A stretch of DNA of 51,769 nt, from the IMG/VR virus record IMGVR_UViG_3300034092_005013, positions 1 to 51,769 of that record. One strand, given 5' to 3'. This document shows positions 1 through 51,769 of the stretch, in pieces. Each line of letters opens with the position of its first letter. Position 1 is the first letter of the stretch. Source of the DNA: a virus. A model generated the notes under the pieces. It was not told the origin of the DNA. It worked only from the letters and a program-made list of their open reading frames with translations, and ran no database searches. A program made the position numbers and the translations under genes.

Positions 1-2
1 CA

Positions 3-44
3 ATTGCTAAAGGTTGCCTAATTGCTGCGGAGAATTCAAATTAA
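3..44 (+). CDS. C-terminal end of a gene entering from the left edge
   Basis: An open frame runs from the window edge to a TAA at 42-44 and would encode the tail IAKGCLIAAENSN. The next start codon follows immediately at 45, which is the tight packing seen elsewhere in this genome. Only thirteen codons are visible, so neither product nor reality can be judged from the window. Confidence 0.3.
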   Translation: MAKGCLIAAENSN

Positions 45-470
45 ATGAACAAAGAAATTAGAGACATTGGAATTGCTGCTTATCTTGTCATGCATGACTT
101 CAAACTGCATGACAAGAAAGAAAAGAATTTTATATTTTCGATAGAACCTATAAACAGTAAAAAGTTTGAAGATCTCAAGATCAGTTATCTTTCTAGTGAG
201 TTTCATCATTTTGATTCATGTATTATGAGTTTAAAGAAACTTGAAGAATATAATTTTAATTTAGATAGTGAGTTTTTTATCAATGATTTAGGTTGTGCTG
301 CTTATCTTTTGATGCATAAATTCAAGCTTCTTGGTAAAAAGAACAGATATTTTTATTTCGAGATATCGAGAGAAGAAGAAATTCAATTTAGAGAAATAAT
401 GATTCAATATAGCGGAAGTGATTTCCACAGTTTTGACAGTAAACTAATGTCTTTGAAAAAGATTATTTAG
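45..470 (+). CDS. Hypothetical protein with an internally duplicated domain
   Basis: A 141-residue soluble protein built from two copies of one domain of about 60 residues. Copy 1 (about residues 6-66) carries DIGIAAYLVMHDFKL and ends EFHHFDSCIMSLKKL. Copy 2 (about 80-141) carries DLGCAAYLLMHKFKL and ends DFHSFDSKLMSLKKI. The AAYL-hM-FKL pattern recalls the small phage domain DUF5659, but I hold that loosely. The ATG directly abuts the upstream stop, with a distant GGAG. The 3' end overlaps the convergent minus-strand gene by 8 bp. No catalytic motif is visible and the function is unknown. Confidence 0.75.
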   Translation: MNKEIRDIGIAAYLVMHDFKLHDKKEKNFIFSIEPINSKKFEDLKISYLSSEFHHFDSCIMSLKKLEEYNFNLDSEFFINDLGCAAYLLMHKFKLLGKKNRYFYFEISREEEIQFREIMIQYSGSDFHSFDSKLMSLKKII

Positions 471-768
471 ACATCATTTTTTCTAGATCGTTAAGATTTT
501 CAGGTGGTTTTTGCTTTTTTGAAACTACAACTTCTTCTTCACAAATAGCCACCAAGTGAGAAATATTTATAAAATTCATTTTTTCTCCTTGATAAGATTT
601 GTAGAAAATTCCATCTTCATTTATTTCTGTAGGAAATCCAACAAAATAAATAAGCTGTTTATCCTCTTGCATGTTCCTTTGGTGAACAGAAGTGAAAAAA
701 CTGCAAGGCTTTCCAATAAAATGTTGTTGTAATTTTGTAACTGTAGTTCTATTATCCATGTTAACCAT
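463..768 (-). CDS. Hypothetical protein downstream of primase
   Basis: A 101-residue protein of unknown function. Its start overlaps the end of the primase gene by 8 bp on the same strand, so the two are probably translationally coupled. The sequence is mixed hydrophobic/charged without transmembrane segments or signal peptide, and the C-terminus is lysine-rich (VVSKKQKPPENLNDLEKMMSK). A second in-frame ATG three codons in (759) is an alternative start. No family is recognised; the position beside primase is the only hint of a replication link. Confidence 0.65.
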   Translation of the reverse strand: MVNMDNRTTVTKLQQHFIGKPCSFFTSVHQRNMQEDKQLIYFVGFPTEINEDGIFYKSYQGEKMNFINISHLVAICEEEVVVSKKQKPPENLNDLEKMMSK

Positions 769-1714
769 CCATTTGTTTTTCAGCTAATCTAATATACTGA
801 GACAACATGTTTTTGTCAAATCTAACAAGAAATTCATTCCAATCCTTTATGTCTAATGGTGGATGAACAGATGAAACTTCACATCCAAATGACTTTAATA
901 GTTTTGCTGAATTTTCAATAGCCATTTGTCCTGCTGAATCATTATCAAAGGCAAGACAAACTTGTTTGTTGGCAACAACGGATGCATGTTTTGTTGATAT
1001 TTGCTTTCCTCCTACAGCGCATGAAATTAAATCTTGCTCTTGAATTGACATACAGTCGAATTCCCCTTCACATATGTAAATTTTTTGATTCTTCTGAAAC
1101 CATGTTGGGAAAAACATTACATCAGCTTTCCCAACATCGTTTTCATCTTTTAATGGACCCAAATATCTTAAATTGCTTTCAAACAAAGCTCTGCCATTGT
1201 AATAAATCCAATTGTTATTTCTGTCGTAATAAGGAATTACCAATCTGTTTTTCATTCTTCCTTCAATGCCAACATAGAAAGCATTTAAATCAATTTTTCT
1301 TGATAATAAGTAATCTTTTGCTTTTTTGTAAAGCCAAGGTGGAGCTTCGTTCAATGGAACAACGCCATTAGGCTTTTGTATTACTTTGAATTCTTCTTTG
1401 ATCAATGAGTTAACATCAATACTATGATCTTCCAGTTCAAATTTTTCAAAAAATTTATTTTGTTTAATACCAAGTGTTTGTAATGCATCCTCGTAACTGC
1501 AATTATCTATTTTCATTACTAATGCTAGCACAGTTCCTTTGTTATTACTTTTAAAACAGTTGTAGAGACCTTTCCAAAATTTTTTTATATTGCAATAAAG
1601 ATGATGTTTTGTATCTTCACAAAAAGGGGAGTTAAATCTTATCTGATCACCGTTGATAACAGGCTGACCTATTTTTTGGTTAGCCCATTTAATAAAAATT
1701 TCGTGATCAATCAT
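761..1714 (-). CDS. DNA primase, DnaG/gp61 type
   Basis: A DNA-dependent RNA polymerase that would lay down primers for lagging-strand synthesis with the gp41-type helicase encoded at 44.5-46.1 kb. The N-terminus (about residues 24-60) has Cys/His residues and a YNCFKSNNKGT stretch typical of the CHC2-type zinc region. The C-terminal half has a TOPRIM fold: IYICEGEFDCMS (glutamate of motif I) and CLAFDNDSAGQMA (DxD of motif II). The length of 317 aa is close to T4 gp61 (342 aa). The start is ATG ATT GAT, and the downstream gene overlaps its end. The upstream nuclease gene is divergent, across a 56-bp AT-rich gap with TATA-like elements on both strands. Confidence 0.88.
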   Translation of the reverse strand: MIDHEIFIKWANQKIGQPVINGDQIRFNSPFCEDTKHHLYCNIKKFWKGLYNCFKSNNKGTVLALVMKIDNCSYEDALQTLGIKQNKFFEKFELEDHSIDVNSLIKEEFKVIQKPNGVVPLNEAPPWLYKKAKDYLLSRKIDLNAFYVGIEGRMKNRLVIPYYDRNNNWIYYNGRALFESNLRYLGPLKDENDVGKADVMFFPTWFQKNQKIYICEGEFDCMSIQEQDLISCAVGGKQISTKHASVVANKQVCLAFDNDSAGQMAIENSAKLLKSFGCEVSSVHPPLDIKDWNEFLVRFDKNMLSQYIRLAEKQMDG

Positions 1715-1770
1715 GGATTTAAACCTTTTATGCTATATTAGTTAAGTGAGCTTTTAAGTCAAGGTGTTCA

Positions 1771-2526
1771 TTGAAAATCAAACATATTTCAATTTCTCGG
1801 TCAGGTGTTTGGCATGAATGCCAAGTAAAATATCGTTATAAATATCATTTGGAAGTGATATCAAATAAACCAGAACCTCCATATTTTGCTTATGGAAAGC
1901 TTGTGCATAAAGCAGCAGAGATTTATGTAAAAGAAAAAGGCATAAAAAATATTCATGAAATTGCTTCTGGATTGCTTAGTGGAAACATTAATGAGGAATT
2001 TAAAAATTTAAAGTTAAATCAAGAGTATAAAAGAAAACTACCAGTTCACTTAGACAATATTGAAAAGATTACGTCAAAGATTGGATTTGAAGGTTTGCTT
2101 GAGCAAGAAATAAAGTTAGACTTATTGCCACCTAATGAAAAGCTTCTTCTTGGATATGTCGATAGAATAGTATTCAATGAAGATAAAACAATGATACTTG
2201 ATTATAAAACAACAAAAGCTGGTTTCTACCAGAAAGACAACAACACAATTAAGCAAGATTTACAACTAAGAACATATGCTTATTATGTGTGCAAAGAATT
2301 CAAACTAGATCCTAGCAAAGTTTTTTGTTGTTTATATTACCTTGAAAATAAAAAATTAGTTTGCACAAATTATACTGAAGCTCAAATGCAAGATGCTATT
2401 GATTTTTTAACAAAAGATTATAATCTAATTGAATCAATTGATGAAAGCTCGGCTAAACCCAATGTGGGCAATCATTGTAAAAGATGCGACTACCATGATG
2501 TGTGCCCTTATGGAAGGAGTGTATAG
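1771..2526 (+). CDS. RecB/Cas4-like PD-(D/E)XK nuclease with probable Fe-S cluster
   Basis: A predicted single-strand-acting exonuclease or endonuclease of the PD-(D/E)XK superfamily. Visible are an N-terminal ISRSGVWHECQVKYRYKY box, the histidine in YGKLVHKAAE, the core LLGYVDRIV...MILDYKTTK (D and D-x-K), and QLRTYAYYV (motif QxxxY). The final CKRCDYHDVC plus the early Cys give the four-cysteine arrangement that holds a 4Fe-4S cluster in AddB/Cas4-type nucleases. The start is TTG (TTG AAA ATC). It is divergent from primase. The role is probably recombination or DNA-end processing. Confidence 0.8.
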   Translation: MKIKHISISRSGVWHECQVKYRYKYHLEVISNKPEPPYFAYGKLVHKAAEIYVKEKGIKNIHEIASGLLSGNINEEFKNLKLNQEYKRKLPVHLDNIEKITSKIGFEGLLEQEIKLDLLPPNEKLLLGYVDRIVFNEDKTMILDYKTTKAGFYQKDNNTIKQDLQLRTYAYYVCKEFKLDPSKVFCCLYYLENKKLVCTNYTEAQMQDAIDFLTKDYNLIESIDESSAKPNVGNHCKRCDYHDVCPYGRSV

Positions 2527-2534
2527 TAAACACT

Positions 2535-2978
2535 ATGAACGACATTTACAATCACATGATTTTCTTATCTGAAGATGCTCGAAATGATCTACATGAAGGC
2601 AGGGAAGTTGAAGGTGAAGGTTTTACTACAATTATAAATCAAAACAAAAAAAACTTAGATTTTTCTTTTGTTCAGGAATTAGCAACAAGATACAGAGTAA
2701 ACTCCAATTCAAGAAAAAGCGAAGTTATTGTTAAAAACAAACAGTTTGAAAATTCGATAAAAGACAGTTATATTACAATTAATTTTAATCCACAAAAACT
2801 TAAAATAGACATTGAAGATATTCTGAATACTGACAATGATGGAAAAGAAAAATTAACATTTTTCATACTTGATAAAAGTAATTCGCATTACATATGCATT
2901 GCTGATATAAGCTTATTAATGAATAATTATGTTTTTATGGATGAGATTAGCAATTTTTTAGAGCCAAAGAAAATCTAA
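2535..2978 (+). CDS. Hypothetical protein
   Basis: A 147-residue protein of unknown function starting MNDIYNHMIFLSEDARNDLHEG. I prefer the ATG at 2535, preceded by GGAAGGAG, over an upstream in-frame GTG at 2502, because that longer form would only re-read the end of the nuclease gene in another frame. The sequence is soluble and mixed alpha/beta in composition, without cysteines or motifs I recognise apart from a hydrophobic strand-rich C-terminal half. The 3' end overlaps the convergent virion gene by 32 bp. Confidence 0.65.
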   Translation: MNDIYNHMIFLSEDARNDLHEGREVEGEGFTTIINQNKKNLDFSFVQELATRYRVNSNSRKSEVIVKNKQFENSIKDSYITINFNPQKLKIDIEDILNTDNDGKEKLTFFILDKSNSHYICIADISLLMNNYVFMDEISNFLEPKKI

Positions 2979-3465
2979 CGCTAATTGTTTCTCCGGCAGA
3001 GATAATAATAGGAGAAGCCAATACAGCTGTGCTATAAAGATTTCCTGATGTTCCAGAACTTGCATCTGTCAGAAACAGATTGATTACTGGACCCCAAGAT
3101 CCAACTACAGCAGCAAATATAATTACATTGCTTCTTGCCTGATAAACACCACCATTGTTTACAATAGAGAATCCTGTAACAGAACTAGCTGGTTGTCGGC
3201 TATAACCGTTCCCGGATGGTTCTCCTGACAAGTTTGCCAATGTCTGATTAGATGAGATTGTAGCTCTATTATCAAGCCCAAGATAATAATTAGAAGGTAT
3301 ATATGTGTTGTTCGTAGGACCACCTAAAAACACCGCTGATAAGATTCTTTCTTCACCTTGGGCGTGAAGAATGTTATAGATATTTTCTTCTTTATAGATT
3401 ACTTTTCCATCATGATCTTTTTGAATGATTTCATCAATTTTCATGATTCCTTGCCAATTTTTCAT
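2947..3465 (-). CDS. Putative virion structural protein
   Basis: A 172-residue protein whose C-terminal two thirds is rich in G, S, N, T and short beta strands (YYLGLDNRATISS, then SVTGFSIVNNGGVYQARSN and a final SVRFSLALKNC). This composition is typical of fibre, collar or decoration proteins. The start is taken as the ATG at 3465 because GGAGAT lies 7 nt ahead; the ATG at 3477 lacks one. The ending (I-S-AGET-ISVRF-L) resembles the end of the protein at 14610-15017 (GGQVLITSQISLNSC), suggesting a shared domain. It is third in a minus-strand run with the genes to its right. Confidence 0.6.
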   Translation of the reverse strand: MKNWQGIMKIDEIIQKDHDGKVIYKEENIYNILHAQGEERILSAVFLGGPTNNTYIPSNYYLGLDNRATISSNQTLANLSGEPSGNGYSRQPASSVTGFSIVNNGGVYQARSNVIIFAAVVGSWGPVINLFLTDASSGTSGNLYSTAVLASPIIISAGETISVRFSLALKNC

Positions 3466-3466
3466 T

Positions 3467-3748
3467 TTAATCTCCATGGAAATGACTTAAATTAATTTTT
3501 TCTTTCAAATCTTTTCTGATTACATCGTTAGTTATTTTGTTGTCAATTTGATTATTTATAAACATGCTCATGGGGTCAATATAATTTGTTGGTATTTTAC
3601 CTTTGTGAGTATAACTATTATCTTGTTTTACTTTGAATACATAATACATTTCTGTTTTGAAGGTAAAATAGCAAAAAGAACATCCTAGCCTATGCTTGTT
3701 TGCAATATGCTTATAATCTGATTTACAGATAGGACATACTTTTGTCAA
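3467..3748 (-). CDS. McsA-like zinc-binding protein
   Basis: A 93-residue protein with CPIC near the N-terminus, then HRLGCSFCYFTF and YTHKGKIP. That succession (CPxC, then GxxGCxxCYxTF, then HxGKIP) is the signature of the second zinc module of McsA, the activator of protein arginine kinase McsB in Gram-positive bacteria. The C-terminus (residues about 70-88) is charged and could be a short UVR-like helix. The start is TTG, and its TTGA overlaps the TGA stop of the upstream gene, with GGAG 9 nt ahead, so translation is probably coupled. No kinase gene is seen. An adaptor role (host Clp control or binding of a phage enzyme) is inference. Confidence 0.65.
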   Translation of the reverse strand: MTKVCPICKSDYKHIANKHRLGCSFCYFTFKTEMYYVFKVKQDNSYTHKGKIPTNYIDPMSMFINNQIDNKITNDVIRKDLKEKINLSHFHGD

Positions 3749-4548
3749 GATATGATTCTCCCTTTTATTTTAAATTGAAAGTTTAGTGCTCCACTTTTAG
3801 ATGTTCCTGCCGGAACTACTCTTTTGAGCCAAATCGGGATACCTTCATTAGGTTTTAAACTTGCTAAATATATTGGATTAATAGGGGTAATAAGATCAAA
3901 AGTAATATTTTCTGGTTCTGATAAAATACTTTGTGTTTTTGGTACAATAATATTTATTGGTGATCCATCTTGAATTTTGTTAATAAAGAATTCAGTAGAC
4001 GGAGACAGATTGTTTGAAACAAGTGAAATTAAAGGATGATATTTAAATCCAGAATCTGATTCAAAATTTATAAGAATATTATAGTAACCTGTTTTAGCTT
4101 CAGTTGTTACAATTACACCAAGCAATCCCAAGTCAATCAACTGTTGTTGAAAATTCAAAGCTAATTGTTGTGTATTAGAAGAAAATTCTACTGTAAAATC
4201 ATCACCATCATAATTGAGAACCAAGTTGCCGCTTATTGGAGAACCGCTTAATGTTATTTTTTGAATATCGTTCTTTTTATCTAATCCTATATAACAAACA
4301 GCTGAACTGGAATTTTGATTGTAAACAGAAAAATCATACAATGATTCAGTGTCACTTTGATTGAAGATATAGAAACATCTATAATCAGTTATGCCTGACT
4401 TCAATTGTTCATCTGTTAACGAATTGAAAAGACCTTGAGATATTTCACCAATTTCAATAACTGAAGGATTTCCACCAATACTTTGAAATGGATCATAGTT
4501 ACCTTGACCACCACTAAAAACAAAAACTATATCACTTGTTGTAAGCAT
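3745..4548 (-). CDS. Putative virion structural protein
   Basis: A 267-residue protein, rich in S, N, I and short beta strands, without signal peptide or membrane segment. Features include FSGGQGNYDPFQSIGGNPS near the N-terminus, a central tyrosine/phenylalanine-rich beta region, and the end SGALNFQFKIKGRIIS. This looks like a tail-, neck- or fibre-associated protein but matches no family I can name. It heads a minus-strand run of three overlapping genes. TAAATATA-like DNA lies about 20 nt ahead of the ATG, consistent with a late promoter. Confidence 0.6.
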   Translation of the reverse strand: MLTTSDIVFVFSGGQGNYDPFQSIGGNPSVIEIGEISQGLFNSLTDEQLKSGITDYRCFYIFNQSDTESLYDFSVYNQNSSSAVCYIGLDKKNDIQKITLSGSPISGNLVLNYDGDDFTVEFSSNTQQLALNFQQQLIDLGLLGVIVTTEAKTGYYNILINFESDSGFKYHPLISLVSNNLSPSTEFFINKIQDGSPINIIVPKTQSILSEPENITFDLITPINPIYLASLKPNEGIPIWLKRVVPAGTSKSGALNFQFKIKGRIIS

Positions 4549-4596
4549 TGAATTATCACCGTTTATATTTAATATATAGTAAATTAAGCTTTTAAC

Positions 4597-5529
4597 TTGA
4601 ATAATTTGTTTAACAATTCTAATTTAATTTGTCACACCAAGGAGCATCCAGTGCAAATCGGATCAGATGTCGAATGCTTTCTGCGTGATTCATCTAATCA
4701 GATTGTTAATGCTGCAAAGCATATTAAACAATCAAAGCACGATCCTTACAAAAAGCAAAAAATAAAAATTTATTATGATAACATTTTGGCAGAATTTAAT
4801 ATTCCTCCATGTGATAATGGCAAAGATTTTGTAGCAAACATTACAAATGGATTGTATCTTCTAGAAAAGTTGGCTGCTCCTTGTAAATTAAATTTCACTG
4901 CTGCGTCAATTATTGACTTATCAATAACAAAAGATGAAAATGCTAGTGAAAACGGATGTAACGATGAAACAAATGCTTATACTTTAGAATTTAACAAAGA
5001 TATTGAAAATTTTATAAAGAATAGTAGATTTAGAACATGTGGCGGTCATATTCACATCGGAATAGATGTTAACGATAAAAACTTACAAGATCCCGTTGTA
5101 AAGCCTTTGTTTGTTTATATGCTTGATTTATTCTTAGGAATACCAAGCGTAGTTTTAGACAAAGATATGACGCAAGCCAACAGAAGACAAGCATTTGGGA
5201 AAGCTGGAGCATATCGTTCTAAAATTTATGGGATTGAATATCGAGTATTAAGTTCTTGGTGGGTTACTAAACCTGAGTATATTGCTTTAATATACAATAT
5301 TGTCGAATTTGTCTATTATGCAATGCAAGATAAAATATGGGAAAAGTTTTGGTCTATAAATGAAGTGGATGAAAAAATTTCATACAATTGTTTTGGATAC
5401 GATGATATGGTAATCAGAAATACCATAAATAATTGTGACAGGGCAAAAGCTTCTAAACTATTAAATTTTATTTATAATTTTATGCCAAACGAACTAGTCA
5501 AACAAATTGTTGACATAATAAACATCTAA
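4597..5529 (+). CDS. phiEco32-type COOH-NH2 ligase (carboxylate-amine ligase superfamily)
   Basis: A homologue of the predicted phage peptide ligases described as phiEco32-like COOH.NH2 ligase type 2, related to glutamate-cysteine ligases. Key stretches are IGSDVECFL (family GxDxE), YYDNILAEFNIPPC (DNxxxEFN), CGGHIHIGID (GGHIHI metal/ATP site) and SKIYGIEYRVLSSWW. The length of 310 aa is in the family range. The enzyme would join a carboxylate to an amine using ATP; the substrate is unknown, with cell-wall or protein peptides being the usual suggestion. The TTG start is the best in-frame choice but has no clear Shine-Dalgarno. A strong terminator follows the stop. Confidence 0.75.
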   Translation: MNNLFNNSNLICHTKEHPVQIGSDVECFLRDSSNQIVNAAKHIKQSKHDPYKKQKIKIYYDNILAEFNIPPCDNGKDFVANITNGLYLLEKLAAPCKLNFTAASIIDLSITKDENASENGCNDETNAYTLEFNKDIENFIKNSRFRTCGGHIHIGIDVNDKNLQDPVVKPLFVYMLDLFLGIPSVVLDKDMTQANRRQAFGKAGAYRSKIYGIEYRVLSSWWVTKPEYIALIYNIVEFVYYAMQDKIWEKFWSINEVDEKISYNCFGYDDMVIRNTINNCDRAKASKLLNFIYNFMPNELVKQIVDIINI

Positions 5530-5540
5530 TCATAAAATAA

Positions 5541-5575
5541 TTAAACCCCTGATACTAACTGCATCAGGGGTTTAA
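5541..5575. terminator. Bidirectional intrinsic terminator
   Basis: A perfect 13-bp stem (TTAAACCCCTGAT paired with ATCAGGGGTTTAA) encloses a 9-nt loop, with a T-rich tract ending in ATTTTTAT on the plus strand and T-rich sequence on the other side. It lies between convergent genes (ligase on plus, acidic protein on minus) and would end transcription from both. Confidence 0.85.
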
Positions 5576-5592
5576 TTGAATTTTTATTTCAT

Positions 5593-6462
5593 TCACTTCT
5601 TAGGTGAATTTTTCCAAGACTTTTTGCTAGTCATGCATCTTGATTTCTTAGGCATTACCTTCATTTCTGTAGAATTGCAGTTACATTTCTTCGCTGGCTT
5701 TTTACTTACGGTCTTTTTGCCTTTTTTCTTTACAGGAACCTTCTTGCCCTTCTTGCTTGGAGTTTTATCTAAAACTTTTTTACCCTTTTTCTTTGCTTTT
5801 ATGTACTTAACAAACTGTGGCGGAATAGCACCTTCGTTAAGAATATCGCCATTCAATCTGCTGTTAATACGAGGATTAATGATTGAGTTAACGCTTTCAA
5901 GCCATTCCTGAAAATCGGGAGTGCTATCAAAAGTGCTAGTACTTTCTGCCTTCATGTATGAGCCACAATAACCACATTTTTTAGCAACAACCATTTTGCC
6001 ATGATCGTGAGGACTGTCTTCGTCTCCATCTTCAACAACTTCTACTTCGCCAGTCTCATCTTGCATGTCTACTTCATCTTCCATGTCATCTTCATCTTCT
6101 TCATCTTCTTCGTCATCTTCTTCGTGGTGATGATGACCTTCATGATCATCTTCTTCATCTTCCATGTCTTCTTCATCTTCGTCTTCATCTTCCATGTCTT
6201 CTTCATCTTCCATGTCTTCTTCATCTTCGTCTTCGTCTTCATCTTCCATGTCTACATCTACGTCTTCATCTTCGTCTTCATCTTCTTCTTCCATATCTTC
6301 TTCATCTTCCATATCTTCTTCATCTTCATCTTCCATGTCTTCATCTTCCATCTTCTCATGAAGAGGAGTGTAAGCCAAAAGTCCTTTTGGAGATGTTACT
6401 CTCATTGGGTTAGACATCATAAAGCTTTCATTGAGCTTTTTCCATTTTTCATAATTTAGCAT
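5593..6462 (-). CDS. Bipolar acidic/basic low-complexity protein, possibly packaged
   Basis: A 289-residue protein in three parts. The N-terminus is MLNYEKWKKLNE. A run from about residue 38 to 150 consists almost wholly of Asp, Glu and Met with a short histidine patch (GHHHHEED). After a CGYC...CNC pair of cysteine sites, the tail from about residue 223 is strongly lysine-rich (KAKKKGKKVLDKTPSKKGKK). Such a polyampholyte could bind DNA with its tail and mimic DNA or bind metal with its acidic part. The start has GGAG and fits the capsid-targeting-like N-terminus with L-N-E at 10-12. Replication slippage in the repeat could vary its length. Function unknown. Confidence 0.8.
   Translation of the reverse strand: MLNYEKWKKLNESFMMSNPMRVTSPKGLLAYTPLHEKMEDEDMEDEDEEDMEDEEDMEEEDEDEDEDVDVDMEDEDEDEDEEDMEDEEDMEDEDEDEEDMEDEEDDHEGHHHHEEDDEEDEEDEDDMEDEVDMQDETGEVEVVEDGDEDSPHDHGKMVVAKKCGYCGSYMKAESTSTFDSTPDFQEWLESVNSIINPRINSRLNGDILNEGAIPPQFVKYIKAKKKGKKVLDKTPSKKGKKVPVKKKGKKTVSKKPAKKCNCNSTEMKVMPKKSRCMTSKKSWKNSPKK
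6055..6356 (-). repeat. GAA/GAT-rich codon repeat of the acidic domain
   Basis: About 300 bp of imperfect tandem units reading TCTTCATCTTCCATG on the plus strand, encoding (E/D)n-M blocks. The unit length varies between 12 and 18 bp, typical of expansion by slippage. Open frames in other frames here (poly-Ser, poly-Phe/Val) are artefacts of the repeat. Confidence 0.8.
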
Positions 6463-6502
6463 GTTTATTCTCCAAAAAACTTGATTTTGTGTATATACTT
6501 AT

Positions 6503-6718
6503 TCAAATCATTTTTCCTAAAGATTTTCTTATAGATTCTCTTCTTTTCTTCTCAATTTCAAGACGATTTCTATCCATCCCGACAGGAGTAGTTTGTTCAG
6601 TTTGTATTTGTGGTTGATTATTGCCAGCAGATCGAACTATATTTTGTCTAATAGCTGGCTTAGCACCGTTCACGTTTCTTTGAGGTAAATTACCTTTTTT
6701 TCCGCATCCGCAAGCCAT
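6503..6718 (-). CDS. Small cysteine-started basic protein
   Basis: A 71-residue protein, MACGCGKKGNLPQRN at the start, a Gln/Asn-rich middle and a basic helix at the end (NRLEIEKKRRESIRKSLGKMI). A good AGGAGG precedes the ATG. The CGCGKK start recalls small zinc- or membrane-associated phage peptides, but no family is recognised. It sits just upstream of the acidic bipolar gene on the same strand (40-bp gap), so the two may share a transcript. Confidence 0.65.
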   Translation of the reverse strand: MACGCGKKGNLPQRNVNGAKPAIRQNIVRSAGNNQPQIQTEQTTPVGMDRNRLEIEKKRRESIRKSLGKMI

Positions 6719-6893
6719 AAGTCCTCCTGAAAAACCAGTGTAATTTAAATGATTTTCTCAACCTCTCTATCATATTTTTTAATACAATTTCTCTGGAGAC
6801 TCGTTTCTTGTTTCATTCAAAATATTTATTAATTTATTCCTCGATTTTAGAAATTGATCAAATTTCATTACACCTCATTTAACTATTATATAT
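6719..6893. promoter_or_regulatory. Divergent AT-rich intergenic region
   Basis: 175 bp between the minus-strand small basic gene and the plus-strand glycosyltransferase. The right end reads AACTATTATATAT directly before the ATG at 6894, without a Shine-Dalgarno, the TATA-plus-start arrangement seen at many other genes here. Nothing else clear is visible. Confidence 0.4.
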
Positions 6894-8357
6894 ATGAAAG
6901 TGAATATTTTTATGGAACAAAATACAGAAATTAATTTAGAAGAAACAAAAAAAAACCTTGATGATAAGTTGAAAGAATTATTGAAATATAAAAATTTCAT
7001 AATTGCCGATACGATATTAGAACAAGCTGTTAAAGTTTTTGATGAACATAAATATCACCAATTGCTTACAATAATAAAACAAAAACTAGGCAAAATAGCA
7101 GAAAATGACAAGTTATTCCCTGAAATTTGTGAAAGATACAACAATCCTGATGATTGGAACAATTATTCAATTCATTTGAAAGATAAAAGAAAATTTGTTG
7201 AAGCTATAATAGCAGCTCAAAAAGCTATTATTATTAATGATAAAAAAGCAGCTTATTACTGCAATCAAGCATTACCATTAACTCAAATCAATAAACATGA
7301 TATAGCTATTAAAAAACTTAATAAAGCCATAGAACTTGATCCGAATCAATGGTATTACCATGCAAACAAAGCTTGTTGTTTAGCTGATATTGGAAGATAT
7401 CAGGAGTCAGAAATAAGTTTTAAATTAGCTTTAAAGCATGAAGAATGTCATAAAGATGTAGAGGTAGATTATTTTTATTCTTTAGCTTTTCAAAAAAAAT
7501 ATGATTTAGCATGGAGTCACTATGAAGCAAGATACAAGTGTTATTCTAATTTGATAAAATACATGGAGATTAACAAGCTTCAAAAACCAGAAAAATTAAA
7601 TAAGGATATGGATTTTTGTGTTTTCATGGAACAAGGGATCGGTGATAATTTAATGTTTTTAAGATTTGTTCAGGAATTTCAAAACGAATATAAAAATTCT
7701 TATTTTGTTGCCAATGAAAATTTTCAATTGATTTGTAAAAATTTGAGAGTAGAAAAAGAAATAAAACCAACAACAAAGTATGGAATATCACTTTTAAGCT
7801 TACCTTATCACATGGGAATAAAAGAAATTCCAAAACCTTACAAACTTGGCAATTACTCATATAAAAAAACAATAAAAAGAATTGGAATTGTTTGGGCAGG
7901 AAATGCGTCACACCCAATGGATTATCAAAGAAGTTGTTATGCAGAAGATTTCTTAAGTCAAATAGATTTAGACAAATATGAAGTTTATTCTTTTCAAAAA
8001 GATAAACGACCAAGAAAATATTCTTATTCAGACAATATTGTTGACTATTCAAATAATTTAGAAAAATACAAAATTATTGATTTGTCAGATAAACTGGAAT
8101 CAATTGAAGATACAGTTGGATGGCTAGAAAAAATGGATTATTTTATTGGAATAGATAGTTTACCAATTCATATCGCAGGATCTGTAGGCATACCCAGCAC
8201 TGTAATTGTAAGCGATAAACCTGATTGGCGTTGGGGTAAGACAGAATCTTGTTCAGAATGGTATCCCAATATTAAGATATGTAGAAAAGACAAAACTCGA
8301 TCATTTAAAAATGTGATCGAGTCTTGTCTTTCTGATTTAAAGGCAATTTCAGGCTGA
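6894..8357 (+). CDS. TPR-containing glycosyltransferase (GT9/GT41-like)
   Basis: A 487-residue protein with N-terminal helical repeats (TPR-like at about residues 95-200, for example AIKKLNKAIELDPNQWYYHANKACCLADIGRYQESEISFKLALK, quoted as non-contiguous landmarks AIKKLNKAIELDPN and CCLADIGRYQES) and a C-terminal transferase domain. The latter has KRIGIVWAGNASHP, then WLEKMDYFIGIDSLPIHIAGS, and DWRWGK...SEWYPNIKICR, the pattern of heptosyltransferase-like phage and bacterial TPR glycosyltransferases. It would transfer a sugar to protein, surface glycan or DNA; the acceptor cannot be told. No Shine-Dalgarno precedes the ATG, and a later in-frame ATG at 6912 is an alternative start. The end overlaps the convergent basic-protein gene by 9 bp. 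Confidence 0.75.
   Translation: MKVNIFMEQNTEINLEETKKNLDDKLKELLKYKNFIIADTILEQAVKVFDEHKYHQLLTIIKQKLGKIAENDKLFPEICERYNNPDDWNNYSIHLKDKRKFVEAIIAAQKAIIINDKKAAYYCNQALPLTQINKHDIAIKKLNKAIELDPNQWYYHANKACCLADIGRYQESEISFKLALKHEECHKDVEVDYFYSLAFQKKYDLAWSHYEARYKCYSNLIKYMEINKLQKPEKLNKDMDFCVFMEQGIGDNLMFLRFVQEFQNEYKNSYFVANENFQLICKNLRVEKEIKPTTKYGISLLSLPYHMGIKEIPKPYKLGNYSYKKTIKRIGIVWAGNASHPMDYQRSCYAEDFLSQIDLDKYEVYSFQKDKRPRKYSYSDNIVDYSNNLEKYKIIDLSDKLESIEDTVGWLEKMDYFIGIDSLPIHIAGSVGIPSTVIVSDKPDWRWGKTESCSEWYPNIKICRKDKTRSFKNVIESCLSDLKAISG
8287..8330. terminator. Hairpin inside the 3' coding end of the glycosyltransferase
   Basis: A 17-bp stem with one mismatch (AAGACAAAACTCGATCA with TGATCGAGTCTTGTCTT) and a 10-nt loop, ending just ahead of the convergent gene junction. 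The flanking T-richness is modest. It may act as a bidirectional terminator placed within coding sequence because the two convergent genes overlap and leave no spacer. Confidence 0.45.
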
Positions 8358-8729
8358 CACGCCCGTAACCGGACAAACACCACTTGTTGGCATAAAAGTT
8401 GAAACTTTCTTAGACTTAGGACTCTTAGCCGAAGAAAGTGTGCCAAGATCAAAAATAGGCAAACGCTTTAAAGCGTTTGCTCGATCTCGACATGCCTTAG
8501 TAAGAGCAGAACGAGTAGTGAAAACAGTTCCACCATCACTGCGAAGAACCTTAGTAGCCTTAAATCCCGAAATTTCTGCTGTTGCTTCATAGACTTCGTT
8601 TGCGCCATCAAGCTTAGTGATAATCTTGTAGCGAATGCTGTTAGCGGGTAGAGTTGTCTTACTCTTAACAGCAGTCTTAACAGAAGCCTTAGCAATAGAC
8701 TTAACAATCTTCTTATTTACCGTGGTCAT
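8349..8729 (-). CDS. Basic, possibly DNA-binding small protein
   Basis: A 126-residue protein with a strongly basic N-terminal segment (KKIVKSIAKASVKTAVKSK), then a compact domain (YKIITKLDGANEVYEATAEI...ACRDRANALKRL) and the tail VCPVTGVSA. The start is the ATG at 8729, with AAGGAGAG immediately upstream, rather than the ATG at 8750. A TTGACA promoter and a leader hairpin lie upstream. The lysine-rich N-terminus suggests nucleic-acid binding or packaging, but no family is recognised. A perfect 22-bp palindrome lies inside the gene. Confidence 0.75.
   Translation of the reverse strand: MTTVNKKIVKSIAKASVKTAVKSKTTLPANSIRYKIITKLDGANEVYEATAEISGFKATKVLRSDGGTVFTTRSALTKACRDRANALKRLPIFDLGTLSSAKSPKSKKVSTFMPTSGVCPVTGVSA
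8459..8480. repeat. 22-bp perfect palindrome inside a gene
   Basis: The sequence GCAAACGCTTT followed by AAAGCGTTTGC is self-complementary over all 22 bases. It codes for A-N-A-L-K-R-L in the basic protein, so it may be chance or codon-driven. As a palindrome it could also be an operator or cruciform. Confidence 0.6.
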
Positions 8730-8753
8730 TATTCTCTCCTTCACATGCACCTA

Positions 8754-8770
8754 GCGTCCAATTAGGACGC
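8754..8770. promoter_or_regulatory. Leader hairpin of the basic-protein gene
   Basis: GCGTCC-AATTA-GGACGC forms a 6-bp GC-rich hairpin in the leader between the candidate promoter and the Shine-Dalgarno of the minus-strand gene starting at 8729. No T-tract follows, so a stabilising or regulatory leader element is likelier than a terminator. Confidence 0.45.
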
Positions 8771-8785
8771 AATAGTAACACCATT

Positions 8786-8814
8786 AAATTAGTATTATTC
8801 GCTAATTATGTCAA
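8786..8814 (-). promoter_or_regulatory. Sigma70-type promoter for the basic protein
   Basis: On the minus strand TTGACA (8814-8809) is followed after 17 bp by TAATTT (8791-8786). The -35 is a perfect consensus and contains the TGA stop of the upstream gene; the -10 is weak. It would drive the basic protein starting at 8729. Confidence 0.5.
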
Positions 8815-9371
8815 ATAAAAATTCGTTCTCTTGATAAGAAACTTGAAAAATTTAATGCATCATTGGAAAAGTCAGAAACAACCATGTTAACAGAAATATA
8901 TTTTTTTTTGTTTACAAACATGTGTTTATATTTATCGATACTGTTCTTTATGCACATCTTATTACTAAATTCTATTTTTTTATAAAAATCAAAAAGTTCT
9001 AAAACTTTATTATACAAAATACTTGTTTCTATATCGTTATACACATACCATATCATGTTGTTGTAATTATATTCTAAGAAATTATTTCTTATTCCAAATT
9101 TCATTTGCTCATATTCCAATGACTCTAAATCATTTTTAGAAATTCCTATTTTGTAAAAAAAATAAAAACATGGTTTAAAAGTAAACACTTTTATTTGCTT
9201 AAATTGATCTATTTTTTTTGAGCAATAAATACAAAAATTATTCTGATTGTTAATTTCGTCCATATTACAAAATGTTTTACATATTGGGCATATTGTTATC
9301 TTTTCAACACCTAAGTTTTCTTCAACTTCTTGAATAGTTGTACATGTCAATTGTAGTGTTTTTTTAAGCAT
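8811..9371 (-). CDS. Hypothetical zinc-finger protein
   Basis: A 186-residue protein with a probable four-cysteine zinc site: CPICKTFC (about residues 28-35) and FCIYCSKK (about 47-54). The remainder is rich in F, Y, N and K, with many aromatic clusters (FTFKPCFYFFYKIG) and no membrane-protein pattern. TTTATATAAAAC stands directly before the ATG with no Shine-Dalgarno, one of the leaderless-looking genes. Its stop lies within the -35 of the next gene's promoter. Function unknown. Confidence 0.65.
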   Translation of the reverse strand: MLKKTLQLTCTTIQEVEENLGVEKITICPICKTFCNMDEINNQNNFCIYCSKKIDQFKQIKVFTFKPCFYFFYKIGISKNDLESLEYEQMKFGIRNNFLEYNYNNMIWYVYNDIETSILYNKVLELFDFYKKIEFSNKMCIKNSIDKYKHMFVNKKKYISVNMVVSDFSNDALNFSSFLSRERIFI

Positions 9372-9437
9372 GTTTTATATAAAAATGAAGCGATCTATCT
9401 AAATAAGAATAAGGGAATTTTTTTTTGGAGCAAATAA

Positions 9438-9656
9438 ATGAAAACATTTACAAATTGGGCTAGTGACAACAATCTCAGGATTCCAACTGTTAACGAAAAT
9501 GCTAAGCGTGGTGGTATCGCTCCTTATGCTTATCCAAGCCTTTATGCACGAGGTCAGTACACAGACGGTTACTTCTACCCAACTGCCGCTGACGCAGCAT
9601 TTAAACTACAAGCTACCAAGATTGCGAGAGGTGGTCCTAAAGAACTAGGGGCATAA
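9438..9656 (+). CDS. Small virion-type protein, paralogue 1
   Basis: A 72-residue protein, MKTFTNWASDNNLRIPTVNE at the start. Its body GGIAPYAYPSLYARGQYTDG-YFYPTAADAAFKL matches the next gene's GIAHWAYPDAYIRSHYPAG-YFMPTAADALFKM, so the two are tandem paralogues. The N-terminus fits the capsid-targeting-like pattern of T4 internal proteins (MKTYQEFIAE). A GGAG precedes the start and a TCTAAATAAG late-promoter-like element lies about 35 nt upstream. It is probably late and perhaps packaged; the biochemical role is unknown. Confidence 0.75.
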   Translation: MKTFTNWASDNNLRIPTVNENAKRGGIAPYAYPSLYARGQYTDGYFYPTAADAAFKLQATKIARGGPKELGA

Positions 9657-9658
9657 TA

Positions 9659-9889
9659 ATGAAATTTATTGAATATATAGAAAAGAGAGATTCAGATCTT
9701 TTTGAATCAATAAGAAGAACAGGGATAGCCCATTGGGCTTATCCCGATGCCTATATTCGTTCTCATTATCCTGCTGGTTATTTTATGCCTACAGCTGCTG
9801 ACGCTTTATTTAAGATGGGTCCAAAAGTTGATGATAGAAAAGTAGATCATGGTCAATTCAAATACACTCATCATGAAAGAATGGCTTAA
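9659..9889 (+). CDS. Small virion-type protein, paralogue 2
   Basis: A 76-residue paralogue of the preceding gene, starting two bases after its stop. The start MKFIEYIEKRDSDLFE has the same aromatic spacing and an L-F-E at 14-16 that would suit a prohead-protease site. The conserved core is GIAHWAYPDAYIRSHYPAGY and PTAADALFK. AGGGG lies 7 nt ahead of the ATG. The tail is His-rich (YTHHERMA). Function unknown. Confidence 0.75.
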   Translation: MKFIEYIEKRDSDLFESIRRTGIAHWAYPDAYIRSHYPAGYFMPTAADALFKMGPKVDDRKVDHGQFKYTHHERMA

Positions 9890-9892
9890 AAT

Positions 9893-10237
9893 TTAAGGTG
9901 AAGGATTTAATTTTTTATTTAAAAGCTTTTTTCTTTCTTCTTCAATAACCGATCCTTGTTTTTTTGGAATAATGTCAAGATTGTTGTGATAATATCCCCA
10001 AAATTCACTATTTGATGGATTTTGGATAACTAATCCTGTTTTGTTGTATTTAAAAATTAATTCTTCTATTTTTTTGTCTGGAATATTTGTTTCTTTAGAT
10101 ATTGCGGAAACACTGCGCCAATTTTTATATTTCTTATTTCTTGTTAAGCTAATGAAAAATTTCTTCTCTTCTTCGCCTTCTAAAGTTCCTTGCGGATAAA
10201 TTTCGTACCATTCAGGCATTTTATTTTTGCTATTCAT
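9893..10237 (-). CDS. Hypothetical protein with winged-helix-like middle
   Basis: A 114-residue protein beginning MNSKNKMPEWYEIYPQG. The middle (KNWRSVSAISKETNIPDKKIEELIFKY) reads like a winged-helix recognition unit, which would suit a small regulator or assembly protein. I take the ATG at 10237 rather than an upstream in-frame one, because the longer form would run into the divergent gene. Only 15 bp separate it from the divergent start, so there is no Shine-Dalgarno and the message may be leaderless. Confidence 0.65.
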   Translation of the reverse strand: MNSKNKMPEWYEIYPQGTLEGEEEKKFFISLTRNKKYKNWRSVSAISKETNIPDKKIEELIFKYNKTGLVIQNPSNSEFWGYYHNNLDIIPKKQGSVIEEERKKLLNKKLNPSP

Positions 10238-10252
10238 GACTATTATATAGTT
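10238..10252. promoter_or_regulatory. Bidirectional TATA-like element between two start codons
   Basis: The 15-bp gap between divergent ATGs reads GACTATTATATAGTT. Read from either strand it has a TATA core placed 3-7 bp from a start codon. If a gp55-type sigma uses it as a late -10 element, both messages would begin at or next to the ATG. Confidence 0.45.
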
Positions 10253-10612
10253 ATGAACAATCCAGAACTGCATATTTTTGAAAATCATCATGACTATGAT
10301 TTGATGCTTCCCAAGCCTGCTCACAAAGGCTTAACAATTATAAAGCCAAGAGCAAAATTTGCTGCTGACAAAAGTTTTCAAGAATATGTCAAGGTTGGAA
10401 TGCTTAGGTATATTGGTCCTCATGTAAGAAAAGAGGTTATTGTGGAAAGTAAATTAATTCTTGATCAACCACCTGTTATTACAAATGAAGGTAAAGTGGA
10501 ACATGTTACTGTTGGTAAGAAGAAGCTTCTAAACGAAAATGAGGGTGAAGGTGCAGAACCAATCCTCCTTGTCGAAAGTCCAGCTTCTGGAATTAAAATT
10601 GTTACTGATTAA
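10253..10612 (+). CDS. Hypothetical protein
   Basis: A 119-residue protein (MNNPELHIFENHHDYDLMLPKPA at the start, quoted as MNNPELHIFENHHDYD), with a conserved-looking middle GMLRYIGPHVRKEVIVESK and an acidic tail (LLNENEGEGAEPILLVESPASG). No motif is recognised. It starts 15 bp from a divergent gene without a Shine-Dalgarno and ends with an 11-bp overlap with the convergent gene on its right. Location among neck genes suggests a late or virion-associated role only by context. Confidence 0.65.
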   Translation: MNNPELHIFENHHDYDLMLPKPAHKGLTIIKPRAKFAADKSFQEYVKVGMLRYIGPHVRKEVIVESKLILDQPPVITNEGKVEHVTVGKKKLLNENEGEGAEPILLVESPASGIKIVTD

Positions 10613-11051
10613 TTCTTAATTTTTTGAAACTAGGCACGAAACGATCTTTTTTGTCTTCCAAATTTTTCATTATGTCCCGCAATTTGTGGGACAAAATTTT
10701 TGCATTTATAGGATTTTCAAGAACATTTGTTTCTTCAACAGAAACAGTTTTATTAAGTTTATTGTAAAAACCTTTTGAAATAGTGAAATGGTCTTTTCCT
10801 TCGTTATAAGAAATCATCCCCACCCATTCACCATCATCCCAATTTCTAGAAGCAACAATTAATCTTAACGGATTTTCTGAAAACACTAATTTTACATGAT
10901 AATTCATTTTCTTCATAGCGGCGCTAATATAACCAAGCATAATCTTTGCGTAAGAAATTAAACAATCATCTTTAGTCGTATCAAAATTGACTTCAACAGA
11001 ATATCTTGAATTCTGTGATCCTTCATCAAATTTTTGATTTTTATTATTCAT
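10602..11051 (-). CDS. Hypothetical protein downstream of gp13-like neck gene
   Basis: A 149-residue protein, MNNKNQKFDEGSQNSRYSVE at the start, with alternating strands and charged residues and a basic C-terminus (DKKDRFVPSFKKLRINQ). The ATG at 11051 is preferred, since the in-frame upstream ATG would extend into the neck-protein gene. The gene begins 4 bp after the neck gene's stop, so they are co-transcribed. No family is recognised. Confidence 0.65.
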   Translation of the reverse strand: MNNKNQKFDEGSQNSRYSVEVNFDTTKDDCLISYAKIMLGYISAAMKKMNYHVKLVFSENPLRLIVASRNWDDGEWVGMISYNEGKDHFTISKGFYNKLNKTVSVEETNVLENPINAKILSHKLRDIMKNLEDKKDRFVPSFKKLRINQ

Positions 11052-11055
11052 TTTT

Positions 11056-11943
11056 TTATCCCATAGAAATATAAGGAATATCTCCATACCTGTTAATCAA
11101 TCTTTCTTCCCAATCTTTTTTCTCTTGGATTCCTTCAGTTATCAAATCCTTACCATCAAGTTGCACACCACCTTGAGCACCGGGTAAAGTAGTATACTTG
11201 CTTCTGATTCGACCAAGCATAATCTTTGCGTGAGCTAAAGCGCCTTCTTGCATTGCTTGGTTCACACGCTGCCAATCCTTGTTCTTTTGTATATAATGAA
11301 CAATAACCGCAACTGGACTTCTTGGAATTGGATAAAGTTTGATATTTTGATAATCGCCTAACCATTCCCAACCACCTAAATTACTAGCACTTCGAGCATA
11401 AGTTCTTTCGTATTCTTTATAAAGACTCCATTCCCCAACACGACCCCAAATAGGTGTCACAGAGTCAATCATGCCACCTGTAATTGATGCGTATGCGCCA
11501 CCGGGATAAAAATATTCAATAGGTATTGCCCCACCAAGATCAGACGAACTAAAACTAAATGTTGCCATTTGTTTGTAAAATACATTTCTAACAAAACCAA
11601 CATCAGGTGGTAATGTATAAATACTTTTACCGGGAACAGAATTAAACACATGATATTGAAAAAATTCTCTTGGTGCATAATCTTCGTAAATTTGCATGGA
11701 TAAATCAACAGCTGCATCTAATTGCTGACTATCAAGTTCAATAGTAACAACAGGCGCACCCAACATTAAAAGGATATAATCTCTTAATTGTGACTTAACT
11801 TTTGTCCTATTTGGTCTAGGACTCAATTCTCCAATATCTAAAGGATCAGAAACGCCAAGATTAAAATTATTTGTACTACAATTTTGCGACTCAGCAGTTG
11901 GTCGCTTAAAGTACATCGTATTTGAAGCACAAGAATTTCCCAT
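11056..11943 (-). CDS. Neck protein, gp13-like
   Basis: A 295-residue protein resembling the T4-type neck protein gp13, which with gp14 closes the filled head and joins it to the tail. The telling stretch is VKSQLRDYILLMLGAPVVTIE followed by LDSQQLDAAVDLSMQIYEDYAP (split here at the natural L), the gp13 N-terminal helical signature. Later come IYTLPPDVGFVRNVFY, a glycine/tyrosine-rich central region and GDIPYISMG at the end. Length is close to T4 gp13 (309 aa). TATATATATC stands just before the ATG with no Shine-Dalgarno. Neighbouring gp14-, gp15-, gp18- and gp19-like genes support the call. Confidence 0.68.
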   Translation of the reverse strand: MGNSCASNTMYFKRPTAESQNCSTNNFNLGVSDPLDIGELSPRPNRTKVKSQLRDYILLMLGAPVVTIELDSQQLDAAVDLSMQIYEDYAPREFFQYHVFNSVPGKSIYTLPPDVGFVRNVFYKQMATFSFSSSDLGGAIPIEYFYPGGAYASITGGMIDSVTPIWGRVGEWSLYKEYERTYARSASNLGGWEWLGDYQNIKLYPIPRSPVAVIVHYIQKNKDWQRVNQAMQEGALAHAKIMLGRIRSKYTTLPGAQGGVQLDGKDLITEGIQEKKDWEERLINRYGDIPYISMG

Positions 11944-11983
11944 GTTGATATATATAAAGAAAGAATAAAATTGAGGAAAATGT
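11944..11983. promoter_or_regulatory. Divergent late-promoter-like element
   Basis: The 40-bp gap contains GATATATATAAAG. On the minus strand its TATA core lies 5 bp before the neck-gene ATG; on the plus strand it is followed by TTGAGGAAAA, a Shine-Dalgarno for the gene at 11984. It probably serves both directions. Confidence 0.45.
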
Positions 11984-13978
11984 ATGAAACTTTTTAGTGA
12001 ATACTTTGCTGGACATATTAATCATGACTTTCATTTATTTGGCGATGATGATATGAAATTCCTTAAACAATTCCCAGCAAGACTATGGGAAAAGGCTATT
12101 GCTCAGCGTTATTGCGTTGATTTACCAACCGCTTTGTTAAAAAGAGAAGAAGCAAGAAGCAGACCTTTAGAAGGACTAAAAAACCCAAAAGGTAATCCTG
12201 TCCAATTAAATTATTATGACCTAATAAGATTCAGACAAGATATCATATTAGGCAATCTTGACCATCCTACAGGTGATACGGAAGAAGAAACAGTGAGAAT
12301 TCAAGATAGTGCTTATGATAATGCAAAAAATGCTGTCGATATGTTTTTATCCGAAAGACCAGATGGTGGTGGTGCATGGATGAATATAACATACGGAAGG
12401 ACTCTGTATACTTTTGCAAGAAGGCATAGACATAGCACTAATGAAGACAGTCATACAATAAGAAATAATTATATTGCAGAATTAGTTACAAGAATTGAAG
12501 GACCAAAAGGATCAAGTGACAGAGGATTTGACTTAAGCTCAATTAGTAATTTTGATCCTAGTATTCCAGATGATCAACAAGATGGTAGTTGGTATACAAA
12601 TGGTTTTACTTGTCCTGAAAAAGATCAAATTATAGAAAATTTGCAAAAATGGGTTGGTTTTTCAGCACAATCACTATTAAACGAACCAAGATCTATTGCA
12701 GATCAAGAAGCACATAGAATAAGACCAAGAACACGTTATTTGGCTGGTAGGGAGGCTGTTGACTTAGCAGACAAAGTAATTTATAAACCAGCTTTAACAA
12801 ATTATTACAAAGCTTATATCAACCGTCTAGAAAAAATGCTAGAAACAGAAGAAGGTATTGATCAAGCAAGTTTTAATTTTTTAAGAAATAAATTTAATTT
12901 AATGATTGAAACTCCAACAGGAACTGCCTATGCTTACCGATTCGCAATGTCAGGCAGATTTCCTGATGCTTTACAAAGAGTAATAGGAAATGAAGATGCT
13001 CATAATTTTACTGATGACCAATTAGAACAATTAATAACTATATGTTCAAATGTTCATAATCCTCTTGAAAGAGAATTGTCTACATCATTAGCCGACATAG
13101 ATCTTCTTAGTTATAAAATTGAAGGATATCATGGTAACGTAATTGATCCAGAAAAAGGAACAGAATTAACACATCCAAGTGAGCCAAATATTGACATAGA
13201 AGGGGATGTTATTCCAGAACTTCATAGTGGAAAAATTTTATTTAATATTGATGTTGCTAAAGCCAAATTAAGAGAAAAAATTGATGCTGCAAAAAAAGAA
13301 AATAACCCACAAATGGTTAGAACTTTAAGAGACCTTATTGCAAGGCTAGACAGAGAAAACGCAGTTGGACATCATTATAATGTTAGAGAAATTGCAGAAA
13401 AAGGTAAAAAAGGCAAAAAAAGGAAAAAAATATTTTATCAATTTTCAAATAGAGAATCTATTCCAGAAGAATTAGACAAAAGAGGTTTAACCATTGCTGG
13501 CGGTGTTCATCCTAATAGTAACTTTCAATTAGATGTTGGTGCAAGGTTAACTAACTTGAATAACAGTTTAAACCAATTAATGAGTTATTTAAATAATCGA
13601 CAAAATCATTTTGATGCATTTGTAAAAAGTTATATAAAAGGTAATTATAGAGGACCATATAACATAATATTTAAAACATTTGTCAATAATAATCAAGTAG
13701 TAACACATCCTCAAGCATATGAATTATTCAAAAAACTTATTAGAGACAAAGCATTAAGAAATATAGGAAAATTTGATATAGAAGAAGCAAATGAAGCAGA
13801 AACTTATAACATAATAGAAAGAACTTTAAGATTTTTGATTATGGATATATGTGATAGGCTTTCAGAGAAAAATTTGGGTTCATCAGGTACAAAAAAAACA
13901 AGAATTGGTCAGGCATCAAATGTAAATGCTGTCATGCAAAGAATGCAAGAAGCAATAAACGATACAATGAGAGGTTAA
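11984..13978 (+). CDS. Large protein of unknown function, possibly packaged in the head
   Basis: A 664-residue, charged, soluble protein. It starts MKLFSEYFAGHINHDFH, which fits the capsid-targeting-like pattern, and has no signal peptide or membrane segment. Landmarks are a Arg/His-rich stretch (YGRTLYTFARRHRHS), an acidic/helical centre (AKAKLREKIDAAKKENN), a lysine cluster (EKGKKGKKRKKIFYQFSNRE) and a helical C-terminus (VNAVMQRMQEAINDTMRG). Size and N-terminus recall T4 Alt (682 aa), but I see no ADP-ribosyltransferase motif. Neighbours are neck genes. Late expression is likely from the upstream TATA element and GAGG site. Confidence 0.7.
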   Translation: MKLFSEYFAGHINHDFHLFGDDDMKFLKQFPARLWEKAIAQRYCVDLPTALLKREEARSRPLEGLKNPKGNPVQLNYYDLIRFRQDIILGNLDHPTGDTEEETVRIQDSAYDNAKNAVDMFLSERPDGGGAWMNITYGRTLYTFARRHRHSTNEDSHTIRNNYIAELVTRIEGPKGSSDRGFDLSSISNFDPSIPDDQQDGSWYTNGFTCPEKDQIIENLQKWVGFSAQSLLNEPRSIADQEAHRIRPRTRYLAGREAVDLADKVIYKPALTNYYKAYINRLEKMLETEEGIDQASFNFLRNKFNLMIETPTGTAYAYRFAMSGRFPDALQRVIGNEDAHNFTDDQLEQLITICSNVHNPLERELSTSLADIDLLSYKIEGYHGNVIDPEKGTELTHPSEPNIDIEGDVIPELHSGKILFNIDVAKAKLREKIDAAKKENNPQMVRTLRDLIARLDRENAVGHHYNVREIAEKGKKGKKRKKIFYQFSNRESIPEELDKRGLTIAGGVHPNSNFQLDVGARLTNLNNSLNQLMSYLNNRQNHFDAFVKSYIKGNYRGPYNIIFKTFVNNNQVVTHPQAYELFKKLIRDKALRNIGKFDIEEANEAETYNIIERTLRFLIMDICDRLSEKNLGSSGTKKTRIGQASNVNAVMQRMQEAINDTMRG

Positions 13979-14574
13979 AAAGAAGGAGTGTTTCTAGCGA
14001 TTACACAAACAACTTTGTAACCACCGGGAACACTTTCAATTTCTTTTATTTCCCACCATCTTTTTGAGTCATCTTGTGGATAAAGAACAGAACCAACTGT
14101 TAGTTTGTCTAGCATTGTCCAAAAAATAAACGTAAAATCATTTAAAGACAAAACAATTGATTCAAATGTAAATTTTTCAACAAATTTCGTTTTAACAGCT
14201 ACGTCACCATAAAGACTATCTTTTTTTTCTTCCATTTTTGCTAAAGCACAATGTATAATTGTTTTTTCAAAATCTTCATATTCATTTTTTGTTTTTTGAA
14301 TAAATTTTGAATTTTCAGGAATAACAAGTTTTTTTTGATTGTTTTTTTCTGAAAGTTTAATTTCTGGCTTTTCTTCAATGATTTTTGGCTGTTCAGGAGG
14401 TTTTGATTCTTTCCTAGATCCTAATACAACATGCGGAATATTAGATTCTATTTTAAAGTTGGATAAATTTTTCAAATTATGAGTCGTAAATGCGCCCCAA
14501 TTGTCTTGGGTAAACATTAAAATGTTTGGTCCAGTCAATTTATAAACACTTCCATCTTTTTTGTACACTGCCAT
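13975..14574 (-). CDS. Hypothetical, probably virion-associated protein
   Basis: A 199-residue protein starting MAVYKKDGSVYKLTGPNILM. The start resembles that of the gp14-like protein at 15029 (IYKPDGKPF...TG), perhaps a shared N-terminal binding segment. A Pro/Glu/Lys-rich linker lies at about residues 55-90, then a folded region ending RWWEIKEIESVPGGYKVVCVIARNTP. TATATAGTC precedes the ATG with no Shine-Dalgarno. The stop overlaps the convergent gene by 4 bp. Function unknown. Confidence 0.65.
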   Translation of the reverse strand: MAVYKKDGSVYKLTGPNILMFTQDNWGAFTTHNLKNLSNFKIESNIPHVVLGSRKESKPPEQPKIIEEKPEIKLSEKNNQKKLVIPENSKFIQKTKNEYEDFEKTIIHCALAKMEEKKDSLYGDVAVKTKFVEKFTFESIVLSLNDFTFIFWTMLDKLTVGSVLYPQDDSKRWWEIKEIESVPGGYKVVCVIARNTPSF

Positions 14575-14609
14575 GACTATATATTATTAGTAAATAGAAG
14601 GAGAATTTT
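14575..14609. promoter_or_regulatory. Divergent late-promoter-like element
   Basis: GACTATATATTATTAG lies directly against the minus-strand ATG at 14574 and about 25 bp ahead of the plus-strand start, which has AAGGAG 7 nt before its ATG. The same GACTATAT core recurs at 10238 and 40249. Confidence 0.45.
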
Positions 14610-15017
14610 ATGGCTCTCGTAATACCAAATGTTAGCGAAGTTACCATTTTGAATAACATGCTTAATATAGCTACTCCCACAAATACAATTTTACATCTTT
14701 ATTCAAATAATTTAACACCAAGTTCCAATACTACAGTTGGAGATATTACTGAAGTGACATCAACAGGCTATTCTGCCATAACTCTTACTTCTTCAAGTTG
14801 GAGCGTTTCAACATCAGTTGGCGGAATTACTACAGCTAGTTATCCTGAACAAACATTCAATATGTCAACAAGTGCTACAATTTATGGATATTATGTAACA
14901 AACATAGCTGGTGGATTGCTTTGGTTAGAAAGATTTACTGCTGCTCCTTTCCAACTACCCAGTAGTGGCGGTCAAGTTCTTATCACATCTCAAATTTCTC
15001 TTAACAGTTGTGCTTAA
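14610..15017 (+). CDS. Putative virion structural protein
   Basis: A 135-residue protein rich in S, T, N and G with beta-strand periodicity (LTSSSWSVSTSVGGITTASY), no charged low-complexity parts and a C-terminus GGQVLITSQISLNSCA. It resembles small phage decoration, collar or fibre domains; its ending is similar to that of the protein at 2947-3465. AAGGAG precedes the ATG. It is followed at once by the gp14-like gene on the same strand, supporting a virion role. Confidence 0.65.
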   Translation: MALVIPNVSEVTILNNMLNIATPTNTILHLYSNNLTPSSNTTVGDITEVTSTGYSAITLTSSSWSVSTSVGGITTASYPEQTFNMSTSATIYGYYVTNIAGGLLWLERFTAAPFQLPSSGGQVLITSQISLNSCA

Positions 15018-15028
15018 AGGATTATATT

Positions 15029-15565
15029 ATGACAATATACAAACCTGATGGTAAACCGTTTTGTCCGACAGGAAGCTTGCAGCAATTTGATGACCAGAAT
15101 CCTGCAAGAGATTTATTTAATATTTACGATGAAGAAACGATTAGACTTGGTGGCTCTCCTTTATTTTACTTTGAATTATTTATTGACATAAACAACGTAG
15201 ATCCTTTGTATCTTGAGTCAAGAGCAAAGATTTACAGTCAAAATCCAATACAATTATGGTGCGTTTACGAACCAGTTCCATCACAAAATATGCAAACTGC
15301 ATTTGGTATTGATTCTCCAGATGAAATGACATTTGAATTAAATTATCGTGCAGTTTTGAAAGAAATTGGACATCCACCTAAGATTGGAAGTAGAGTTAAA
15401 ACTCCATTTCTTAATGAAGATTGGATCATTATTGAACGAAAATTAGGCGAGTTTAAACTATATAATGCATTGAGAATACAATTAGTTTGCCAAAGATTCC
15501 AAGAAGATACTGTTAGTGGAAGTTCTGTTGGCAAAACTGAAGATGCTGATTTTAAAATTGTTTAA
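15029..15565 (+). CDS. Neck protein, gp14-like
   Basis: A 178-residue protein with the layout of T4-type neck protein gp14, partner of gp13 in closing the head. Supporting stretches are DLFNIYDEETIRLGGSPLFY, then FGIDSPDEMTFELNYRAV, PPKIGSRVKTPF and ALRIQLVCQRFQED, which match the order of blocks in cyanophage and T4 gp14 (a YDE-type helix, an FGI-RDE-TF strand, then a plan-view of strands ending in a CxxF). It is shorter than T4 gp14 (256 aa). I choose the ATG at 15029 with AAAGGA 7 nt ahead over an in-frame GTG at 15008 inside the previous gene. Confidence 0.5.
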   Translation: MTIYKPDGKPFCPTGSLQQFDDQNPARDLFNIYDEETIRLGGSPLFYFELFIDINNVDPLYLESRAKIYSQNPIQLWCVYEPVPSQNMQTAFGIDSPDEMTFELNYRAVLKEIGHPPKIGSRVKTPFLNEDWIIIERKLGEFKLYNALRIQLVCQRFQEDTVSGSSVGKTEDADFKIV

Positions 15566-15591
15566 GATTTCATATTGATATAGGAGCAAAA

Positions 15592-16371
15592 ATGAAGACT
15601 TTTTTCGAAATGTACGACATTATGAAGATGAAGAGAAATAAGATTATGCAAGAACAAGGCAACATGGGTGGCGGTGGCATGGGCGGCAACATGGGTGGCG
15701 GCATGGGCGGCGGCATGGGCGGCAACATGGGTGGAGGCATGGGCGGTGGTAACATGGGCGGCAACATGGGTGGCGGCAACATGGGTGGCGGCAACATGGG
15801 TGGCGGCAACATGGGTGGTGGCAATTTTAATGCTAATTCTCAAATTCCTCAAGATCAGATGGGGAATTTTGATGCTCAAATGGGCGATGGTTCTAATCCT
15901 GCCGATACAGATGAATCAAATGTTGCTCCAAGCGAAGGTGGAGCAGATGAAGAAACAATTAAAAAATGTTTGCAAACTCTTAAAGATCAAGTTGAAAATT
16001 TTAAATCCGCAGATGAAGACAAAGGTCAGCAAATTGAGGACTTGATAAAGCAACTTGAAGACTTGATAAACAGCGTTATGGGTAATGATGAAGATGAGAA
16101 TGAAGACGAGGATGAGGATAAAGAAGAGGAAGATGAAAAGGGAGAAGGAAATAAAGGTAAAGAAAAATCGTCAAATGCAGGAGAAATGGGTGGTCCACCT
16201 ATGGGAGGCATGGAAAACATGAGTGGGGACCAAGGCGGCGGTAATCAGAGCGGTGGAGACATGGGTGGTGGCTTTGGCGGCGGCATGGGTGGCGGTGGCA
16301 TGGGCGGCGGCATGGGCGGCAGCGGTCAGGGTGGTGGCATGGGAGGTAGTGGCATGGGAGGCGGCTACTAA
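15592..16371 (+). CDS. Met-Gly repeat protein with acidic centre, possibly packaged
   Basis: A 259-residue low-complexity protein. Start: MKTFFEMYDIMKMKRNKIMQE, matching the capsid-targeting-like pattern. Residues about 24-80 are (N)MGGG repeats; then comes an acidic helical part (ETIKKCLQTLKDQVENFK and QIEDLIKQLEDLINSVM), an Asp/Glu/Lys-rich stretch, and a second Met-Gly domain to the C-terminus. An AGGAGC site precedes the ATG. The locally high GC content comes from the Gly codons. Flexible Met-Gly proteins could be scaffolding, head-interior or condensate-forming; none is demonstrated. A terminator lies after the stop. Confidence 0.8.
   Translation: MKTFFEMYDIMKMKRNKIMQEQGNMGGGGMGGNMGGGMGGGMGGNMGGGMGGGNMGGNMGGGNMGGGNMGGGNMGGGNFNANSQIPQDQMGNFDAQMGDGSNPADTDESNVAPSEGGADEETIKKCLQTLKDQVENFKSADEDKGQQIEDLIKQLEDLINSVMGNDEDENEDEDEDKEEEDEKGEGNKGKEKSSNAGEMGGPPMGGMENMSGDQGGGNQSGGDMGGGFGGGMGGGGMGGGMGGSGQGGGMGGSGMGGGY
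15661..15834 (+). repeat. Tandem ATGGGTGGCGGC(AAC) repeat
   Basis: Units of 9-15 bp, with several near-identical 15-mers AACATGGGTGGCGGC in a row towards the 3' end, encoding MGGG and NMGGG. A second, less regular block lies at 16188-16368 in the same gene. Poly-Pro, poly-Ala and poly-Trp frames on either strand here are shadows. Confidence 0.85.
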
Positions 16372-17204
16372 GGTTTGCGTTTATTTAATTTATTATAATT
16401 TACCAATTTATATCGTAGCTTGCCTTTAACCACGGGGCAAGCTACAAGTTTTTCTAGAAATTCATCAACACCTGCAATTCCTTTTTTCTCAAAAATAGTT
16501 TTTAATTGCTTATATTTGTCATCAAACTCTTGATTCAAACTATCTTTCCACACATGTTTAGCAACTTTTCTTCTATTGTTGAATATAATATCATTCCTTT
16601 TTTCTCTTGATTTTTTAATTTCAGCAGGCATTTCGTCAATTTCATAATTTACTTTTTTGGGTAAAATGAAAATTTGTGCATAAGGTTTTCCTTTTTGAAA
16701 AATTTGCTGTTGACCTTCAAGAGGTGCTTTAAATACTACAAAGAAAATACTACTCCAAAATTCCCCTTGGATATGACCGGGAACAGCGCATGGTGTTTGC
16801 CAAGTTGGGTCTGTATAAAAACTTGGATGTGGTTCTATTCTGACGATATGTCCCGGTGGAGGCATGATGTCAAGACTTGACGTAAAGCCGTAATGTCCTT
16901 CAGCAAATGTACCAAAAGGTGGAATGGTTGAATATTTTACATTTAATTTTTCTTTAGACCAATCACCTTCAAATATTAATTTTCCTTTTACATTTTTAAC
17001 AATTGTTGTTGTGTTGAAGTGATATACTAATTCTAGACCATAGGTACTTCCATCTATAAATGGCAAGCAATGAAATGGTTGAGCTTTACTTCCATTGGTA
17101 TGATCGTTTGTTTCCCCAGCAAAACCGGGGATTTCAATCTTGATTTTACGAGGAGCAATACTAGTCCCGTAAGTGCGATACATAACTTTGGTTTTATTTT
17201 CCAT
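16368..17204 (-). CDS. Conserved hypothetical, DUF6065-like
   Basis: A 278-residue protein. The central region MPPPGHIVRIEPHPSFY... GEFWSSIFFVVFKAP... IFQKGKPYAQIFILPKK has the order of features I associate with DUF6065 (PPPGH turn, a tryptophan-containing sheet, then the KGxPxAQ strand), a family of unknown function. The C-terminal quarter is basic and helical (KKSREKRNDIIFNNRRKVAKHVW). A Gly/Pro-rich start may be disordered. Its stop overlaps the convergent repeat-protein gene by 4 bp and its 3' coding part contains the terminator for that gene. The assignment to DUF6065 is tentative. Confidence 0.65.
   Translation of the reverse strand: MENKTKVMYRTYGTSIAPRKIKIEIPGFAGETNDHTNGSKAQPFHCLPFIDGSTYGLELVYHFNTTTIVKNVKGKLIFEGDWSKEKLNVKYSTIPPFGTFAEGHYGFTSSLDIMPPPGHIVRIEPHPSFYTDPTWQTPCAVPGHIQGEFWSSIFFVVFKAPLEGQQQIFQKGKPYAQIFILPKKVNYEIDEMPAEIKKSREKRNDIIFNNRRKVAKHVWKDSLNQEFDDKYKQLKTIFEKKGIAGVDEFLEKLVACPVVKGKLRYKLVNYNKLNKRKP
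16415..16453 (+). terminator. Intrinsic terminator for the Met-Gly repeat gene
   Basis: A perfect 10-bp stem GTAGCTTGCC / GGCAAGCTAC with an 11-nt loop, followed by AAGTTTTTC. It lies in the last codons of the convergent minus-strand gene, so the terminator is embedded in coding sequence. Confidence 0.75.
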
Positions 17205-17249
17205 AACTTATTACAGTGAAAATTAAAACAAATAAGACTAAATAATTCT
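17205..17249. promoter_or_regulatory. Late-promoter-like element before gp15
   Basis: GACTAAATAATTCT stands directly before the ATG at 17250 with no Shine-Dalgarno between. The TAAATA core is close to the T4 late -10 consensus TATAAATA and its distance would put the transcript start at or near the ATG. Confidence 0.45.
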
Positions 17250-18248
17250 ATGCCAAACACAGCGCAAAATATGAATCACCAAGAAAAACAAATTAATCCT
17301 TGTCCAGATTCAAGTTTATTAAATATTTCCAATAATATTGATCCACCTCCGGGCATGAATTGCCACATGGAACCTGATAATCAAAATAATGTTAATAATA
17401 ATGGTGCTTCTGACTGGTTACAAGATAATTTTATCAACAATCTTGGCAATGGATCAGCCAATAACTGTGATCCAATGCAAGCCGGAAAAATAGTTAATGA
17501 GCCAGCTAGTCAGTTAAACGAAAATACAATTTATCGATATTCAAAGGCATTAAGAGGCACCGACGAAGGTGTCATGGATCTTTTTAGAAATATTGTTGTA
17601 ATTGATGAAGATGGAAAAGCAGTTCAAGTTCCAATAATTTGGGCAACACAAGAAAGAGCTGTTGCTGCAATTCTGCAAAAAAATGTTCGCAAAGATGAAA
17701 CACTTGTTGTTGACAGAATTATATTGCCCATGATGGCAATTAGCTCAACTGGTTATGAATTTGATACTAAGAGATATACTTATCATCAAGCAATGAGTTA
17801 TGTGGATGCTTATACAGGCAGAGAGCCTGATAAATCAGAAAAATTTTCGAACAGGTCTACATTGTTTGGGATTGGCAGAGGGATACCTATTAATATTTCT
17901 TATACAATGTATGTTTGGACAATGCAATTAGAAGATATGAATCAAATATTTGAACAAATAGTTACAAAATTCAGTTTAGTAGCGTACATAAAAGTAAGAG
18001 GAGTTTTGCAGGAAGTGATTGTTAAATTGGATTCTATTGCTAGTAACCTTAATACTGAACCGGGCGATGCGGCTCAAAGAGTAATAAAGTTCCAATTTGG
18101 CTTAACAGCAGAAACATTCGTTCCTATGCCAGCAAAAATATATGATTCTTTGATCAAAGTTGTAAAAACAGATTTGGTAAATTCTGTAGATGAAGATAAA
18201 ATTACCAAAGTAATAGCTAAAATTGAGGAAATGGCACCACGATTATGA
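17250..18248 (+). CDS. Tail sheath stabiliser / tail completion protein, gp15-like
   Basis: A 332-residue protein. After an Asn/Pro-rich N-terminus of about 90 residues comes YRYSKALRGTDEGVMDLFRN, VPIIWATQERAVAAIL, then LPMMAISSTGYEFDTKRYTY and IPINISYTMYVWTMQLEDMN, the core of the T4 gp15 family. This protein caps the tube and sheath and joins them to the neck. The C-terminal half contains IKFQFGLTAETFVPMP. The next two genes (small protein, sheath) follow on the same strand. The N-terminal extension is longer than I would expect from T4 gp15. Confidence 0.82.
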   Translation: MPNTAQNMNHQEKQINPCPDSSLLNISNNIDPPPGMNCHMEPDNQNNVNNNGASDWLQDNFINNLGNGSANNCDPMQAGKIVNEPASQLNENTIYRYSKALRGTDEGVMDLFRNIVVIDEDGKAVQVPIIWATQERAVAAILQKNVRKDETLVVDRIILPMMAISSTGYEFDTKRYTYHQAMSYVDAYTGREPDKSEKFSNRSTLFGIGRGIPINISYTMYVWTMQLEDMNQIFEQIVTKFSLVAYIKVRGVLQEVIVKLDSIASNLNTEPGDAAQRVIKFQFGLTAETFVPMPAKIYDSLIKVVKTDLVNSVDEDKITKVIAKIEEMAPRL

Positions 18249-18472
18249 TAGAAATAACAAACATTTGCAAGCATCCAGTTCAACTTGTTATAAAGAGCAA
18301 GAAAAAAATAAATTCTTTTACAACTTTAAATATTCCGGGTATCGGATGTAAAAAAAATATTTATAATTTAGAAGATGAAAGGTCTACTGCATATATAGAA
18401 AGAGTAGAAAAAATGGGTCTTATCAAGACTAGATATGTACCAAATAATATTTTGACTGAGGGAGAAAAGTAA
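18245..18472 (+). CDS. Small conserved-position protein between gp15 and sheath
   Basis: A 75-residue protein whose ATGA overlaps the end of gp15 by 4 bp and whose stop is one base before the sheath start codon. It begins MIEITNICKHPVQLVIKSKKK and ends RYVPNNILTEGEK; compact and basic, one predicted beta-rich domain, no membrane segment. The placement in the tail operon suggests a tail-assembly role. No family is recognised. Confidence 0.7.
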   Translation: MIEITNICKHPVQLVIKSKKKINSFTTLNIPGIGCKKNIYNLEDERSTAYIERVEKMGLIKTRYVPNNILTEGEK

Positions 18473-18473
18473 A

Positions 18474-20861
18474 ATGGCAACTTTACGAGGCTTTCCTGCA
18501 AGCAACACAATTAGCCCTTCTGTGAGAATCACAGAAAACGACTTCACTTTTGTTAGCCCAACCACAAGCTTTCATAAGGTCGGTTTAATTGGGTTTGCTA
18601 GCAAGGGTCCGATCAACACACCAACAAGTGTAAGAACTTTGACTGATCTTGTTACCAAATTTGGTAATCCACATCCTGACACAAGTGATCCTTATTTGAT
18701 CTATGCTGCACAGCAAGTTCTTAGGGTTTCGAGTGAGGTTGTAATTACCAGAGTAGCGGACACAGATCCAACTAGTAATACTCAAGCAAATTCTGCTTCA
18801 GTTTTAGTTCCATCTACTGGTGGACTTGTTGATATTATCGGTTCAAGCACTGGAACTCCTAGTATCACACCAGTTGCTGGAGGAACTTTTGAGTTTGTCG
18901 AAGATGGTTATTTTAGTTGGAAACTAAATAATATTCTTGCAAGCAAAATTCTTATTGTTCCTAAGAATGATCCAACAACAAATCCAGATTATCCAACAGA
19001 TTATACACTTGAAGAACTTGTGGATTATCTAAACTCTCAGCTTAATCCATCGATTGATGGAATTCAATTTGTAGCAACAACAAGCGAAACTTTAGGAGTT
19101 AAGTCTACTTGGGCTTACGGCGTAGGAGCTTCTATTGAATTAGTCTCCCACCAGAATTCGATATACGGTGGAATAAACAGTATTGTTGGTCTTGGCACTA
19201 GCATGACCCAAGCAGAATTAACTGGCTCTACAAATCGTTATCCATCTTCAGGTTCTGCTGGCAGCTGGGATTTTGATACATTAGATCCAACTGATTTGGC
19301 TAACGCTTTGCAAGTAGTTGTAACAGGAACAGGAAATGTTAATATCGATGATGTTGTTCAAATTATCGATCTATCAGTTCTAAACAATGGTCCTTATACA
19401 ACAGCCGAAGTTGTTGATGAAATCAACACCCAGATTGATTCTCTTACTGGTGGCTTTGTAGCTTCCGATGATGGTTCTGATCATATTGTTCTTACAACTT
19501 TAGCTTATGGTTCAGGTAGTAAAATACTTGTTAAATCAGAAAGCTCAATGGATAGCATTTTTGGCATAAGCAATATTACTGCTACTGGTGATTCTCCTGT
19601 AAAAGCTACTGGAAGTGGTTTAACTGCACAAGCTGGCAAAGTAACTGGTGGTGCAAACAGCAGTGGATCAAAGAGTTTTACTATTTTCGCTGATAGTCCC
19701 GGTATTGAAGGCAATCAGACAAGAGTAATTATTACAACTAATCCTTATGATGGCACATTCCAGATGCAGGTCTACAATAATGGACAACAAGTTGAATCTT
19801 GGGGAAATCTAACCAAGAACCAACTTTCTTCTTTCTACGTTGAGTCTTATCTTAATACAGTTAGTAACTTTATCAGAGTTTCAGATAACACTGCTGTTAC
19901 TGCACCTCCTGCTAATACGTCTACAACTGGTTTATTATTAACTGGTGGTACTGATGGCATTCCAGTTGATCCTGACACACAAGATGATTTAATCATCGGT
20001 AATCCAACCGCAGGCACTGGTCTTTATTCTTTCTCTGAACCAGAACAAGTTGATATCGACTTGATAGCAACACCGGGAAGAAGCTCAACAGCAGTTGTAA
20101 GAGTACTAATTGATATTTGTGAATCTTATCGTCAAGACGCTCTTGCAATTATTGACCCTCCATTTGGTCTTACAGTTAATGAAATCGTTAATTGGCAAAA
20201 TGGTGTTCATCCTTTGAACAATACCAGACTTGATACTGATTTCGCTGCTTTGTATTACCCTTGGGTGGACATAACTGATACTTTCAATAATATCAGTGTT
20301 TGGGTGCCACCATCTGGCTCTGTTCTAGCAGCAATTTGTCAAAGCGATTCAATCTCTGGTCCTTGGTATGCTCCTGCTGGATTAACTAGAGGTGTTGTTC
20401 CAAATATCAATAATGTGTTCAGCAGACCTTCATTAGCTGAACGTGACTTAATGTATGGCAATAACAACGCTATCAATCCAATTATTAGTTATCCTGATGT
20501 TGGTGGATTTGTAATTTGGGGACAAAAGACTCTTCAAAGAACGCCAACCGCTCTTGATAGAATCAATGTCCGCAGAATGTTGTTCTATGTTGAAAAAAGC
20601 ATCAAGAGCATTTCAAAGAATTATTTGTTTGAACCAAATAATGCTGCAACTAGGTCTGCATTTATAAACGCTTGTTCTCAAATACTTACTAGGCTTGTAG
20701 CAAATTCTGGGGCACAAGATTTCGTAGTTAAATGTGATGATGAATTAAATACATCAGATGTAATCGCAAGAAATGAATTAAGAGCAAGAATAGGTATTGT
20801 GCCAGTCTATGCTATCGAATTCATATTTATCGAATTTAATTTAGTAAGAACATTAGCATAA
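18474..20861 (+). CDS. Tail sheath protein, gp18-like
   Basis: The contractile sheath subunit, 795 residues (T4 gp18 is 659). The N-terminus SPSVRITENDFTFVSPTTSF, then GLIGFASKGPINTPTSVRTL, LVTKFGNPHP and AAQQVLRVSSEVVITRVAD are classic sheath motifs. The C-terminal part has WGQKTLQRTPTALDRINVRR, MLFYVEKSIKSISKNYLFEPN and AIEFIFIEFN at the end, where the conserved sheath core packs round the tube. Central residues about 110-450 are an expanded, S/T/G-rich insertion with repeated beta elements, probably surface domains. GGGAG precedes the ATG. It is directly upstream of the tube genes. Confidence 0.95.
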   Translation: MATLRGFPASNTISPSVRITENDFTFVSPTTSFHKVGLIGFASKGPINTPTSVRTLTDLVTKFGNPHPDTSDPYLIYAAQQVLRVSSEVVITRVADTDPTSNTQANSASVLVPSTGGLVDIIGSSTGTPSITPVAGGTFEFVEDGYFSWKLNNILASKILIVPKNDPTTNPDYPTDYTLEELVDYLNSQLNPSIDGIQFVATTSETLGVKSTWAYGVGASIELVSHQNSIYGGINSIVGLGTSMTQAELTGSTNRYPSSGSAGSWDFDTLDPTDLANALQVVVTGTGNVNIDDVVQIIDLSVLNNGPYTTAEVVDEINTQIDSLTGGFVASDDGSDHIVLTTLAYGSGSKILVKSESSMDSIFGISNITATGDSPVKATGSGLTAQAGKVTGGANSSGSKSFTIFADSPGIEGNQTRVIITTNPYDGTFQMQVYNNGQQVESWGNLTKNQLSSFYVESYLNTVSNFIRVSDNTAVTAPPANTSTTGLLLTGGTDGIPVDPDTQDDLIIGNPTAGTGLYSFSEPEQVDIDLIATPGRSSTAVVRVLIDICESYRQDALAIIDPPFGLTVNEIVNWQNGVHPLNNTRLDTDFAALYYPWVDITDTFNNISVWVPPSGSVLAAICQSDSISGPWYAPAGLTRGVVPNINNVFSRPSLAERDLMYGNNNAINPIISYPDVGGFVIWGQKTLQRTPTALDRINVRRMLFYVEKSIKSISKNYLFEPNNAATRSAFINACSQILTRLVANSGAQDFVVKCDDELNTSDVIARNELRARIGIVPVYAIEFIFIEFNLVRTLA

Positions 20862-20885
20862 TTAAAGAAAAACAAGGGAGGATTA

Positions 20886-21545
20886 ATGGCTAATACAATC
20901 AATAATATGGGCATTGGGGCGCTAAACAACGTAGCTTTTAAACGAAAATACCGTTGGGTGTTTTCTGTTGAAAATATCGGTGGTGGTGGTCCTAACAGTT
21001 TTGGTGTTTCTGGTAAATATGTAAAATCAGCAAAAAGACCATCAATAGAAATCGATGATAGTGCTGAAATCAATTTTCTAAATGGTAAGACTTGGCTTCC
21101 CGGAAAAGCAACATTTAGTGAACTAGAATTCACTTACTATGATGTTGCTGTTCCCGGTGATCCAACTATTTCAAATCTTTTAAGATGGGTCAATAGAGTT
21201 TATAACTTTGCTGCTCCAGCGAACGGCGTTGCTAATTCGACAGAAATATCTGCAACTCAAAGAAGCTACGCTACAGATCCAACTGGTGCTGGTTTTGGCT
21301 ATGGTGGAACAGGCAAGCTTATTCTTCTTGATGGTTGTGGCTATGTTTTAGAAACGTGGACTTTAGTAAACTGTTGGCCCAAGAGTATCGACTTTGGTGA
21401 CCTTGATTATAGTGAATCTGCTGAATGTAATATTGTTATGACTCTTAGATATTCATATGCTAAGTATGAAAACAATTGTGCAACAGCTGCTCCTGAATTG
21501 TGCAACACTCCTGTTTGCGGTACTGGTTTGGGTGCTAATTTATAA
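20886..21545 (+). CDS. Tail tube protein, gp19-like, copy 1
   Basis: The inner-tube subunit, 219 residues. KRKYRWVFSVEN, VSGKYVKSAKRPSIEID, LPGKATFSELEFTYYDV and LILLDGCGYVLETWTLVNCWPKS are the gp19-type motifs, with a YSESAECNIVMTLRYSYAKYEN ending block (quoted as ECNIVMTLRYSYAKYEN). AGGGAGGA lies 5-6 nt before the ATG, the strongest kind of site, as expected for an abundant virion protein. A Cys-rich tail (CATAAPELCNTPVCG) is unusual for tube proteins and might be disulphide- or metal-linked. Confidence 0.9.
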   Translation: MANTINNMGIGALNNVAFKRKYRWVFSVENIGGGGPNSFGVSGKYVKSAKRPSIEIDDSAEINFLNGKTWLPGKATFSELEFTYYDVAVPGDPTISNLLRWVNRVYNFAAPANGVANSTEISATQRSYATDPTGAGFGYGGTGKLILLDGCGYVLETWTLVNCWPKSIDFGDLDYSESAECNIVMTLRYSYAKYENNCATAAPELCNTPVCGTGLGANL

Positions 21546-21560
21546 AGGATAAAATCGATT

Positions 21561-22142
21561 ATGCCTAAGATGGGTGTAGGTTTTGCTTCTTATACTACAT
21601 TTAAGAAGCAAAACCGTTTTGTGTTACATATTCCTAATGTCACGCATGTTGGAAATAGTTCAACCCGTGTTTACAATAAAGTTTTAATAGAAGAAAAAGC
21701 TGCTAGACCTAGTGTGTCTTTTAAAGAATTTGATGTCCCACATTTAATGGAAACTGTGTTTTATGCTGCTAAGCCTGAGTGGAAGCCTATTCAAGTAACA
21801 TTGTATGATGTAGCTGCAACTAATCCTGCTTTGAATTGGATTAATTCGATTTACTCGGTACAAAGAAATGCTTTTAGAGGTCAAACGGGTGCGAGTTATT
21901 TTGGTGCCATCGCTAACAATTTTAAAAGAGACATACAAATATTTATGTTAGATGGTTGCGGTTTTGCTTTAGAGGCATGGAATTATGTAAATGCATATCC
22001 ATCTTCTGTTGACTTTGGTGGCACTGATATGACATCTGATCAGCCTATGAGAGTGGTAATGGATATCAGATATGATAGAGCATATTGGGAACCATGCAGC
22101 AGGAGATTAATAAATTTAGCATCATCATATATGATGCCTTAG
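21561..22142 (+). CDS. Tail tube protein, gp19-like, copy 2
   Basis: A 193-residue paralogue of the preceding tube protein. It shares FKKQNRFVLHIPNV, the KAARPSVSFKEFDVP block, WKPIQVTLYDV, IFMLDGCGFALEAWNYVNAYPSSVDFGG and RVVMDIRYDRAYWEP (each matching its neighbour in order). It lacks the Cys-rich tail. It may be the tube's terminal or initiator protein, like gp54/gp48-associated or tube-terminator paralogues in other myophages, or a second tube subunit. AAAGGAT is the probable ribosome site. Confidence 0.85.
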   Translation: MPKMGVGFASYTTFKKQNRFVLHIPNVTHVGNSSTRVYNKVLIEEKAARPSVSFKEFDVPHLMETVFYAAKPEWKPIQVTLYDVAATNPALNWINSIYSVQRNAFRGQTGASYFGAIANNFKRDIQIFMLDGCGFALEAWNYVNAYPSSVDFGGTDMTSDQPMRVVMDIRYDRAYWEPCSRRLINLASSYMMP

Positions 22143-22418
22143 TTATTCGCCATTATCTTCTTGTAATTTTTTATATTCATCTGGTTCGAGAAATTGATCT
22201 ACTTCAAGAACCTTACGACATTCTTCAAGAAATGTTTCTAATTCTTTATTTTTCATACTAAGAATTCGACAAGCGCCAGACTTATTAAGTCTGCCTTTTT
22301 TAGTATAAACTAGGTTCTCGTTTGAAAGCAACAAACCAATTTTTTCTTTAAGATAACTTTTTTCAAGAATGGTAAGAAGTTCTCCGTTTTCGATACTTTC
22401 TAAAAACCTATTCTTCAT
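22143..22418 (-). CDS. Small helical protein downstream of gp55
   Basis: A 91-residue helical protein with the segment GRLNKSGACRILSMKNKELETF-LEECRKVL and an acidic C-terminus (LEPDEYKKLQEDNGE). The ACRILSMKNKELE stretch could be a helix-turn-helix. It is transcribed just after the gp55-type sigma gene on the same strand, which raises the possibility of a late-transcription cofactor such as gp33, but I see no sequence similarity to T4 gp33. AGGAGAT precedes the ATG, and a 17-bp palindrome lies in the leader. Confidence 0.65.
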   Translation of the reverse strand: MKNRFLESIENGELLTILEKSYLKEKIGLLLSNENLVYTKKGRLNKSGACRILSMKNKELETFLEECRKVLEVDQFLEPDEYKKLQEDNGE

Positions 22419-22440
22419 ATAAATCTCCTAAAAATCAAAG

Positions 22441-22457
22441 TTAGCTTAGTAAGCTAA
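22441..22457. repeat. 17-bp palindrome in the leader between gp55 and the next gene
   Basis: TTAGCTTA-G-TAAGCTAA is a perfect inverted repeat with 8-bp arms. It lies between the end of gp55 and the Shine-Dalgarno of the downstream small gene, where an operator or transcript hairpin would act. It is AT-rich and not followed by a T-tract. Confidence 0.55.
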
Positions 22458-22486
22458 ATTTAAATATACATCAAATTGAATTAAAA

Positions 22487-22975
22487 TCAAATTCTTTTAA
22501 TAGGAATTTCTCTACTTATCTTTGCAAAGTAAAATTCTTGATATCTTTTCTTAAGTTCTTCGAAATTTTTGTTTGATCTGTAAATTTGTCTTAAGTGATG
22601 TATTAGGCATGTGGTTAAAAAATTAAATGCTTTACTTCCACGATGTGGATCAAACCGTTCGATTTTAGAAAAACATATAAATACGCCTTCTTGCACAGCG
22701 TCATCGTAATCAATTTTTTGAAAATTTCTAAATCGAACGATATTTTCTGCTAAAGTGAAAAATTCTTTTGCCAAATTATCTTGACTTTGTTTTAATATTT
22801 TTTCATTTTGAATAATTTTATCCTCATCTAGTTGTAGGGTAATTTTATCAGTATTCTTTTTATGGATTTCGTAATCTTGACGAAACAATTCATATTTTCT
22901 TTTATTCTTTTTAGCTTGTTGGAAATCTATAATGTTTTTTTCAAGGTATTTGTTATCAAGATAATGGTTACTCAT
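22487..22975 (-). CDS. Late-transcription sigma factor, gp55-like
   Basis: A 162-residue divergent sigma70-family factor that would direct host RNA polymerase to late promoters. The diagnostic block is IDYDDAVQEGVFICFSKIER, then FDPHRGSKAFNFLTTCLIHH and LRQIYRSNKNFEELKKRY, the sigma region 2-like core of T4 gp55. The start is taken as MSNHYLDNKYLEKN at 22975: a longer reading to 23134 would overlap the divergent gene by 137 bp. ACTATATTTCTAAT stands before the ATG with no Shine-Dalgarno, so the gene may itself be late or leaderless. Small and helical, length close to T4 gp55 (185 aa). Confidence 0.85.
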   Translation of the reverse strand: MSNHYLDNKYLEKNIIDFQQAKKNKRKYELFRQDYEIHKKNTDKITLQLDEDKIIQNEKILKQSQDNLAKEFFTLAENIVRFRNFQKIDYDDAVQEGVFICFSKIERFDPHRGSKAFNFLTTCLIHHLRQIYRSNKNFEELKKRYQEFYFAKISREIPIKRI

Positions 22976-22997
22976 ATTAGAAATATAGTGTGAATCT

Positions 22998-23765
22998 ATG
23001 AAAATAAATTGTGCAATCATAGTTGATTCTTTAGAAGAAAAAGAAATATGTGTGAATAAATTCTCACATATAGCAAATAAATCTTTTTTTACTTTTGACA
23101 AAACAATTAAATCTTTGAACTTATTAAAAAGCAAAAGAAATATTTTTCCTGAATTAGAATTGTTCTATGAAGGTGAATTCTTTTTCTTATTGTATCCAGA
23201 TGAAGAAATTCTTTTTTGGGATGAAGAAGAGATATTTAAATCTCATCACAATCTAATTGTGGATAAATGGATAGTTAAGACGAAAAGAAGCAACGCTAAA
23301 ATTCCAGAAGTTTCTAAAATATTTATAAAGAGTTCTTTTACCAATGTGAAAAGGTTTGATGAAGAATGGTGTAATTTATATTTGCCCAAAGGAAACTTGT
23401 TAGTAAAATTACAAGAATATATTTTCTCTAATGACATTGAATTAAACGAATTATTTATAATCTATCAATATGTATTTGAAAAATTAAAAGCAAGCCATCA
23501 TAATCAAGAGCTTATAGACTTGATCAATTCTATAATTGAAAAATATCCTTCTTTTATAGAATTGATCAACTTGTGGGGAGATTACTTATATGAAATGAAT
23601 CTTTTTATGGATGCAAAAATATATTATGAAAAAGCTTTAGAAATGGCATTTCATAGAGATATTTATGACTTTATGCCAATGATTCCAAGCATGCATAAAA
23701 ATCATCCTAATAAAATGCTATCTAACATAAAAACATTAATATTAAAGTATGATACGATGATATAA
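22998..23765 (+). CDS. Hypothetical TPR-like protein
   Basis: A 255-residue protein divergent from gp55 across 22 bp. It starts MKINCAIIVDSLEEKE. The middle has acidic/aromatic stretches (YPDEEILFWDEEEIFK); the C-terminal third has helical-repeat character (LINLWGDYLYEMNLFMDAKIYYEKALEMAF, quoted as LWGDYLYEMNLFMDAK and YYEKALEMAF), like a TPR unit. No Shine-Dalgarno is seen before the ATG. It abuts the next convergent gene (1-bp spacing). Function unknown. Confidence 0.65.
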   Translation: MKINCAIIVDSLEEKEICVNKFSHIANKSFFTFDKTIKSLNLLKSKRNIFPELELFYEGEFFFLLYPDEEILFWDEEEIFKSHHNLIVDKWIVKTKRSNAKIPEVSKIFIKSSFTNVKRFDEEWCNLYLPKGNLLVKLQEYIFSNDIELNELFIIYQYVFEKLKASHHNQELIDLINSIIEKYPSFIELINLWGDYLYEMNLFMDAKIYYEKALEMAFHRDIYDFMPMIPSMHKNHPNKMLSNIKTLILKYDTMI

Positions 23766-24170
23766 TCAATACAAATTATCAAGTTCATTGATAACAATTG
23801 TTACTTGATCTTCGTATCTTGTAATAGCTATTTGTTTACGACCGTGAGGAAGTTTTTTCATTTCTTTTTCAAGGTCACCAATTGAGCAATTGATAACACG
23901 CCAATTGTTTTTAGAAAGGCGTTCAATTTCTTCTTCTTGGGACATGACTTCTTTGCCCGGAAAGTAAGCAAGAACTTGATCTTTTGCTTCTTTTATAATC
24001 TTCTTGTATAATGGCACATTACAAGAACAACTAGGATTGTTGATAAATTTTTCAATTTCTGGATTCAATGATTCTGGTAACTTGCTACGAAAGTTTTCAT
24101 CTTTCATAGCAGCTTTGATATCCATCAAGCTAACATATGCTTTAGATTGTTTCTGATCTTGATCGCTCAT
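23766..24170 (-). CDS. Conserved hypothetical protein
   Basis: A 134-residue protein, helical and charged, with a short cysteine cluster (NNPSCSCNVPLYKK) and AYVSLMDIKAAMKDENFRSK near the start. A YFPGKE turn is followed by a strand-rich C-terminal part (QIAITRYEDQVTIVINELDNLY). GGGGAAAG precedes the ATG. The start overlaps the upstream zinc-ribbon gene by 29 bp. It is the last gene of a four-gene minus-strand run that starts at 25045. No function is recognised. Confidence 0.65.
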   Translation of the reverse strand: MSDQDQKQSKAYVSLMDIKAAMKDENFRSKLPESLNPEIEKFINNPSCSCNVPLYKKIIKEAKDQVLAYFPGKEVMSQEEEIERLSKNNWRVINCSIGDLEKEMKKLPHGRKQIAITRYEDQVTIVINELDNLY

Positions 24171-24357
24171 TTTTCTTTCCCCTTAAAGCATGACCACAGC
24201 TTACACATCTATAAAGAGTGTTTTGTTTAACAAATTTCTCTTTATCTGTTTCTTTTTCCATAACAATATTTTGAATTTCTGATCTTGAAATTTTTACTAA
24301 TTTCTCAAGATCTTTTTCAAGATATTTTTTACCACAGTTATCACAAATTGTATGCAT
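24142..24357 (-). CDS. Small zinc-ribbon protein
   Basis: A 71-residue protein with paired CxxC knuckles: ICDNCGKKY near the N-terminus and YRCVSCGHALRG near the C-terminus, separated by a charged helix. Such zinc ribbons occur in small phage regulators and in transcription- or ribosome-associated proteins. It overlaps the following gene and starts 3 bp after the stop of the membrane-protein gene, so it is part of the same operon. Confidence 0.65.
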   Translation of the reverse strand: MHTICDNCGKKYLEKDLEKLVKISRSEIQNIVMEKETDKEKFVKQNTLYRCVSCGHALRGKKNERSRSETI

Positions 24358-24359
24358 TG

Positions 24360-24680
24360 TTAATCCGAAATCATACTGTTAGCTTCTAAGTAAGTTTGAT
24401 AAAATGCGCAGAAAGTTGCGAAGAAACTAGTTGCACATCCACCAAGGAATATCAAAGGAAGCTTATGCCAATCCCATTCATTGAAAACGTACATAAGTGT
24501 TGTTGTGAACATTCCTGCCCAGAAACCTGTACATTGATAGCAATTAAGACCTTTCATCAGGAACGTCCAGATGTAGGGCTTAATCAAGTCTTTAAAAGCT
24601 CTGCCAATATCTGACTCAACAATAATGTTGGTCATGCCAATAGAACCAAAGACCCAAAGAACGATGTCAAACATAATCAC
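24360..24680 (-). CDS. Membrane protein, DUF1360-like
   Basis: A 106-residue protein with three hydrophobic stretches: at the N-terminus (IVLWVFGSIGMTNIIV), the middle (GFWAGMFTTTLMYVF) and near the C-terminus (LIFLGGCATSFFATFCAFYQ). The NCYQCTGFWAGM motif and the later GGCA resemble DUF1360, a small phage/bacterial membrane family with a C-xxC-xGFW signature. It overlaps the upstream gene by 4 bp. Function unknown; a membrane- or lysis-related role would be a guess. Confidence 0.65.
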   Translation of the reverse strand: MIMFDIVLWVFGSIGMTNIIVESDIGRAFKDLIKPYIWTFLMKGLNCYQCTGFWAGMFTTTLMYVFNEWDWHKLPLIFLGGCATSFFATFCAFYQTYLEANSMISD

Positions 24681-25045
24681 CCCGTTGTTATTAGAACAGA
24701 TATCTTGTCGCCTTTTCTATAAAGGCACATATCATTCACATTAATATTAAGAGGTAGTTGTAATTCAAAATCTTCAATATTTCCAATAACATTTTTGTAA
24801 GATCCAAGTTCCATTTTCATAATTTCAATTGGAAATTTAAATATCTCTGATATTGCTTCTATATCCTTGTCTGTAATCGTATTAATGAAATCCAAAATAG
24901 ATCGTATTCCTAAACTGCGCATTTGAGGAATTTTTTGTGCTAATTCCCATGAATCAAAAAGATGTTTATATTTTGGCAATGAACTTTTTACTAAATTATT
25001 TTGAAAAATTAATTCAGCAACATTATGGAAACCGATTTGTATCAT
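24677..25045 (-). CDS. Hypothetical protein at the head of a minus-strand operon
   Basis: A 122-residue, mainly helical protein (FQNNLVKSSLPKYKHLFDSW) with a strand-forming end (VNDMCLYRKGDKISVLITTG). AGGAGAT precedes its ATG. It heads a minus-strand run of four tightly packed genes. The region upstream to the divergent hub gene (25046-25127) holds AT-rich sequence in which I see no clear promoter. No family is recognised. Confidence 0.65.
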   Translation of the reverse strand: MIQIGFHNVAELIFQNNLVKSSLPKYKHLFDSWELAQKIPQMRSLGIRSILDFINTITDKDIEAISEIFKFPIEIMKMELGSYKNVIGNIEDFELQLPLNINVNDMCLYRKGDKISVLITTG

Positions 25046-25127
25046 AAAAAATCTCCTAATACAATATAGTTTTAAACAAATAACACTAAATTAAATTCAA
25101 GTCCATGTAATAAAAAAAGGGGAAATA

Positions 25128-26171
25128 ATGTCTGATGAAATTTTTAGACCACAAAGACCATCAATGCCTAACAATAATCCACAAAGAGAACAGTCAATTG
25201 ATTTGCCTGAAAACCATCCTTTGAGACAACAAGCATCAGAATTTAATAATTTGCCTCCCGGTGTTATTGCTGGCAATATTCCTCCACAATTTAGAGCGCA
25301 AATGTCTGGCGACACCGGACATGTTAATCAACCTAACAAAGTAGATCTTGCAACAGCCATGGTTATGATGAATAATAACCCAGAGCTAAATGCAATCTTA
25401 AATACACTGAAGCAGCATAGCACTCACTATGAAGAGATTGTGTTGCCAAGCAAAGGTAAATTCTATGATGGCACAGATGGACCTGCTAATGGTGTTATTA
25501 ATATCCGTCCTATGACTGGTGAAGAGGAGCAAATTCTTGCTACGCCGAGATTTGTGAAAAAGGGTATTGCTATAAATATGATATTTTCCAAATGTATTAG
25601 AGAAAACTTTAAAACAGAAAATTTTCTTTCTCAAGACAGAACATTTATTCTTATATATCTTCGTGGTATTAGCTATGGTACTGATTATGAAGTACAGATG
25701 CGCTGTCCAGAGACAGATAGACAATTTTCAACTACTGTTGATTTAGACACCTTGGAGATTACTAGGTGCCCAGATAATTTTGGCATTTCCAATCTTACAG
25801 GTGTTTTACCAAAAAGTAACTTGAAATTTAGTTATAGGTTTGGCAGAGGTAGAGATGAAACTGAAATGCAGCAATACAAAGATTCAAAATTAAAGTCACT
25901 TGGAGAAATGGCTTCAGATGACACTTTGACTTTTAGAATTGCTCAACTTGTTAATCATATTGAAAATATTTCAGACAAAGAAGAACTTAAAGTTTTAATC
26001 AGGAGTCTTCCTATTCAAGATGTTAATTATATTAGGAATGTAATTAACAATCCTCCTTTTGGGATGGAGACAAACGTGTCAATTTTATCTCCATATTCTA
26101 ATGAAGAATTTGAAATCGATTTACCATTGGATTCAGGTTTTTTCTTCCCCCGGAACAAGAAGGCGAACTAA
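25128..26171 (+). CDS. Baseplate hub protein, gp26/T4 base-plate family (0-frame product)
   Basis: A 347-residue protein. After a Pro/Asn-rich N-terminus of about 75 residues it has YEEIVLPSKGKFYDGTDGPA, INIRPMTGEEEQILATPRFV, AINMIFSKCI, DRTFILIYLRGISYGTDYEV and RCPETDRQFSTTVDLDTLEI, the order of the T4-type base-plate hub family that includes gp26. GGGG lies before the ATG. It acts in assembling the baseplate hub. The 0-frame ends at 26171 just after a slippery T-TTT-TTC, and the -1 frame stays open for 73 codons, so a longer 412-residue product is expected from a share of ribosomes. Confidence 0.78.
   Translation: MSDEIFRPQRPSMPNNNPQREQSIDLPENHPLRQQASEFNNLPPGVIAGNIPPQFRAQMSGDTGHVNQPNKVDLATAMVMMNNNPELNAILNTLKQHSTHYEEIVLPSKGKFYDGTDGPANGVINIRPMTGEEEQILATPRFVKKGIAINMIFSKCIRENFKTENFLSQDRTFILIYLRGISYGTDYEVQMRCPETDRQFSTTVDLDTLEITRCPDNFGISNLTGVLPKSNLKFSYRFGRGRDETEMQQYKDSKLKSLGEMASDDTLTFRIAQLVNHIENISDKEELKVLIRSLPIQDVNYIRNVINNPPFGMETNVSILSPYSNEEFEIDLPLDSGFFFPRNKKAN
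26138..26144 (+). promoter_or_regulatory. -1 ribosomal frameshift slippery site
   Basis: T TTT TTC in the 0-frame (ggT TTT TTC): the canonical X XXY YYZ form, with both tRNAs able to re-pair after -1 slippage. It lies 24 nt before the 0-frame stop. I did not find a convincing downstream pseudoknot by eye. Confidence 0.6.
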
Positions 26172-26365
26172 GTCCAAGCCTGAAGTTGTGGCAAGCATTG
26201 ATGGATGAAATGTTCTTCTTTCTTTATCACTTGCATGTCAAAAAACAAGACTTTATGCAATTAACAATTGCAGAAAGAAAATATTTTATTGACAAGTTTA
26301 TTGATCAAAAGACAAAAGAAAGAGAAGAACAAGAAAAGGCGTTTAGATCAGCAAGGTCTAAGTAG
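26144..26365 (+). CDS. -1 frame extension of the hub gene (programmed frameshift product)
   Basis: This frame is entered by -1 slippage at 26138-26144 (T TTT TTC): it then reads LPPEQEGELSPSLKLWQALM, DEMFFFLYHLHVKKQDFMQL, TIAERKYFIDKFIDQKTKER and ends at TAG 26363-26365. The aromatic (FFFLYHL...), then (L-I-ERKYFIDKFIDQ) pattern is that of small T4-type hub/chaperone proteins. The sequence before the only ATG (26201), which has no Shine-Dalgarno, is clearly protein-like, so translation as a 0/-1 fusion is preferred to an independent gene. The stop codon overlaps the GGAGAT of the next gene. Confidence 0.65.
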   Translation, partial: LPPEQEGELSPSLKLWQALMDEMFFFLYHLHVKKQDFMQLTIAERKYFIDKFIDQKTKEREEQEKAFRSARSK

Positions 26366-26375
26366 GAGATAGAAA

Positions 26376-27113
26376 ATGGCTATTAAAGAAAGATATCAGA
26401 ACCCAGTTCCAGACGACACAGTAATTCTAAGATTATTTGTTTATAATCAAAATTCATTTTCAAATGTTCAGTCAATTGAAAATGTTCAAATTTATAAAAT
26501 TCCAGATAATGATTCAATTGAAAATATATCTAATGGTACGCTTGTTAGAACTGTAAATTCTGTTGATATAAATCAAGATGAAACAGGCAAATATTACATA
26601 GAACTAATTGCAGAATATCCTTTGTTTACTGTTGGCAAATATGTAGATGTATGGAACATCACTTTCAAAACAAATGAAGGTGTTAGCCAAATTATCAATA
26701 CATTCAATCTTTATCCAGAACTTTGGTACACAACTCCAATTCCGGTTGTGTATGATTTCAGTTTTGCTTTCAGACCTAATCGTTTCAGAAAAGGTTCAAA
26801 ACAGTATGTTATTTGCCAGATCACTCCTAATGTTCCAAGAGGAACCGACCTTGGTCGATATTATGAAAATTTGATTATTAATTCAAATGTAAAAATTAGT
26901 ATGGAACTAAGTTGTGGAGACTGTGTGCCTGTCGAACAAGACTTAAGATTAGTGCTTGATAATGTTCCAACTGATTATAGAGAAAAAAATTACGCTTACT
27001 ATATGCTTGATACAACTGATTTAGATGTTGGGATTTACAATGTTTGGTTTACCATGGAAATGGGCGAAAATGTGTTTATTTCTGATCGTATGAATTTGCA
27101 AATCTTCACTTGA
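26376..27113 (+). CDS. Putative virion structural protein downstream of the hub gene
   Basis: A 245-residue, beta-rich protein without low complexity (VILRLFVYNQNSFSN near the start, then FRPNRFRKGSKQYVICQITP, and the end VWFTMEMGENVFISDRMNLQ-IFT). The strand pattern suggests immunoglobulin-like or tail-associated domains. GGAGAT precedes the ATG. It is the last late-type gene before a sigma70 promoter, and its stop codon lies inside that promoter's -35 hexamer. No named family. Confidence 0.6.
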   Translation: MAIKERYQNPVPDDTVILRLFVYNQNSFSNVQSIENVQIYKIPDNDSIENISNGTLVRTVNSVDINQDETGKYYIELIAEYPLFTVGKYVDVWNITFKTNEGVSQIINTFNLYPELWYTTPIPVVYDFSFAFRPNRFRKGSKQYVICQITPNVPRGTDLGRYYENLIINSNVKISMELSCGDCVPVEQDLRLVLDNVPTDYREKNYAYYMLDTTDLDVGIYNVWFTMEMGENVFISDRMNLQIFT

Positions 27114-27138
27114 CAGCCGTGTAAATTTTTTTTATTAT
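27110..27138 (+). promoter_or_regulatory. Sigma70-type promoter for the MoxR/VWA pair
   Basis: TTGACA (27110-27115), 17-bp spacer, TATTAT (27133-27138). The -35 overlaps the TGA stop of the previous gene. Predicted start of transcription is about 27145, inside the left arm of the hairpin that masks the ribosome site. Confidence 0.7.
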
Positions 27139-27165
27139 AGCATCATCCAAACAAGGAGGATGCTA
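27138..27165 (+). promoter_or_regulatory. Hairpin sequestering the ribosome-binding site of the MoxR gene
   Basis: TAGCATCATCC pairs with GGAGGATGCTA (one mismatch) around a 6-nt loop AAACAA. The right arm contains the AGGAGG and the A of the ATG at 27165. Transcripts reading through from upstream would have a hidden ribosome site; transcripts from the local promoter would lack most of the left arm. Confidence 0.6.
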
Positions 27166-28565
27166 TGAATTTGGTTGAAAGGTTAAAGAAGTACTACGAC
27201 TGTGAAATGAATGTTCTTCTTACTGGAGAACATGGTGTTGGTAAAACATCTATTGTAAAACAAGCTTTTGAAGAAAAAGGCTTAGTTTTAAATGAATCAT
27301 GGCTTTACTTTTCTGGAAGTACGCTTGATCCATGGGTTGATTTTATCGGAATTCCCAAAGAAGTTGAATATAACGGCAAAAAATGTATTGAAATTATACC
27401 TCCAAAAGCATTTGTTGATGAAGGTAAAATACAAGCTATTTTTGTTGATGAATTCAACAGATCTCCCAGTAAGATTAGAAATGCTTTGCTTGAATTATGT
27501 CAATTCAAATCAATCAATGGCAGAAAGTTTCCTAACCTGAAAGTAGTTTGGGCAGCTATCAATCCAGAAGATGAACAAGGAACTTATGATGTTGAAAGGT
27601 TAGATCCAGCACATAAGGATCGTTTTCATGCCAATCAAATTGTTGTTCCATATACTTGTGATACAGAATACTTTAGCAATAAGTATGGAAACGATATAGC
27701 TGCTGCTAGTATTAATTGGTGGAATGATTTACCAGAAAATATTAAAAAACAGATATCTCCTAGAAGACTTGATTATGCTTTGCAATTTATGAGTAAAGGT
27801 ATTCCTCTAGAAGATATTCTACCAAAAGATAGTAACATTGGTAAACTTAGACAAGATATTAGTAATGGACCAATTGATAAGAAATTATCTAAATTATACG
27901 AAACGAAAAATATAAAAGAAGCAAAATTGTTTTTAAATATTGAGAACAATTATGCTTCAGCAATAAAAATAATTAATCTTAATGAAAATTACATGGAATT
28001 TTTTATTCCTCTTTTGAAAAGAGAAAAATTATCTTTATTAATTGCAGATGAAAAATTGAATATATCTGATTATATCTTAAAAAATAAAGATAGTAATCAA
28101 GAGTTTAAGAATGTAATCACACAAATATTAACTGCTGGTTCTAATCCCAAGGCATTGATGAAAATAAGATCGTACTACGCTAATAATAGTGTAGAAGATT
28201 TAAGTATAAGCAAAACTGCTACTAATGATATTGCTGAATCTTTGTCAAACGCTGATTACATAAATCAAATAGAAAATTGTAACAAAAACGATAGAATTAA
28301 AATTATTTTGCAAAATTTACCAGATGATCCAGATATTGTTGTTTGTAAAAAGACGATAGCATTTATTGTGGACTTTGTGATTGAAAAATGGGAAGCAACT
28401 ATAAAGCAGCATAATTTGGATTCATTGGTAAAAGTATGGAATAAATGTTATGTAAAACTGGATGAAATGTTTGCTGTCAAGGTTACTCAGAACTTAGTTT
28501 TCAAAAATAAATGTGAAAATTTGGGGATCATCAACGTAATGAAAGGAATTCAAAATGGATATTAA
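27165..28565 (+). CDS. MoxR-type AAA+ ATPase
   Basis: A 466-residue ATPase. Walker A is GEHGVGKTS (about residues 21-29), Walker B AIFVDEFNR, followed by the sensor region VVWAAINPEDEQGTYDVER and an arginine-containing DRFHANQIVVPY. The C-terminal half is helical without known motifs. It overlaps the start of the next gene, a VWA/metallopeptidase-like partner, by 11 bp. MoxR ATPases work with VWA proteins as chaperones or assemblers of metal-cofactor complexes; the phage target is unknown. Expression is probably from the sigma70 promoter at 27110, unlike its late neighbours. Confidence 0.82.
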   Translation: MNLVERLKKYYDCEMNVLLTGEHGVGKTSIVKQAFEEKGLVLNESWLYFSGSTLDPWVDFIGIPKEVEYNGKKCIEIIPPKAFVDEGKIQAIFVDEFNRSPSKIRNALLELCQFKSINGRKFPNLKVVWAAINPEDEQGTYDVERLDPAHKDRFHANQIVVPYTCDTEYFSNKYGNDIAAASINWWNDLPENIKKQISPRRLDYALQFMSKGIPLEDILPKDSNIGKLRQDISNGPIDKKLSKLYETKNIKEAKLFLNIENNYASAIKIINLNENYMEFFIPLLKREKLSLLIADEKLNISDYILKNKDSNQEFKNVITQILTAGSNPKALMKIRSYYANNSVEDLSISKTATNDIAESLSNADYINQIENCNKNDRIKIILQNLPDDPDIVVCKKTIAFIVDFVIEKWEATIKQHNLDSLVKVWNKCYVKLDEMFAVKVTQNLVFKNKCENLGIINVMKGIQNGY

Positions 28566-29802
28566 TTCTGATTGGGAAAGGCTTAAAAACAAGCTTGCTT
28601 GCCATCATAGTCTTTTCTACAAAATTGTAGAAATGGGCAAGCCCTTTTTCACTGATAAGATTCCTACAGCAGCAGTTCAATTTGATAAAGAAGGAAAGTT
28701 TATTAACTTTCTTTTCAATGAAAAGTTTTGGGAAAAATGTGATGATTATAAAAAAATGTTTGTTATATGCCACGAAGCACTGCATATTGTGCTTCAACAT
28801 GGGTCAAGATTTCTTGAAGGAGTTGACAATAAGATATCCAATATAGCCATGGATGTTGTCGTAAATCATTCTCTTGTGAGAGATTTTGGTTTTATCAAAG
28901 AAGATGTTGACTCAAACAATGAGTATTGTTGGGTTGATACTGTTTTTAAAGATAAAAAGTATTTAGGGTTTCCTTATCCAGATGATGAATCCACTGAATT
29001 TTACTACAATGAAATTGAAAAACAAAAAGAAAACAATGGAGGTGGCAATGGCAATGGAGACAGTAATGGCAAACTTGTTGATGACCATTCAGGGTTAACA
29101 GATGAACAGCTTGAAGAAGCTGTCAAACAAACTATTGATCAATTGGATGCTTCTGAAAAACAGCAATTAAGCGATGCTATCAATAATATTAAGAATGCAG
29201 GAGTTGATAAAGGCTCTTGGATGACAATTAATAAAGTTAAAAAATCGAGAAAGAAAAAATGGGAATCAATCATAAAGAAGTGGCAATTTGAGACATTACG
29301 CTTTTCCAGCATTGAAAAAGAACAATGGATTAGAAAATCTAGAAGAATGAGTGGGTTTTACAACGGTCTTATCTTGCCTTCAAACGCTGAAATAGAATGT
29401 TTCCATCTTAGTAAAAATAAAACAGATGTTTATTTCTTTTTAGATACGTCAGGAAGTTGTATAAATTTGGCAGAACGATTTTTCACAGCTGCTAATAGTT
29501 TGCCAAAAGAAAAGTTTAATATCAGATTATTTTGCTTCGATACAAAAGTTGAAGAAACTGATTTGTCTTCTGGTAAAATTTATGGTGGTGGAGGTACTTG
29601 TTTTAGCATTATAGAGGATTGTATTCAAAAAGAAAAATTAAAACACAAAAAATATCCATCAGCAGTATTTATTATTACTGATGGAATGGGCACCAAAGTA
29701 ACTCCAGAACATCCAACAAGATGGCATTGGTTTTTATCCAAAGATAATAAAAGACATATTCCTAAACAATCATTTATTTATAATCTTGATGATTTTGAAT
29801 AA
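28555..29802 (+). CDS. DUF2201-type VWA / putative metallopeptidase partner of the MoxR ATPase
   Basis: A 415-residue protein. The N-terminal half has the zinc-peptidase-like motif CHEALHIVLQHGSR followed by MDVVVNHSLV, as in DUF2201 putative metallopeptidase domains. A Gly/Asn-rich linker (NNGGGNGNGDSNG) comes at about residue 160. The C-terminal domain is VWA-like with the MIDAS motif VYFFLDTSGSCINLAER and a later FCFDTKVEE. AAAGGAA precedes the ATG, which lies within the end of the ATPase gene. The ATPase-VWA pair probably forms a chaperone complex. Whether the peptidase part is active is unclear. Confidence 0.78.
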   Translation: MDINSDWERLKNKLACHHSLFYKIVEMGKPFFTDKIPTAAVQFDKEGKFINFLFNEKFWEKCDDYKKMFVICHEALHIVLQHGSRFLEGVDNKISNIAMDVVVNHSLVRDFGFIKEDVDSNNEYCWVDTVFKDKKYLGFPYPDDESTEFYYNEIEKQKENNGGGNGNGDSNGKLVDDHSGLTDEQLEEAVKQTIDQLDASEKQQLSDAINNIKNAGVDKGSWMTINKVKKSRKKKWESIIKKWQFETLRFSSIEKEQWIRKSRRMSGFYNGLILPSNAEIECFHLSKNKTDVYFFLDTSGSCINLAERFFTAANSLPKEKFNIRLFCFDTKVEETDLSSGKIYGGGGTCFSIIEDCIQKEKLKHKKYPSAVFIITDGMGTKVTPEHPTRWHWFLSKDNKRHIPKQSFIYNLDDFE

Positions 29803-29810
29803 TTGATAGG

Positions 29811-30347
29811 CTAGGATTGATAGAAGAAGTCGTCGTTGAGCTTTAGAATGTGATCTAAAGCCACTCCTGTCCATTCTTTGTATTTCATTGCATATTCGAA
29901 CTCATAACCAACAAGATCTCTTGTAAGCACAAAAACAAGCCAAGGTTTGCGTGTCTTCTTCCAGCAAACCATAGGATTTCTACCGCAACGTCTGCTATCA
30001 TCAGTTACTTGTTGCATAAAACTATCTAGTTCACTATTACCCTTGATAAAAACGGCACTCATATCAATGCTATCGTAGCCGCCTTTGCTTTCAATAACAA
30101 ACTTAAAACCTTTAGGAACAACAAGGTCACCGCTAAAGACTTGTGTGGCTTCTTCAGTCATTTTTTCAACTTGTCCCCATCTATTGCCGCTTCCAACAGA
30201 ACGGGTGAAGGGCATATTAAAACGATTAGATAATATTTTAGTTAATTCTAATTCTGTACGATTTCCTTTTTTCTTACCATTTACTTTTTTCGATTTTTTT
30301 GGTTGTATCTCATCTACATCAAGACCAGAGAAATTATCAGTATTCAA
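29811..30347 (-). CDS. PD-(D/E)XK endonuclease, resolvase-like
   Basis: A 178-residue protein. After a Lys-rich start (PKKSKKVNGKKKGNRTELEL) come the E of GNRTELELTKIL, RSVGSGNRWG, SGDLVVPKGFKFVIESKGG (the D and E-x-K catalytic pair) and a C-terminal strand-helix pair. This is the pattern of Holliday-junction resolvase-like or phage recombination endonucleases of the PD-(D/E)XK superfamily. The start is TTG at 30347 with AGAGGTG 5 nt upstream; the start lies inside the end of the amidotransferase gene (11-bp overlap). Probable role: branched-DNA processing. Confidence 0.7.
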   Translation of the reverse strand: MNTDNFSGLDVDEIQPKKSKKVNGKKKGNRTELELTKILSNRFNMPFTRSVGSGNRWGQVEKMTEEATQVFSGDLVVPKGFKFVIESKGGYDSIDMSAVFIKGNSELDSFMQQVTDDSRRCGRNPMVCWKKTRKPWLVFVLTRDLVGYEFEYAMKYKEWTGVALDHILKLNDDFFYQS

Positions 30348-31128
30348 GTGACACCTCTTTATGCAGTTTTATTGAGTAAAACTTTTTGTTTATGATATTA
30401 TCACTGAGTGAAAATTCGCATAATTTGTAAGGGCTTACTTTATAAAAACTGCATTCTTCCATAATTTGATCTGATTTGCTATAATACGAAAGAGCATGAA
30501 GAAATATTTCAACTGTGGAACAAAAAAATATTTGTCCTATAGTTTGAGTTAAATCAAAGAAATATAATGGTCTTGCGTGGTTTCTATAAAGATATAATTT
30601 TATTTTATTTTTTTCTACTTCGCACAATGATATAGCAAATTGACTTTTTGGAATAAGACCTGTTAGTTTTGAAAAAGATTTAACAGTTGATTCTTGGCTA
30701 TTTTCAAGAAAGCGAAGAAGTATTTCTGAGTCACAATTTGATTCTGTTGGAAAAAATTCTTTTAATATATTGTATTCTGTTTTTTCAACGACTCCGTTGT
30801 GTATAAGAATTTTGCTATTATCTTTACTTATAAATGGGTGATTGTTAGTATTGTCATGTGGATCACCACAACCTGCTGTTGCGTTTCTTGTATGAAGCAG
30901 ACATAATTTCATATTGATATTTTTAATGCTGTTAAAGTAATCCGTTTTAACAAATTCAGAAGATGGAATTGGTTCTTTTTTAAAATAAGTATTATTGTCT
31001 TCATCAATAGCGTAGATTCCAGCAGCGTGTACTCCACGATATTCAAGAAGTTTAAATATTCTTTTAGAGAGATTATAAGTAAATTTTGGATTAACAGACT
31101 TACCTATGAAACCAGCAATTCCACAAAT
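30337..31128 (-). CDS. Class II glutamine amidotransferase domain protein
   Basis: A 263-residue Ntn-type glutaminase. CGIAGFIGKS at the N-terminus supplies the Cys nucleophile, which in this family must follow the initiator Met; LEYRGVHAAGIYAID, LLHTRNATAGCGDPHDNTNNH, ILIHNGVVE and NCDSEILLRFLE complete the GlmS/AsnB-like site. No synthetase or isomerase domain follows, so ammonia would be passed to another protein. The codon before Cys is ATT, with AAAGGAAGG 6 nt ahead. A GTG 24 codons upstream would give a leader with no family likeness, so I take AUU as the start. Substrate unknown. Confidence 0.75.
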   Translation of the reverse strand: MCGIAGFIGKSVNPKFTYNLSKRIFKLLEYRGVHAAGIYAIDEDNNTYFKKEPIPSSEFVKTDYFNSIKNINMKLCLLHTRNATAGCGDPHDNTNNHPFISKDNSKILIHNGVVEKTEYNILKEFFPTESNCDSEILLRFLENSQESTVKSFSKLTGLIPKSQFAISLCEVEKNKIKLYLYRNHARPLYFFDLTQTIGQIFFCSTVEIFLHALSYYSKSDQIMEECSFYKVSPYKLCEFSLSDNIINKKFYSIKLHKEVSLEY

Positions 31129-31147
31129 AATACACCTTCCTTTTATA

Positions 31148-31630
31148 TTATTTTTGTGGATATTGTGCTGTAGGAGCAGCAGCAGAGGTATCAAAACCAC
31201 TTGCTGGAGGATTATCTGGTGCTATATCCTGACCTGATACATCTTTAGGAGTTTCCATTTCTTTTGGTTTTTCTGTAATTTGGAAAGCGTTAATAGGAAC
31301 TCCCATTTTATTAACGACTTTCTGCAAAGTGTCAATTGTACTTTTTAAGACTTCTTCTATATTATCATTTTCATCTATAGACTTTGCGAGAGAAACAGCA
31401 CATTTTTGTAATCCTTTAAGAAATTTTCTATTTTCATTGCCCCAGTGACCTTGAAGAATGCCTCTAGATTTGTTTACAATAATTTGTGCATAACGAACTA
31501 AGTTTCTTGTACCAATTTTATTTACTTCGTCCGAAAGTTCTTGTGAAGAATTAAGGACATCACCAATTTCTTTGGCTAAGTAAACTTTGTTTTCGTTTAA
31601 AACGAATTCTCTAAAATTAAAGTCTGTCAT
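31148..31630 (-). CDS. Small virion-type protein with a capsid-targeting-like N-terminus
   Basis: A 160-residue protein starting MTDFNFREFVLNENKVYLAKE, with an L-N-E at 11-13 that fits a prohead-protease site. The centre is helical (LVRYAQIIVNKSRGILQGHW) and the C-terminal third is Pro/Ala/Gly-rich (DNPPASGFDTSAAAPTAQYP). AATAAATAGAAAT stands directly before the ATG with no Shine-Dalgarno. The next gene (amidotransferase) begins 19 bp after its stop. Late expression and packaging are inferences from the N-terminus and start region. Confidence 0.65.
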   Translation of the reverse strand: MTDFNFREFVLNENKVYLAKEIGDVLNSSQELSDEVNKIGTRNLVRYAQIIVNKSRGILQGHWGNENRKFLKGLQKCAVSLAKSIDENDNIEEVLKSTIDTLQKVVNKMGVPINAFQITEKPKEMETPKDVSGQDIAPDNPPASGFDTSAAAPTAQYPQK

Positions 31631-31665
31631 ATTTCTATTTATTAATAAAGTATCAAATGTTTTTT

Positions 31666-31713
31666 ATTAAAACCTTTTTATTACAGAAATTCATGTAATA
31701 AAAAGGTTTTAAT
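31666..31713. terminator. Perfect 19-bp hairpin after the RNR gene
   Basis: ATTAAAACCTTTTTATTAC and its exact reverse complement GTAATAAAAAGGTTTTAAT surround a 10-nt loop. It lies between the end of the minus-strand RNR gene and the start of the next minus-strand gene. The stem itself is T/A-rich and could terminate or block transcript degradation on either strand. Confidence 0.6.
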
Positions 31714-31735
31714 ATTTAGCAATTGACATTTTTAT

Positions 31736-34183
31736 TTAACCACATTTAGACCAACCACATGATTTACACAGAACACAACCATCATTTCTTTCAACTTGAC
31801 TTCCCTGACAAGAAGGACATTCTTCACCATGCACCTTAGTTCCATCTTTAATATACTTCTTGAGCGTTCTGGCAAGAACCTTACTTAGACTGACAAGATC
31901 GCCCTTAGTCTTTTCAAGTTGATGTACAACAAAACTAATATCCGCACCATGACGCAGTGAAGTGCTTACCATTCGACACAAAGCATCTCCATTTTCGTGA
32001 TTGCTGATATTAATTAAGTTAAATGATTCATTGCCAGCTTGGAAAACATACTTGCCCCTATTTAACTTCTTAAGCAATCCTTTAGATTCTTTACATTTGA
32101 TCACTGGTTTACCATCTTCTGTATTCAGACCAGCAAATACTTCATATGGTTCACCACCAAGAAGACCAACAACAACGTAATAAGGTTCACTTTTTACGAT
32201 TGGCAAATATAATTCTGCTTCAATGTCGGAAGGACGTTTTGGAGCATCATTCTTTATAATTTTTTCTTCTACTTCTTTCTTAGCAGGCTTTTCTATCAAA
32301 ACTCCTGTACGGCAATTTTTACGATAGACTGTCATACCCTTGCATTTATATTTCCATGCAGCTTCATAAATCTTGGCAACTTGTTCTTCCGTCACATCTT
32401 CTGGCAAGTTAACAGTCTTGGAAATTGCATGATCAACATATTTCTGTGCTTCTGCTTGCAATTCTACAGCTGAAACCCAGTCAATATCTTCAGCGCAGCA
32501 ACCAAACCAAGGAGACTTTTTGAGATCCTTTTCACCTGTAACATCCATCCACATTTTGACTTTAGGATGATATACCTCAAATTCTTGCCAATGATCACCA
32601 TTAGGATCGACGAAGTCTACTCTTGCATTCTTATCGTTTGGATTAATTTTCTTTCTTCTAGTATATGGGAAAAGCATGAACAGAGGTTCAATTCCAGATG
32701 TTGTCTGTGTCATAATAGACACTGATCCCGTTGGAGCGATTGTCAGATTGGCAATGTTCCTTCTACCATGCTTTTGCATGTTTTCATAAAGAGTTGCATC
32801 CAGATCTCTTAACATCAAAAGGAATTCAGAATCTTTTTCCTTATTCCAATCCCACACAGGGAATGCGCCTGTTTTCTTAGCCATATCAACACTAGATCTA
32901 AATGACGATAAACATAAAGCTTTACAAATTTTACCAGTTACGTCAATGCTTTGTCTGCTGCCATAAGCAATACTTAAAGCAGCCATCGCATCGCCTAAAG
33001 CAGTTAACCCAGTTCCAGTTCTTCTGCCATTCTCACACTTTTTATAAATCTCTCCCCATAGTTCAAGCTCATTAGCTTTAATAGTACTGGATTCTGGGTC
33101 TTTCTTAATTTTCTTAATAATTTCACTTACTTTTTCAAGTTCAAGATCAATCATGTCATCCATCAATCTCTGACAAATTATTGCATGCTCTTCAAACAAA
33201 GCAAAATCAAAATATGCATTTTTGGTAAAAGGATTGACAACATAAGAGAACAAATTGAGAACCATTAAGCGGCAACTGTCAAAAGCGCAAATTGGCAATT
33301 CTGCACAAGGGTTTGTTGATATAGTTTTATATCCATCTTCTGCATAACAATCAACAGCATTGTACTTAGTGATTTGATCCCAGAACAAAAGACCGGGTTC
33401 CGCTCTTAGCCATGCATTGTGGATGATCTTTTTCCACAATTCCTTAGCATCAACATAGATGTCACTATCACTAGGAGGAGCATCTACGGGGAATCGTAAA
33501 CGGAACTTTTCACCCTTTTCTACAGCTTCCAAGAATTCATTGCTAAGCAAAACAGAAATATTTGCTCCTGTAACTTTTGAACTGTCGTTCTTAATCGTAA
33601 TAAATGATTCAATGTCTTTGTGTGCGACATGGATACTAAGCATTAGAGCGCCTCTGCGCCCCGCCTGCCCGACTTCTCTGATCGTATTGCTATATCTCTC
33701 CATCCATGAACCAATGCCCGTGCTGGTCCTAGCAGCGTTCTTAACAGGTTCGCCAGCAGGACGTAGAGTTGATATGTCTACGCCAACGCCGCCTCTTCTT
33801 TTAGAGATTTGAGCTAAATGTTCATCAACCTTAAGGATGCCACCATAACTGTCTTTTGGACTTTCGACTACATAACAATTCGATAGAGAAATGATTTGAT
33901 GATCATTTCCGATACCAAACATGGGACTTCCTTGAGGTACAATGTATTTGAATTTATCGAATAAAGAAAAAATTTGTTCTTCTGAAAGAGGTTCTGTATA
34001 CTTTTCTGCTTCAATTCTTGCAAATTCTTTGGCAAGACGGTGATGCATATCAACTGGTGTTTCTTCGAGTAAATTAGAATTGTTGTCTTTAAGAGCGTAT
34101 TTGTCCAAAAATACTTTAGCGGCTAGTTCATCTCCCTCGAAGTAAGATACGCATTTGTCAAAAGCTGTAGTGTACTGATACAT
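31736..34183 (-). CDS. nrdJ: Ribonucleotide reductase, class II (adenosylcobalamin-dependent, NrdJ-like)
   Basis: An 815-residue reductase making deoxynucleotides. Seen: GNDHQIISLSNCYVVESP (cysteine of the redox pair), KRRGGVGVDISTLRPAG, NPCAELPICAFDSCRLMVLN (NxCxE active-site loop), LTIAPTGSVSIMTQTTSGIE, CKGMTVYRKNCRTGV typical of NrdJ, then a domain like the family's TSCPD tail (YYVVVGLLGGEPYEVFAGLN) and a C-terminal zinc ribbon CPSC...CVLCKSC. The class II enzyme needs vitamin B12 and no R2 subunit; T4 uses class I. GAGGGG precedes the ATG. Upstream minus-strand AT-rich sequence (34184-34301) holds a possible TTGCTT-N16-TATTAT promoter. Confidence 0.92.
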   Translation of the reverse strand: MYQYTTAFDKCVSYFEGDELAAKVFLDKYALKDNNSNLLEETPVDMHHRLAKEFARIEAEKYTEPLSEEQIFSLFDKFKYIVPQGSPMFGIGNDHQIISLSNCYVVESPKDSYGGILKVDEHLAQISKRRGGVGVDISTLRPAGEPVKNAARTSTGIGSWMERYSNTIREVGQAGRRGALMLSIHVAHKDIESFITIKNDSSKVTGANISVLLSNEFLEAVEKGEKFRLRFPVDAPPSDSDIYVDAKELWKKIIHNAWLRAEPGLLFWDQITKYNAVDCYAEDGYKTISTNPCAELPICAFDSCRLMVLNLFSYVVNPFTKNAYFDFALFEEHAIICQRLMDDMIDLELEKVSEIIKKIKKDPESSTIKANELELWGEIYKKCENGRRTGTGLTALGDAMAALSIAYGSRQSIDVTGKICKALCLSSFRSSVDMAKKTGAFPVWDWNKEKDSEFLLMLRDLDATLYENMQKHGRRNIANLTIAPTGSVSIMTQTTSGIEPLFMLFPYTRRKKINPNDKNARVDFVDPNGDHWQEFEVYHPKVKMWMDVTGEKDLKKSPWFGCCAEDIDWVSAVELQAEAQKYVDHAISKTVNLPEDVTEEQVAKIYEAAWKYKCKGMTVYRKNCRTGVLIEKPAKKEVEEKIIKNDAPKRPSDIEAELYLPIVKSEPYYVVVGLLGGEPYEVFAGLNTEDGKPVIKCKESKGLLKKLNRGKYVFQAGNESFNLINISNHENGDALCRMVSTSLRHGADISFVVHQLEKTKGDLVSLSKVLARTLKKYIKDGTKVHGEECPSCQGSQVERNDGCVLCKSCGWSKCG

Positions 34184-34301
34184 TATAACCCCTCAATTTA
34201 GAAACACCAATAAGATTAATAATACTGATTGTGAATTACTAAGCAATAAAAATTTCATTAATTTTCAACATGCAATAGCAAATTTTCCGTATTTTTAAAA
34301 T
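34184..34301 (-). promoter_or_regulatory. Upstream region of the RNR gene
   Basis: 118 bp between gp46 and RNR on the same strand. Read on the minus strand it contains TTGCTT, 16 bp, TATTAT about 40 bp before the RNR start and AAATTGAGGGGTTATA at the ribosome site. A moderate promoter candidate. Confidence 0.3.
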
Positions 34302-36305
34302 TCACTCATTATGTATACATGAAATACCGTTTTCCATTCGTAATTTCAACTCACTTGCACCAGACAACAATTGCAATAATTCTTGATCATGTGTCGTTAT
34401 AAAAACTTTTTTGTTTTTTGCTATATTCCTAATAAGTCTGTATATGGCATTGTTTCCTTGAGAATCCATGTTAATAGATATTTCGTCCAAGAATATAATA
34501 TTAGGTGTTGATCCGCTATTAAGTTCTCGAACATGTGCAAAAGCTTGAGAAACAGCTAAATTAATTCTTCTTTTTTGCCCATTTGAAAGCAAATCATATA
34601 TTATTGGAACATCATCTGTGGATTTTTTTATCTCTTCATTAAATTCGTTATCAAATTTTAGCGACAAATTTCCATCAATCAAAATGGAAAGCATATTTTC
34701 CACTGAATTATTTAACAATGGTAGTATCTGATCAACAACAAATTTTCGTACACCTTTATCTCCAAAAGCATCAAGCCAGAAATTCAAATATGGAATTTTA
34801 GCAACAAGGTTGTCAAGTTTTGTTTGGCTCTTCTCTTTATTGCTTTTAATATCTTGTATGTTTTTTTCAACATTATCTTTTATATCAGCCAAAGGAGATT
34901 TGTTTTTAATTGCATTCTCTTTTTCCATAATAGTAACACTATTAATGGAAATTTTATTTTCAATCTTATCAATCATATTAATCGTTTCTGGCTTTTGTAC
35001 TTTGTTCAATTCTCTAATTTCATCTTGAATCTTTTGAATGTTGTTTTTGGTTTCTGTTAAAGACGCACTTATCTTATTTTTTAAATCAATTACTTTTTGT
35101 ATATCCGTCTTAATAGACAATATCTTATCAATTAATTCTTTATGATTATTTTCTAATTCATTTTTGTTAGTTAAAAGGATATCTAAATTGTTTTTACAAT
35201 CTTGTTCAATGTGAAAATAGCCATTTTTATCGATAATTGACAAACAATGATCGCATGTAACACCATCTTCAAGTTTAGTTATTTTATCAATTTTAATCTT
35301 ATTTTCTTTAATTTTGATTTCTGACGAATGTATGTTATTGTTTATTTTTCCTAATTTGTTATTATTATCAATGAGCAAGTTTTTCCCTTCTTCTATTTTG
35401 GTTTCAATTTGATCTTTTGAGCTATCTAATTTTGATATTTTTTTGTTTAAATTTTCAATTTCAATATTATTGGTTTTAATTTTTTCTTGTGCGTTATCGT
35501 ATTTTTCAATTTGAGGGTCAAAAGATTTTAAATCTTTGATTTGTTTGTTTAAAATTTCTTGTTCATTTTTTAAGTTTATGATTTCTTGTTTGATGTTATC
35601 TTTCCATAAATTTTCTTTATCGATAATTTGATTTAATTGCAAAGTCATATTGTCGATCATAGATTGATTAGCGATGTTATCTTTTTCTGCCAAAGTTATT
35701 TCAATTTTTGTTTCTTTTACTATTTCTTTTGTTTTTTCGTTATAAATTCTGTATTTCTCTAAACCTAAAAGGTTTTCTACAATTATTCTTCTTTCTGTAG
35801 AACTTGATTCTAAATAACTATCTGTGTTTGAATCTGTAAAGGCACAAATAGATTTAAATGTTTCATAATTAAAGCCAAGAATAGATTCAATCATATCTTG
35901 TGTTTGTTTAATTTCTCCTCTAGTCAATTCTGTAGCTTCATCAAATTTTTCGTCTTTTGATCTCCAAAGTTTTAATCCATCAGGTTTTCTTGAACGTAAA
36001 ATCTTAACGTCATCAAAATATATTTCAATTGACATTTTTTTATTAGTTTTGTTGTTAATCACATCTTTAACTCCAATTTTCTTGGGATTTTTCAATGTTT
36101 TTCCAAAAAGCCCATAAAGGAGCACATCTAAGATGCTACTTTTACCGCTACCATTGCTGGAATTAAATTCACTATCTTTGATATCAAGATTTTTCCCTGT
36201 AATGATAACAATTGAATCATAGTTTTGAAAATCAATTTCTATGCCTTGATCGCCAAAGCACAAAAAGTTTTGAGCTTTTATTTTCTTAAAGTTGATATTC
36301 CGCAT
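34302..36305 (-). CDS. Recombination nuclease ATPase subunit, gp46/SbcC/Rad50-like
   Basis: A 667-residue ATPase that with the gp47-like nuclease processes DNA ends for recombination-dependent replication. Walker A SSNGSGKSSILDVLLYG is near residue 50; long Lys/Glu/Asn-rich coiled coils flank a VTCDHCLSI zinc hook (CxxC) near residue 360; the C-terminal lobe has LLSNGQKRRINLAVSQAFAH (signature motif) and PNIIFLDEISINMDSQG (Walker B). The start is the ATG at 36305 with AGGAG 7 nt upstream, not the in-frame one at 36344 within the gp47 gene. T4 gp46 is 560 aa. Confidence 0.92.
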   Translation of the reverse strand: MRNINFKKIKAQNFLCFGDQGIEIDFQNYDSIVIITGKNLDIKDSEFNSSNGSGKSSILDVLLYGLFGKTLKNPKKIGVKDVINNKTNKKMSIEIYFDDVKILRSRKPDGLKLWRSKDEKFDEATELTRGEIKQTQDMIESILGFNYETFKSICAFTDSNTDSYLESSSTERRIIVENLLGLEKYRIYNEKTKEIVKETKIEITLAEKDNIANQSMIDNMTLQLNQIIDKENLWKDNIKQEIINLKNEQEILNKQIKDLKSFDPQIEKYDNAQEKIKTNNIEIENLNKKISKLDSSKDQIETKIEEGKNLLIDNNNKLGKINNNIHSSEIKIKENKIKIDKITKLEDGVTCDHCLSIIDKNGYFHIEQDCKNNLDILLTNKNELENNHKELIDKILSIKTDIQKVIDLKNKISASLTETKNNIQKIQDEIRELNKVQKPETINMIDKIENKISINSVTIMEKENAIKNKSPLADIKDNVEKNIQDIKSNKEKSQTKLDNLVAKIPYLNFWLDAFGDKGVRKFVVDQILPLLNNSVENMLSILIDGNLSLKFDNEFNEEIKKSTDDVPIIYDLLSNGQKRRINLAVSQAFAHVRELNSGSTPNIIFLDEISINMDSQGNNAIYRLIRNIAKNKKVFITTHDQELLQLLSGASELKLRMENGISCIHNE

Positions 36306-36309
36306 TGAA

Positions 36310-37389
36310 CTACTCCTGAGACTGGTTGATGATATCCAACCCACAACTGATAAGCAAATCCTTGTTTAACTCAGTCATCGTTATCTCAACAAACTTTTTA
36401 ACCATTTTGTCTGATTGACTTAAAATTTCTTTTGCAATTTCTATTTGTTTTAATTCGTTGTTTTGATTTTTATCAATAATGTTTTTCTTTATTTTGACTG
36501 AACTTACACCTTGACTCTCTAACAACTTTATTTTTTTATTGATTTCTTCTTTATCTTCATCCTCGACAATTACTGATACAAAAGATTTTTTCAACAATTG
36601 CGGATCAATTTTCATTATAGTTTCAAGATCTCCTTCAAAATGTTGTGGACTAAAATCATTTGCAACGTAGTTGACAATATAATCATTTTCTATAAATTCT
36701 AAAATAATTATATTCTTTTTATCTTCTAATTCTCCGAAAGATAATTGCAATGGACTGCCAATATATTCAGTATTTTCTGATATTGTTTGAGCGTTATGAT
36801 AATGTCCAAGAAATGCATGTTTGTATTTTGAGAAAATATTTGGACTAACTTTAGTCATTTCTCCATCATGTTCAATCTCTACATCGGCAGTTGACCCTTT
36901 GGAATTTAATTTTGCGCCATCAACTGCTAAATGTCCTAAGAAAAACGAATCTTGTGGATTCAAAACTGATAATAAATCAATGTCTTCTATTGGATTATGT
37001 GTAAAAGGAACAAAATGCCAGCTAATACCTTCTATGATGATTTGTTTTGGTTTATCTATAATATAAACATTAGGCAATGCTGATACAGCAGTAACAGAGC
37101 TGATAGATGTCTTTTCAAAATACCAAAGATCGTGATTTCCCAAAAGAACATAGAAATTTATGCTGCCATCAAGATATTTTTTAAGAATAGAAAATGTTTC
37201 GTGTAATACAATTGATTCAATTTTTGTGCGATCATGAAAAAAATCACCACCAAAAATTATATTTTTTATATTATGCTTCTTAGCTGTTTCAAAAACCCAT
37301 ACCAAACAAAGTAAACAATCATTAAGCCTATCTTCGCTTTTTTTGTGCGGATGAATATGAATGTCACTAAAAAGCAAAAACTTGATCAT
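36310..37389 (-). CDS. Recombination nuclease, gp47/SbcD/Mre11-like
   Basis: A 359-residue metallophosphoesterase. Motifs in order: FSDIHIHPH (residues 8-16), IFGGDFFHDR, LLGNHDLWYF, then FLGHLAVDGA and FLGHYHNAQ, the five phosphoesterase blocks coordinating two metals. The C-terminal part is helical and lysine-rich, as expected for the capping domain binding the ATPase. GAGGT precedes the ATG. Its stop is 4 bp before the gp46 start, so the pair is co-translated, as in T4 (47-46). Confidence 0.92.
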   Translation of the reverse strand: MIKFLLFSDIHIHPHKKSEDRLNDCLLCLVWVFETAKKHNIKNIIFGGDFFHDRTKIESIVLHETFSILKKYLDGSINFYVLLGNHDLWYFEKTSISSVTAVSALPNVYIIDKPKQIIIEGISWHFVPFTHNPIEDIDLLSVLNPQDSFFLGHLAVDGAKLNSKGSTADVEIEHDGEMTKVSPNIFSKYKHAFLGHYHNAQTISENTEYIGSPLQLSFGELEDKKNIIILEFIENDYIVNYVANDFSPQHFEGDLETIMKIDPQLLKKSFVSVIVEDEDKEEINKKIKLLESQGVSSVKIKKNIIDKNQNNELKQIEIAKEILSQSDKMVKKFVEITMTELNKDLLISCGLDIINQSQE

Positions 37390-37427
37390 TTTTTACCTCG
37401 ATTTGGCGCAAAATGATAATATCAAGT

Positions 37428-37802
37428 TTATGTGTAAGGTTCAAGCTTATCTTTTCGCTTAATTTTGCCTTCAAAATATTTTTCGAGAAGATCCCAAGCA
37501 TTTAGTTTGTTAATGTCTGTAATGACGGCTGTTGGAGCACCACCTGTTGCTCCAACACCAATTCCACCACCAAGATCTGCACCCAAACTTGAAGGTGGGG
37601 GAGGAGTTGCTCCACCTAATGACCCGCCAAGGCTACCACCTAGACCACCTAAGTCAGATGGTGGTGCTCCTCCGGGTGGTGGTGTTGCTCCTCCTAAAGC
37701 TCCTCCCGGTGGTGCCGCACCTCCACTAGAGGATGCTCCACCAGCTGGAGCATCTGCTTCAGTTAAAAATTTTTTTCTTCTAAATTGATGAATTGTGATC
37801 AT
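37428..37802 (-). CDS. Gly/Pro/Ala-rich protein with a capsid-targeting-like N-terminus
   Basis: A 124-residue protein starting MITIHQFRRKKFLTEADAP; L-T-E at 13-15 fits a prohead-protease cleavage site. Residues about 20-88 are Gly/Pro/Ala/Ser repeats (GGATPPPGGAPPSDLGG), then a short folded end (INKLNAWDLLEKYFEGKIKRKDK). ATATATTTTGT stands directly before the ATG, without a Shine-Dalgarno. It lies beside the gp47 gene but probably has its own late promoter. Function unknown. Confidence 0.7.
   Translation of the reverse strand: MITIHQFRRKKFLTEADAPAGGASSSGGAAPPGGALGGATPPPGGAPPSDLGGLGGSLGGSLGGATPPPPSSLGADLGGGIGVGATGGAPTAVITDINKLNAWDLLEKYFEGKIKRKDKLEPYT
37545..37742 (-). repeat. GGTGGT/CCACCA-rich repeat
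   Basis: Imperfect GGA/GGT/CCA/CCT codon repeats encoding the Gly/Pro/Ala-rich middle of the minus-strand protein. Open frames on the plus strand here are shadows. Confidence 0.7.
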
Positions 37803-37820
37803 ACAAAATATATATGTACG
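37803..37820. promoter_or_regulatory. Divergent TATA-like element between two start codons
   Basis: Eighteen bases, ACAAAATATATATGTACG, separate two divergent ATGs. The AATATATAT core is 4-6 bp from either start and there is no Shine-Dalgarno on either side, so both messages would be leaderless or nearly so. Confidence 0.45.
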
Positions 37821-38300
37821 ATGAAAACATTTTGGGAATATTTAAATAATGATCAACCGGATGCTCTACGAATAACTGAGCGTCCTGTTCCACAACCGCA
37901 AGCAGTTGCGCCAGTTGCAATTAATGCGAATGCAGACCCTGTAAATCACACTGTAGCTGTTCCGCAGCCAGCAGAAACCGGATTCAGATCAAAAGTAAAA
38001 CCTTGGAAAGCGAAGAAAAGTCAAATTATGACTTTTTGGAAAGCTTTAGCTCCTAATATACCTTTACAATTGCAGCCTATTGAGCAAATTCATAAAGGTA
38101 GTACTTTACAACAAGATACATTTAGGCTCACAGGAAGCAAAGAATTTATTACAACTGTACTGTCTAGATTGAAAGATTTTGTGATTTATGAAAATCCAGA
38201 AACAAAATTAGTTTTAGATTATAGACAAAATGCTAAAAGCCTAAAACCGGGAGAAAAAAATAGTTATTTATTTTACTTAAATGTCCGCAAGAGGAAATAA
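37821..38300 (+). CDS. Small virion-type protein with a capsid-targeting-like N-terminus
   Basis: A 159-residue protein starting MKTFWEYLNNDQPDALRITE, the closest match in the window to T4 MKTYQEFIAE, with I-T-E at 18-20. A Pro/Ala/Val-rich linker follows (PVPQPQAVAPVAINANADPV), then a basic folded domain (FRLTGSKEFITTVLSRLKDF...FYLNVRKRK). An in-frame ATG at 37785 lies inside the divergent gene and is rejected. The end overlaps the convergent gene by 24 bp. It is probably late; the folded domain is not recognised. Confidence 0.7.
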   Translation: MKTFWEYLNNDQPDALRITERPVPQPQAVAPVAINANADPVNHTVAVPQPAETGFRSKVKPWKAKKSQIMTFWKALAPNIPLQLQPIEQIHKGSTLQQDTFRLTGSKEFITTVLSRLKDFVIYENPETKLVLDYRQNAKSLKPGEKNSYLFYLNVRKRK

Positions 38301-38441
38301 TTTTTTTCTTATTTTAGTTTTATTAAATTCTAAAAAATCCATTTTTTCATCTAATTTTTTTTGTTTTTCAGCAACTTCTTTAAGATTTTTATCAAGATTT
38401 TTAACAACGAATAATGTTTCATCAATCATGCTATCAATCAT
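38277..38441 (-). CDS. Small coiled-coil protein
   Basis: A 54-residue, helical, charged protein (MIDSMIDETLFVVKNLDKNL then KEVAEKQKKLDEKMDFLEFN). The ATG at 38441 has GGAGAT 6 nt upstream; the in-frame upstream start at 38498 has no ribosome site. It overlaps the convergent gene by 24 bp and is transcribed away from the UvsW promoter. Function unknown. Confidence 0.6.
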   Translation of the reverse strand: MIDSMIDETLFVVKNLDKNLKEVAEKQKKLDEKMDFLEFNKTKIRKKLFPLADI

Positions 38442-38482
38442 AATAAAATCTCCAAAAAGAACATTTCTATGTATAAAAGATC

Positions 38483-38511
38483 TTGACGAAATATTCAAAA
38501 AATAATATAAT
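38483..38511 (+). promoter_or_regulatory. Sigma70-type promoter for the UvsW-like helicase
   Basis: TTGACG (38483-38488), 17-bp spacer, TATAAT (38506-38511), then about 45 bp to the ATG with AAGAGGT as ribosome site. The -10 is a perfect consensus. An early/middle type promoter, unlike the TATA-at-start late elements. Confidence 0.8.
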
Positions 38512-38556
38512 TTAGCATGAAGGTTATGACTTGATAATAGTTTTTAAGAGGTAAAA

Positions 38557-39975
38557 ATGGCGACTACAATTACAATTAACAATGATTTCTGTCAATTGCA
38601 AACTGATAATCAAGAAATGTTAAAATACATTATTCTTAATTTAAAATTTAGACAAAAAGGTTATCAATTCACACCTCTTTATAAATCTAAGAAGTGGGAT
38701 GGATTTGTTAACTTTTTTTCAGCAAAAACAGGAAAATTTCTTACCGGAATATTACCAGAAATTTGTATGATTGTAAAAAAGTTCAATGAATCATATGATC
38801 TTAGTGATTTAAGAATACCAATTAAATTTAAATTCGATAAAATTGATGAACATTTTTTACAATATTACAACGAAGATATGAACACTAAAATCGAATTAAC
38901 AGATTATCAAGTTGACCTAGTAAACCAAGCGATCAAACACAAACGTGGAATTATTGTTGCTCCTACCGCTTCTGGGAAAACATTCCTTATGTCTGCTCTC
39001 TTAAAGGCTTTAGGAGAACATGAACCGACTTTAGTTTTGCAAAACAGAAAGTCTTTAGCTTCTCAGAATTTTGATGAAATTTCTAGATGGGGATTTAAAA
39101 ATATTGGTTCTTGTTGGGGTGGAAACAATAATCCAAATAAAATAACTGTTGCTACTGCGCAATCAATTCATCATTTGGAAGACAAGCTTGATAGCATAAG
39201 AGTTCTTATTGTAGATGAAGTTCATGATATGGTATCTGATACAGCTAAAGAAATATACAAAAAGATGAAAAATACAGTCATAAGGATAGGTTTGTCGGCA
39301 ACACCGTTTAAGCATGGTGAAACAGACAAGGTACACAAATATCTTGTCAAAGGATTCTTCGGTCCAATAATCAAGACGACTACAACTTCCACAGGAAGAG
39401 TAACGACAGCAGACTTACAACAAAAAGGCAGATTATCTCAGTCAAAATGCTTGTTTTACAAAATATGTGAACCTGATCTTTCCTTATCAATCTATAGTGA
39501 AGCTATAGATCTTGGTATTGTCAACAATTTAACTTTACATAATAAAGTTGTTGAATTGACAAATGCGTTTTCTGGCAGAACATTAATTTTAGTAGACAGA
39601 ATTGCGCATGGTGATCAATTGAAAAAAATGATCCCAACCGCTTATTGGATCACAGGAAAAGACGATAATGATTCTAGAAAAGAAGTAATTAATATGTTAC
39701 AAAGTTCTAAAACTAGTTGTATAGCAATTGCTACTCAACAAATATTCAACACTGGTATCAATGTTAAAATTCACAATTTAATTAATGCTGCTGGTGGGCA
39801 AGCTGATCATTTAATTATTCAAAGAATGGGTCGTGGATTAAGAACAGCTGATGACAAAAAAGAAGTTACTTACATTGATTTTATGTTTGAAAACAATCCT
39901 TACTTGAAAAAGCATTCTGCAAAAAGAGTTAGAATTTTGGAGAAGGAAGGTCACTCTCTTCAGTTTTTCGATTGA
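38557..39975 (+). CDS. uvsW: DNA/RNA helicase, UvsW-like (superfamily 2)
   Basis: A 472-residue SF2 helicase. An N-terminal domain (KWDGFVNFFSAKTGKFLTGI) is followed by TDYQVDLVNQAI, Walker A VAPTASGKTFLM (about residues 134-145), LIVDEVHDMVSD (DEVH box), IGLSATPFKH (motif III), a ATQQIFNTGINVK block and IIQRMGRGLRTADDKKEV (motif VI, arginine finger). T4 UvsW (503 aa) unwinds R-loops and branched DNA, shutting down origin use and helping recombination-dependent replication. Its 3' end overlaps the convergent gene by 47 bp. Confidence 0.92.
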   Translation: MATTITINNDFCQLQTDNQEMLKYIILNLKFRQKGYQFTPLYKSKKWDGFVNFFSAKTGKFLTGILPEICMIVKKFNESYDLSDLRIPIKFKFDKIDEHFLQYYNEDMNTKIELTDYQVDLVNQAIKHKRGIIVAPTASGKTFLMSALLKALGEHEPTLVLQNRKSLASQNFDEISRWGFKNIGSCWGGNNNPNKITVATAQSIHHLEDKLDSIRVLIVDEVHDMVSDTAKEIYKKMKNTVIRIGLSATPFKHGETDKVHKYLVKGFFGPIIKTTTTSTGRVTTADLQQKGRLSQSKCLFYKICEPDLSLSIYSEAIDLGIVNNLTLHNKVVELTNAFSGRTLILVDRIAHGDQLKKMIPTAYWITGKDDNDSRKEVINMLQSSKTSCIAIATQQIFNTGINVKIHNLINAAGGQADHLIIQRMGRGLRTADDKKEVTYIDFMFENNPYLKKHSAKRVRILEKEGHSLQFFD

Positions 39976-40246
39976 CAACATTGTAAAAAGCATTAAATAA
40001 ATCATTTAACGTAGATGATGGTTTACCAATAATACTTTTTATCATTGCCTTGTCTTCCTTGCTCATTTGATCATATTTACTCCAACTTTTCAATCGAGTC
40101 TTTATCTTTTCAATATCAAGCTTGGATAGGTTGATAGTAAATCCTTGATCATTATCAATATTTAATTGTAATTGATTTTTAAAAGCATTTTTTTTAACTT
40201 CTTTTTCATTTTCTGTAGCTTCTAAAAATTGTATGAAAGTAATCAT
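39929..40246 (-). CDS. Small protein with a capsid-targeting-like N-terminus
   Basis: A 105-residue protein starting MITFIQFLEATENEKEVKKN. The centre is charged and helical (LDIEKIKTRLKSWSKYDQMS); the end contains NDLFNAFYNVVNRKTEESD. TATATAGTCAT stands directly before the ATG and no Shine-Dalgarno is present. The gene shares 47 bp with the convergent UvsW gene, an unusually long overlap here. Function unknown; a late, possibly packaged product by analogy with the other proteins that start this way. Confidence 0.65.
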   Translation of the reverse strand: MITFIQFLEATENEKEVKKNAFKNQLQLNIDNDQGFTINLSKLDIEKIKTRLKSWSKYDQMSKEDKAMIKSIIGKPSSTLNDLFNAFYNVVNRKTEESDLPSPKF

Positions 40247-40275
40247 ATGACTATATAGATTTATGGAGAATTTTT
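40247..40275. promoter_or_regulatory. Divergent late-promoter-like element
   Basis: ATGACTATATAGATTTATGGAG: the TATATA core at 40252-40257 lies 5 bp from the minus-strand ATG and about 18 bp from the plus-strand ATG, where TGGAG is the ribosome site. The same GACTATAT core occurs at 10238 and 14575. Confidence 0.5.
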
Positions 40276-41085
40276 ATGAAGTTTACTGAATGGGTTGGTA
40301 AATCACCTGATGTTGTTTTCGGTTTTGACAAAGTTGTTTCTACTAAAGGTCAGCTTCGTTATAACGAAGAACCAGTAGAACCTTTAAAAATCGAAACTGT
40401 TTTAGATGAAATAATCAATTTAGGTAAAATAGGAATAAAAGAACCTGTTAAAGATTTTGGATCTATGATTAATTATGGAGACAGTAATCAAGTCGGGTCA
40501 ATTCGTCTTAAATTTAGTCCTCTTGGTTCTTGTCGTGTAACGATAATGAGAAGAATTAGTGATTTGGAAGGTGAATTAACTTGGGTTACTCGTTATTCTA
40601 TTCCTGTTGTTAATGATTACGAACATATGACTGTAGAAGACATTGCTGTTGAAAAAATGTTAGCTACTAGGATTTTTGAATTGGCTGAATATATTGATAA
40701 AACGGCTTTGGAAACGCCCAAACAAAAATATGATTCGCTTGAAGAATTAGTAATTATGCTTGCTATGAATATGAAATTAAAGCATCCAAAAGTAATGAGT
40801 TACCAAGGTGTGATAAAAGAAAACATTAATACATATATCATATATTTTTCGTATCATGGTTTAGGTCTTGAAGCTCCCGGTCAAAGAAAAGTGAATCAAT
40901 TTAATATTTATGTAGAATTTATCAAACACAAAGGGTTAATTCGATGTTGGGGTGCCGAATATTCTGCTCCTCACTTGCTCTATAATTATGAACCTCAGAC
41001 CCCTGAATGGGACGAATATTTTAGCGTAGATCAGAATAAAAATGAGATTACAACAATTATTGAAAATATATTTAAAACTTATTGA
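40276..41085 (+). CDS. Hypothetical protein with a capsid-targeting-like N-terminus
   Basis: A 269-residue protein, MKFTEWVGKSPDVVFGFDKV at the start, then alternating strands and helices (GSIRLKFSPLGSCRVTIMRR), a mid-region helix (VEKMLATRIFELAEYIDK) and an aromatic C-terminal domain (IRCWGAEYSAPHLLYNYEPQ). The N-terminal aromatic spacing fits the group described at 37821, though no L/I-x-E site is near. The stop overlaps the convergent gene by 7 bp. No family is recognised. Confidence 0.65.
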   Translation: MKFTEWVGKSPDVVFGFDKVVSTKGQLRYNEEPVEPLKIETVLDEIINLGKIGIKEPVKDFGSMINYGDSNQVGSIRLKFSPLGSCRVTIMRRISDLEGELTWVTRYSIPVVNDYEHMTVEDIAVEKMLATRIFELAEYIDKTALETPKQKYDSLEELVIMLAMNMKLKHPKVMSYQGVIKENINTYIIYFSYHGLGLEAPGQRKVNQFNIYVEFIKHKGLIRCWGAEYSAPHLLYNYEPQTPEWDEYFSVDQNKNEITTIIENIFKTY

Positions 41086-41408
41086 TCAATAGATGAAAGT
41101 TTAATATAACATTCTCCATAAACTTCAATTTTCCCCATTAAAGCTTGAAAATCTTTTTGAGTATCATTAATAAAATCTAATTCTTTCATAATTGATTTAG
41201 TTTGGTCTTTACTAAATTTGATAGCTGTTTTCAATCCATCGTTTTTAAGGGCTTTCATCACTTCTGCATAAGGTTTATCCTTTGCTTCAAAATGATAATA
41301 GGAAAGAATAGCATCACCGCCTTTTGCTTTAGCATCAGCAGCATTATTTTGCGCCCCTTTACGCCTATTCTTTAAAAATTCCAAAGGATCATCAGATTGT
41401 TGTTTCAT
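41079..41408 (-). CDS. Hypothetical protein
   Basis: A 109-residue protein: a basic, Ala/Lys-rich N-terminal part (KNRRKGAQNNAADAKAKGGD) and a helical rest (KTAIKFSKDQTKSIMKELDF). CATAAATAATTTT stands before the ATG, close to the T4 late -10 TATAAATA, with no Shine-Dalgarno. It begins 8 bp after the stop of the upstream gene on the same strand. Function unknown. Confidence 0.6.
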   Translation of the reverse strand: MKQQSDDPLEFLKNRRKGAQNNAADAKAKGGDAILSYYHFEAKDKPYAEVMKALKNDGLKTAIKFSKDQTKSIMKELDFINDTQKDFQALMGKIEVYGECYIKLSSIDQ

Positions 41409-41416
41409 AAAATTAT

Positions 41417-42121
41417 TTATGTCTCTTGAGATAAATTGTTAAACTTTTCATTGTAAATTTTTTTTATATCATCAACATTATAGTCTTTATATTTTTCACA
41501 TTCTGTTAAACTAATAATTTCATTTTTTATGTCGTCTGGTAACTTATTAACCCATTCGCTAACAAAACACCAAATAGGATCAATTTGTTTAGCTCTTATC
41601 TGCAATAATATTCTTCTAATATTTTTGTAAAAATTTTCATATGTAAAATTATCTCCTAATGTATCTTTCAAAGATACAATAGTATTTTCAAAAGCAGATG
41701 ATATAAATCTATCTTCAAGTTTTCTCGTGACAGTTTTTGTCATCATCTTATTTTCTCGCATTTTCTTAATCCAAACAAAATATCTTTTTTCAGCTTTTTC
41801 GCCAATCAATAGGCTTGGATTTATAATTGGATTTTTGTTTTCTAAGATTTTAATAATCTCCATTTGAGCTTTTATAAAAATAAAATACTCAGCTGGCGCT
41901 TTGAAAATTTCTTTTTTATCTTTCACAAATTTCAAAAGATACTTAAACGCTGATTGTTTTCTTATAGGTTTTAAATCATTAAATTTTGTGTGGTTATAGT
42001 CAGGAAAATAATGATACTCAGAATTAAGATAATATATCAACAAATGATAAGCAAAAACCATATCTGAATCATCAGATAGACTAAGCAGTTGTTCTGTAGA
42101 TGTTTTAAAAATCTGTCGCAT
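41417..42121 (-). CDS. Hypothetical protein flanking the large intergenic region
   Basis: A 234-residue, helical, Lys/Asn/Ile-rich protein without signal or membrane segments. Landmarks: MVFAYHLLIYYLNSEYHYFP, the basic loop WIKKMRENKMMTKTVTRKLE and an end YNVDDIKKIYNEKFNNLSQE. I recognise no domain. It is the left boundary of the 495-bp intergenic element and is transcribed away from it. The sequence before its ATG (GGATTAGAGTAAAAAC) shows no good ribosome site. Confidence 0.6.
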   Translation of the reverse strand: MRQIFKTSTEQLLSLSDDSDMVFAYHLLIYYLNSEYHYFPDYNHTKFNDLKPIRKQSAFKYLLKFVKDKKEIFKAPAEYFIFIKAQMEIIKILENKNPIINPSLLIGEKAEKRYFVWIKKMRENKMMTKTVTRKLEDRFISSAFENTIVSLKDTLGDNFTYENFYKNIRRILLQIRAKQIDPIWCFVSEWVNKLPDDIKNEIISLTECEKYKDYNVDDIKKIYNEKFNNLSQET

Positions 42122-42330
42122 GTTTTTACTCTAATCCATTCAATCTTAAAAGTCAAACTTGAGTTTGAAATTATATGGGGATCATTCCAGTCACATATGC
42201 CGTTTATTCGTTAATAAACATGGCTAGGAATTCGTTTCTACATCCAAGTGAGACTCAGGTCGATTTTTAACACTAAATGCGTTTAAAGCGATTTTACGAG
42301 CTAAAAATATTTCTTGTTTTGTTTGTCATT

Positions 42331-42346
42331 TGGCACGATTTTTGCG
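42331..42346 (+). promoter_or_regulatory. Sigma54-like (-24/-12) promoter motif, left copy
   Basis: TGGCACGATTTTTGCG matches TGGCAC-N5-TTGC with GG and GC ten bases apart. It is followed 11 bp later by the palindrome ATACTAAGTAT (42356-42366) at the expected transcription start. Facing right. Confidence 0.45.
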
Positions 42347-42427
42347 TATTAATTAATACTAAGTATTAATATAATTAACTTAATAAGTATTAGTTCTAAT
42401 TTTGATTATTTAATAAATCATATTTTA

Positions 42428-42482
42428 TTAAGTGGTGCTAATTTACTCTGAGCGAAGCGAAGAGTAAATTAGTACCACTTAA
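42428..42482. repeat. 22-bp hairpin capped by the stable GCGAAGC mini-hairpin
   Basis: TTAAGTGGTGCTAATTTACTCT pairs with AGAGTAAATTAGTACCACTTAA along all 22 positions (one as G-T). The 11-nt loop GAGCGAAGCGA contains GCGAAGC (42452-42458), known as an unusually stable DNA mini-hairpin, separated from the long stem only by tandem G/A pairs. Confidence 0.85.
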
Positions 42483-42489
42483 ACTAAAG

Positions 42490-42518
42490 CATCTTCAATT
42501 ACGAAGTAATTGAAGATG
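42490..42518. repeat. Perfect 13-bp hairpin with GAA loop
   Basis: CATCTTCAATTAC and GTAATTGAAGATG pair perfectly round the triloop GAA. The apex reads C-GAA-G, the same core as in the neighbouring GCGAAGC elements. No T-tract follows. Confidence 0.85.
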
Positions 42519-42547
42519 AATATAAATACTTAGTATAAACGCGCGAA

Positions 42548-42563
42548 GCAAAAAGTGTGCCAA
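42548..42563 (-). promoter_or_regulatory. Sigma54-like (-24/-12) promoter motif, right copy
   Basis: On the minus strand TGGCACACTTTTTGCT matches TGGCAC-N5-TTGCW, with GG-N10-GC. The palindrome ATACTAAGTAT (42536-42526 on this strand) begins 12 bp past the -12 GC, mirroring the left copy. Facing left, towards it. A GCGAAGC lies at 42543-42549. Confidence 0.45.
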
Positions 42564-42581
42564 AAAAAATAAAAATTATGT

Positions 42582-42610
42582 TTGACTTAAGTTTTTAGTA
42601 ATCGTAGATT
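42582..42610 (+). promoter_or_regulatory. Sigma70-type promoter for the DNA polymerase
   Basis: TTGACT, 17-bp spacer, TAGATT, ending 6 bp before the GTG start at 42617. The -10 is a 4/6 match. A transcript from here would have almost no leader. Confidence 0.45.
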
Positions 42611-42616
42611 TTTGGT

Positions 42617-43927
42617 GTGAGTATTGACAAAACCACTTTTGAAAACATTTTCGACACATTTTGTGTCGAGCCATTTATTTATTTGCAAATTTTAAATCAA
42701 CCCGATTTAACTGATAAACAAAATCTTTTACTTCATATAAAACTTGAAGGACCAAGAGGATCTAAATTTGAAATAAAATTACATCAAAACAATACATGTT
42801 CGTTTGTACACCATGTGAATAATTGTTTAAGAGAATATAATCGACCGATAATTTGTTTAGATTCTAAGTTATTTCATTCTTTTTGTTTGAAACAAAATTG
42901 TACTAAACAAATTGATTTTAAAGTATTTTTTGATTTAAATTGGTATTGTGATTACAATGATATAAGTTGTTCTTTTGAAAAAATGACTGACATAGTTTCT
43001 ATATTTTTGAAATTTATTAAGCATGATAGTTTTGAAATATATAAAAATGTTTTTCAAAAATTAATATGTGAAACAATTCCACACATGGAAAATCAAGCTA
43101 TCATATTGGATAGTGAAGCTACATTTGTTTATCCTTATTATTCATCAAGATTGCAAGAAAATGGAAGATTGAATTCTAAAGTTTTTTCTAATAGAAATTT
43201 TAATCCACATACTTTGACTTATGAAATTAAGAAAAATTTTGTTTTATCAGAAGATGAAATATTTGTATCGTTTGACTTTAAGGCATTGGAGTTATATGTT
43301 TTGGCATTTTTGAGTAATGATGCTAACTTAAATACATTATTGTATAACACATGTCATCCGTATGAACAAATTGCTCAATATGTTCTTGATTTAAATAATT
43401 TTGAAAATAAAAACTATAAAGATTTAGGTAAGAAGATATTTTTACCAAGTATTTATGGTATTTCTCCAGCTAAGTTATCAGAATCTTTAGGTTGTTCTAT
43501 TTTGGAAGCCAAGACTTATTTGAATAAAATAAAGACTTTATTTAGCAAAGCGTTTGATTATGTTTCACAGCAGTCTGCTCAAGCAATAAATTTTGGCTAT
43601 TGTCTTGATTACTTCAAAAGAAAGAAAAATTTTATTGCAGATGAGGGATATAAAGCCATGAATTTTTCTGTACATTCACCAGCAGCAGTATTTTGTTTTA
43701 TGAAGATGAATGAAATAAAATCAATTGAAACTAAAGATTTTAGATTATTGTTTTCAATTCACGATTGTTTTGTTTTTGCTGTTAAAAAGGAAAAATTAAA
43801 ATTATCTGTATTGCAAATTAAAGATACTTTGCAGAAAGAATTTTCTGACTATAAGCCCTTAAGATTTATTGTTGATACTAAGTTTGGCGAAAATTTAGCA
43901 TTTTTGAAAAATTATTCTGAAGTTTGA
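42617..43927 (+). CDS. Short family-A DNA polymerase
   Basis: A 436-residue polymerase of the Pol I type. Motif A: VSFDFKALELYVLAFLSND (Asp220); motif B: YKDLGKKIFLPSIYG (Lys272-Tyr280 spacing as in the Pol I O-helix, but Lys for its Arg); motif C: LFSIHDCFVFAV (His382-Asp383, with Cys in place of Glu). GRLNSK (about 183) and NFSVHSPAAVFC (about 349) also match. The N-terminal 150 residues show no active 3'-5' exonuclease; IICLDSKLFHSFC and FFDLNWYCDY might be a vestige. Much shorter than T7 gp5 (704 aa), recalling the split polymerase of Rhodothermus phage RM378. Start GTG; no clear Shine-Dalgarno. Confidence 0.85.
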   Translation: MSIDKTTFENIFDTFCVEPFIYLQILNQPDLTDKQNLLLHIKLEGPRGSKFEIKLHQNNTCSFVHHVNNCLREYNRPIICLDSKLFHSFCLKQNCTKQIDFKVFFDLNWYCDYNDISCSFEKMTDIVSIFLKFIKHDSFEIYKNVFQKLICETIPHMENQAIILDSEATFVYPYYSSRLQENGRLNSKVFSNRNFNPHTLTYEIKKNFVLSEDEIFVSFDFKALELYVLAFLSNDANLNTLLYNTCHPYEQIAQYVLDLNNFENKNYKDLGKKIFLPSIYGISPAKLSESLGCSILEAKTYLNKIKTLFSKAFDYVSQQSAQAINFGYCLDYFKRKKNFIADEGYKAMNFSVHSPAAVFCFMKMNEIKSIETKDFRLLFSIHDCFVFAVKKEKLKLSVLQIKDTLQKEFSDYKPLRFIVDTKFGENLAFLKNYSEV

Positions 43928-43981
43928 CTCAATTACATTAAAGGTTGATACTACACCTTACGTTTCAAGGAGGTAATTGAA

Positions 43982-44536
43982 ATGAAGATATTTCAGATGT
44001 TTAAGATTAACTCAGAGGAATTTAAAGAACTTGAGGAAAAGTTTGGTCAGTTGTGTCTTTATGCCAGTTGGCAATTAATGTCTAATAATTCTCGTAATAA
44101 TCATCAGTTAGATGTAGAAGATATCAAACAAGAGCTTCTTATGTCTGTTATAAGGGCAGGTAGTTATTATAAAAGACAAACTTATATTGAATCATCATTT
44201 GATACAGTTGAAAAACATGTTCCGCAAGATGGGATATTTAGAAAAATTTTTGATTCTTTAAAAGATCTATGGAAAAATAAGACACATCATGGAGCATATC
44301 GTCGCAAATTTGGTGATCCTCAAGAGGAAATTCTGGAGAAATTAGTTAAAAAATTTGTTCCATCACAAGAAAGACCTGACATTGGTTTAAAACTTATGAT
44401 TAATGCCAAGTTTGTTATTTACACAAAGCAGATCATATGGAATGCTACTAGGCATGTCGGCAAGAGAATTACTAAAGAAAAACATATTCGAGTAGGTCAA
44501 GTTTCACTTAGTGAACACGAACACTTGTATATTTGA
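43982..44536 (+). CDS. Sigma-factor-like protein
   Basis: A 184-residue helical, basic protein. The region LYASWQLMSNNSRNNHQLDV-EDIKQELLMSVIRAGSYYKR looks like sigma70 region 2 (the D-x-EDI-QE-L core), and the tail KRITKEKHIRVGQVSLSEHEHLY could be a DNA-binding or linker part. It has a full AAGGAGGT 8 nt before the ATG. It is placed between polymerase and helicase, so it could be an early/middle regulator or a replication factor rather than a sigma. It ends 11 bp before the helicase start. Assignment tentative. Confidence 0.5.
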   Translation: MKIFQMFKINSEEFKELEEKFGQLCLYASWQLMSNNSRNNHQLDVEDIKQELLMSVIRAGSYYKRQTYIESSFDTVEKHVPQDGIFRKIFDSLKDLWKNKTHHGAYRRKFGDPQEEILEKLVKKFVPSQERPDIGLKLMINAKFVIYTKQIIWNATRHVGKRITKEKHIRVGQVSLSEHEHLYI

Positions 44537-44547
44537 GGATTTTTAGT

Positions 44548-46086
44548 ATGGAAGCTAAACTTACCGAAGATCAACAAAAGTTGTTGGAGACTATGCTTCA
44601 ACAACAGAATACTCAGACTAAATTTCGTTGGGATGAAAATTTCCAAAGAAGAATTTTAGGTATTCTTTTAACAGATAGGAATTTTCTTCTTCAGGGAAAA
44701 GCTCTTATTTCTCCTGAATATTTTTCTAATGAAGTTCATGTAGAAACATGTCGCATTTTATTTAAATTATTTGATGATCATCCTACAGGAATACCTGACA
44801 GGATGATTATGGAAAACGATTTGCTTGAGAAAGTAAGAGAAAAATCAGATGCAATTAAAGTTTATTATAGATCAGAACTTCAATCGCTTTATGATTTCTT
44901 TATACCTAACCAAGCATCAAGAGATATTTTGTTTAATAAATTGCTTAATTTTTCCAAGATACAAAGTCTTAGAATAGCAATGGAAGAAAGCCAAAGAGAT
45001 CTTAAGAAGAATCCAGATTCAGAAGAAATCTGGGCTAAGGTTTATGAGAGATTTCGTAATTGCATGTTAGTGTCAAAGACATTTGATGCAGGTTTCCAAT
45101 ATTTTAATCAAATAGAACAATTCTTCACAGAATTATCTAAAGATGAAGAAAGAGTTGATAAGTTTACATCAGGATTTTTGTCAATTGATTTTGAGATATC
45201 TGGTGGTGGACCAAGACGTGGTGAAATTTATGCTTTTATAGCACTACCCGGTGTTGGTAAATCTTTGGCTTTGGTTAAAGCAGCTGTTGAAAATGTAAAC
45301 AAAGGGTTTAAAGTAGCGTTTATTTCTGTAGAAATGGATTGGGTTTCTATTTCTAAAAGATTCACATCAGCTTATGTCGGAATGCCATATAATAAGCTTG
45401 CTAGTCAAAAAGATGAAGTAAAAAACATCCTTGAATATAAAACACTTGAATACGAAGACAAGAACAGATTGGTAGTTAAGCAATTTCCTGCTGGTAGTAT
45501 TGATGTTAATGATATTCGAGCTTATTTAAACCAATTGGAGTTATATGGATTTGTTCCAGACCTTTTGGTTGTTGATTATCCCGGAGAAATGAAAGATACA
45601 CCGGGAGTTGCTGTTTGGGAATCTAAGTATAGAATCATTCGTGACCTAAGAGGACTTGCTTGTGAAAAGAAAATGCTTGTATTTACTGCAATGCAACCGA
45701 ATAAGTCAGCATCTGAATTGTCTTCATCGGAATTTATTGAAGAAGGCAACATCGGTGCGTCTTTTGACATGTTTAAGCCTCTTGATGGTTTATGGTCTAT
45801 CAATAGAACTACCGATGAAGCTAATGCTCAAGTTGGCAGAATATTCATTATCAAAAGTAGAAATGGTAAATCAAGATACCATTTCCCAATAGAATATAAT
45901 CACGAAATGTTAACCATATCAGAAATAGATTTTGATAAATATAAGACAAAAATGCACAATAAAGCCCAGCAAGATGCTAACACTTATAGCGTTACATCTG
46001 ATTCATCAAATATATCATCAAATAACCATCCTCCTAAAAAGGTAGGTAAGAAAAAACAACAAGATCCATCTAACCCAATTGATTGA
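44548..46086 (+). CDS. Replicative helicase, DnaB/gp41-like
   Basis: A 512-residue hexameric helicase that unwinds the fork with the primase. N-terminal domain (WDENFQRRILGILLTDRNFL); linker; RecA-like domain with SGGGPRRGEIYAFIALPGVG-KS (Walker A about 232-239), VAFISVEMDW, DLLVVDYPGEMKD (Walker B) and SFDMFKPLDGLWSINRTTDE, IIKSRNGKSRYHFPIEYNHE at the end. The start is ATG 44548, with TGAGG upstream, rather than an in-frame TTG at 44533. The C-terminal 50 residues are Ser/Lys/Gln-rich and probably disordered. T4 gp41 is 475 aa. Confidence 0.92.
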   Translation: MEAKLTEDQQKLLETMLQQQNTQTKFRWDENFQRRILGILLTDRNFLLQGKALISPEYFSNEVHVETCRILFKLFDDHPTGIPDRMIMENDLLEKVREKSDAIKVYYRSELQSLYDFFIPNQASRDILFNKLLNFSKIQSLRIAMEESQRDLKKNPDSEEIWAKVYERFRNCMLVSKTFDAGFQYFNQIEQFFTELSKDEERVDKFTSGFLSIDFEISGGGPRRGEIYAFIALPGVGKSLALVKAAVENVNKGFKVAFISVEMDWVSISKRFTSAYVGMPYNKLASQKDEVKNILEYKTLEYEDKNRLVVKQFPAGSIDVNDIRAYLNQLELYGFVPDLLVVDYPGEMKDTPGVAVWESKYRIIRDLRGLACEKKMLVFTAMQPNKSASELSSSEFIEEGNIGASFDMFKPLDGLWSINRTTDEANAQVGRIFIIKSRNGKSRYHFPIEYNHEMLTISEIDFDKYKTKMHNKAQQDANTYSVTSDSSNISSNNHPPKKVGKKKQQDPSNPID

Positions 46087-46142
46087 TTCTATTTTTATCA
46101 AAAAATAAATTATCAGGAGTAGGACTTATAAAGGAATTGCCG

Positions 46143-46196
46143 ATGCAATGGCGCAACAGTGGGGTGGCAACAATTAATGACTGCAAACCTTACTAA
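46143..46196 (+). CDS. Possible 17-residue leader peptide or micro-gene
   Basis: MQWRNSGVATINDCKPY, with AAAGGAA 6-7 nt before its ATG, in the 160-bp gap (46087-46246) between helicase and the UvsY-like gene. Another frame here reads RTYKGIADAMAQQWGGNN without a start codon, also protein-like. The patch is visibly more GC-rich than its surroundings and can pair TTGCC with GGCAA, so a structured RNA is equally possible. Confidence 0.25.
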   Translation: MQWRNSGVATINDCKPY

Positions 46197-46246
46197 TTTG
46201 AATTGATAGCACGGTTTTCCCTTTTTCTCAGAAAGTAGTATGAGCC

Positions 46247-46669
46247 ATGATTGAAAAGATTGCGTTAGATGATCAGGAATGGACAATTGATTCTCGTGAT
46301 TTAAATTTCACGGATGCAACTCTTAATATATTTTTTGAAAAAGTAGGCGGAATTATTGATTATGTTGGAGCTGGTCATGCATTGGCTATGAAATGTTTTT
46401 CTGTAGCAGAACTTGAATACAAAAGAAAATTTATTCAAAAATTCAAAGAACAAAAAGATCTTGGCAAATCAGATAAAACAGCAGAATTAGCAGCTGAAGG
46501 TGATGACGAATGTGTTGCTTTGAAAAGAGAATGCATTCAAAACAGATATTGCAAAGATAGAATTTACGCACATTTGCAAGCTTTGAACGCTTCAAGAGAA
46601 GATGCTCACAATCGAGGTCATATGTTGCGTAAAGAAATGGACAAGTTAAACTTCCAAATAAATGAATAA
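46247..46669 (+). CDS. Possible recombination mediator, UvsY-like
   Basis: A 140-residue helical, charged protein. Its size, its position among helicase, deaminase, gp32 and UvsX, and a helical core (VAELEYKRKFIQKFKEQKDL; KSDKTAELAAEGDDEC; CKDRIYAHLQALNASREDAH) resemble T4-type UvsY (137 aa), which loads UvsX on gp32-coated DNA. No strong signature confirms it, and the start lacks a good Shine-Dalgarno. The call rests on size, composition and context. Confidence 0.42.
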   Translation: MIEKIALDDQEWTIDSRDLNFTDATLNIFFEKVGGIIDYVGAGHALAMKCFSVAELEYKRKFIQKFKEQKDLGKSDKTAELAAEGDDECVALKRECIQNRYCKDRIYAHLQALNASREDAHNRGHMLRKEMDKLNFQINE

Positions 46670-46708
46670 ATTTAGGTTTGTCGTATTGTTATAACATGAG
46701 AGAATACG

Positions 46709-47293
46709 ATGTTTAACATTGAGTTTGTTCAGAAGTATATGCTTACTGCTAAGCTTTTTGGTGAGCTTAAAAATCCATGTTATTCAAGAAAAATTGGTGT
46801 TGTGATTGTTAACAATTTGTTAACTAAAGTTGTTAGCATGGGATATAATGGTCCACCAAGAAATGCCCCTCATTGTGACAGCCCAGAACATCTTAAAACA
46901 ATTTTTCTTCCTCAGCTTACAGAAGAAGATAAATACAAAATAGATCCTAATTTTGATGAAAAAGAATTTATTAAGAATCATGCTTATGCAAAACAATGCC
47001 CAAGAAAAATTCTTGGATGTAAATCTGGGGAGAGACTTGAGTTATGTTCTTGTGCTCATGCTGAAGCAAATGCCATAGTTAATGCATCTGCTGATTTAAA
47101 TGGAGCGCATATGTTCGCATGGTGTACTTTACCATGCGTTGAATGTACAAAATTAATTATAAATTCTGGAATTAAAAAATTGTTTTGTTTATCAAATAAA
47201 GATAAGGACTATTCTGTCGGCAGCAGATTTCTTTTTGACAAATGTGGTGTCGATATAGTGGAACTTGATGAAAAATTAATAATGGAACACTAG
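46709..47293 (+). CDS. dCMP deaminase
   Basis: A 194-residue enzyme that turns dCMP into dUMP for dTTP synthesis. Zinc motifs: CAHAEANAIVNA (HAE) and WCTLPCVECTKLII (PCxxC). GYNGPPRNAPHCDSPEH and an extra Cys-containing insertion (QCPRKILGCKSGE), as in T4-type enzymes, are also present; T4 Cd is 193 aa. GAGAG precedes the ATG. It sits in the replication cluster, consistent with its role in nucleotide supply alongside RNR. Confidence 0.92.
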   Translation: MFNIEFVQKYMLTAKLFGELKNPCYSRKIGVVIVNNLLTKVVSMGYNGPPRNAPHCDSPEHLKTIFLPQLTEEDKYKIDPNFDEKEFIKNHAYAKQCPRKILGCKSGERLELCSCAHAEANAIVNASADLNGAHMFAWCTLPCVECTKLIINSGIKKLFCLSNKDKDYSVGSRFLFDKCGVDIVELDEKLIMEH

Positions 47294-47301
47294 GTTAAAA
47301 T

Positions 47302-48027
47302 ATGTTTGAAATAGAATTTAAGTATTATAAACAAAAAGAAGACCTTGATTATAACAAGGATGAGCCGCTTATTTTTAAAAATAAGTTTGGCAAAGTGGAT
47401 GAAAATTATCCAGTAGAAAATTTGGCTAAATATATCCTCACACAACTTGCTCGTAGAGATATATTTATATACGATGTTGATATTTACGAGTATACAAAGA
47501 AAAAGGTTAGTTTCAAGCTTGGTAAAAATGGTTTTTCTGTAGCTGGAAGCAAGTTTAACAATTCTAGTTTGGCAGAAAATTGTGATTTGGAAAACAATAT
47601 TCCTGATGATCCACAGGATATTCCGAGGATAGATGAAGAAAAAGTATTGTCTAAGCCAACAACTTTTCAAAAGTTGGCGAATAGAATCGATAATCAATTT
47701 GCCAGTGTTGATAAGAACAAGATTAAAAGAAAAGTAATTTTTGATCCACCGTTAAGGATGGATAAGACTCAATTTCCTTATAAGTTTACAAAAGCAAAAA
47801 TATATCCAGTTTATTCAGAAAAATACAACACAAATGGAATTGGAATGTTGATTGTAACAAATGATGATAATAATAATGTTTTAGAAGTTACAGATGAATA
47901 TTTCGTCCCTGCCCCTACGCTTGTTTTCGACAATGAGATGAATGCTAGCAAAATTGGTAATAATGATCTTTTGAACTGGAAGGGCATGGGGGGCAATGAG
48001 GCTATGATAAACCTGAGAGGAAAGTAA
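47302..48027 (+). CDS. Hypothetical protein of the replication cluster
   Basis: A 241-residue protein (MFEIEFKYYKQKEDLDYNKD at the start), with a lysine-rich middle (KIKRKVIFDPPLRMDKTQFP) and an end NEAMINLRGK. The mix of strands suggests a compact alpha/beta fold. It is 8 bp downstream of the dCMP deaminase, and its stop overlaps the next start (TAATG). No family is recognised. Confidence 0.65.
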   Translation: MFEIEFKYYKQKEDLDYNKDEPLIFKNKFGKVDENYPVENLAKYILTQLARRDIFIYDVDIYEYTKKKVSFKLGKNGFSVAGSKFNNSSLAENCDLENNIPDDPQDIPRIDEEKVLSKPTTFQKLANRIDNQFASVDKNKIKRKVIFDPPLRMDKTQFPYKFTKAKIYPVYSEKYNTNGIGMLIVTNDDNNNVLEVTDEYFVPAPTLVFDNEMNASKIGNNDLLNWKGMGGNEAMINLRGK

Positions 48028-48317
48028 TGAGCAGTCAAAGAAAAAGTGATCAAAAGAAGAAAGCAAAGAAAGTCGAAGCTCGAAAAAGAGTCCTCGTTCG
48101 CAGGGAAGAATTCAGGAAAGCTAAAAAAGAAGAAAAAATGTTAGAGAAAGAATTTGAGAGTAGAGAATCTAAATATTTAAGCAGAGAAGAGATTACGCAA
48201 CGATTGGAGCATAATCTTAAAATAATCGAGCAGATGGAAAAATTATTGGCTGAACAGGACAAAAATGTTGACAACAACACTCCTTTAGGCGATAATAGCG
48301 GAACACCAATGGTGTAA
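48027..48317 (+). CDS. Basic coiled-coil protein before gp32
   Basis: A 96-residue protein, almost half Lys, Arg and Glu (SDQKKKAKKVEARKRVLVRR then EEFRKAKKEEKMLEKEFESR), forming one long charged helix, and a disordered tail (DNNTPLGDNSGTPMV). GAGGAAAG precedes the ATG, which overlaps the previous stop. Location just before gp32 suggests a replication accessory protein; T4 has small loader gp59 nearby, but I see no similarity to it. Confidence 0.65.
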   Translation: MSSQRKSDQKKKAKKVEARKRVLVRREEFRKAKKEEKMLEKEFESRESKYLSREEITQRLEHNLKIIEQMEKLLAEQDKNVDNNTPLGDNSGTPMV

Positions 48318-48382
48318 CCTTAGTAAAGCAGGTAGAGCTTTATAGCAGTGTGGTGTGAGATACACCCAGAAAGGCAGTTGCA
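48318..48382 (+). promoter_or_regulatory. Structured leader of the gp32-like gene
   Basis: Two hairpins in 65 nt: TAAAGC-AGGTAGA-GCTTTA (48324-48342) and GGTGT-GAGAT-ACACC (48352-48366), then AAAGGCAG as ribosome site. ACACC and GGTGT also occur at 48303 and 48311, allowing alternative pairing. T4 gp32 binds a pseudoknot in its own leader to repress translation, so an analogous control is plausible. Confidence 0.5.
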
Positions 48383-49327
48383 ATGGCAGACTATGAATTT
48401 GATACGTTAGATATGAACGATATTCGCAAAGAGGCTAGCAGGCTTAATAAAGAAGCTGGTGGTAGTGCGAATGATGATTATGTTCGCATGCCAGAGAAGG
48501 ATGGATTTGTTTTACTCAGGCTTCTTCCTAAGCTTAAAAACAAGCCATTCTTTCATGCGGTTCGCATACATCGGCTTGGCGAATACCCTAATTCCAAAAC
48601 AATTTTTTGTACTAAAAAATTAGTGCAGACTCCTAGAGGAGAACAGTGGCGGACAGTTAGTCCTGAAACTGAGTGCCCTATTTGCAAAGAATATAATGCA
48701 ATGTGGGAGAAGTCCAAGAAGATGCCTGCTGATCGTGCTAAGAAGCTTCAAGATGATGCTCGTTCTATTAAGCCAATTGAAAGGTATTACTACAACTGCA
48801 TTGTTCGTTCTCAGTTAAATCCTAAGACCAACCAGATTGAAACTAATGTTGGTCCCAAGATTCTTAGTATTGGGAAGACCGTTCATAATCTTATTTGGGT
48901 TTCTATGTCAGGTAATGAAACTACTGGCAAGAAAGGTTTAGGAGATGTTTCGCATTATCAGAATGGTCGAGACTTCAAGATTGTGAAAGTTGTTCGTGGA
49001 CCTAATGGTTATCCGAATTACGATCAATCTTTCTTTGAAGATCCTTCTGTTCTTGGTAGTGGTGATCAGATTAAATCTTGGTTGACTAAGTACCACGATT
49101 TGGAAGCAATTCCTAATTATCTTACTATCGATCAGATAGAAGAAGCTTTGAAAAGTTTTATTGGTGAAGGTGAATTACAACCAAAACCTCAAGTGACATC
49201 ATCAAAGATGACATCATCAAAGCCTTCAACATCAAAGATTGAAGAAAGTTCTTTGGATGGTGTTGATGATATGATTGACGAGGACATAGAAGCTCAGTTA
49301 GGCAACATTGGTTTTGGTAAACGATAA
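48383..49327 (+). CDS. Single-stranded DNA-binding protein, gp32-like
   Basis: A 314-residue protein (T4 gp32: 301). The basic N-terminus (IRKEASRLNKEAGG) would support cooperativity; the core has FVLLRLLPKLKNKPFFHAVR, a zinc-type motif ETECPICKEYNAMW, IERYYYNCIVRSQLNPKTNQ and KVVRGPNGYPNYDQSFF, as in the gp32 OB domain. The C-terminus is acidic after a Ser/Lys-rich linker (DGVDDMIDEDIEAQLGNIGF), the site that binds partner proteins. It coats single strands for polymerase, helicase and UvsX. Confidence 0.9.
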   Translation: MADYEFDTLDMNDIRKEASRLNKEAGGSANDDYVRMPEKDGFVLLRLLPKLKNKPFFHAVRIHRLGEYPNSKTIFCTKKLVQTPRGEQWRTVSPETECPICKEYNAMWEKSKKMPADRAKKLQDDARSIKPIERYYYNCIVRSQLNPKTNQIETNVGPKILSIGKTVHNLIWVSMSGNETTGKKGLGDVSHYQNGRDFKIVKVVRGPNGYPNYDQSFFEDPSVLGSGDQIKSWLTKYHDLEAIPNYLTIDQIEEALKSFIGEGELQPKPQVTSSKMTSSKPSTSKIEESSLDGVDDMIDEDIEAQLGNIGFGKR

Positions 49328-49413
49328 TACTTAAGTAGACTTGAAATAGCTTCCTGTTTTTTTGTTTTAATACTCTATTAGTTTGAGTCACATTGTTCTG
49401 CATGGAGTTTGGC

Positions 49414-50619
49414 ATGGCTCGTCAAAAGAAAGATTCAGCTTCCCTTGATAATTTATTCACCGATATTGCAAGCGCAACTGGCGCAGAGTTAGTATCAGAA
49501 CTTGATCAAGCAAGATATTTTATAGATACAGGCAATTTTGCCATTAATTATTGTTGCTCTGGCAAGTTTTATGGTGGAGGCATTCCCGGTGGACGTTTAA
49601 GCGAAATTTATGGTCCATCGGCATCAAGTAAAAGTCTTATTGGCGCAAACATTCTTGCTGGTGTTCAGCGCATGGGCGGCATTGGAGTTATTCTCGATAC
49701 AGAGAATGCTATTAATGGCGAATTTATACAAAATGCTACTAAATGCGATATTACTAAGCTTGTAAGATACACTCCTGAAACATTAGAAGACTGTTTTAGC
49801 ACAATGTATCGTGTTATTAATTATATCCGCAAAACAAAGAAAATTGAAGTGCCGATTTGTATTGTTTATGATTCAATTTCAGTATCGCCTAGTGCTAGAG
49901 AATTTAGAGAAACAAAGCTTCCTGAAGGATATAGCAAGGCTGATTTCAAGCGTATTGTTGGTGGTAATGAACAGCCCGGTGAACGAGCAAAGATTTGTTC
50001 TAAAGAACTGAGAAAACTTAACACTGAAATGGAGCAGAATGATGTTACAGTTGTGGTCCTCAATCAGATCCGTGATAAAATTGGTGTTCTTTACGGTAAT
50101 CCCGAAACTACTGCTGGAGGGGGACAAGGATTGCCATTTTACGCTTCGTTAAGAATGCGTAGTCAAACTCAAAAGAAGATTGAACAAAATGTCCCCGGCA
50201 TGGCTAAGAAAAAGATTCTTGGCATTAACATCAAAATCCAAAATAAGAAAAATAGGTCTTATAGACCTTTCGTTGAGGTTGACAACATTCCTCTTTATTT
50301 TGACAGAGGAATGAATCCATTGGGTGGTGCTTTAGGAGCACTGCTTGATGCAGGAAGGGTAATATCAGGCGGCGCAGGAAATTTTACTATAAACCCTGAT
50401 TTTACCAATGGATCAGAAGTTAAATTCAAATCTTCAATGGAAAGAAATGATATTCCTGTTGAGATTGCAGAACAGTATTCACAAATATTGGATGCTACAG
50501 AAGAGCAAATGAAATCTTATTTGCAGTTATATGCAGATGTGATAAATTATAAAGTCGCTGGCGAAGTCGTTGATGTTGGCGATGAAGCTGATATGGAAGT
50601 TGATGATCTTTTAGGCTGA
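49414..50619 (+). CDS. uvsX: RecA-like recombinase, UvsX-like
   Basis: A 401-residue strand-exchange protein. Walker A is GPSASSKS (residues 67-74, with Ser where RecA has Gly, as is seen in UvsX-type proteins), then GVILDTENAINGEF, PICIVYDSISVSP (Walker B), VVVLNQIRDKIGVLYGNPET and TAGGGQGLPFYASLRMR (L2-like). The end is acidic (GDEADMEVDDLLG). The ATG at 49414 with GGAG 6 nt ahead is chosen over the TTG at 49393 and ATG at 49402. It would work with gp32, the UvsY-like protein and UvsW. Confidence 0.93.
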   Translation: MARQKKDSASLDNLFTDIASATGAELVSELDQARYFIDTGNFAINYCCSGKFYGGGIPGGRLSEIYGPSASSKSLIGANILAGVQRMGGIGVILDTENAINGEFIQNATKCDITKLVRYTPETLEDCFSTMYRVINYIRKTKKIEVPICIVYDSISVSPSAREFRETKLPEGYSKADFKRIVGGNEQPGERAKICSKELRKLNTEMEQNDVTVVVLNQIRDKIGVLYGNPETTAGGGQGLPFYASLRMRSQTQKKIEQNVPGMAKKKILGINIKIQNKKNRSYRPFVEVDNIPLYFDRGMNPLGGALGALLDAGRVISGGAGNFTINPDFTNGSEVKFKSSMERNDIPVEIAEQYSQILDATEEQMKSYLQLYADVINYKVAGEVVDVGDEADMEVDDLLG

Positions 50620-50633
50620 TTTAAGGGAACATT

Positions 50634-51110
50634 ATGACTCCTTCTTATGTTGTACTTAAATGTCCTGATGGCAAGAATATTGTAACAAGCTACAACAATT
50701 TGTTGTCCTTGTCAGAGTTTGTTGATTGCTTCAACATTAAAGTTGAAGCATGTAAAATCGATGATGCTCAAGATGTTGTCAATCTAGAAGAAATTGCAAA
50801 TATATTTTGTGATTCTAATTACATTAAAAATAATATTGCAATACCTAACGATGCTTCAGAACTACCTGAAAACAACATGACAAAAGATAAATCTTCTCGT
50901 TATATCCGCAATAAAATTAAAGAAACTATACTTGACAAGAAAGAAATTTCTTTTTCGCAGATATGTAAAATGTTTTCAAATTTCAATTATTCTGTTCCGG
51001 GTTTAAACAATAATTTTAAGCTTGCTCGTCAAGAGCTTGAATCAGATGGATATAACTGCGTTCGTTTGAAGAGAGGGATGTATCGCTTAGAGGGGCGAAA
51101 TGATGGATGA
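50634..51110 (+). CDS. Hypothetical protein with a winged-helix-like end
   Basis: A 158-residue protein. The start (YVVLKCPDGKNIVTSYNNLL) looks like a small beta domain; the C-terminal part (ISFSQICKMFSNFNYSVPGL then ARQELESDGYNCVRLKRGMY) has the spacing of a winged-helix fold. AAGGGA precedes the ATG. It follows uvsX by 14 bp and overlaps the next gene. A DNA-binding role is a guess from the fold and the neighbours. Confidence 0.6.
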   Translation: MTPSYVVLKCPDGKNIVTSYNNLLSLSEFVDCFNIKVEACKIDDAQDVVNLEEIANIFCDSNYIKNNIAIPNDASELPENNMTKDKSSRYIRNKIKETILDKKEISFSQICKMFSNFNYSVPGLNNNFKLARQELESDGYNCVRLKRGMYRLEGRNDG

Positions 51111-51591
51111 GAATATAACTGTAAATCGTGTTAATGGATTGAAAGAAGCAGTAAAGTATGGCAGATTAATGGGTTACGTTTTACAAGAATACTCTTCTTT
51201 GAAAGGTAATCCAGATATAGAATTATCAACCAAGGATTTCAAAACTTGGTTGTTTAATTGTGATGGTTATGATGTGCAATTTTATTTTAATTCTGTTGAA
51301 ACAGACTACTTTGAAGATCAAAAAAATGTAATTGAAACTTTGCAAATATGGTCACAAGATTTATATTTTTTGCCATTTGTTGTTTCTTTTAAAATAGCGA
51401 TAGCATTTTTTGGCAATGAAAATATAATTTTGACACAAATTCTTACACCAAGCAAGTTTATTTATTGTTGGAATAAAATGTACGATGAAGAAGGTGTTAG
51501 TCTTTCGCCTAAAAAAGGCAGTTGTATAGACAAAAGTTTTTTGGGACATGATTATTATTTAATAAAAGACATACCAGCATTTATAGAATAA
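51103..51591 (+). CDS. Hypothetical protein
   Basis: A 162-residue protein, MDENITVNRVNGLKEAVKYG at the start, with aromatic strands (YDVQFYFNSVETDYFEDQKN) and a long hydrophobic helix in the middle (LPFVVSFKIAIAFFGNENII) that might be a buried helix. Two ATGs lie in a row at 51100 and 51103; GAGGGG is 7 nt from the second, which I prefer. It overlaps the previous gene by 8 bp. No family is recognised. Confidence 0.6.
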   Translation: MDENITVNRVNGLKEAVKYGRLMGYVLQEYSSLKGNPDIELSTKDFKTWLFNCDGYDVQFYFNSVETDYFEDQKNVIETLQIWSQDLYFLPFVVSFKIAIAFFGNENIILTQILTPSKFIYCWNKMYDEEGVSLSPKKGSCIDKSFLGHDYYLIKDIPAFIE

Positions 51592-51639
51592 TACAGTCTG
51601 TTGCGATAAATATTAAAGTTCCTCTGGAGCAGCAATAAT

Positions 51640-51744
51640 ATGCTGAAAAATTATGATAAATCAGAAGCCATCCACCAGCAGGATTCAATCATCAATTATA
51701 AAACATTTAGAGAAGTATGGAACAATACAGTTGAATTTACCTGA
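51640..51744 (+). CDS. Possible small ORF near the right edge
   Basis: Thirty-four codons (MLKNYDKSEAIHQQDSIINY then KTFREVWNNTVEFT) with TGGAG 12 nt ahead of the ATG. Too short to judge; the flanking 51592-51639 and 51745-51769 show nothing else clear. Confidence 0.3.
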   Translation: MLKNYDKSEAIHQQDSIINYKTFREVWNNTVEFT

Positions 51745-51769
51745 TGATTTTTTAATTTAGATAGGAATC

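What the first reader, a model, noticed from the sequence alone, without database searches (positions are those of the whole stretch)
5593..40276. A family of unrelated proteins sharing a T4 internal-protein-like N-terminus
Seen: N-termini MKTFTNW, MKFIEYI, MKLFSEYF, MKTFFEMY, MKTFWEYL, MKFTEWV, MLNYEKW, MITFIQF, MITIHQF, MTDFNFREF at 9438, 9659, 11984, 15592, 37821, 40276, 6462(-), 40246(-), 37802(-), 31630(-). Their bodies are unrelated. Five have L/I-x-E within the first 20 residues: L-N-E, L-F-E, L-N-E, L-T-E, I-T-E. Known: T4 internal proteins start MKTYQEFIAE, a capsid-targeting signal cut by the gp21 protease after (L/I)xE. Inference: these are packaged, injected proteins, a hidden effector set.
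Basis: partly seen in the sequence, partly recalled or inferred. Interest (0 to 1): 0.82.

Follow-up and report, generated by a model that had tools for sequence, protein, structure and literature searches.

The report
Capsid-packing tags across a huge phage
This fragment of an uncultured giant bacterial virus, and its relatives, put the same short N-terminal "pack me into the head" tag on dozens of otherwise unrelated proteins, including likely enzymes, so the proteins such viruses probably carry in their heads can be read from sequence.

Summary
The N-termini are real and far commoner than chance: 8 of 64 window genes match aromatic-x-x-aromatic versus 1.15 expected. Those two positions are the known targeting residues of T4 internal protein IPIII. 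A profile trained on other huge phages, with the window's families left out, gives p<=0.003 for seven of the ten proteins and p~0.03-0.04 for three. It ranks T4's IPIII, IPII and IPI 2nd-4th of 253 T4 genes. About 5-13% of genes in most related contigs carry the tag, on 145 body families; a held-out 595-kb phage gives 40 of 606 versus 1.6 expected. A gp21-type (L/I)xE cut motif follows in 52% of tagged versus 16% of untagged families. Late-type promoter boxes abut 28% versus 2.6%. Relatives encode gp21 and gp23 in T4 order with tagged genes beside them. Best reading: T4-type capsid-targeting sequences, greatly expanded. Packaging, cleavage and injection are inferred, not shown. Corrections: 9438 and 9659 are paralogues; the I-T-E of 37821 is not conserved; some tagged proteins are probably prohead-core parts, not effectors.

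The parts
6427..6462 (-). N-terminal tag MLNYEKWKKLNE of the 289-aa acidic/His-rich, Lys-tailed protein 5593-6462; predicted cut after LNE|S
   Evidence: profile p=0.0005; same-tag LNES/INES counterparts in relatives
9438..9497 (+). N-terminal tag MKTFTNWASDNNLRIPTVNE of the 72-aa protein 9438-9656; possible cut after VNE
   Evidence: profile p=0.0010; all homologues keep MKTFxxW-type starts
9659..9706 (+). N-terminal tag MKFIEYIEKRDSDLFE of the 76-aa protein 9659-9889, paralogue of 9438; predicted cut after LFE|S
   Evidence: profile p=0.0005; (L/I)xE kept in close relatives
11984..12007 (+). weak tag MKLFSEYF of the 664-aa protein 11984-13978; no near (L/I)xE
   Evidence: profile p=0.041; distant homologues, some with tag-like starts
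15592..15654 (+). weak tag MKTFFEMYDIMKMKRNKIMQE of the Gly/Met-rich protein 15592-16371
   Evidence: profile p=0.027; similar tagged low-complexity proteins in relatives, homology not shown
31592..31630 (-). N-terminal tag MTDFNFREFVLNE of the 160-aa protein 31148-31630; predicted cut after LNE|N
   Evidence: profile p=0.0001; F6 and E13 invariant in 12 homologues
31636..31641 (-). TAAATA box starting 11 nt before the 31630- start codon, no Shine-Dalgarno: predicted leaderless late promoter
   Evidence: sequence; class enrichment
37758..37802 (-). weak tag MITIHQFRRKKFLTE of the Pro/Gly-rich protein 37428-37802; predicted cut after LTE|A
   Evidence: profile p=0.027; G022 orthologue tagged with IIE; similar tagged proteins near gp47 and in LR756511
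37809..37814 (.). palindromic TATATA midway (6 nt each side) between the divergent start codons of 37802- and 37821+: predicted bidirectional late promoter
   Evidence: sequence
37821..37880 (+). N-terminal tag MKTFWEYLNNDQPDALRITE of the 159-aa protein 37821-38300; tag conserved, I-T-E not conserved, variable linker follows
   Evidence: profile p=0.0003; alignment
40223..40246 (-). N-terminal tag MITFIQFL of the 105-aa protein 39929-40246; no clear (L/I)xE
   Evidence: profile p=0.0002; G017 homologue MTRFSKWLEW
40252..40257 (.). palindromic TATATA (within ATGACTATATAGTCAT) 11 nt before the 40246- start, facing 40276+
   Evidence: sequence
40276..40296 (+). N-terminal tag MKFTEWV of the 269-aa protein 40276-41085; no (L/I)xE nearby
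   Evidence: profile p=0.0031; tag retained in the homologues aligned
22487..23134 (-). gp55-like late sigma factor, the candidate reader of the late boxes
   Evidence: PHROG late sigma factor E=1.8e-7

Best explanation
The shared N-termini are T4-type capsid-targeting sequences. Late in infection the tagged proteins are made from gp55-type late promoters. The tag, M-x(1-2)-F-x-x-W/F/Y-L, docks the protein on the prohead scaffold core. In many of them the gp21-type prohead protease then cuts after (L/I)-x-E, most often 8 residues past the first aromatic, releasing the body inside the head before DNA packaging, to be ejected with the DNA at the next infection. Shown: the tag, its enrichment, its match to the known T4 targeting and cut residues, its conservation, the promoter link, and gp21 with T4-like head gene order in relatives. 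Inferred: packaging, cleavage and injection. The bodies are probably a mix of prohead-core parts and injected host-takeover or counter-defence proteins.
For: Tag positions equal the T4 IPIII targeting residues 4 and 7; enrichment; held-out profile on the window and on LR756511, 40/606 vs 1.6 expected, p=8e-42; profile recovers T4 ipIII, ipII, ipI at ranks 2-4 of 253. (L/I)xE after the tag 52% vs 16% of families, p=5e-17, peaking at +8, other P3 classes at background. Abutting late boxes 28% vs 2.6%, p=4e-20. gp21 in 8 of 24 relatives, gp23 adjacent, tagged genes beside gp21 in T4-like order. Conserved LNE-type motifs in gp21 and gp23. Tag and E13 conserved in 31630- homologues. Codon use in the tag follows genome GC, so selection is on the protein.
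Against: No virion data for this clade. gp21 of the window phage itself was not found (fragment). 40276, 40246- and 11984 lack a clear cut site, and that of 37821 is not conserved. T4 Alt, a known packaged protein, is not recognised by the profile. Enrichment is absent or not significant in some phages with gp21-type proteases (SP-15, S-PM2) and absent from the immuto stretch. Three of the ten window proteins fit only weakly.
Confidence: 0.83

Rival explanations
1. The tag docks proteins on another late virion part (portal, neck or tail lumen) or on an assembly membrane, so the proteins are structural parts rather than head cargo.
For: Late promoters also mark structural genes; some tagged genes sit beside portal and gp21.
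Against: The profile recovers proven head-interior proteins of T4; the cut motif has the prohead protease's specificity; window sheath, tube, gp15 and neck proteins lack the tag.
Confidence: 0.1
2. The N-terminal pattern comes from selection on the start of the mRNA (translation initiation, leaderless starts), not on the protein.
For: Many tagged genes have abutting promoters and no Shine-Dalgarno.
Against: Third-position GC in the tag follows each genome from 33% to 56% GC; Trp is strongly enriched; tags also occur on genes with a Shine-Dalgarno.
Confidence: 0.02
3. Chance resemblance or common descent of a few genes, picked out by eye.
For: 9438 and 9659 are paralogues; three of ten fit weakly.
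Against: Held-out profiles and a held-out genome (p=8e-42); family-collapsed tests; 145 body families carry the tag.
Confidence: 0.03

Closest known systems
T4 internal proteins IPI, IPII, IPIII and their capsid-targeting sequence (Tequatrovirus)
   Same: Same aromatic-x-x-aromatic-L/I tag, (L/I)xE cut motif, gp21 family protease, unrelated bodies behind one tag
   Different: Dozens of tagged genes per genome instead of about three; W preferred at the second aromatic; cut peak at +8 instead of +6 from the first aromatic; late boxes abutting the start codon; bodies with enzyme-like domains
T4 Alt
   Same: Packaged, gp21-processed, injected enzyme
   Different: Alt's N-terminus is not recognised by the tag profile (rank 211 of 253)
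phiKZ / SPN3US inner-body and ejection proteins
   Same: Giant phages that package and inject proteins trimmed by a gp21-related protease
   Different: Propeptides there are mostly over 100 residues in SPN3US and the motifs are S/A/G-x-E or A-x-E; the tag pattern is not enriched in phiKZ

Membership tests
T4-type capsid-targeting sequence (CTS) | Aromatic residues at the T4 targeting positions near the N-terminus, more often than chance | tested here: met
T4-type capsid-targeting sequence (CTS) | (L/I)xE processing site shortly after the tag | tested here: met
   Met for the class and for 6462-, 9659, 31630- and 37802-; not met for 40276, 40246- and 11984; not conserved in 37821
T4-type capsid-targeting sequence (CTS) | Phage encodes a gp21-type (S77) prohead protease | tested here: inconclusive
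   Found in relatives at E 1e-26 to 1e-29; not in the 91 kb held of the window phage
T4-type capsid-targeting sequence (CTS) | Profile recognises proven CTS proteins | tested here: met
   T4 ipIII, ipII, ipI at ranks 2-4 of 253
T4-type capsid-targeting sequence (CTS) | Late expression | tested here: met
   Late-type boxes enriched 15-fold in odds; by sequence only
T4-type capsid-targeting sequence (CTS) | Protein found in the head, N-terminus cut | not testable with these tools
   Needs virion proteomics
T4 internal proteins | Injected into the host and active there | not testable with these tools
   Needs experiment; some bodies match counter-defence-like domains
phiKZ-type inner-body proteins | (S/A/G)xE cut motif | tested here: not met
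   Small P3 residues at background: 20% vs 18%

The most novel reading that the evidence does not exclude
A clade of uncultured huge phages uses a generic N-terminal head-loading tag on up to about 50 genes per genome to load a large injected proteome, including counter-defence and metabolic enzymes, and pairs the tag with leaderless late transcription, so cargo genes move as ready-made promoter-tag-body cassettes.
Probability: 0.45. Interest if true: 0.9.

Novelty: new variant of a known kind. Interest (0 to 1): 0.76.

Why it matters
Most genes of huge phages have no known role. If the tag means 'packed into the head', it turns part of that dark set into a defined list: proteins delivered in the first moments of infection, when host defence must be disarmed. 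It predicts candidate cargo in sequenced huge phages without culturing, suggests a candidate overlooked packaged peptide in T4 itself (gene 61.1), and gives new tags to test for loading proteins into phage heads.

Tried and rejected
Nucleotide-level explanation: rejected by third-position codon use across 33-56% GC. Chance: rejected by held-out tests. phiKZ-type motif: rejected. Pfam and PHROGs on the ten window proteins gave nothing of use. Structure of 40276: good core (pLDDT 75) but no convincing PDB match; the 37821 model is too poor to use. Looked for virion mass-spectrometry support in cultured jumbo phages: CBB has published virion data but its first 50 kb shows no notable tag enrichment (one gene versus 0.2 expected); Atu_ph07's protein list is in a supplement I could not read. 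gp21 was sought on twelve further contigs, mostly close relatives of the window phage: none found, all fragments. My first gp21/core motif count selected for the motif; it was redone without that bias.

Full report
WHERE IT IS. The window is a 51.8-kb virus record. Family searches found a contractile sheath, two tube proteins, gp15- and neck-like proteins, a gp55-like late sigma factor, UvsX, a DnaB-type helicase and a single-strand-binding protein. A 91-kb IMG/VR record (G001) is the same phage at 99.93% identity. Relatives include contigs of 223, 343, 381 and 532 kb and the public 595-kb uncultured phage LR756511, so this is a lineage of huge T4-related myophages.

THE OBSERVATION. All ten N-termini are at the stated places. 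I fixed the pattern from T4 experiments rather than from the window: for T4 IPIII (MKTYQEFIAE) amber-suppressor work put targeting mainly at residues 4 and 7 and processing at residues 8 and 10 (PMC9026906 section 2.6). Genes starting M-x(1-2)-[FY]-x-x-[FWY] number 8 of 64 in the window versus 1.15 expected from internal sequence and 15 of 108 in G001 versus 2.05, and are about 3- to 8-fold enriched in six other huge-phage contigs; the small G007 contig has none among 22 genes. T4 and pelagiphage HTVC008M are enriched about 3-fold; SPO1, SP-15 and phiKZ are not. A position profile trained on other phages, without any family found in G001, gives p<=0.003 for seven of the ten window proteins and 0.03-0.04 for three. 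Applied to T4, this profile puts annotated ipIII, ipII and ipI at ranks 2, 3 and 4 of 253 genes. On 400 kb of LR756511, never used in training, it finds 40 of 606 genes versus 1.6 expected; that phage does share some families with the training set.

THE CUT SITE. Selecting tags only on positions -1 to +4 around the first aromatic and taking one protein per family, (L/I)xE follows at +6 to +18 in 60 of 116 (52%) against 194 of 1226 (16%) untagged families (p=5e-17); the peak is at +8. The same proteins 40 residues further on give 16%. V/M, small, polar and aromatic residues at P3 are at background. This is gp21's published specificity, not the S/A/G-x-E of phiKZ. In the window, E13 of 31630- is invariant in 12 homologues; the (L/I)xE of 9659 is kept in the close relatives; 6462- has LNES or INES counterparts at the same tag in relatives, and 37802- has (L/I)xE-bearing counterparts. 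The I-T-E of 37821 is not conserved: there the tag is kept and a variable linker follows. 11984, 40246- and 40276 have no clear site.

THE MACHINERY. gp21 (PF03420) is found in 8 of 24 related records, E 1e-26 to 1e-29 in most, with gp23 nearby. The order is portal-position protein, small divergent tagged gene, ~600-aa protein starting MKRKLISF(D/E)xF, gp21, scaffold-position protein, gp23, as in T4; portal and scaffold are assigned by position only. In the gp21 loci fetched from viral contigs, all 77 readable capsid proteins carry FLNEA near the start and all 80 proteases keep an (L/M)(N/S)E near the N-terminus. The window phage's own gp21 lies outside the sequence held.

LATE EXPRESSION. A TA(A/T/C)ATA box starting 9-12 nt before the start codon occurs at 28% of tagged families and 2.6% of untagged (p=4e-20). 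Genes with such a box mostly lack a Shine-Dalgarno (8 of 101 versus 1168 of 1900), and several of the untagged ones are structural genes. LR756511 repeats it at 15 of 36 versus 15 of 478. T4's TAAATA boxes peak near 28-35 nt upstream. In T4 the late box is centred near -10 (general knowledge), so transcription here would start at or next to the start codon: leaderless late mRNAs, an inference. In the window 31630- and 40246- have such boxes, and 37802-/37821+ share one palindromic TATATA exactly midway.

CARGO. Comparing bodies without the first 20 residues, 204 tagged proteins from nine contigs fall in 145 families. Most have no Pfam match; the rest include NUDIX, C39 peptidase, a 2H phosphoesterase overlapping anti-CBASS Acb1 (E=3e-9), an AAA_33 kinase-like domain, poly(A) polymerase/CCA type, radical SAM, UvrD-like helicase and a phospholipase-like domain. 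Some bodies occur with and without the tag (2H and NUDIX families), as expected for a portable tag, although gene-start errors could contribute. Of the window's replication and tail genes tested, only the primase scores above background.

ALTERNATIVES. Selection on RNA is very unlikely: third positions in the tag follow each genome's GC from 33% to 56%. A dock elsewhere in the virion remains possible at about 10%. Not all packaged proteins use the tag, since T4 Alt is missed, and phages with a gp21-type protease need not show significant enrichment: S-PM2 and SP-15, the immuto stretch and the part of CBB examined.

NOVELTY. One tag on unrelated internal proteins is known for T-even phages, where it has been used to find ip genes, and IPI-III inhibit distinct Type IV restriction enzymes (PMC12373910). 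In the open-access papers I could search I found no report of it in huge phages, nor of its pairing with abutting late promoters; preprints and most subscription papers were not searchable. I rate it a new variant of a known kind.

Noticed in passing
Window 10237-/10253+, 37802-/37821+, 40246-/40276+; relatives: Late-type boxes abut start codons without Shine-Dalgarno (predicted leaderless late mRNAs), and several divergent gene pairs share a palindromic TA box between start codons only 15-29 nt apart.
   Followed up: partly
G021 58177, 351378, 453543, 517826; G016 46037, 177745; G019 107087: Short pieces matching different slices of the gp23 capsid profile are scattered far from the complete gp23 gene in huge-phage contigs.
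   Followed up: no
T4 NC_000866 18966-19130 (-): T4 gene 61.1 (54 aa, unknown function, MKTFKEFIKEDMVAG) ranks first of 253 T4 genes with the huge-phage tag profile, above ipIII, ipII and ipI.
   Followed up: partly
G001 10099-21558 (L067, L068), outside the window: Eight further tagged genes cluster in about 11 kb of the same phage, perhaps a cargo island.
   Followed up: no
Window 5593-6462 (-): The body of this tagged protein is a long Asp/Glu-rich stretch with a His cluster followed by a Lys-rich tail; unusual composition, role unknown.
   Followed up: no
Synechococcus phage S-PM2 78328-79506 (gp22): The annotated scaffold gp22 itself has a tag-like N-terminus (KFEEFASE, score 7.5).
   Followed up: no
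Window 4597-5529 (+): COOH.NH2 ligase-like gene (PHROG, E=1e-50) next to the first tagged gene.
   Followed up: no
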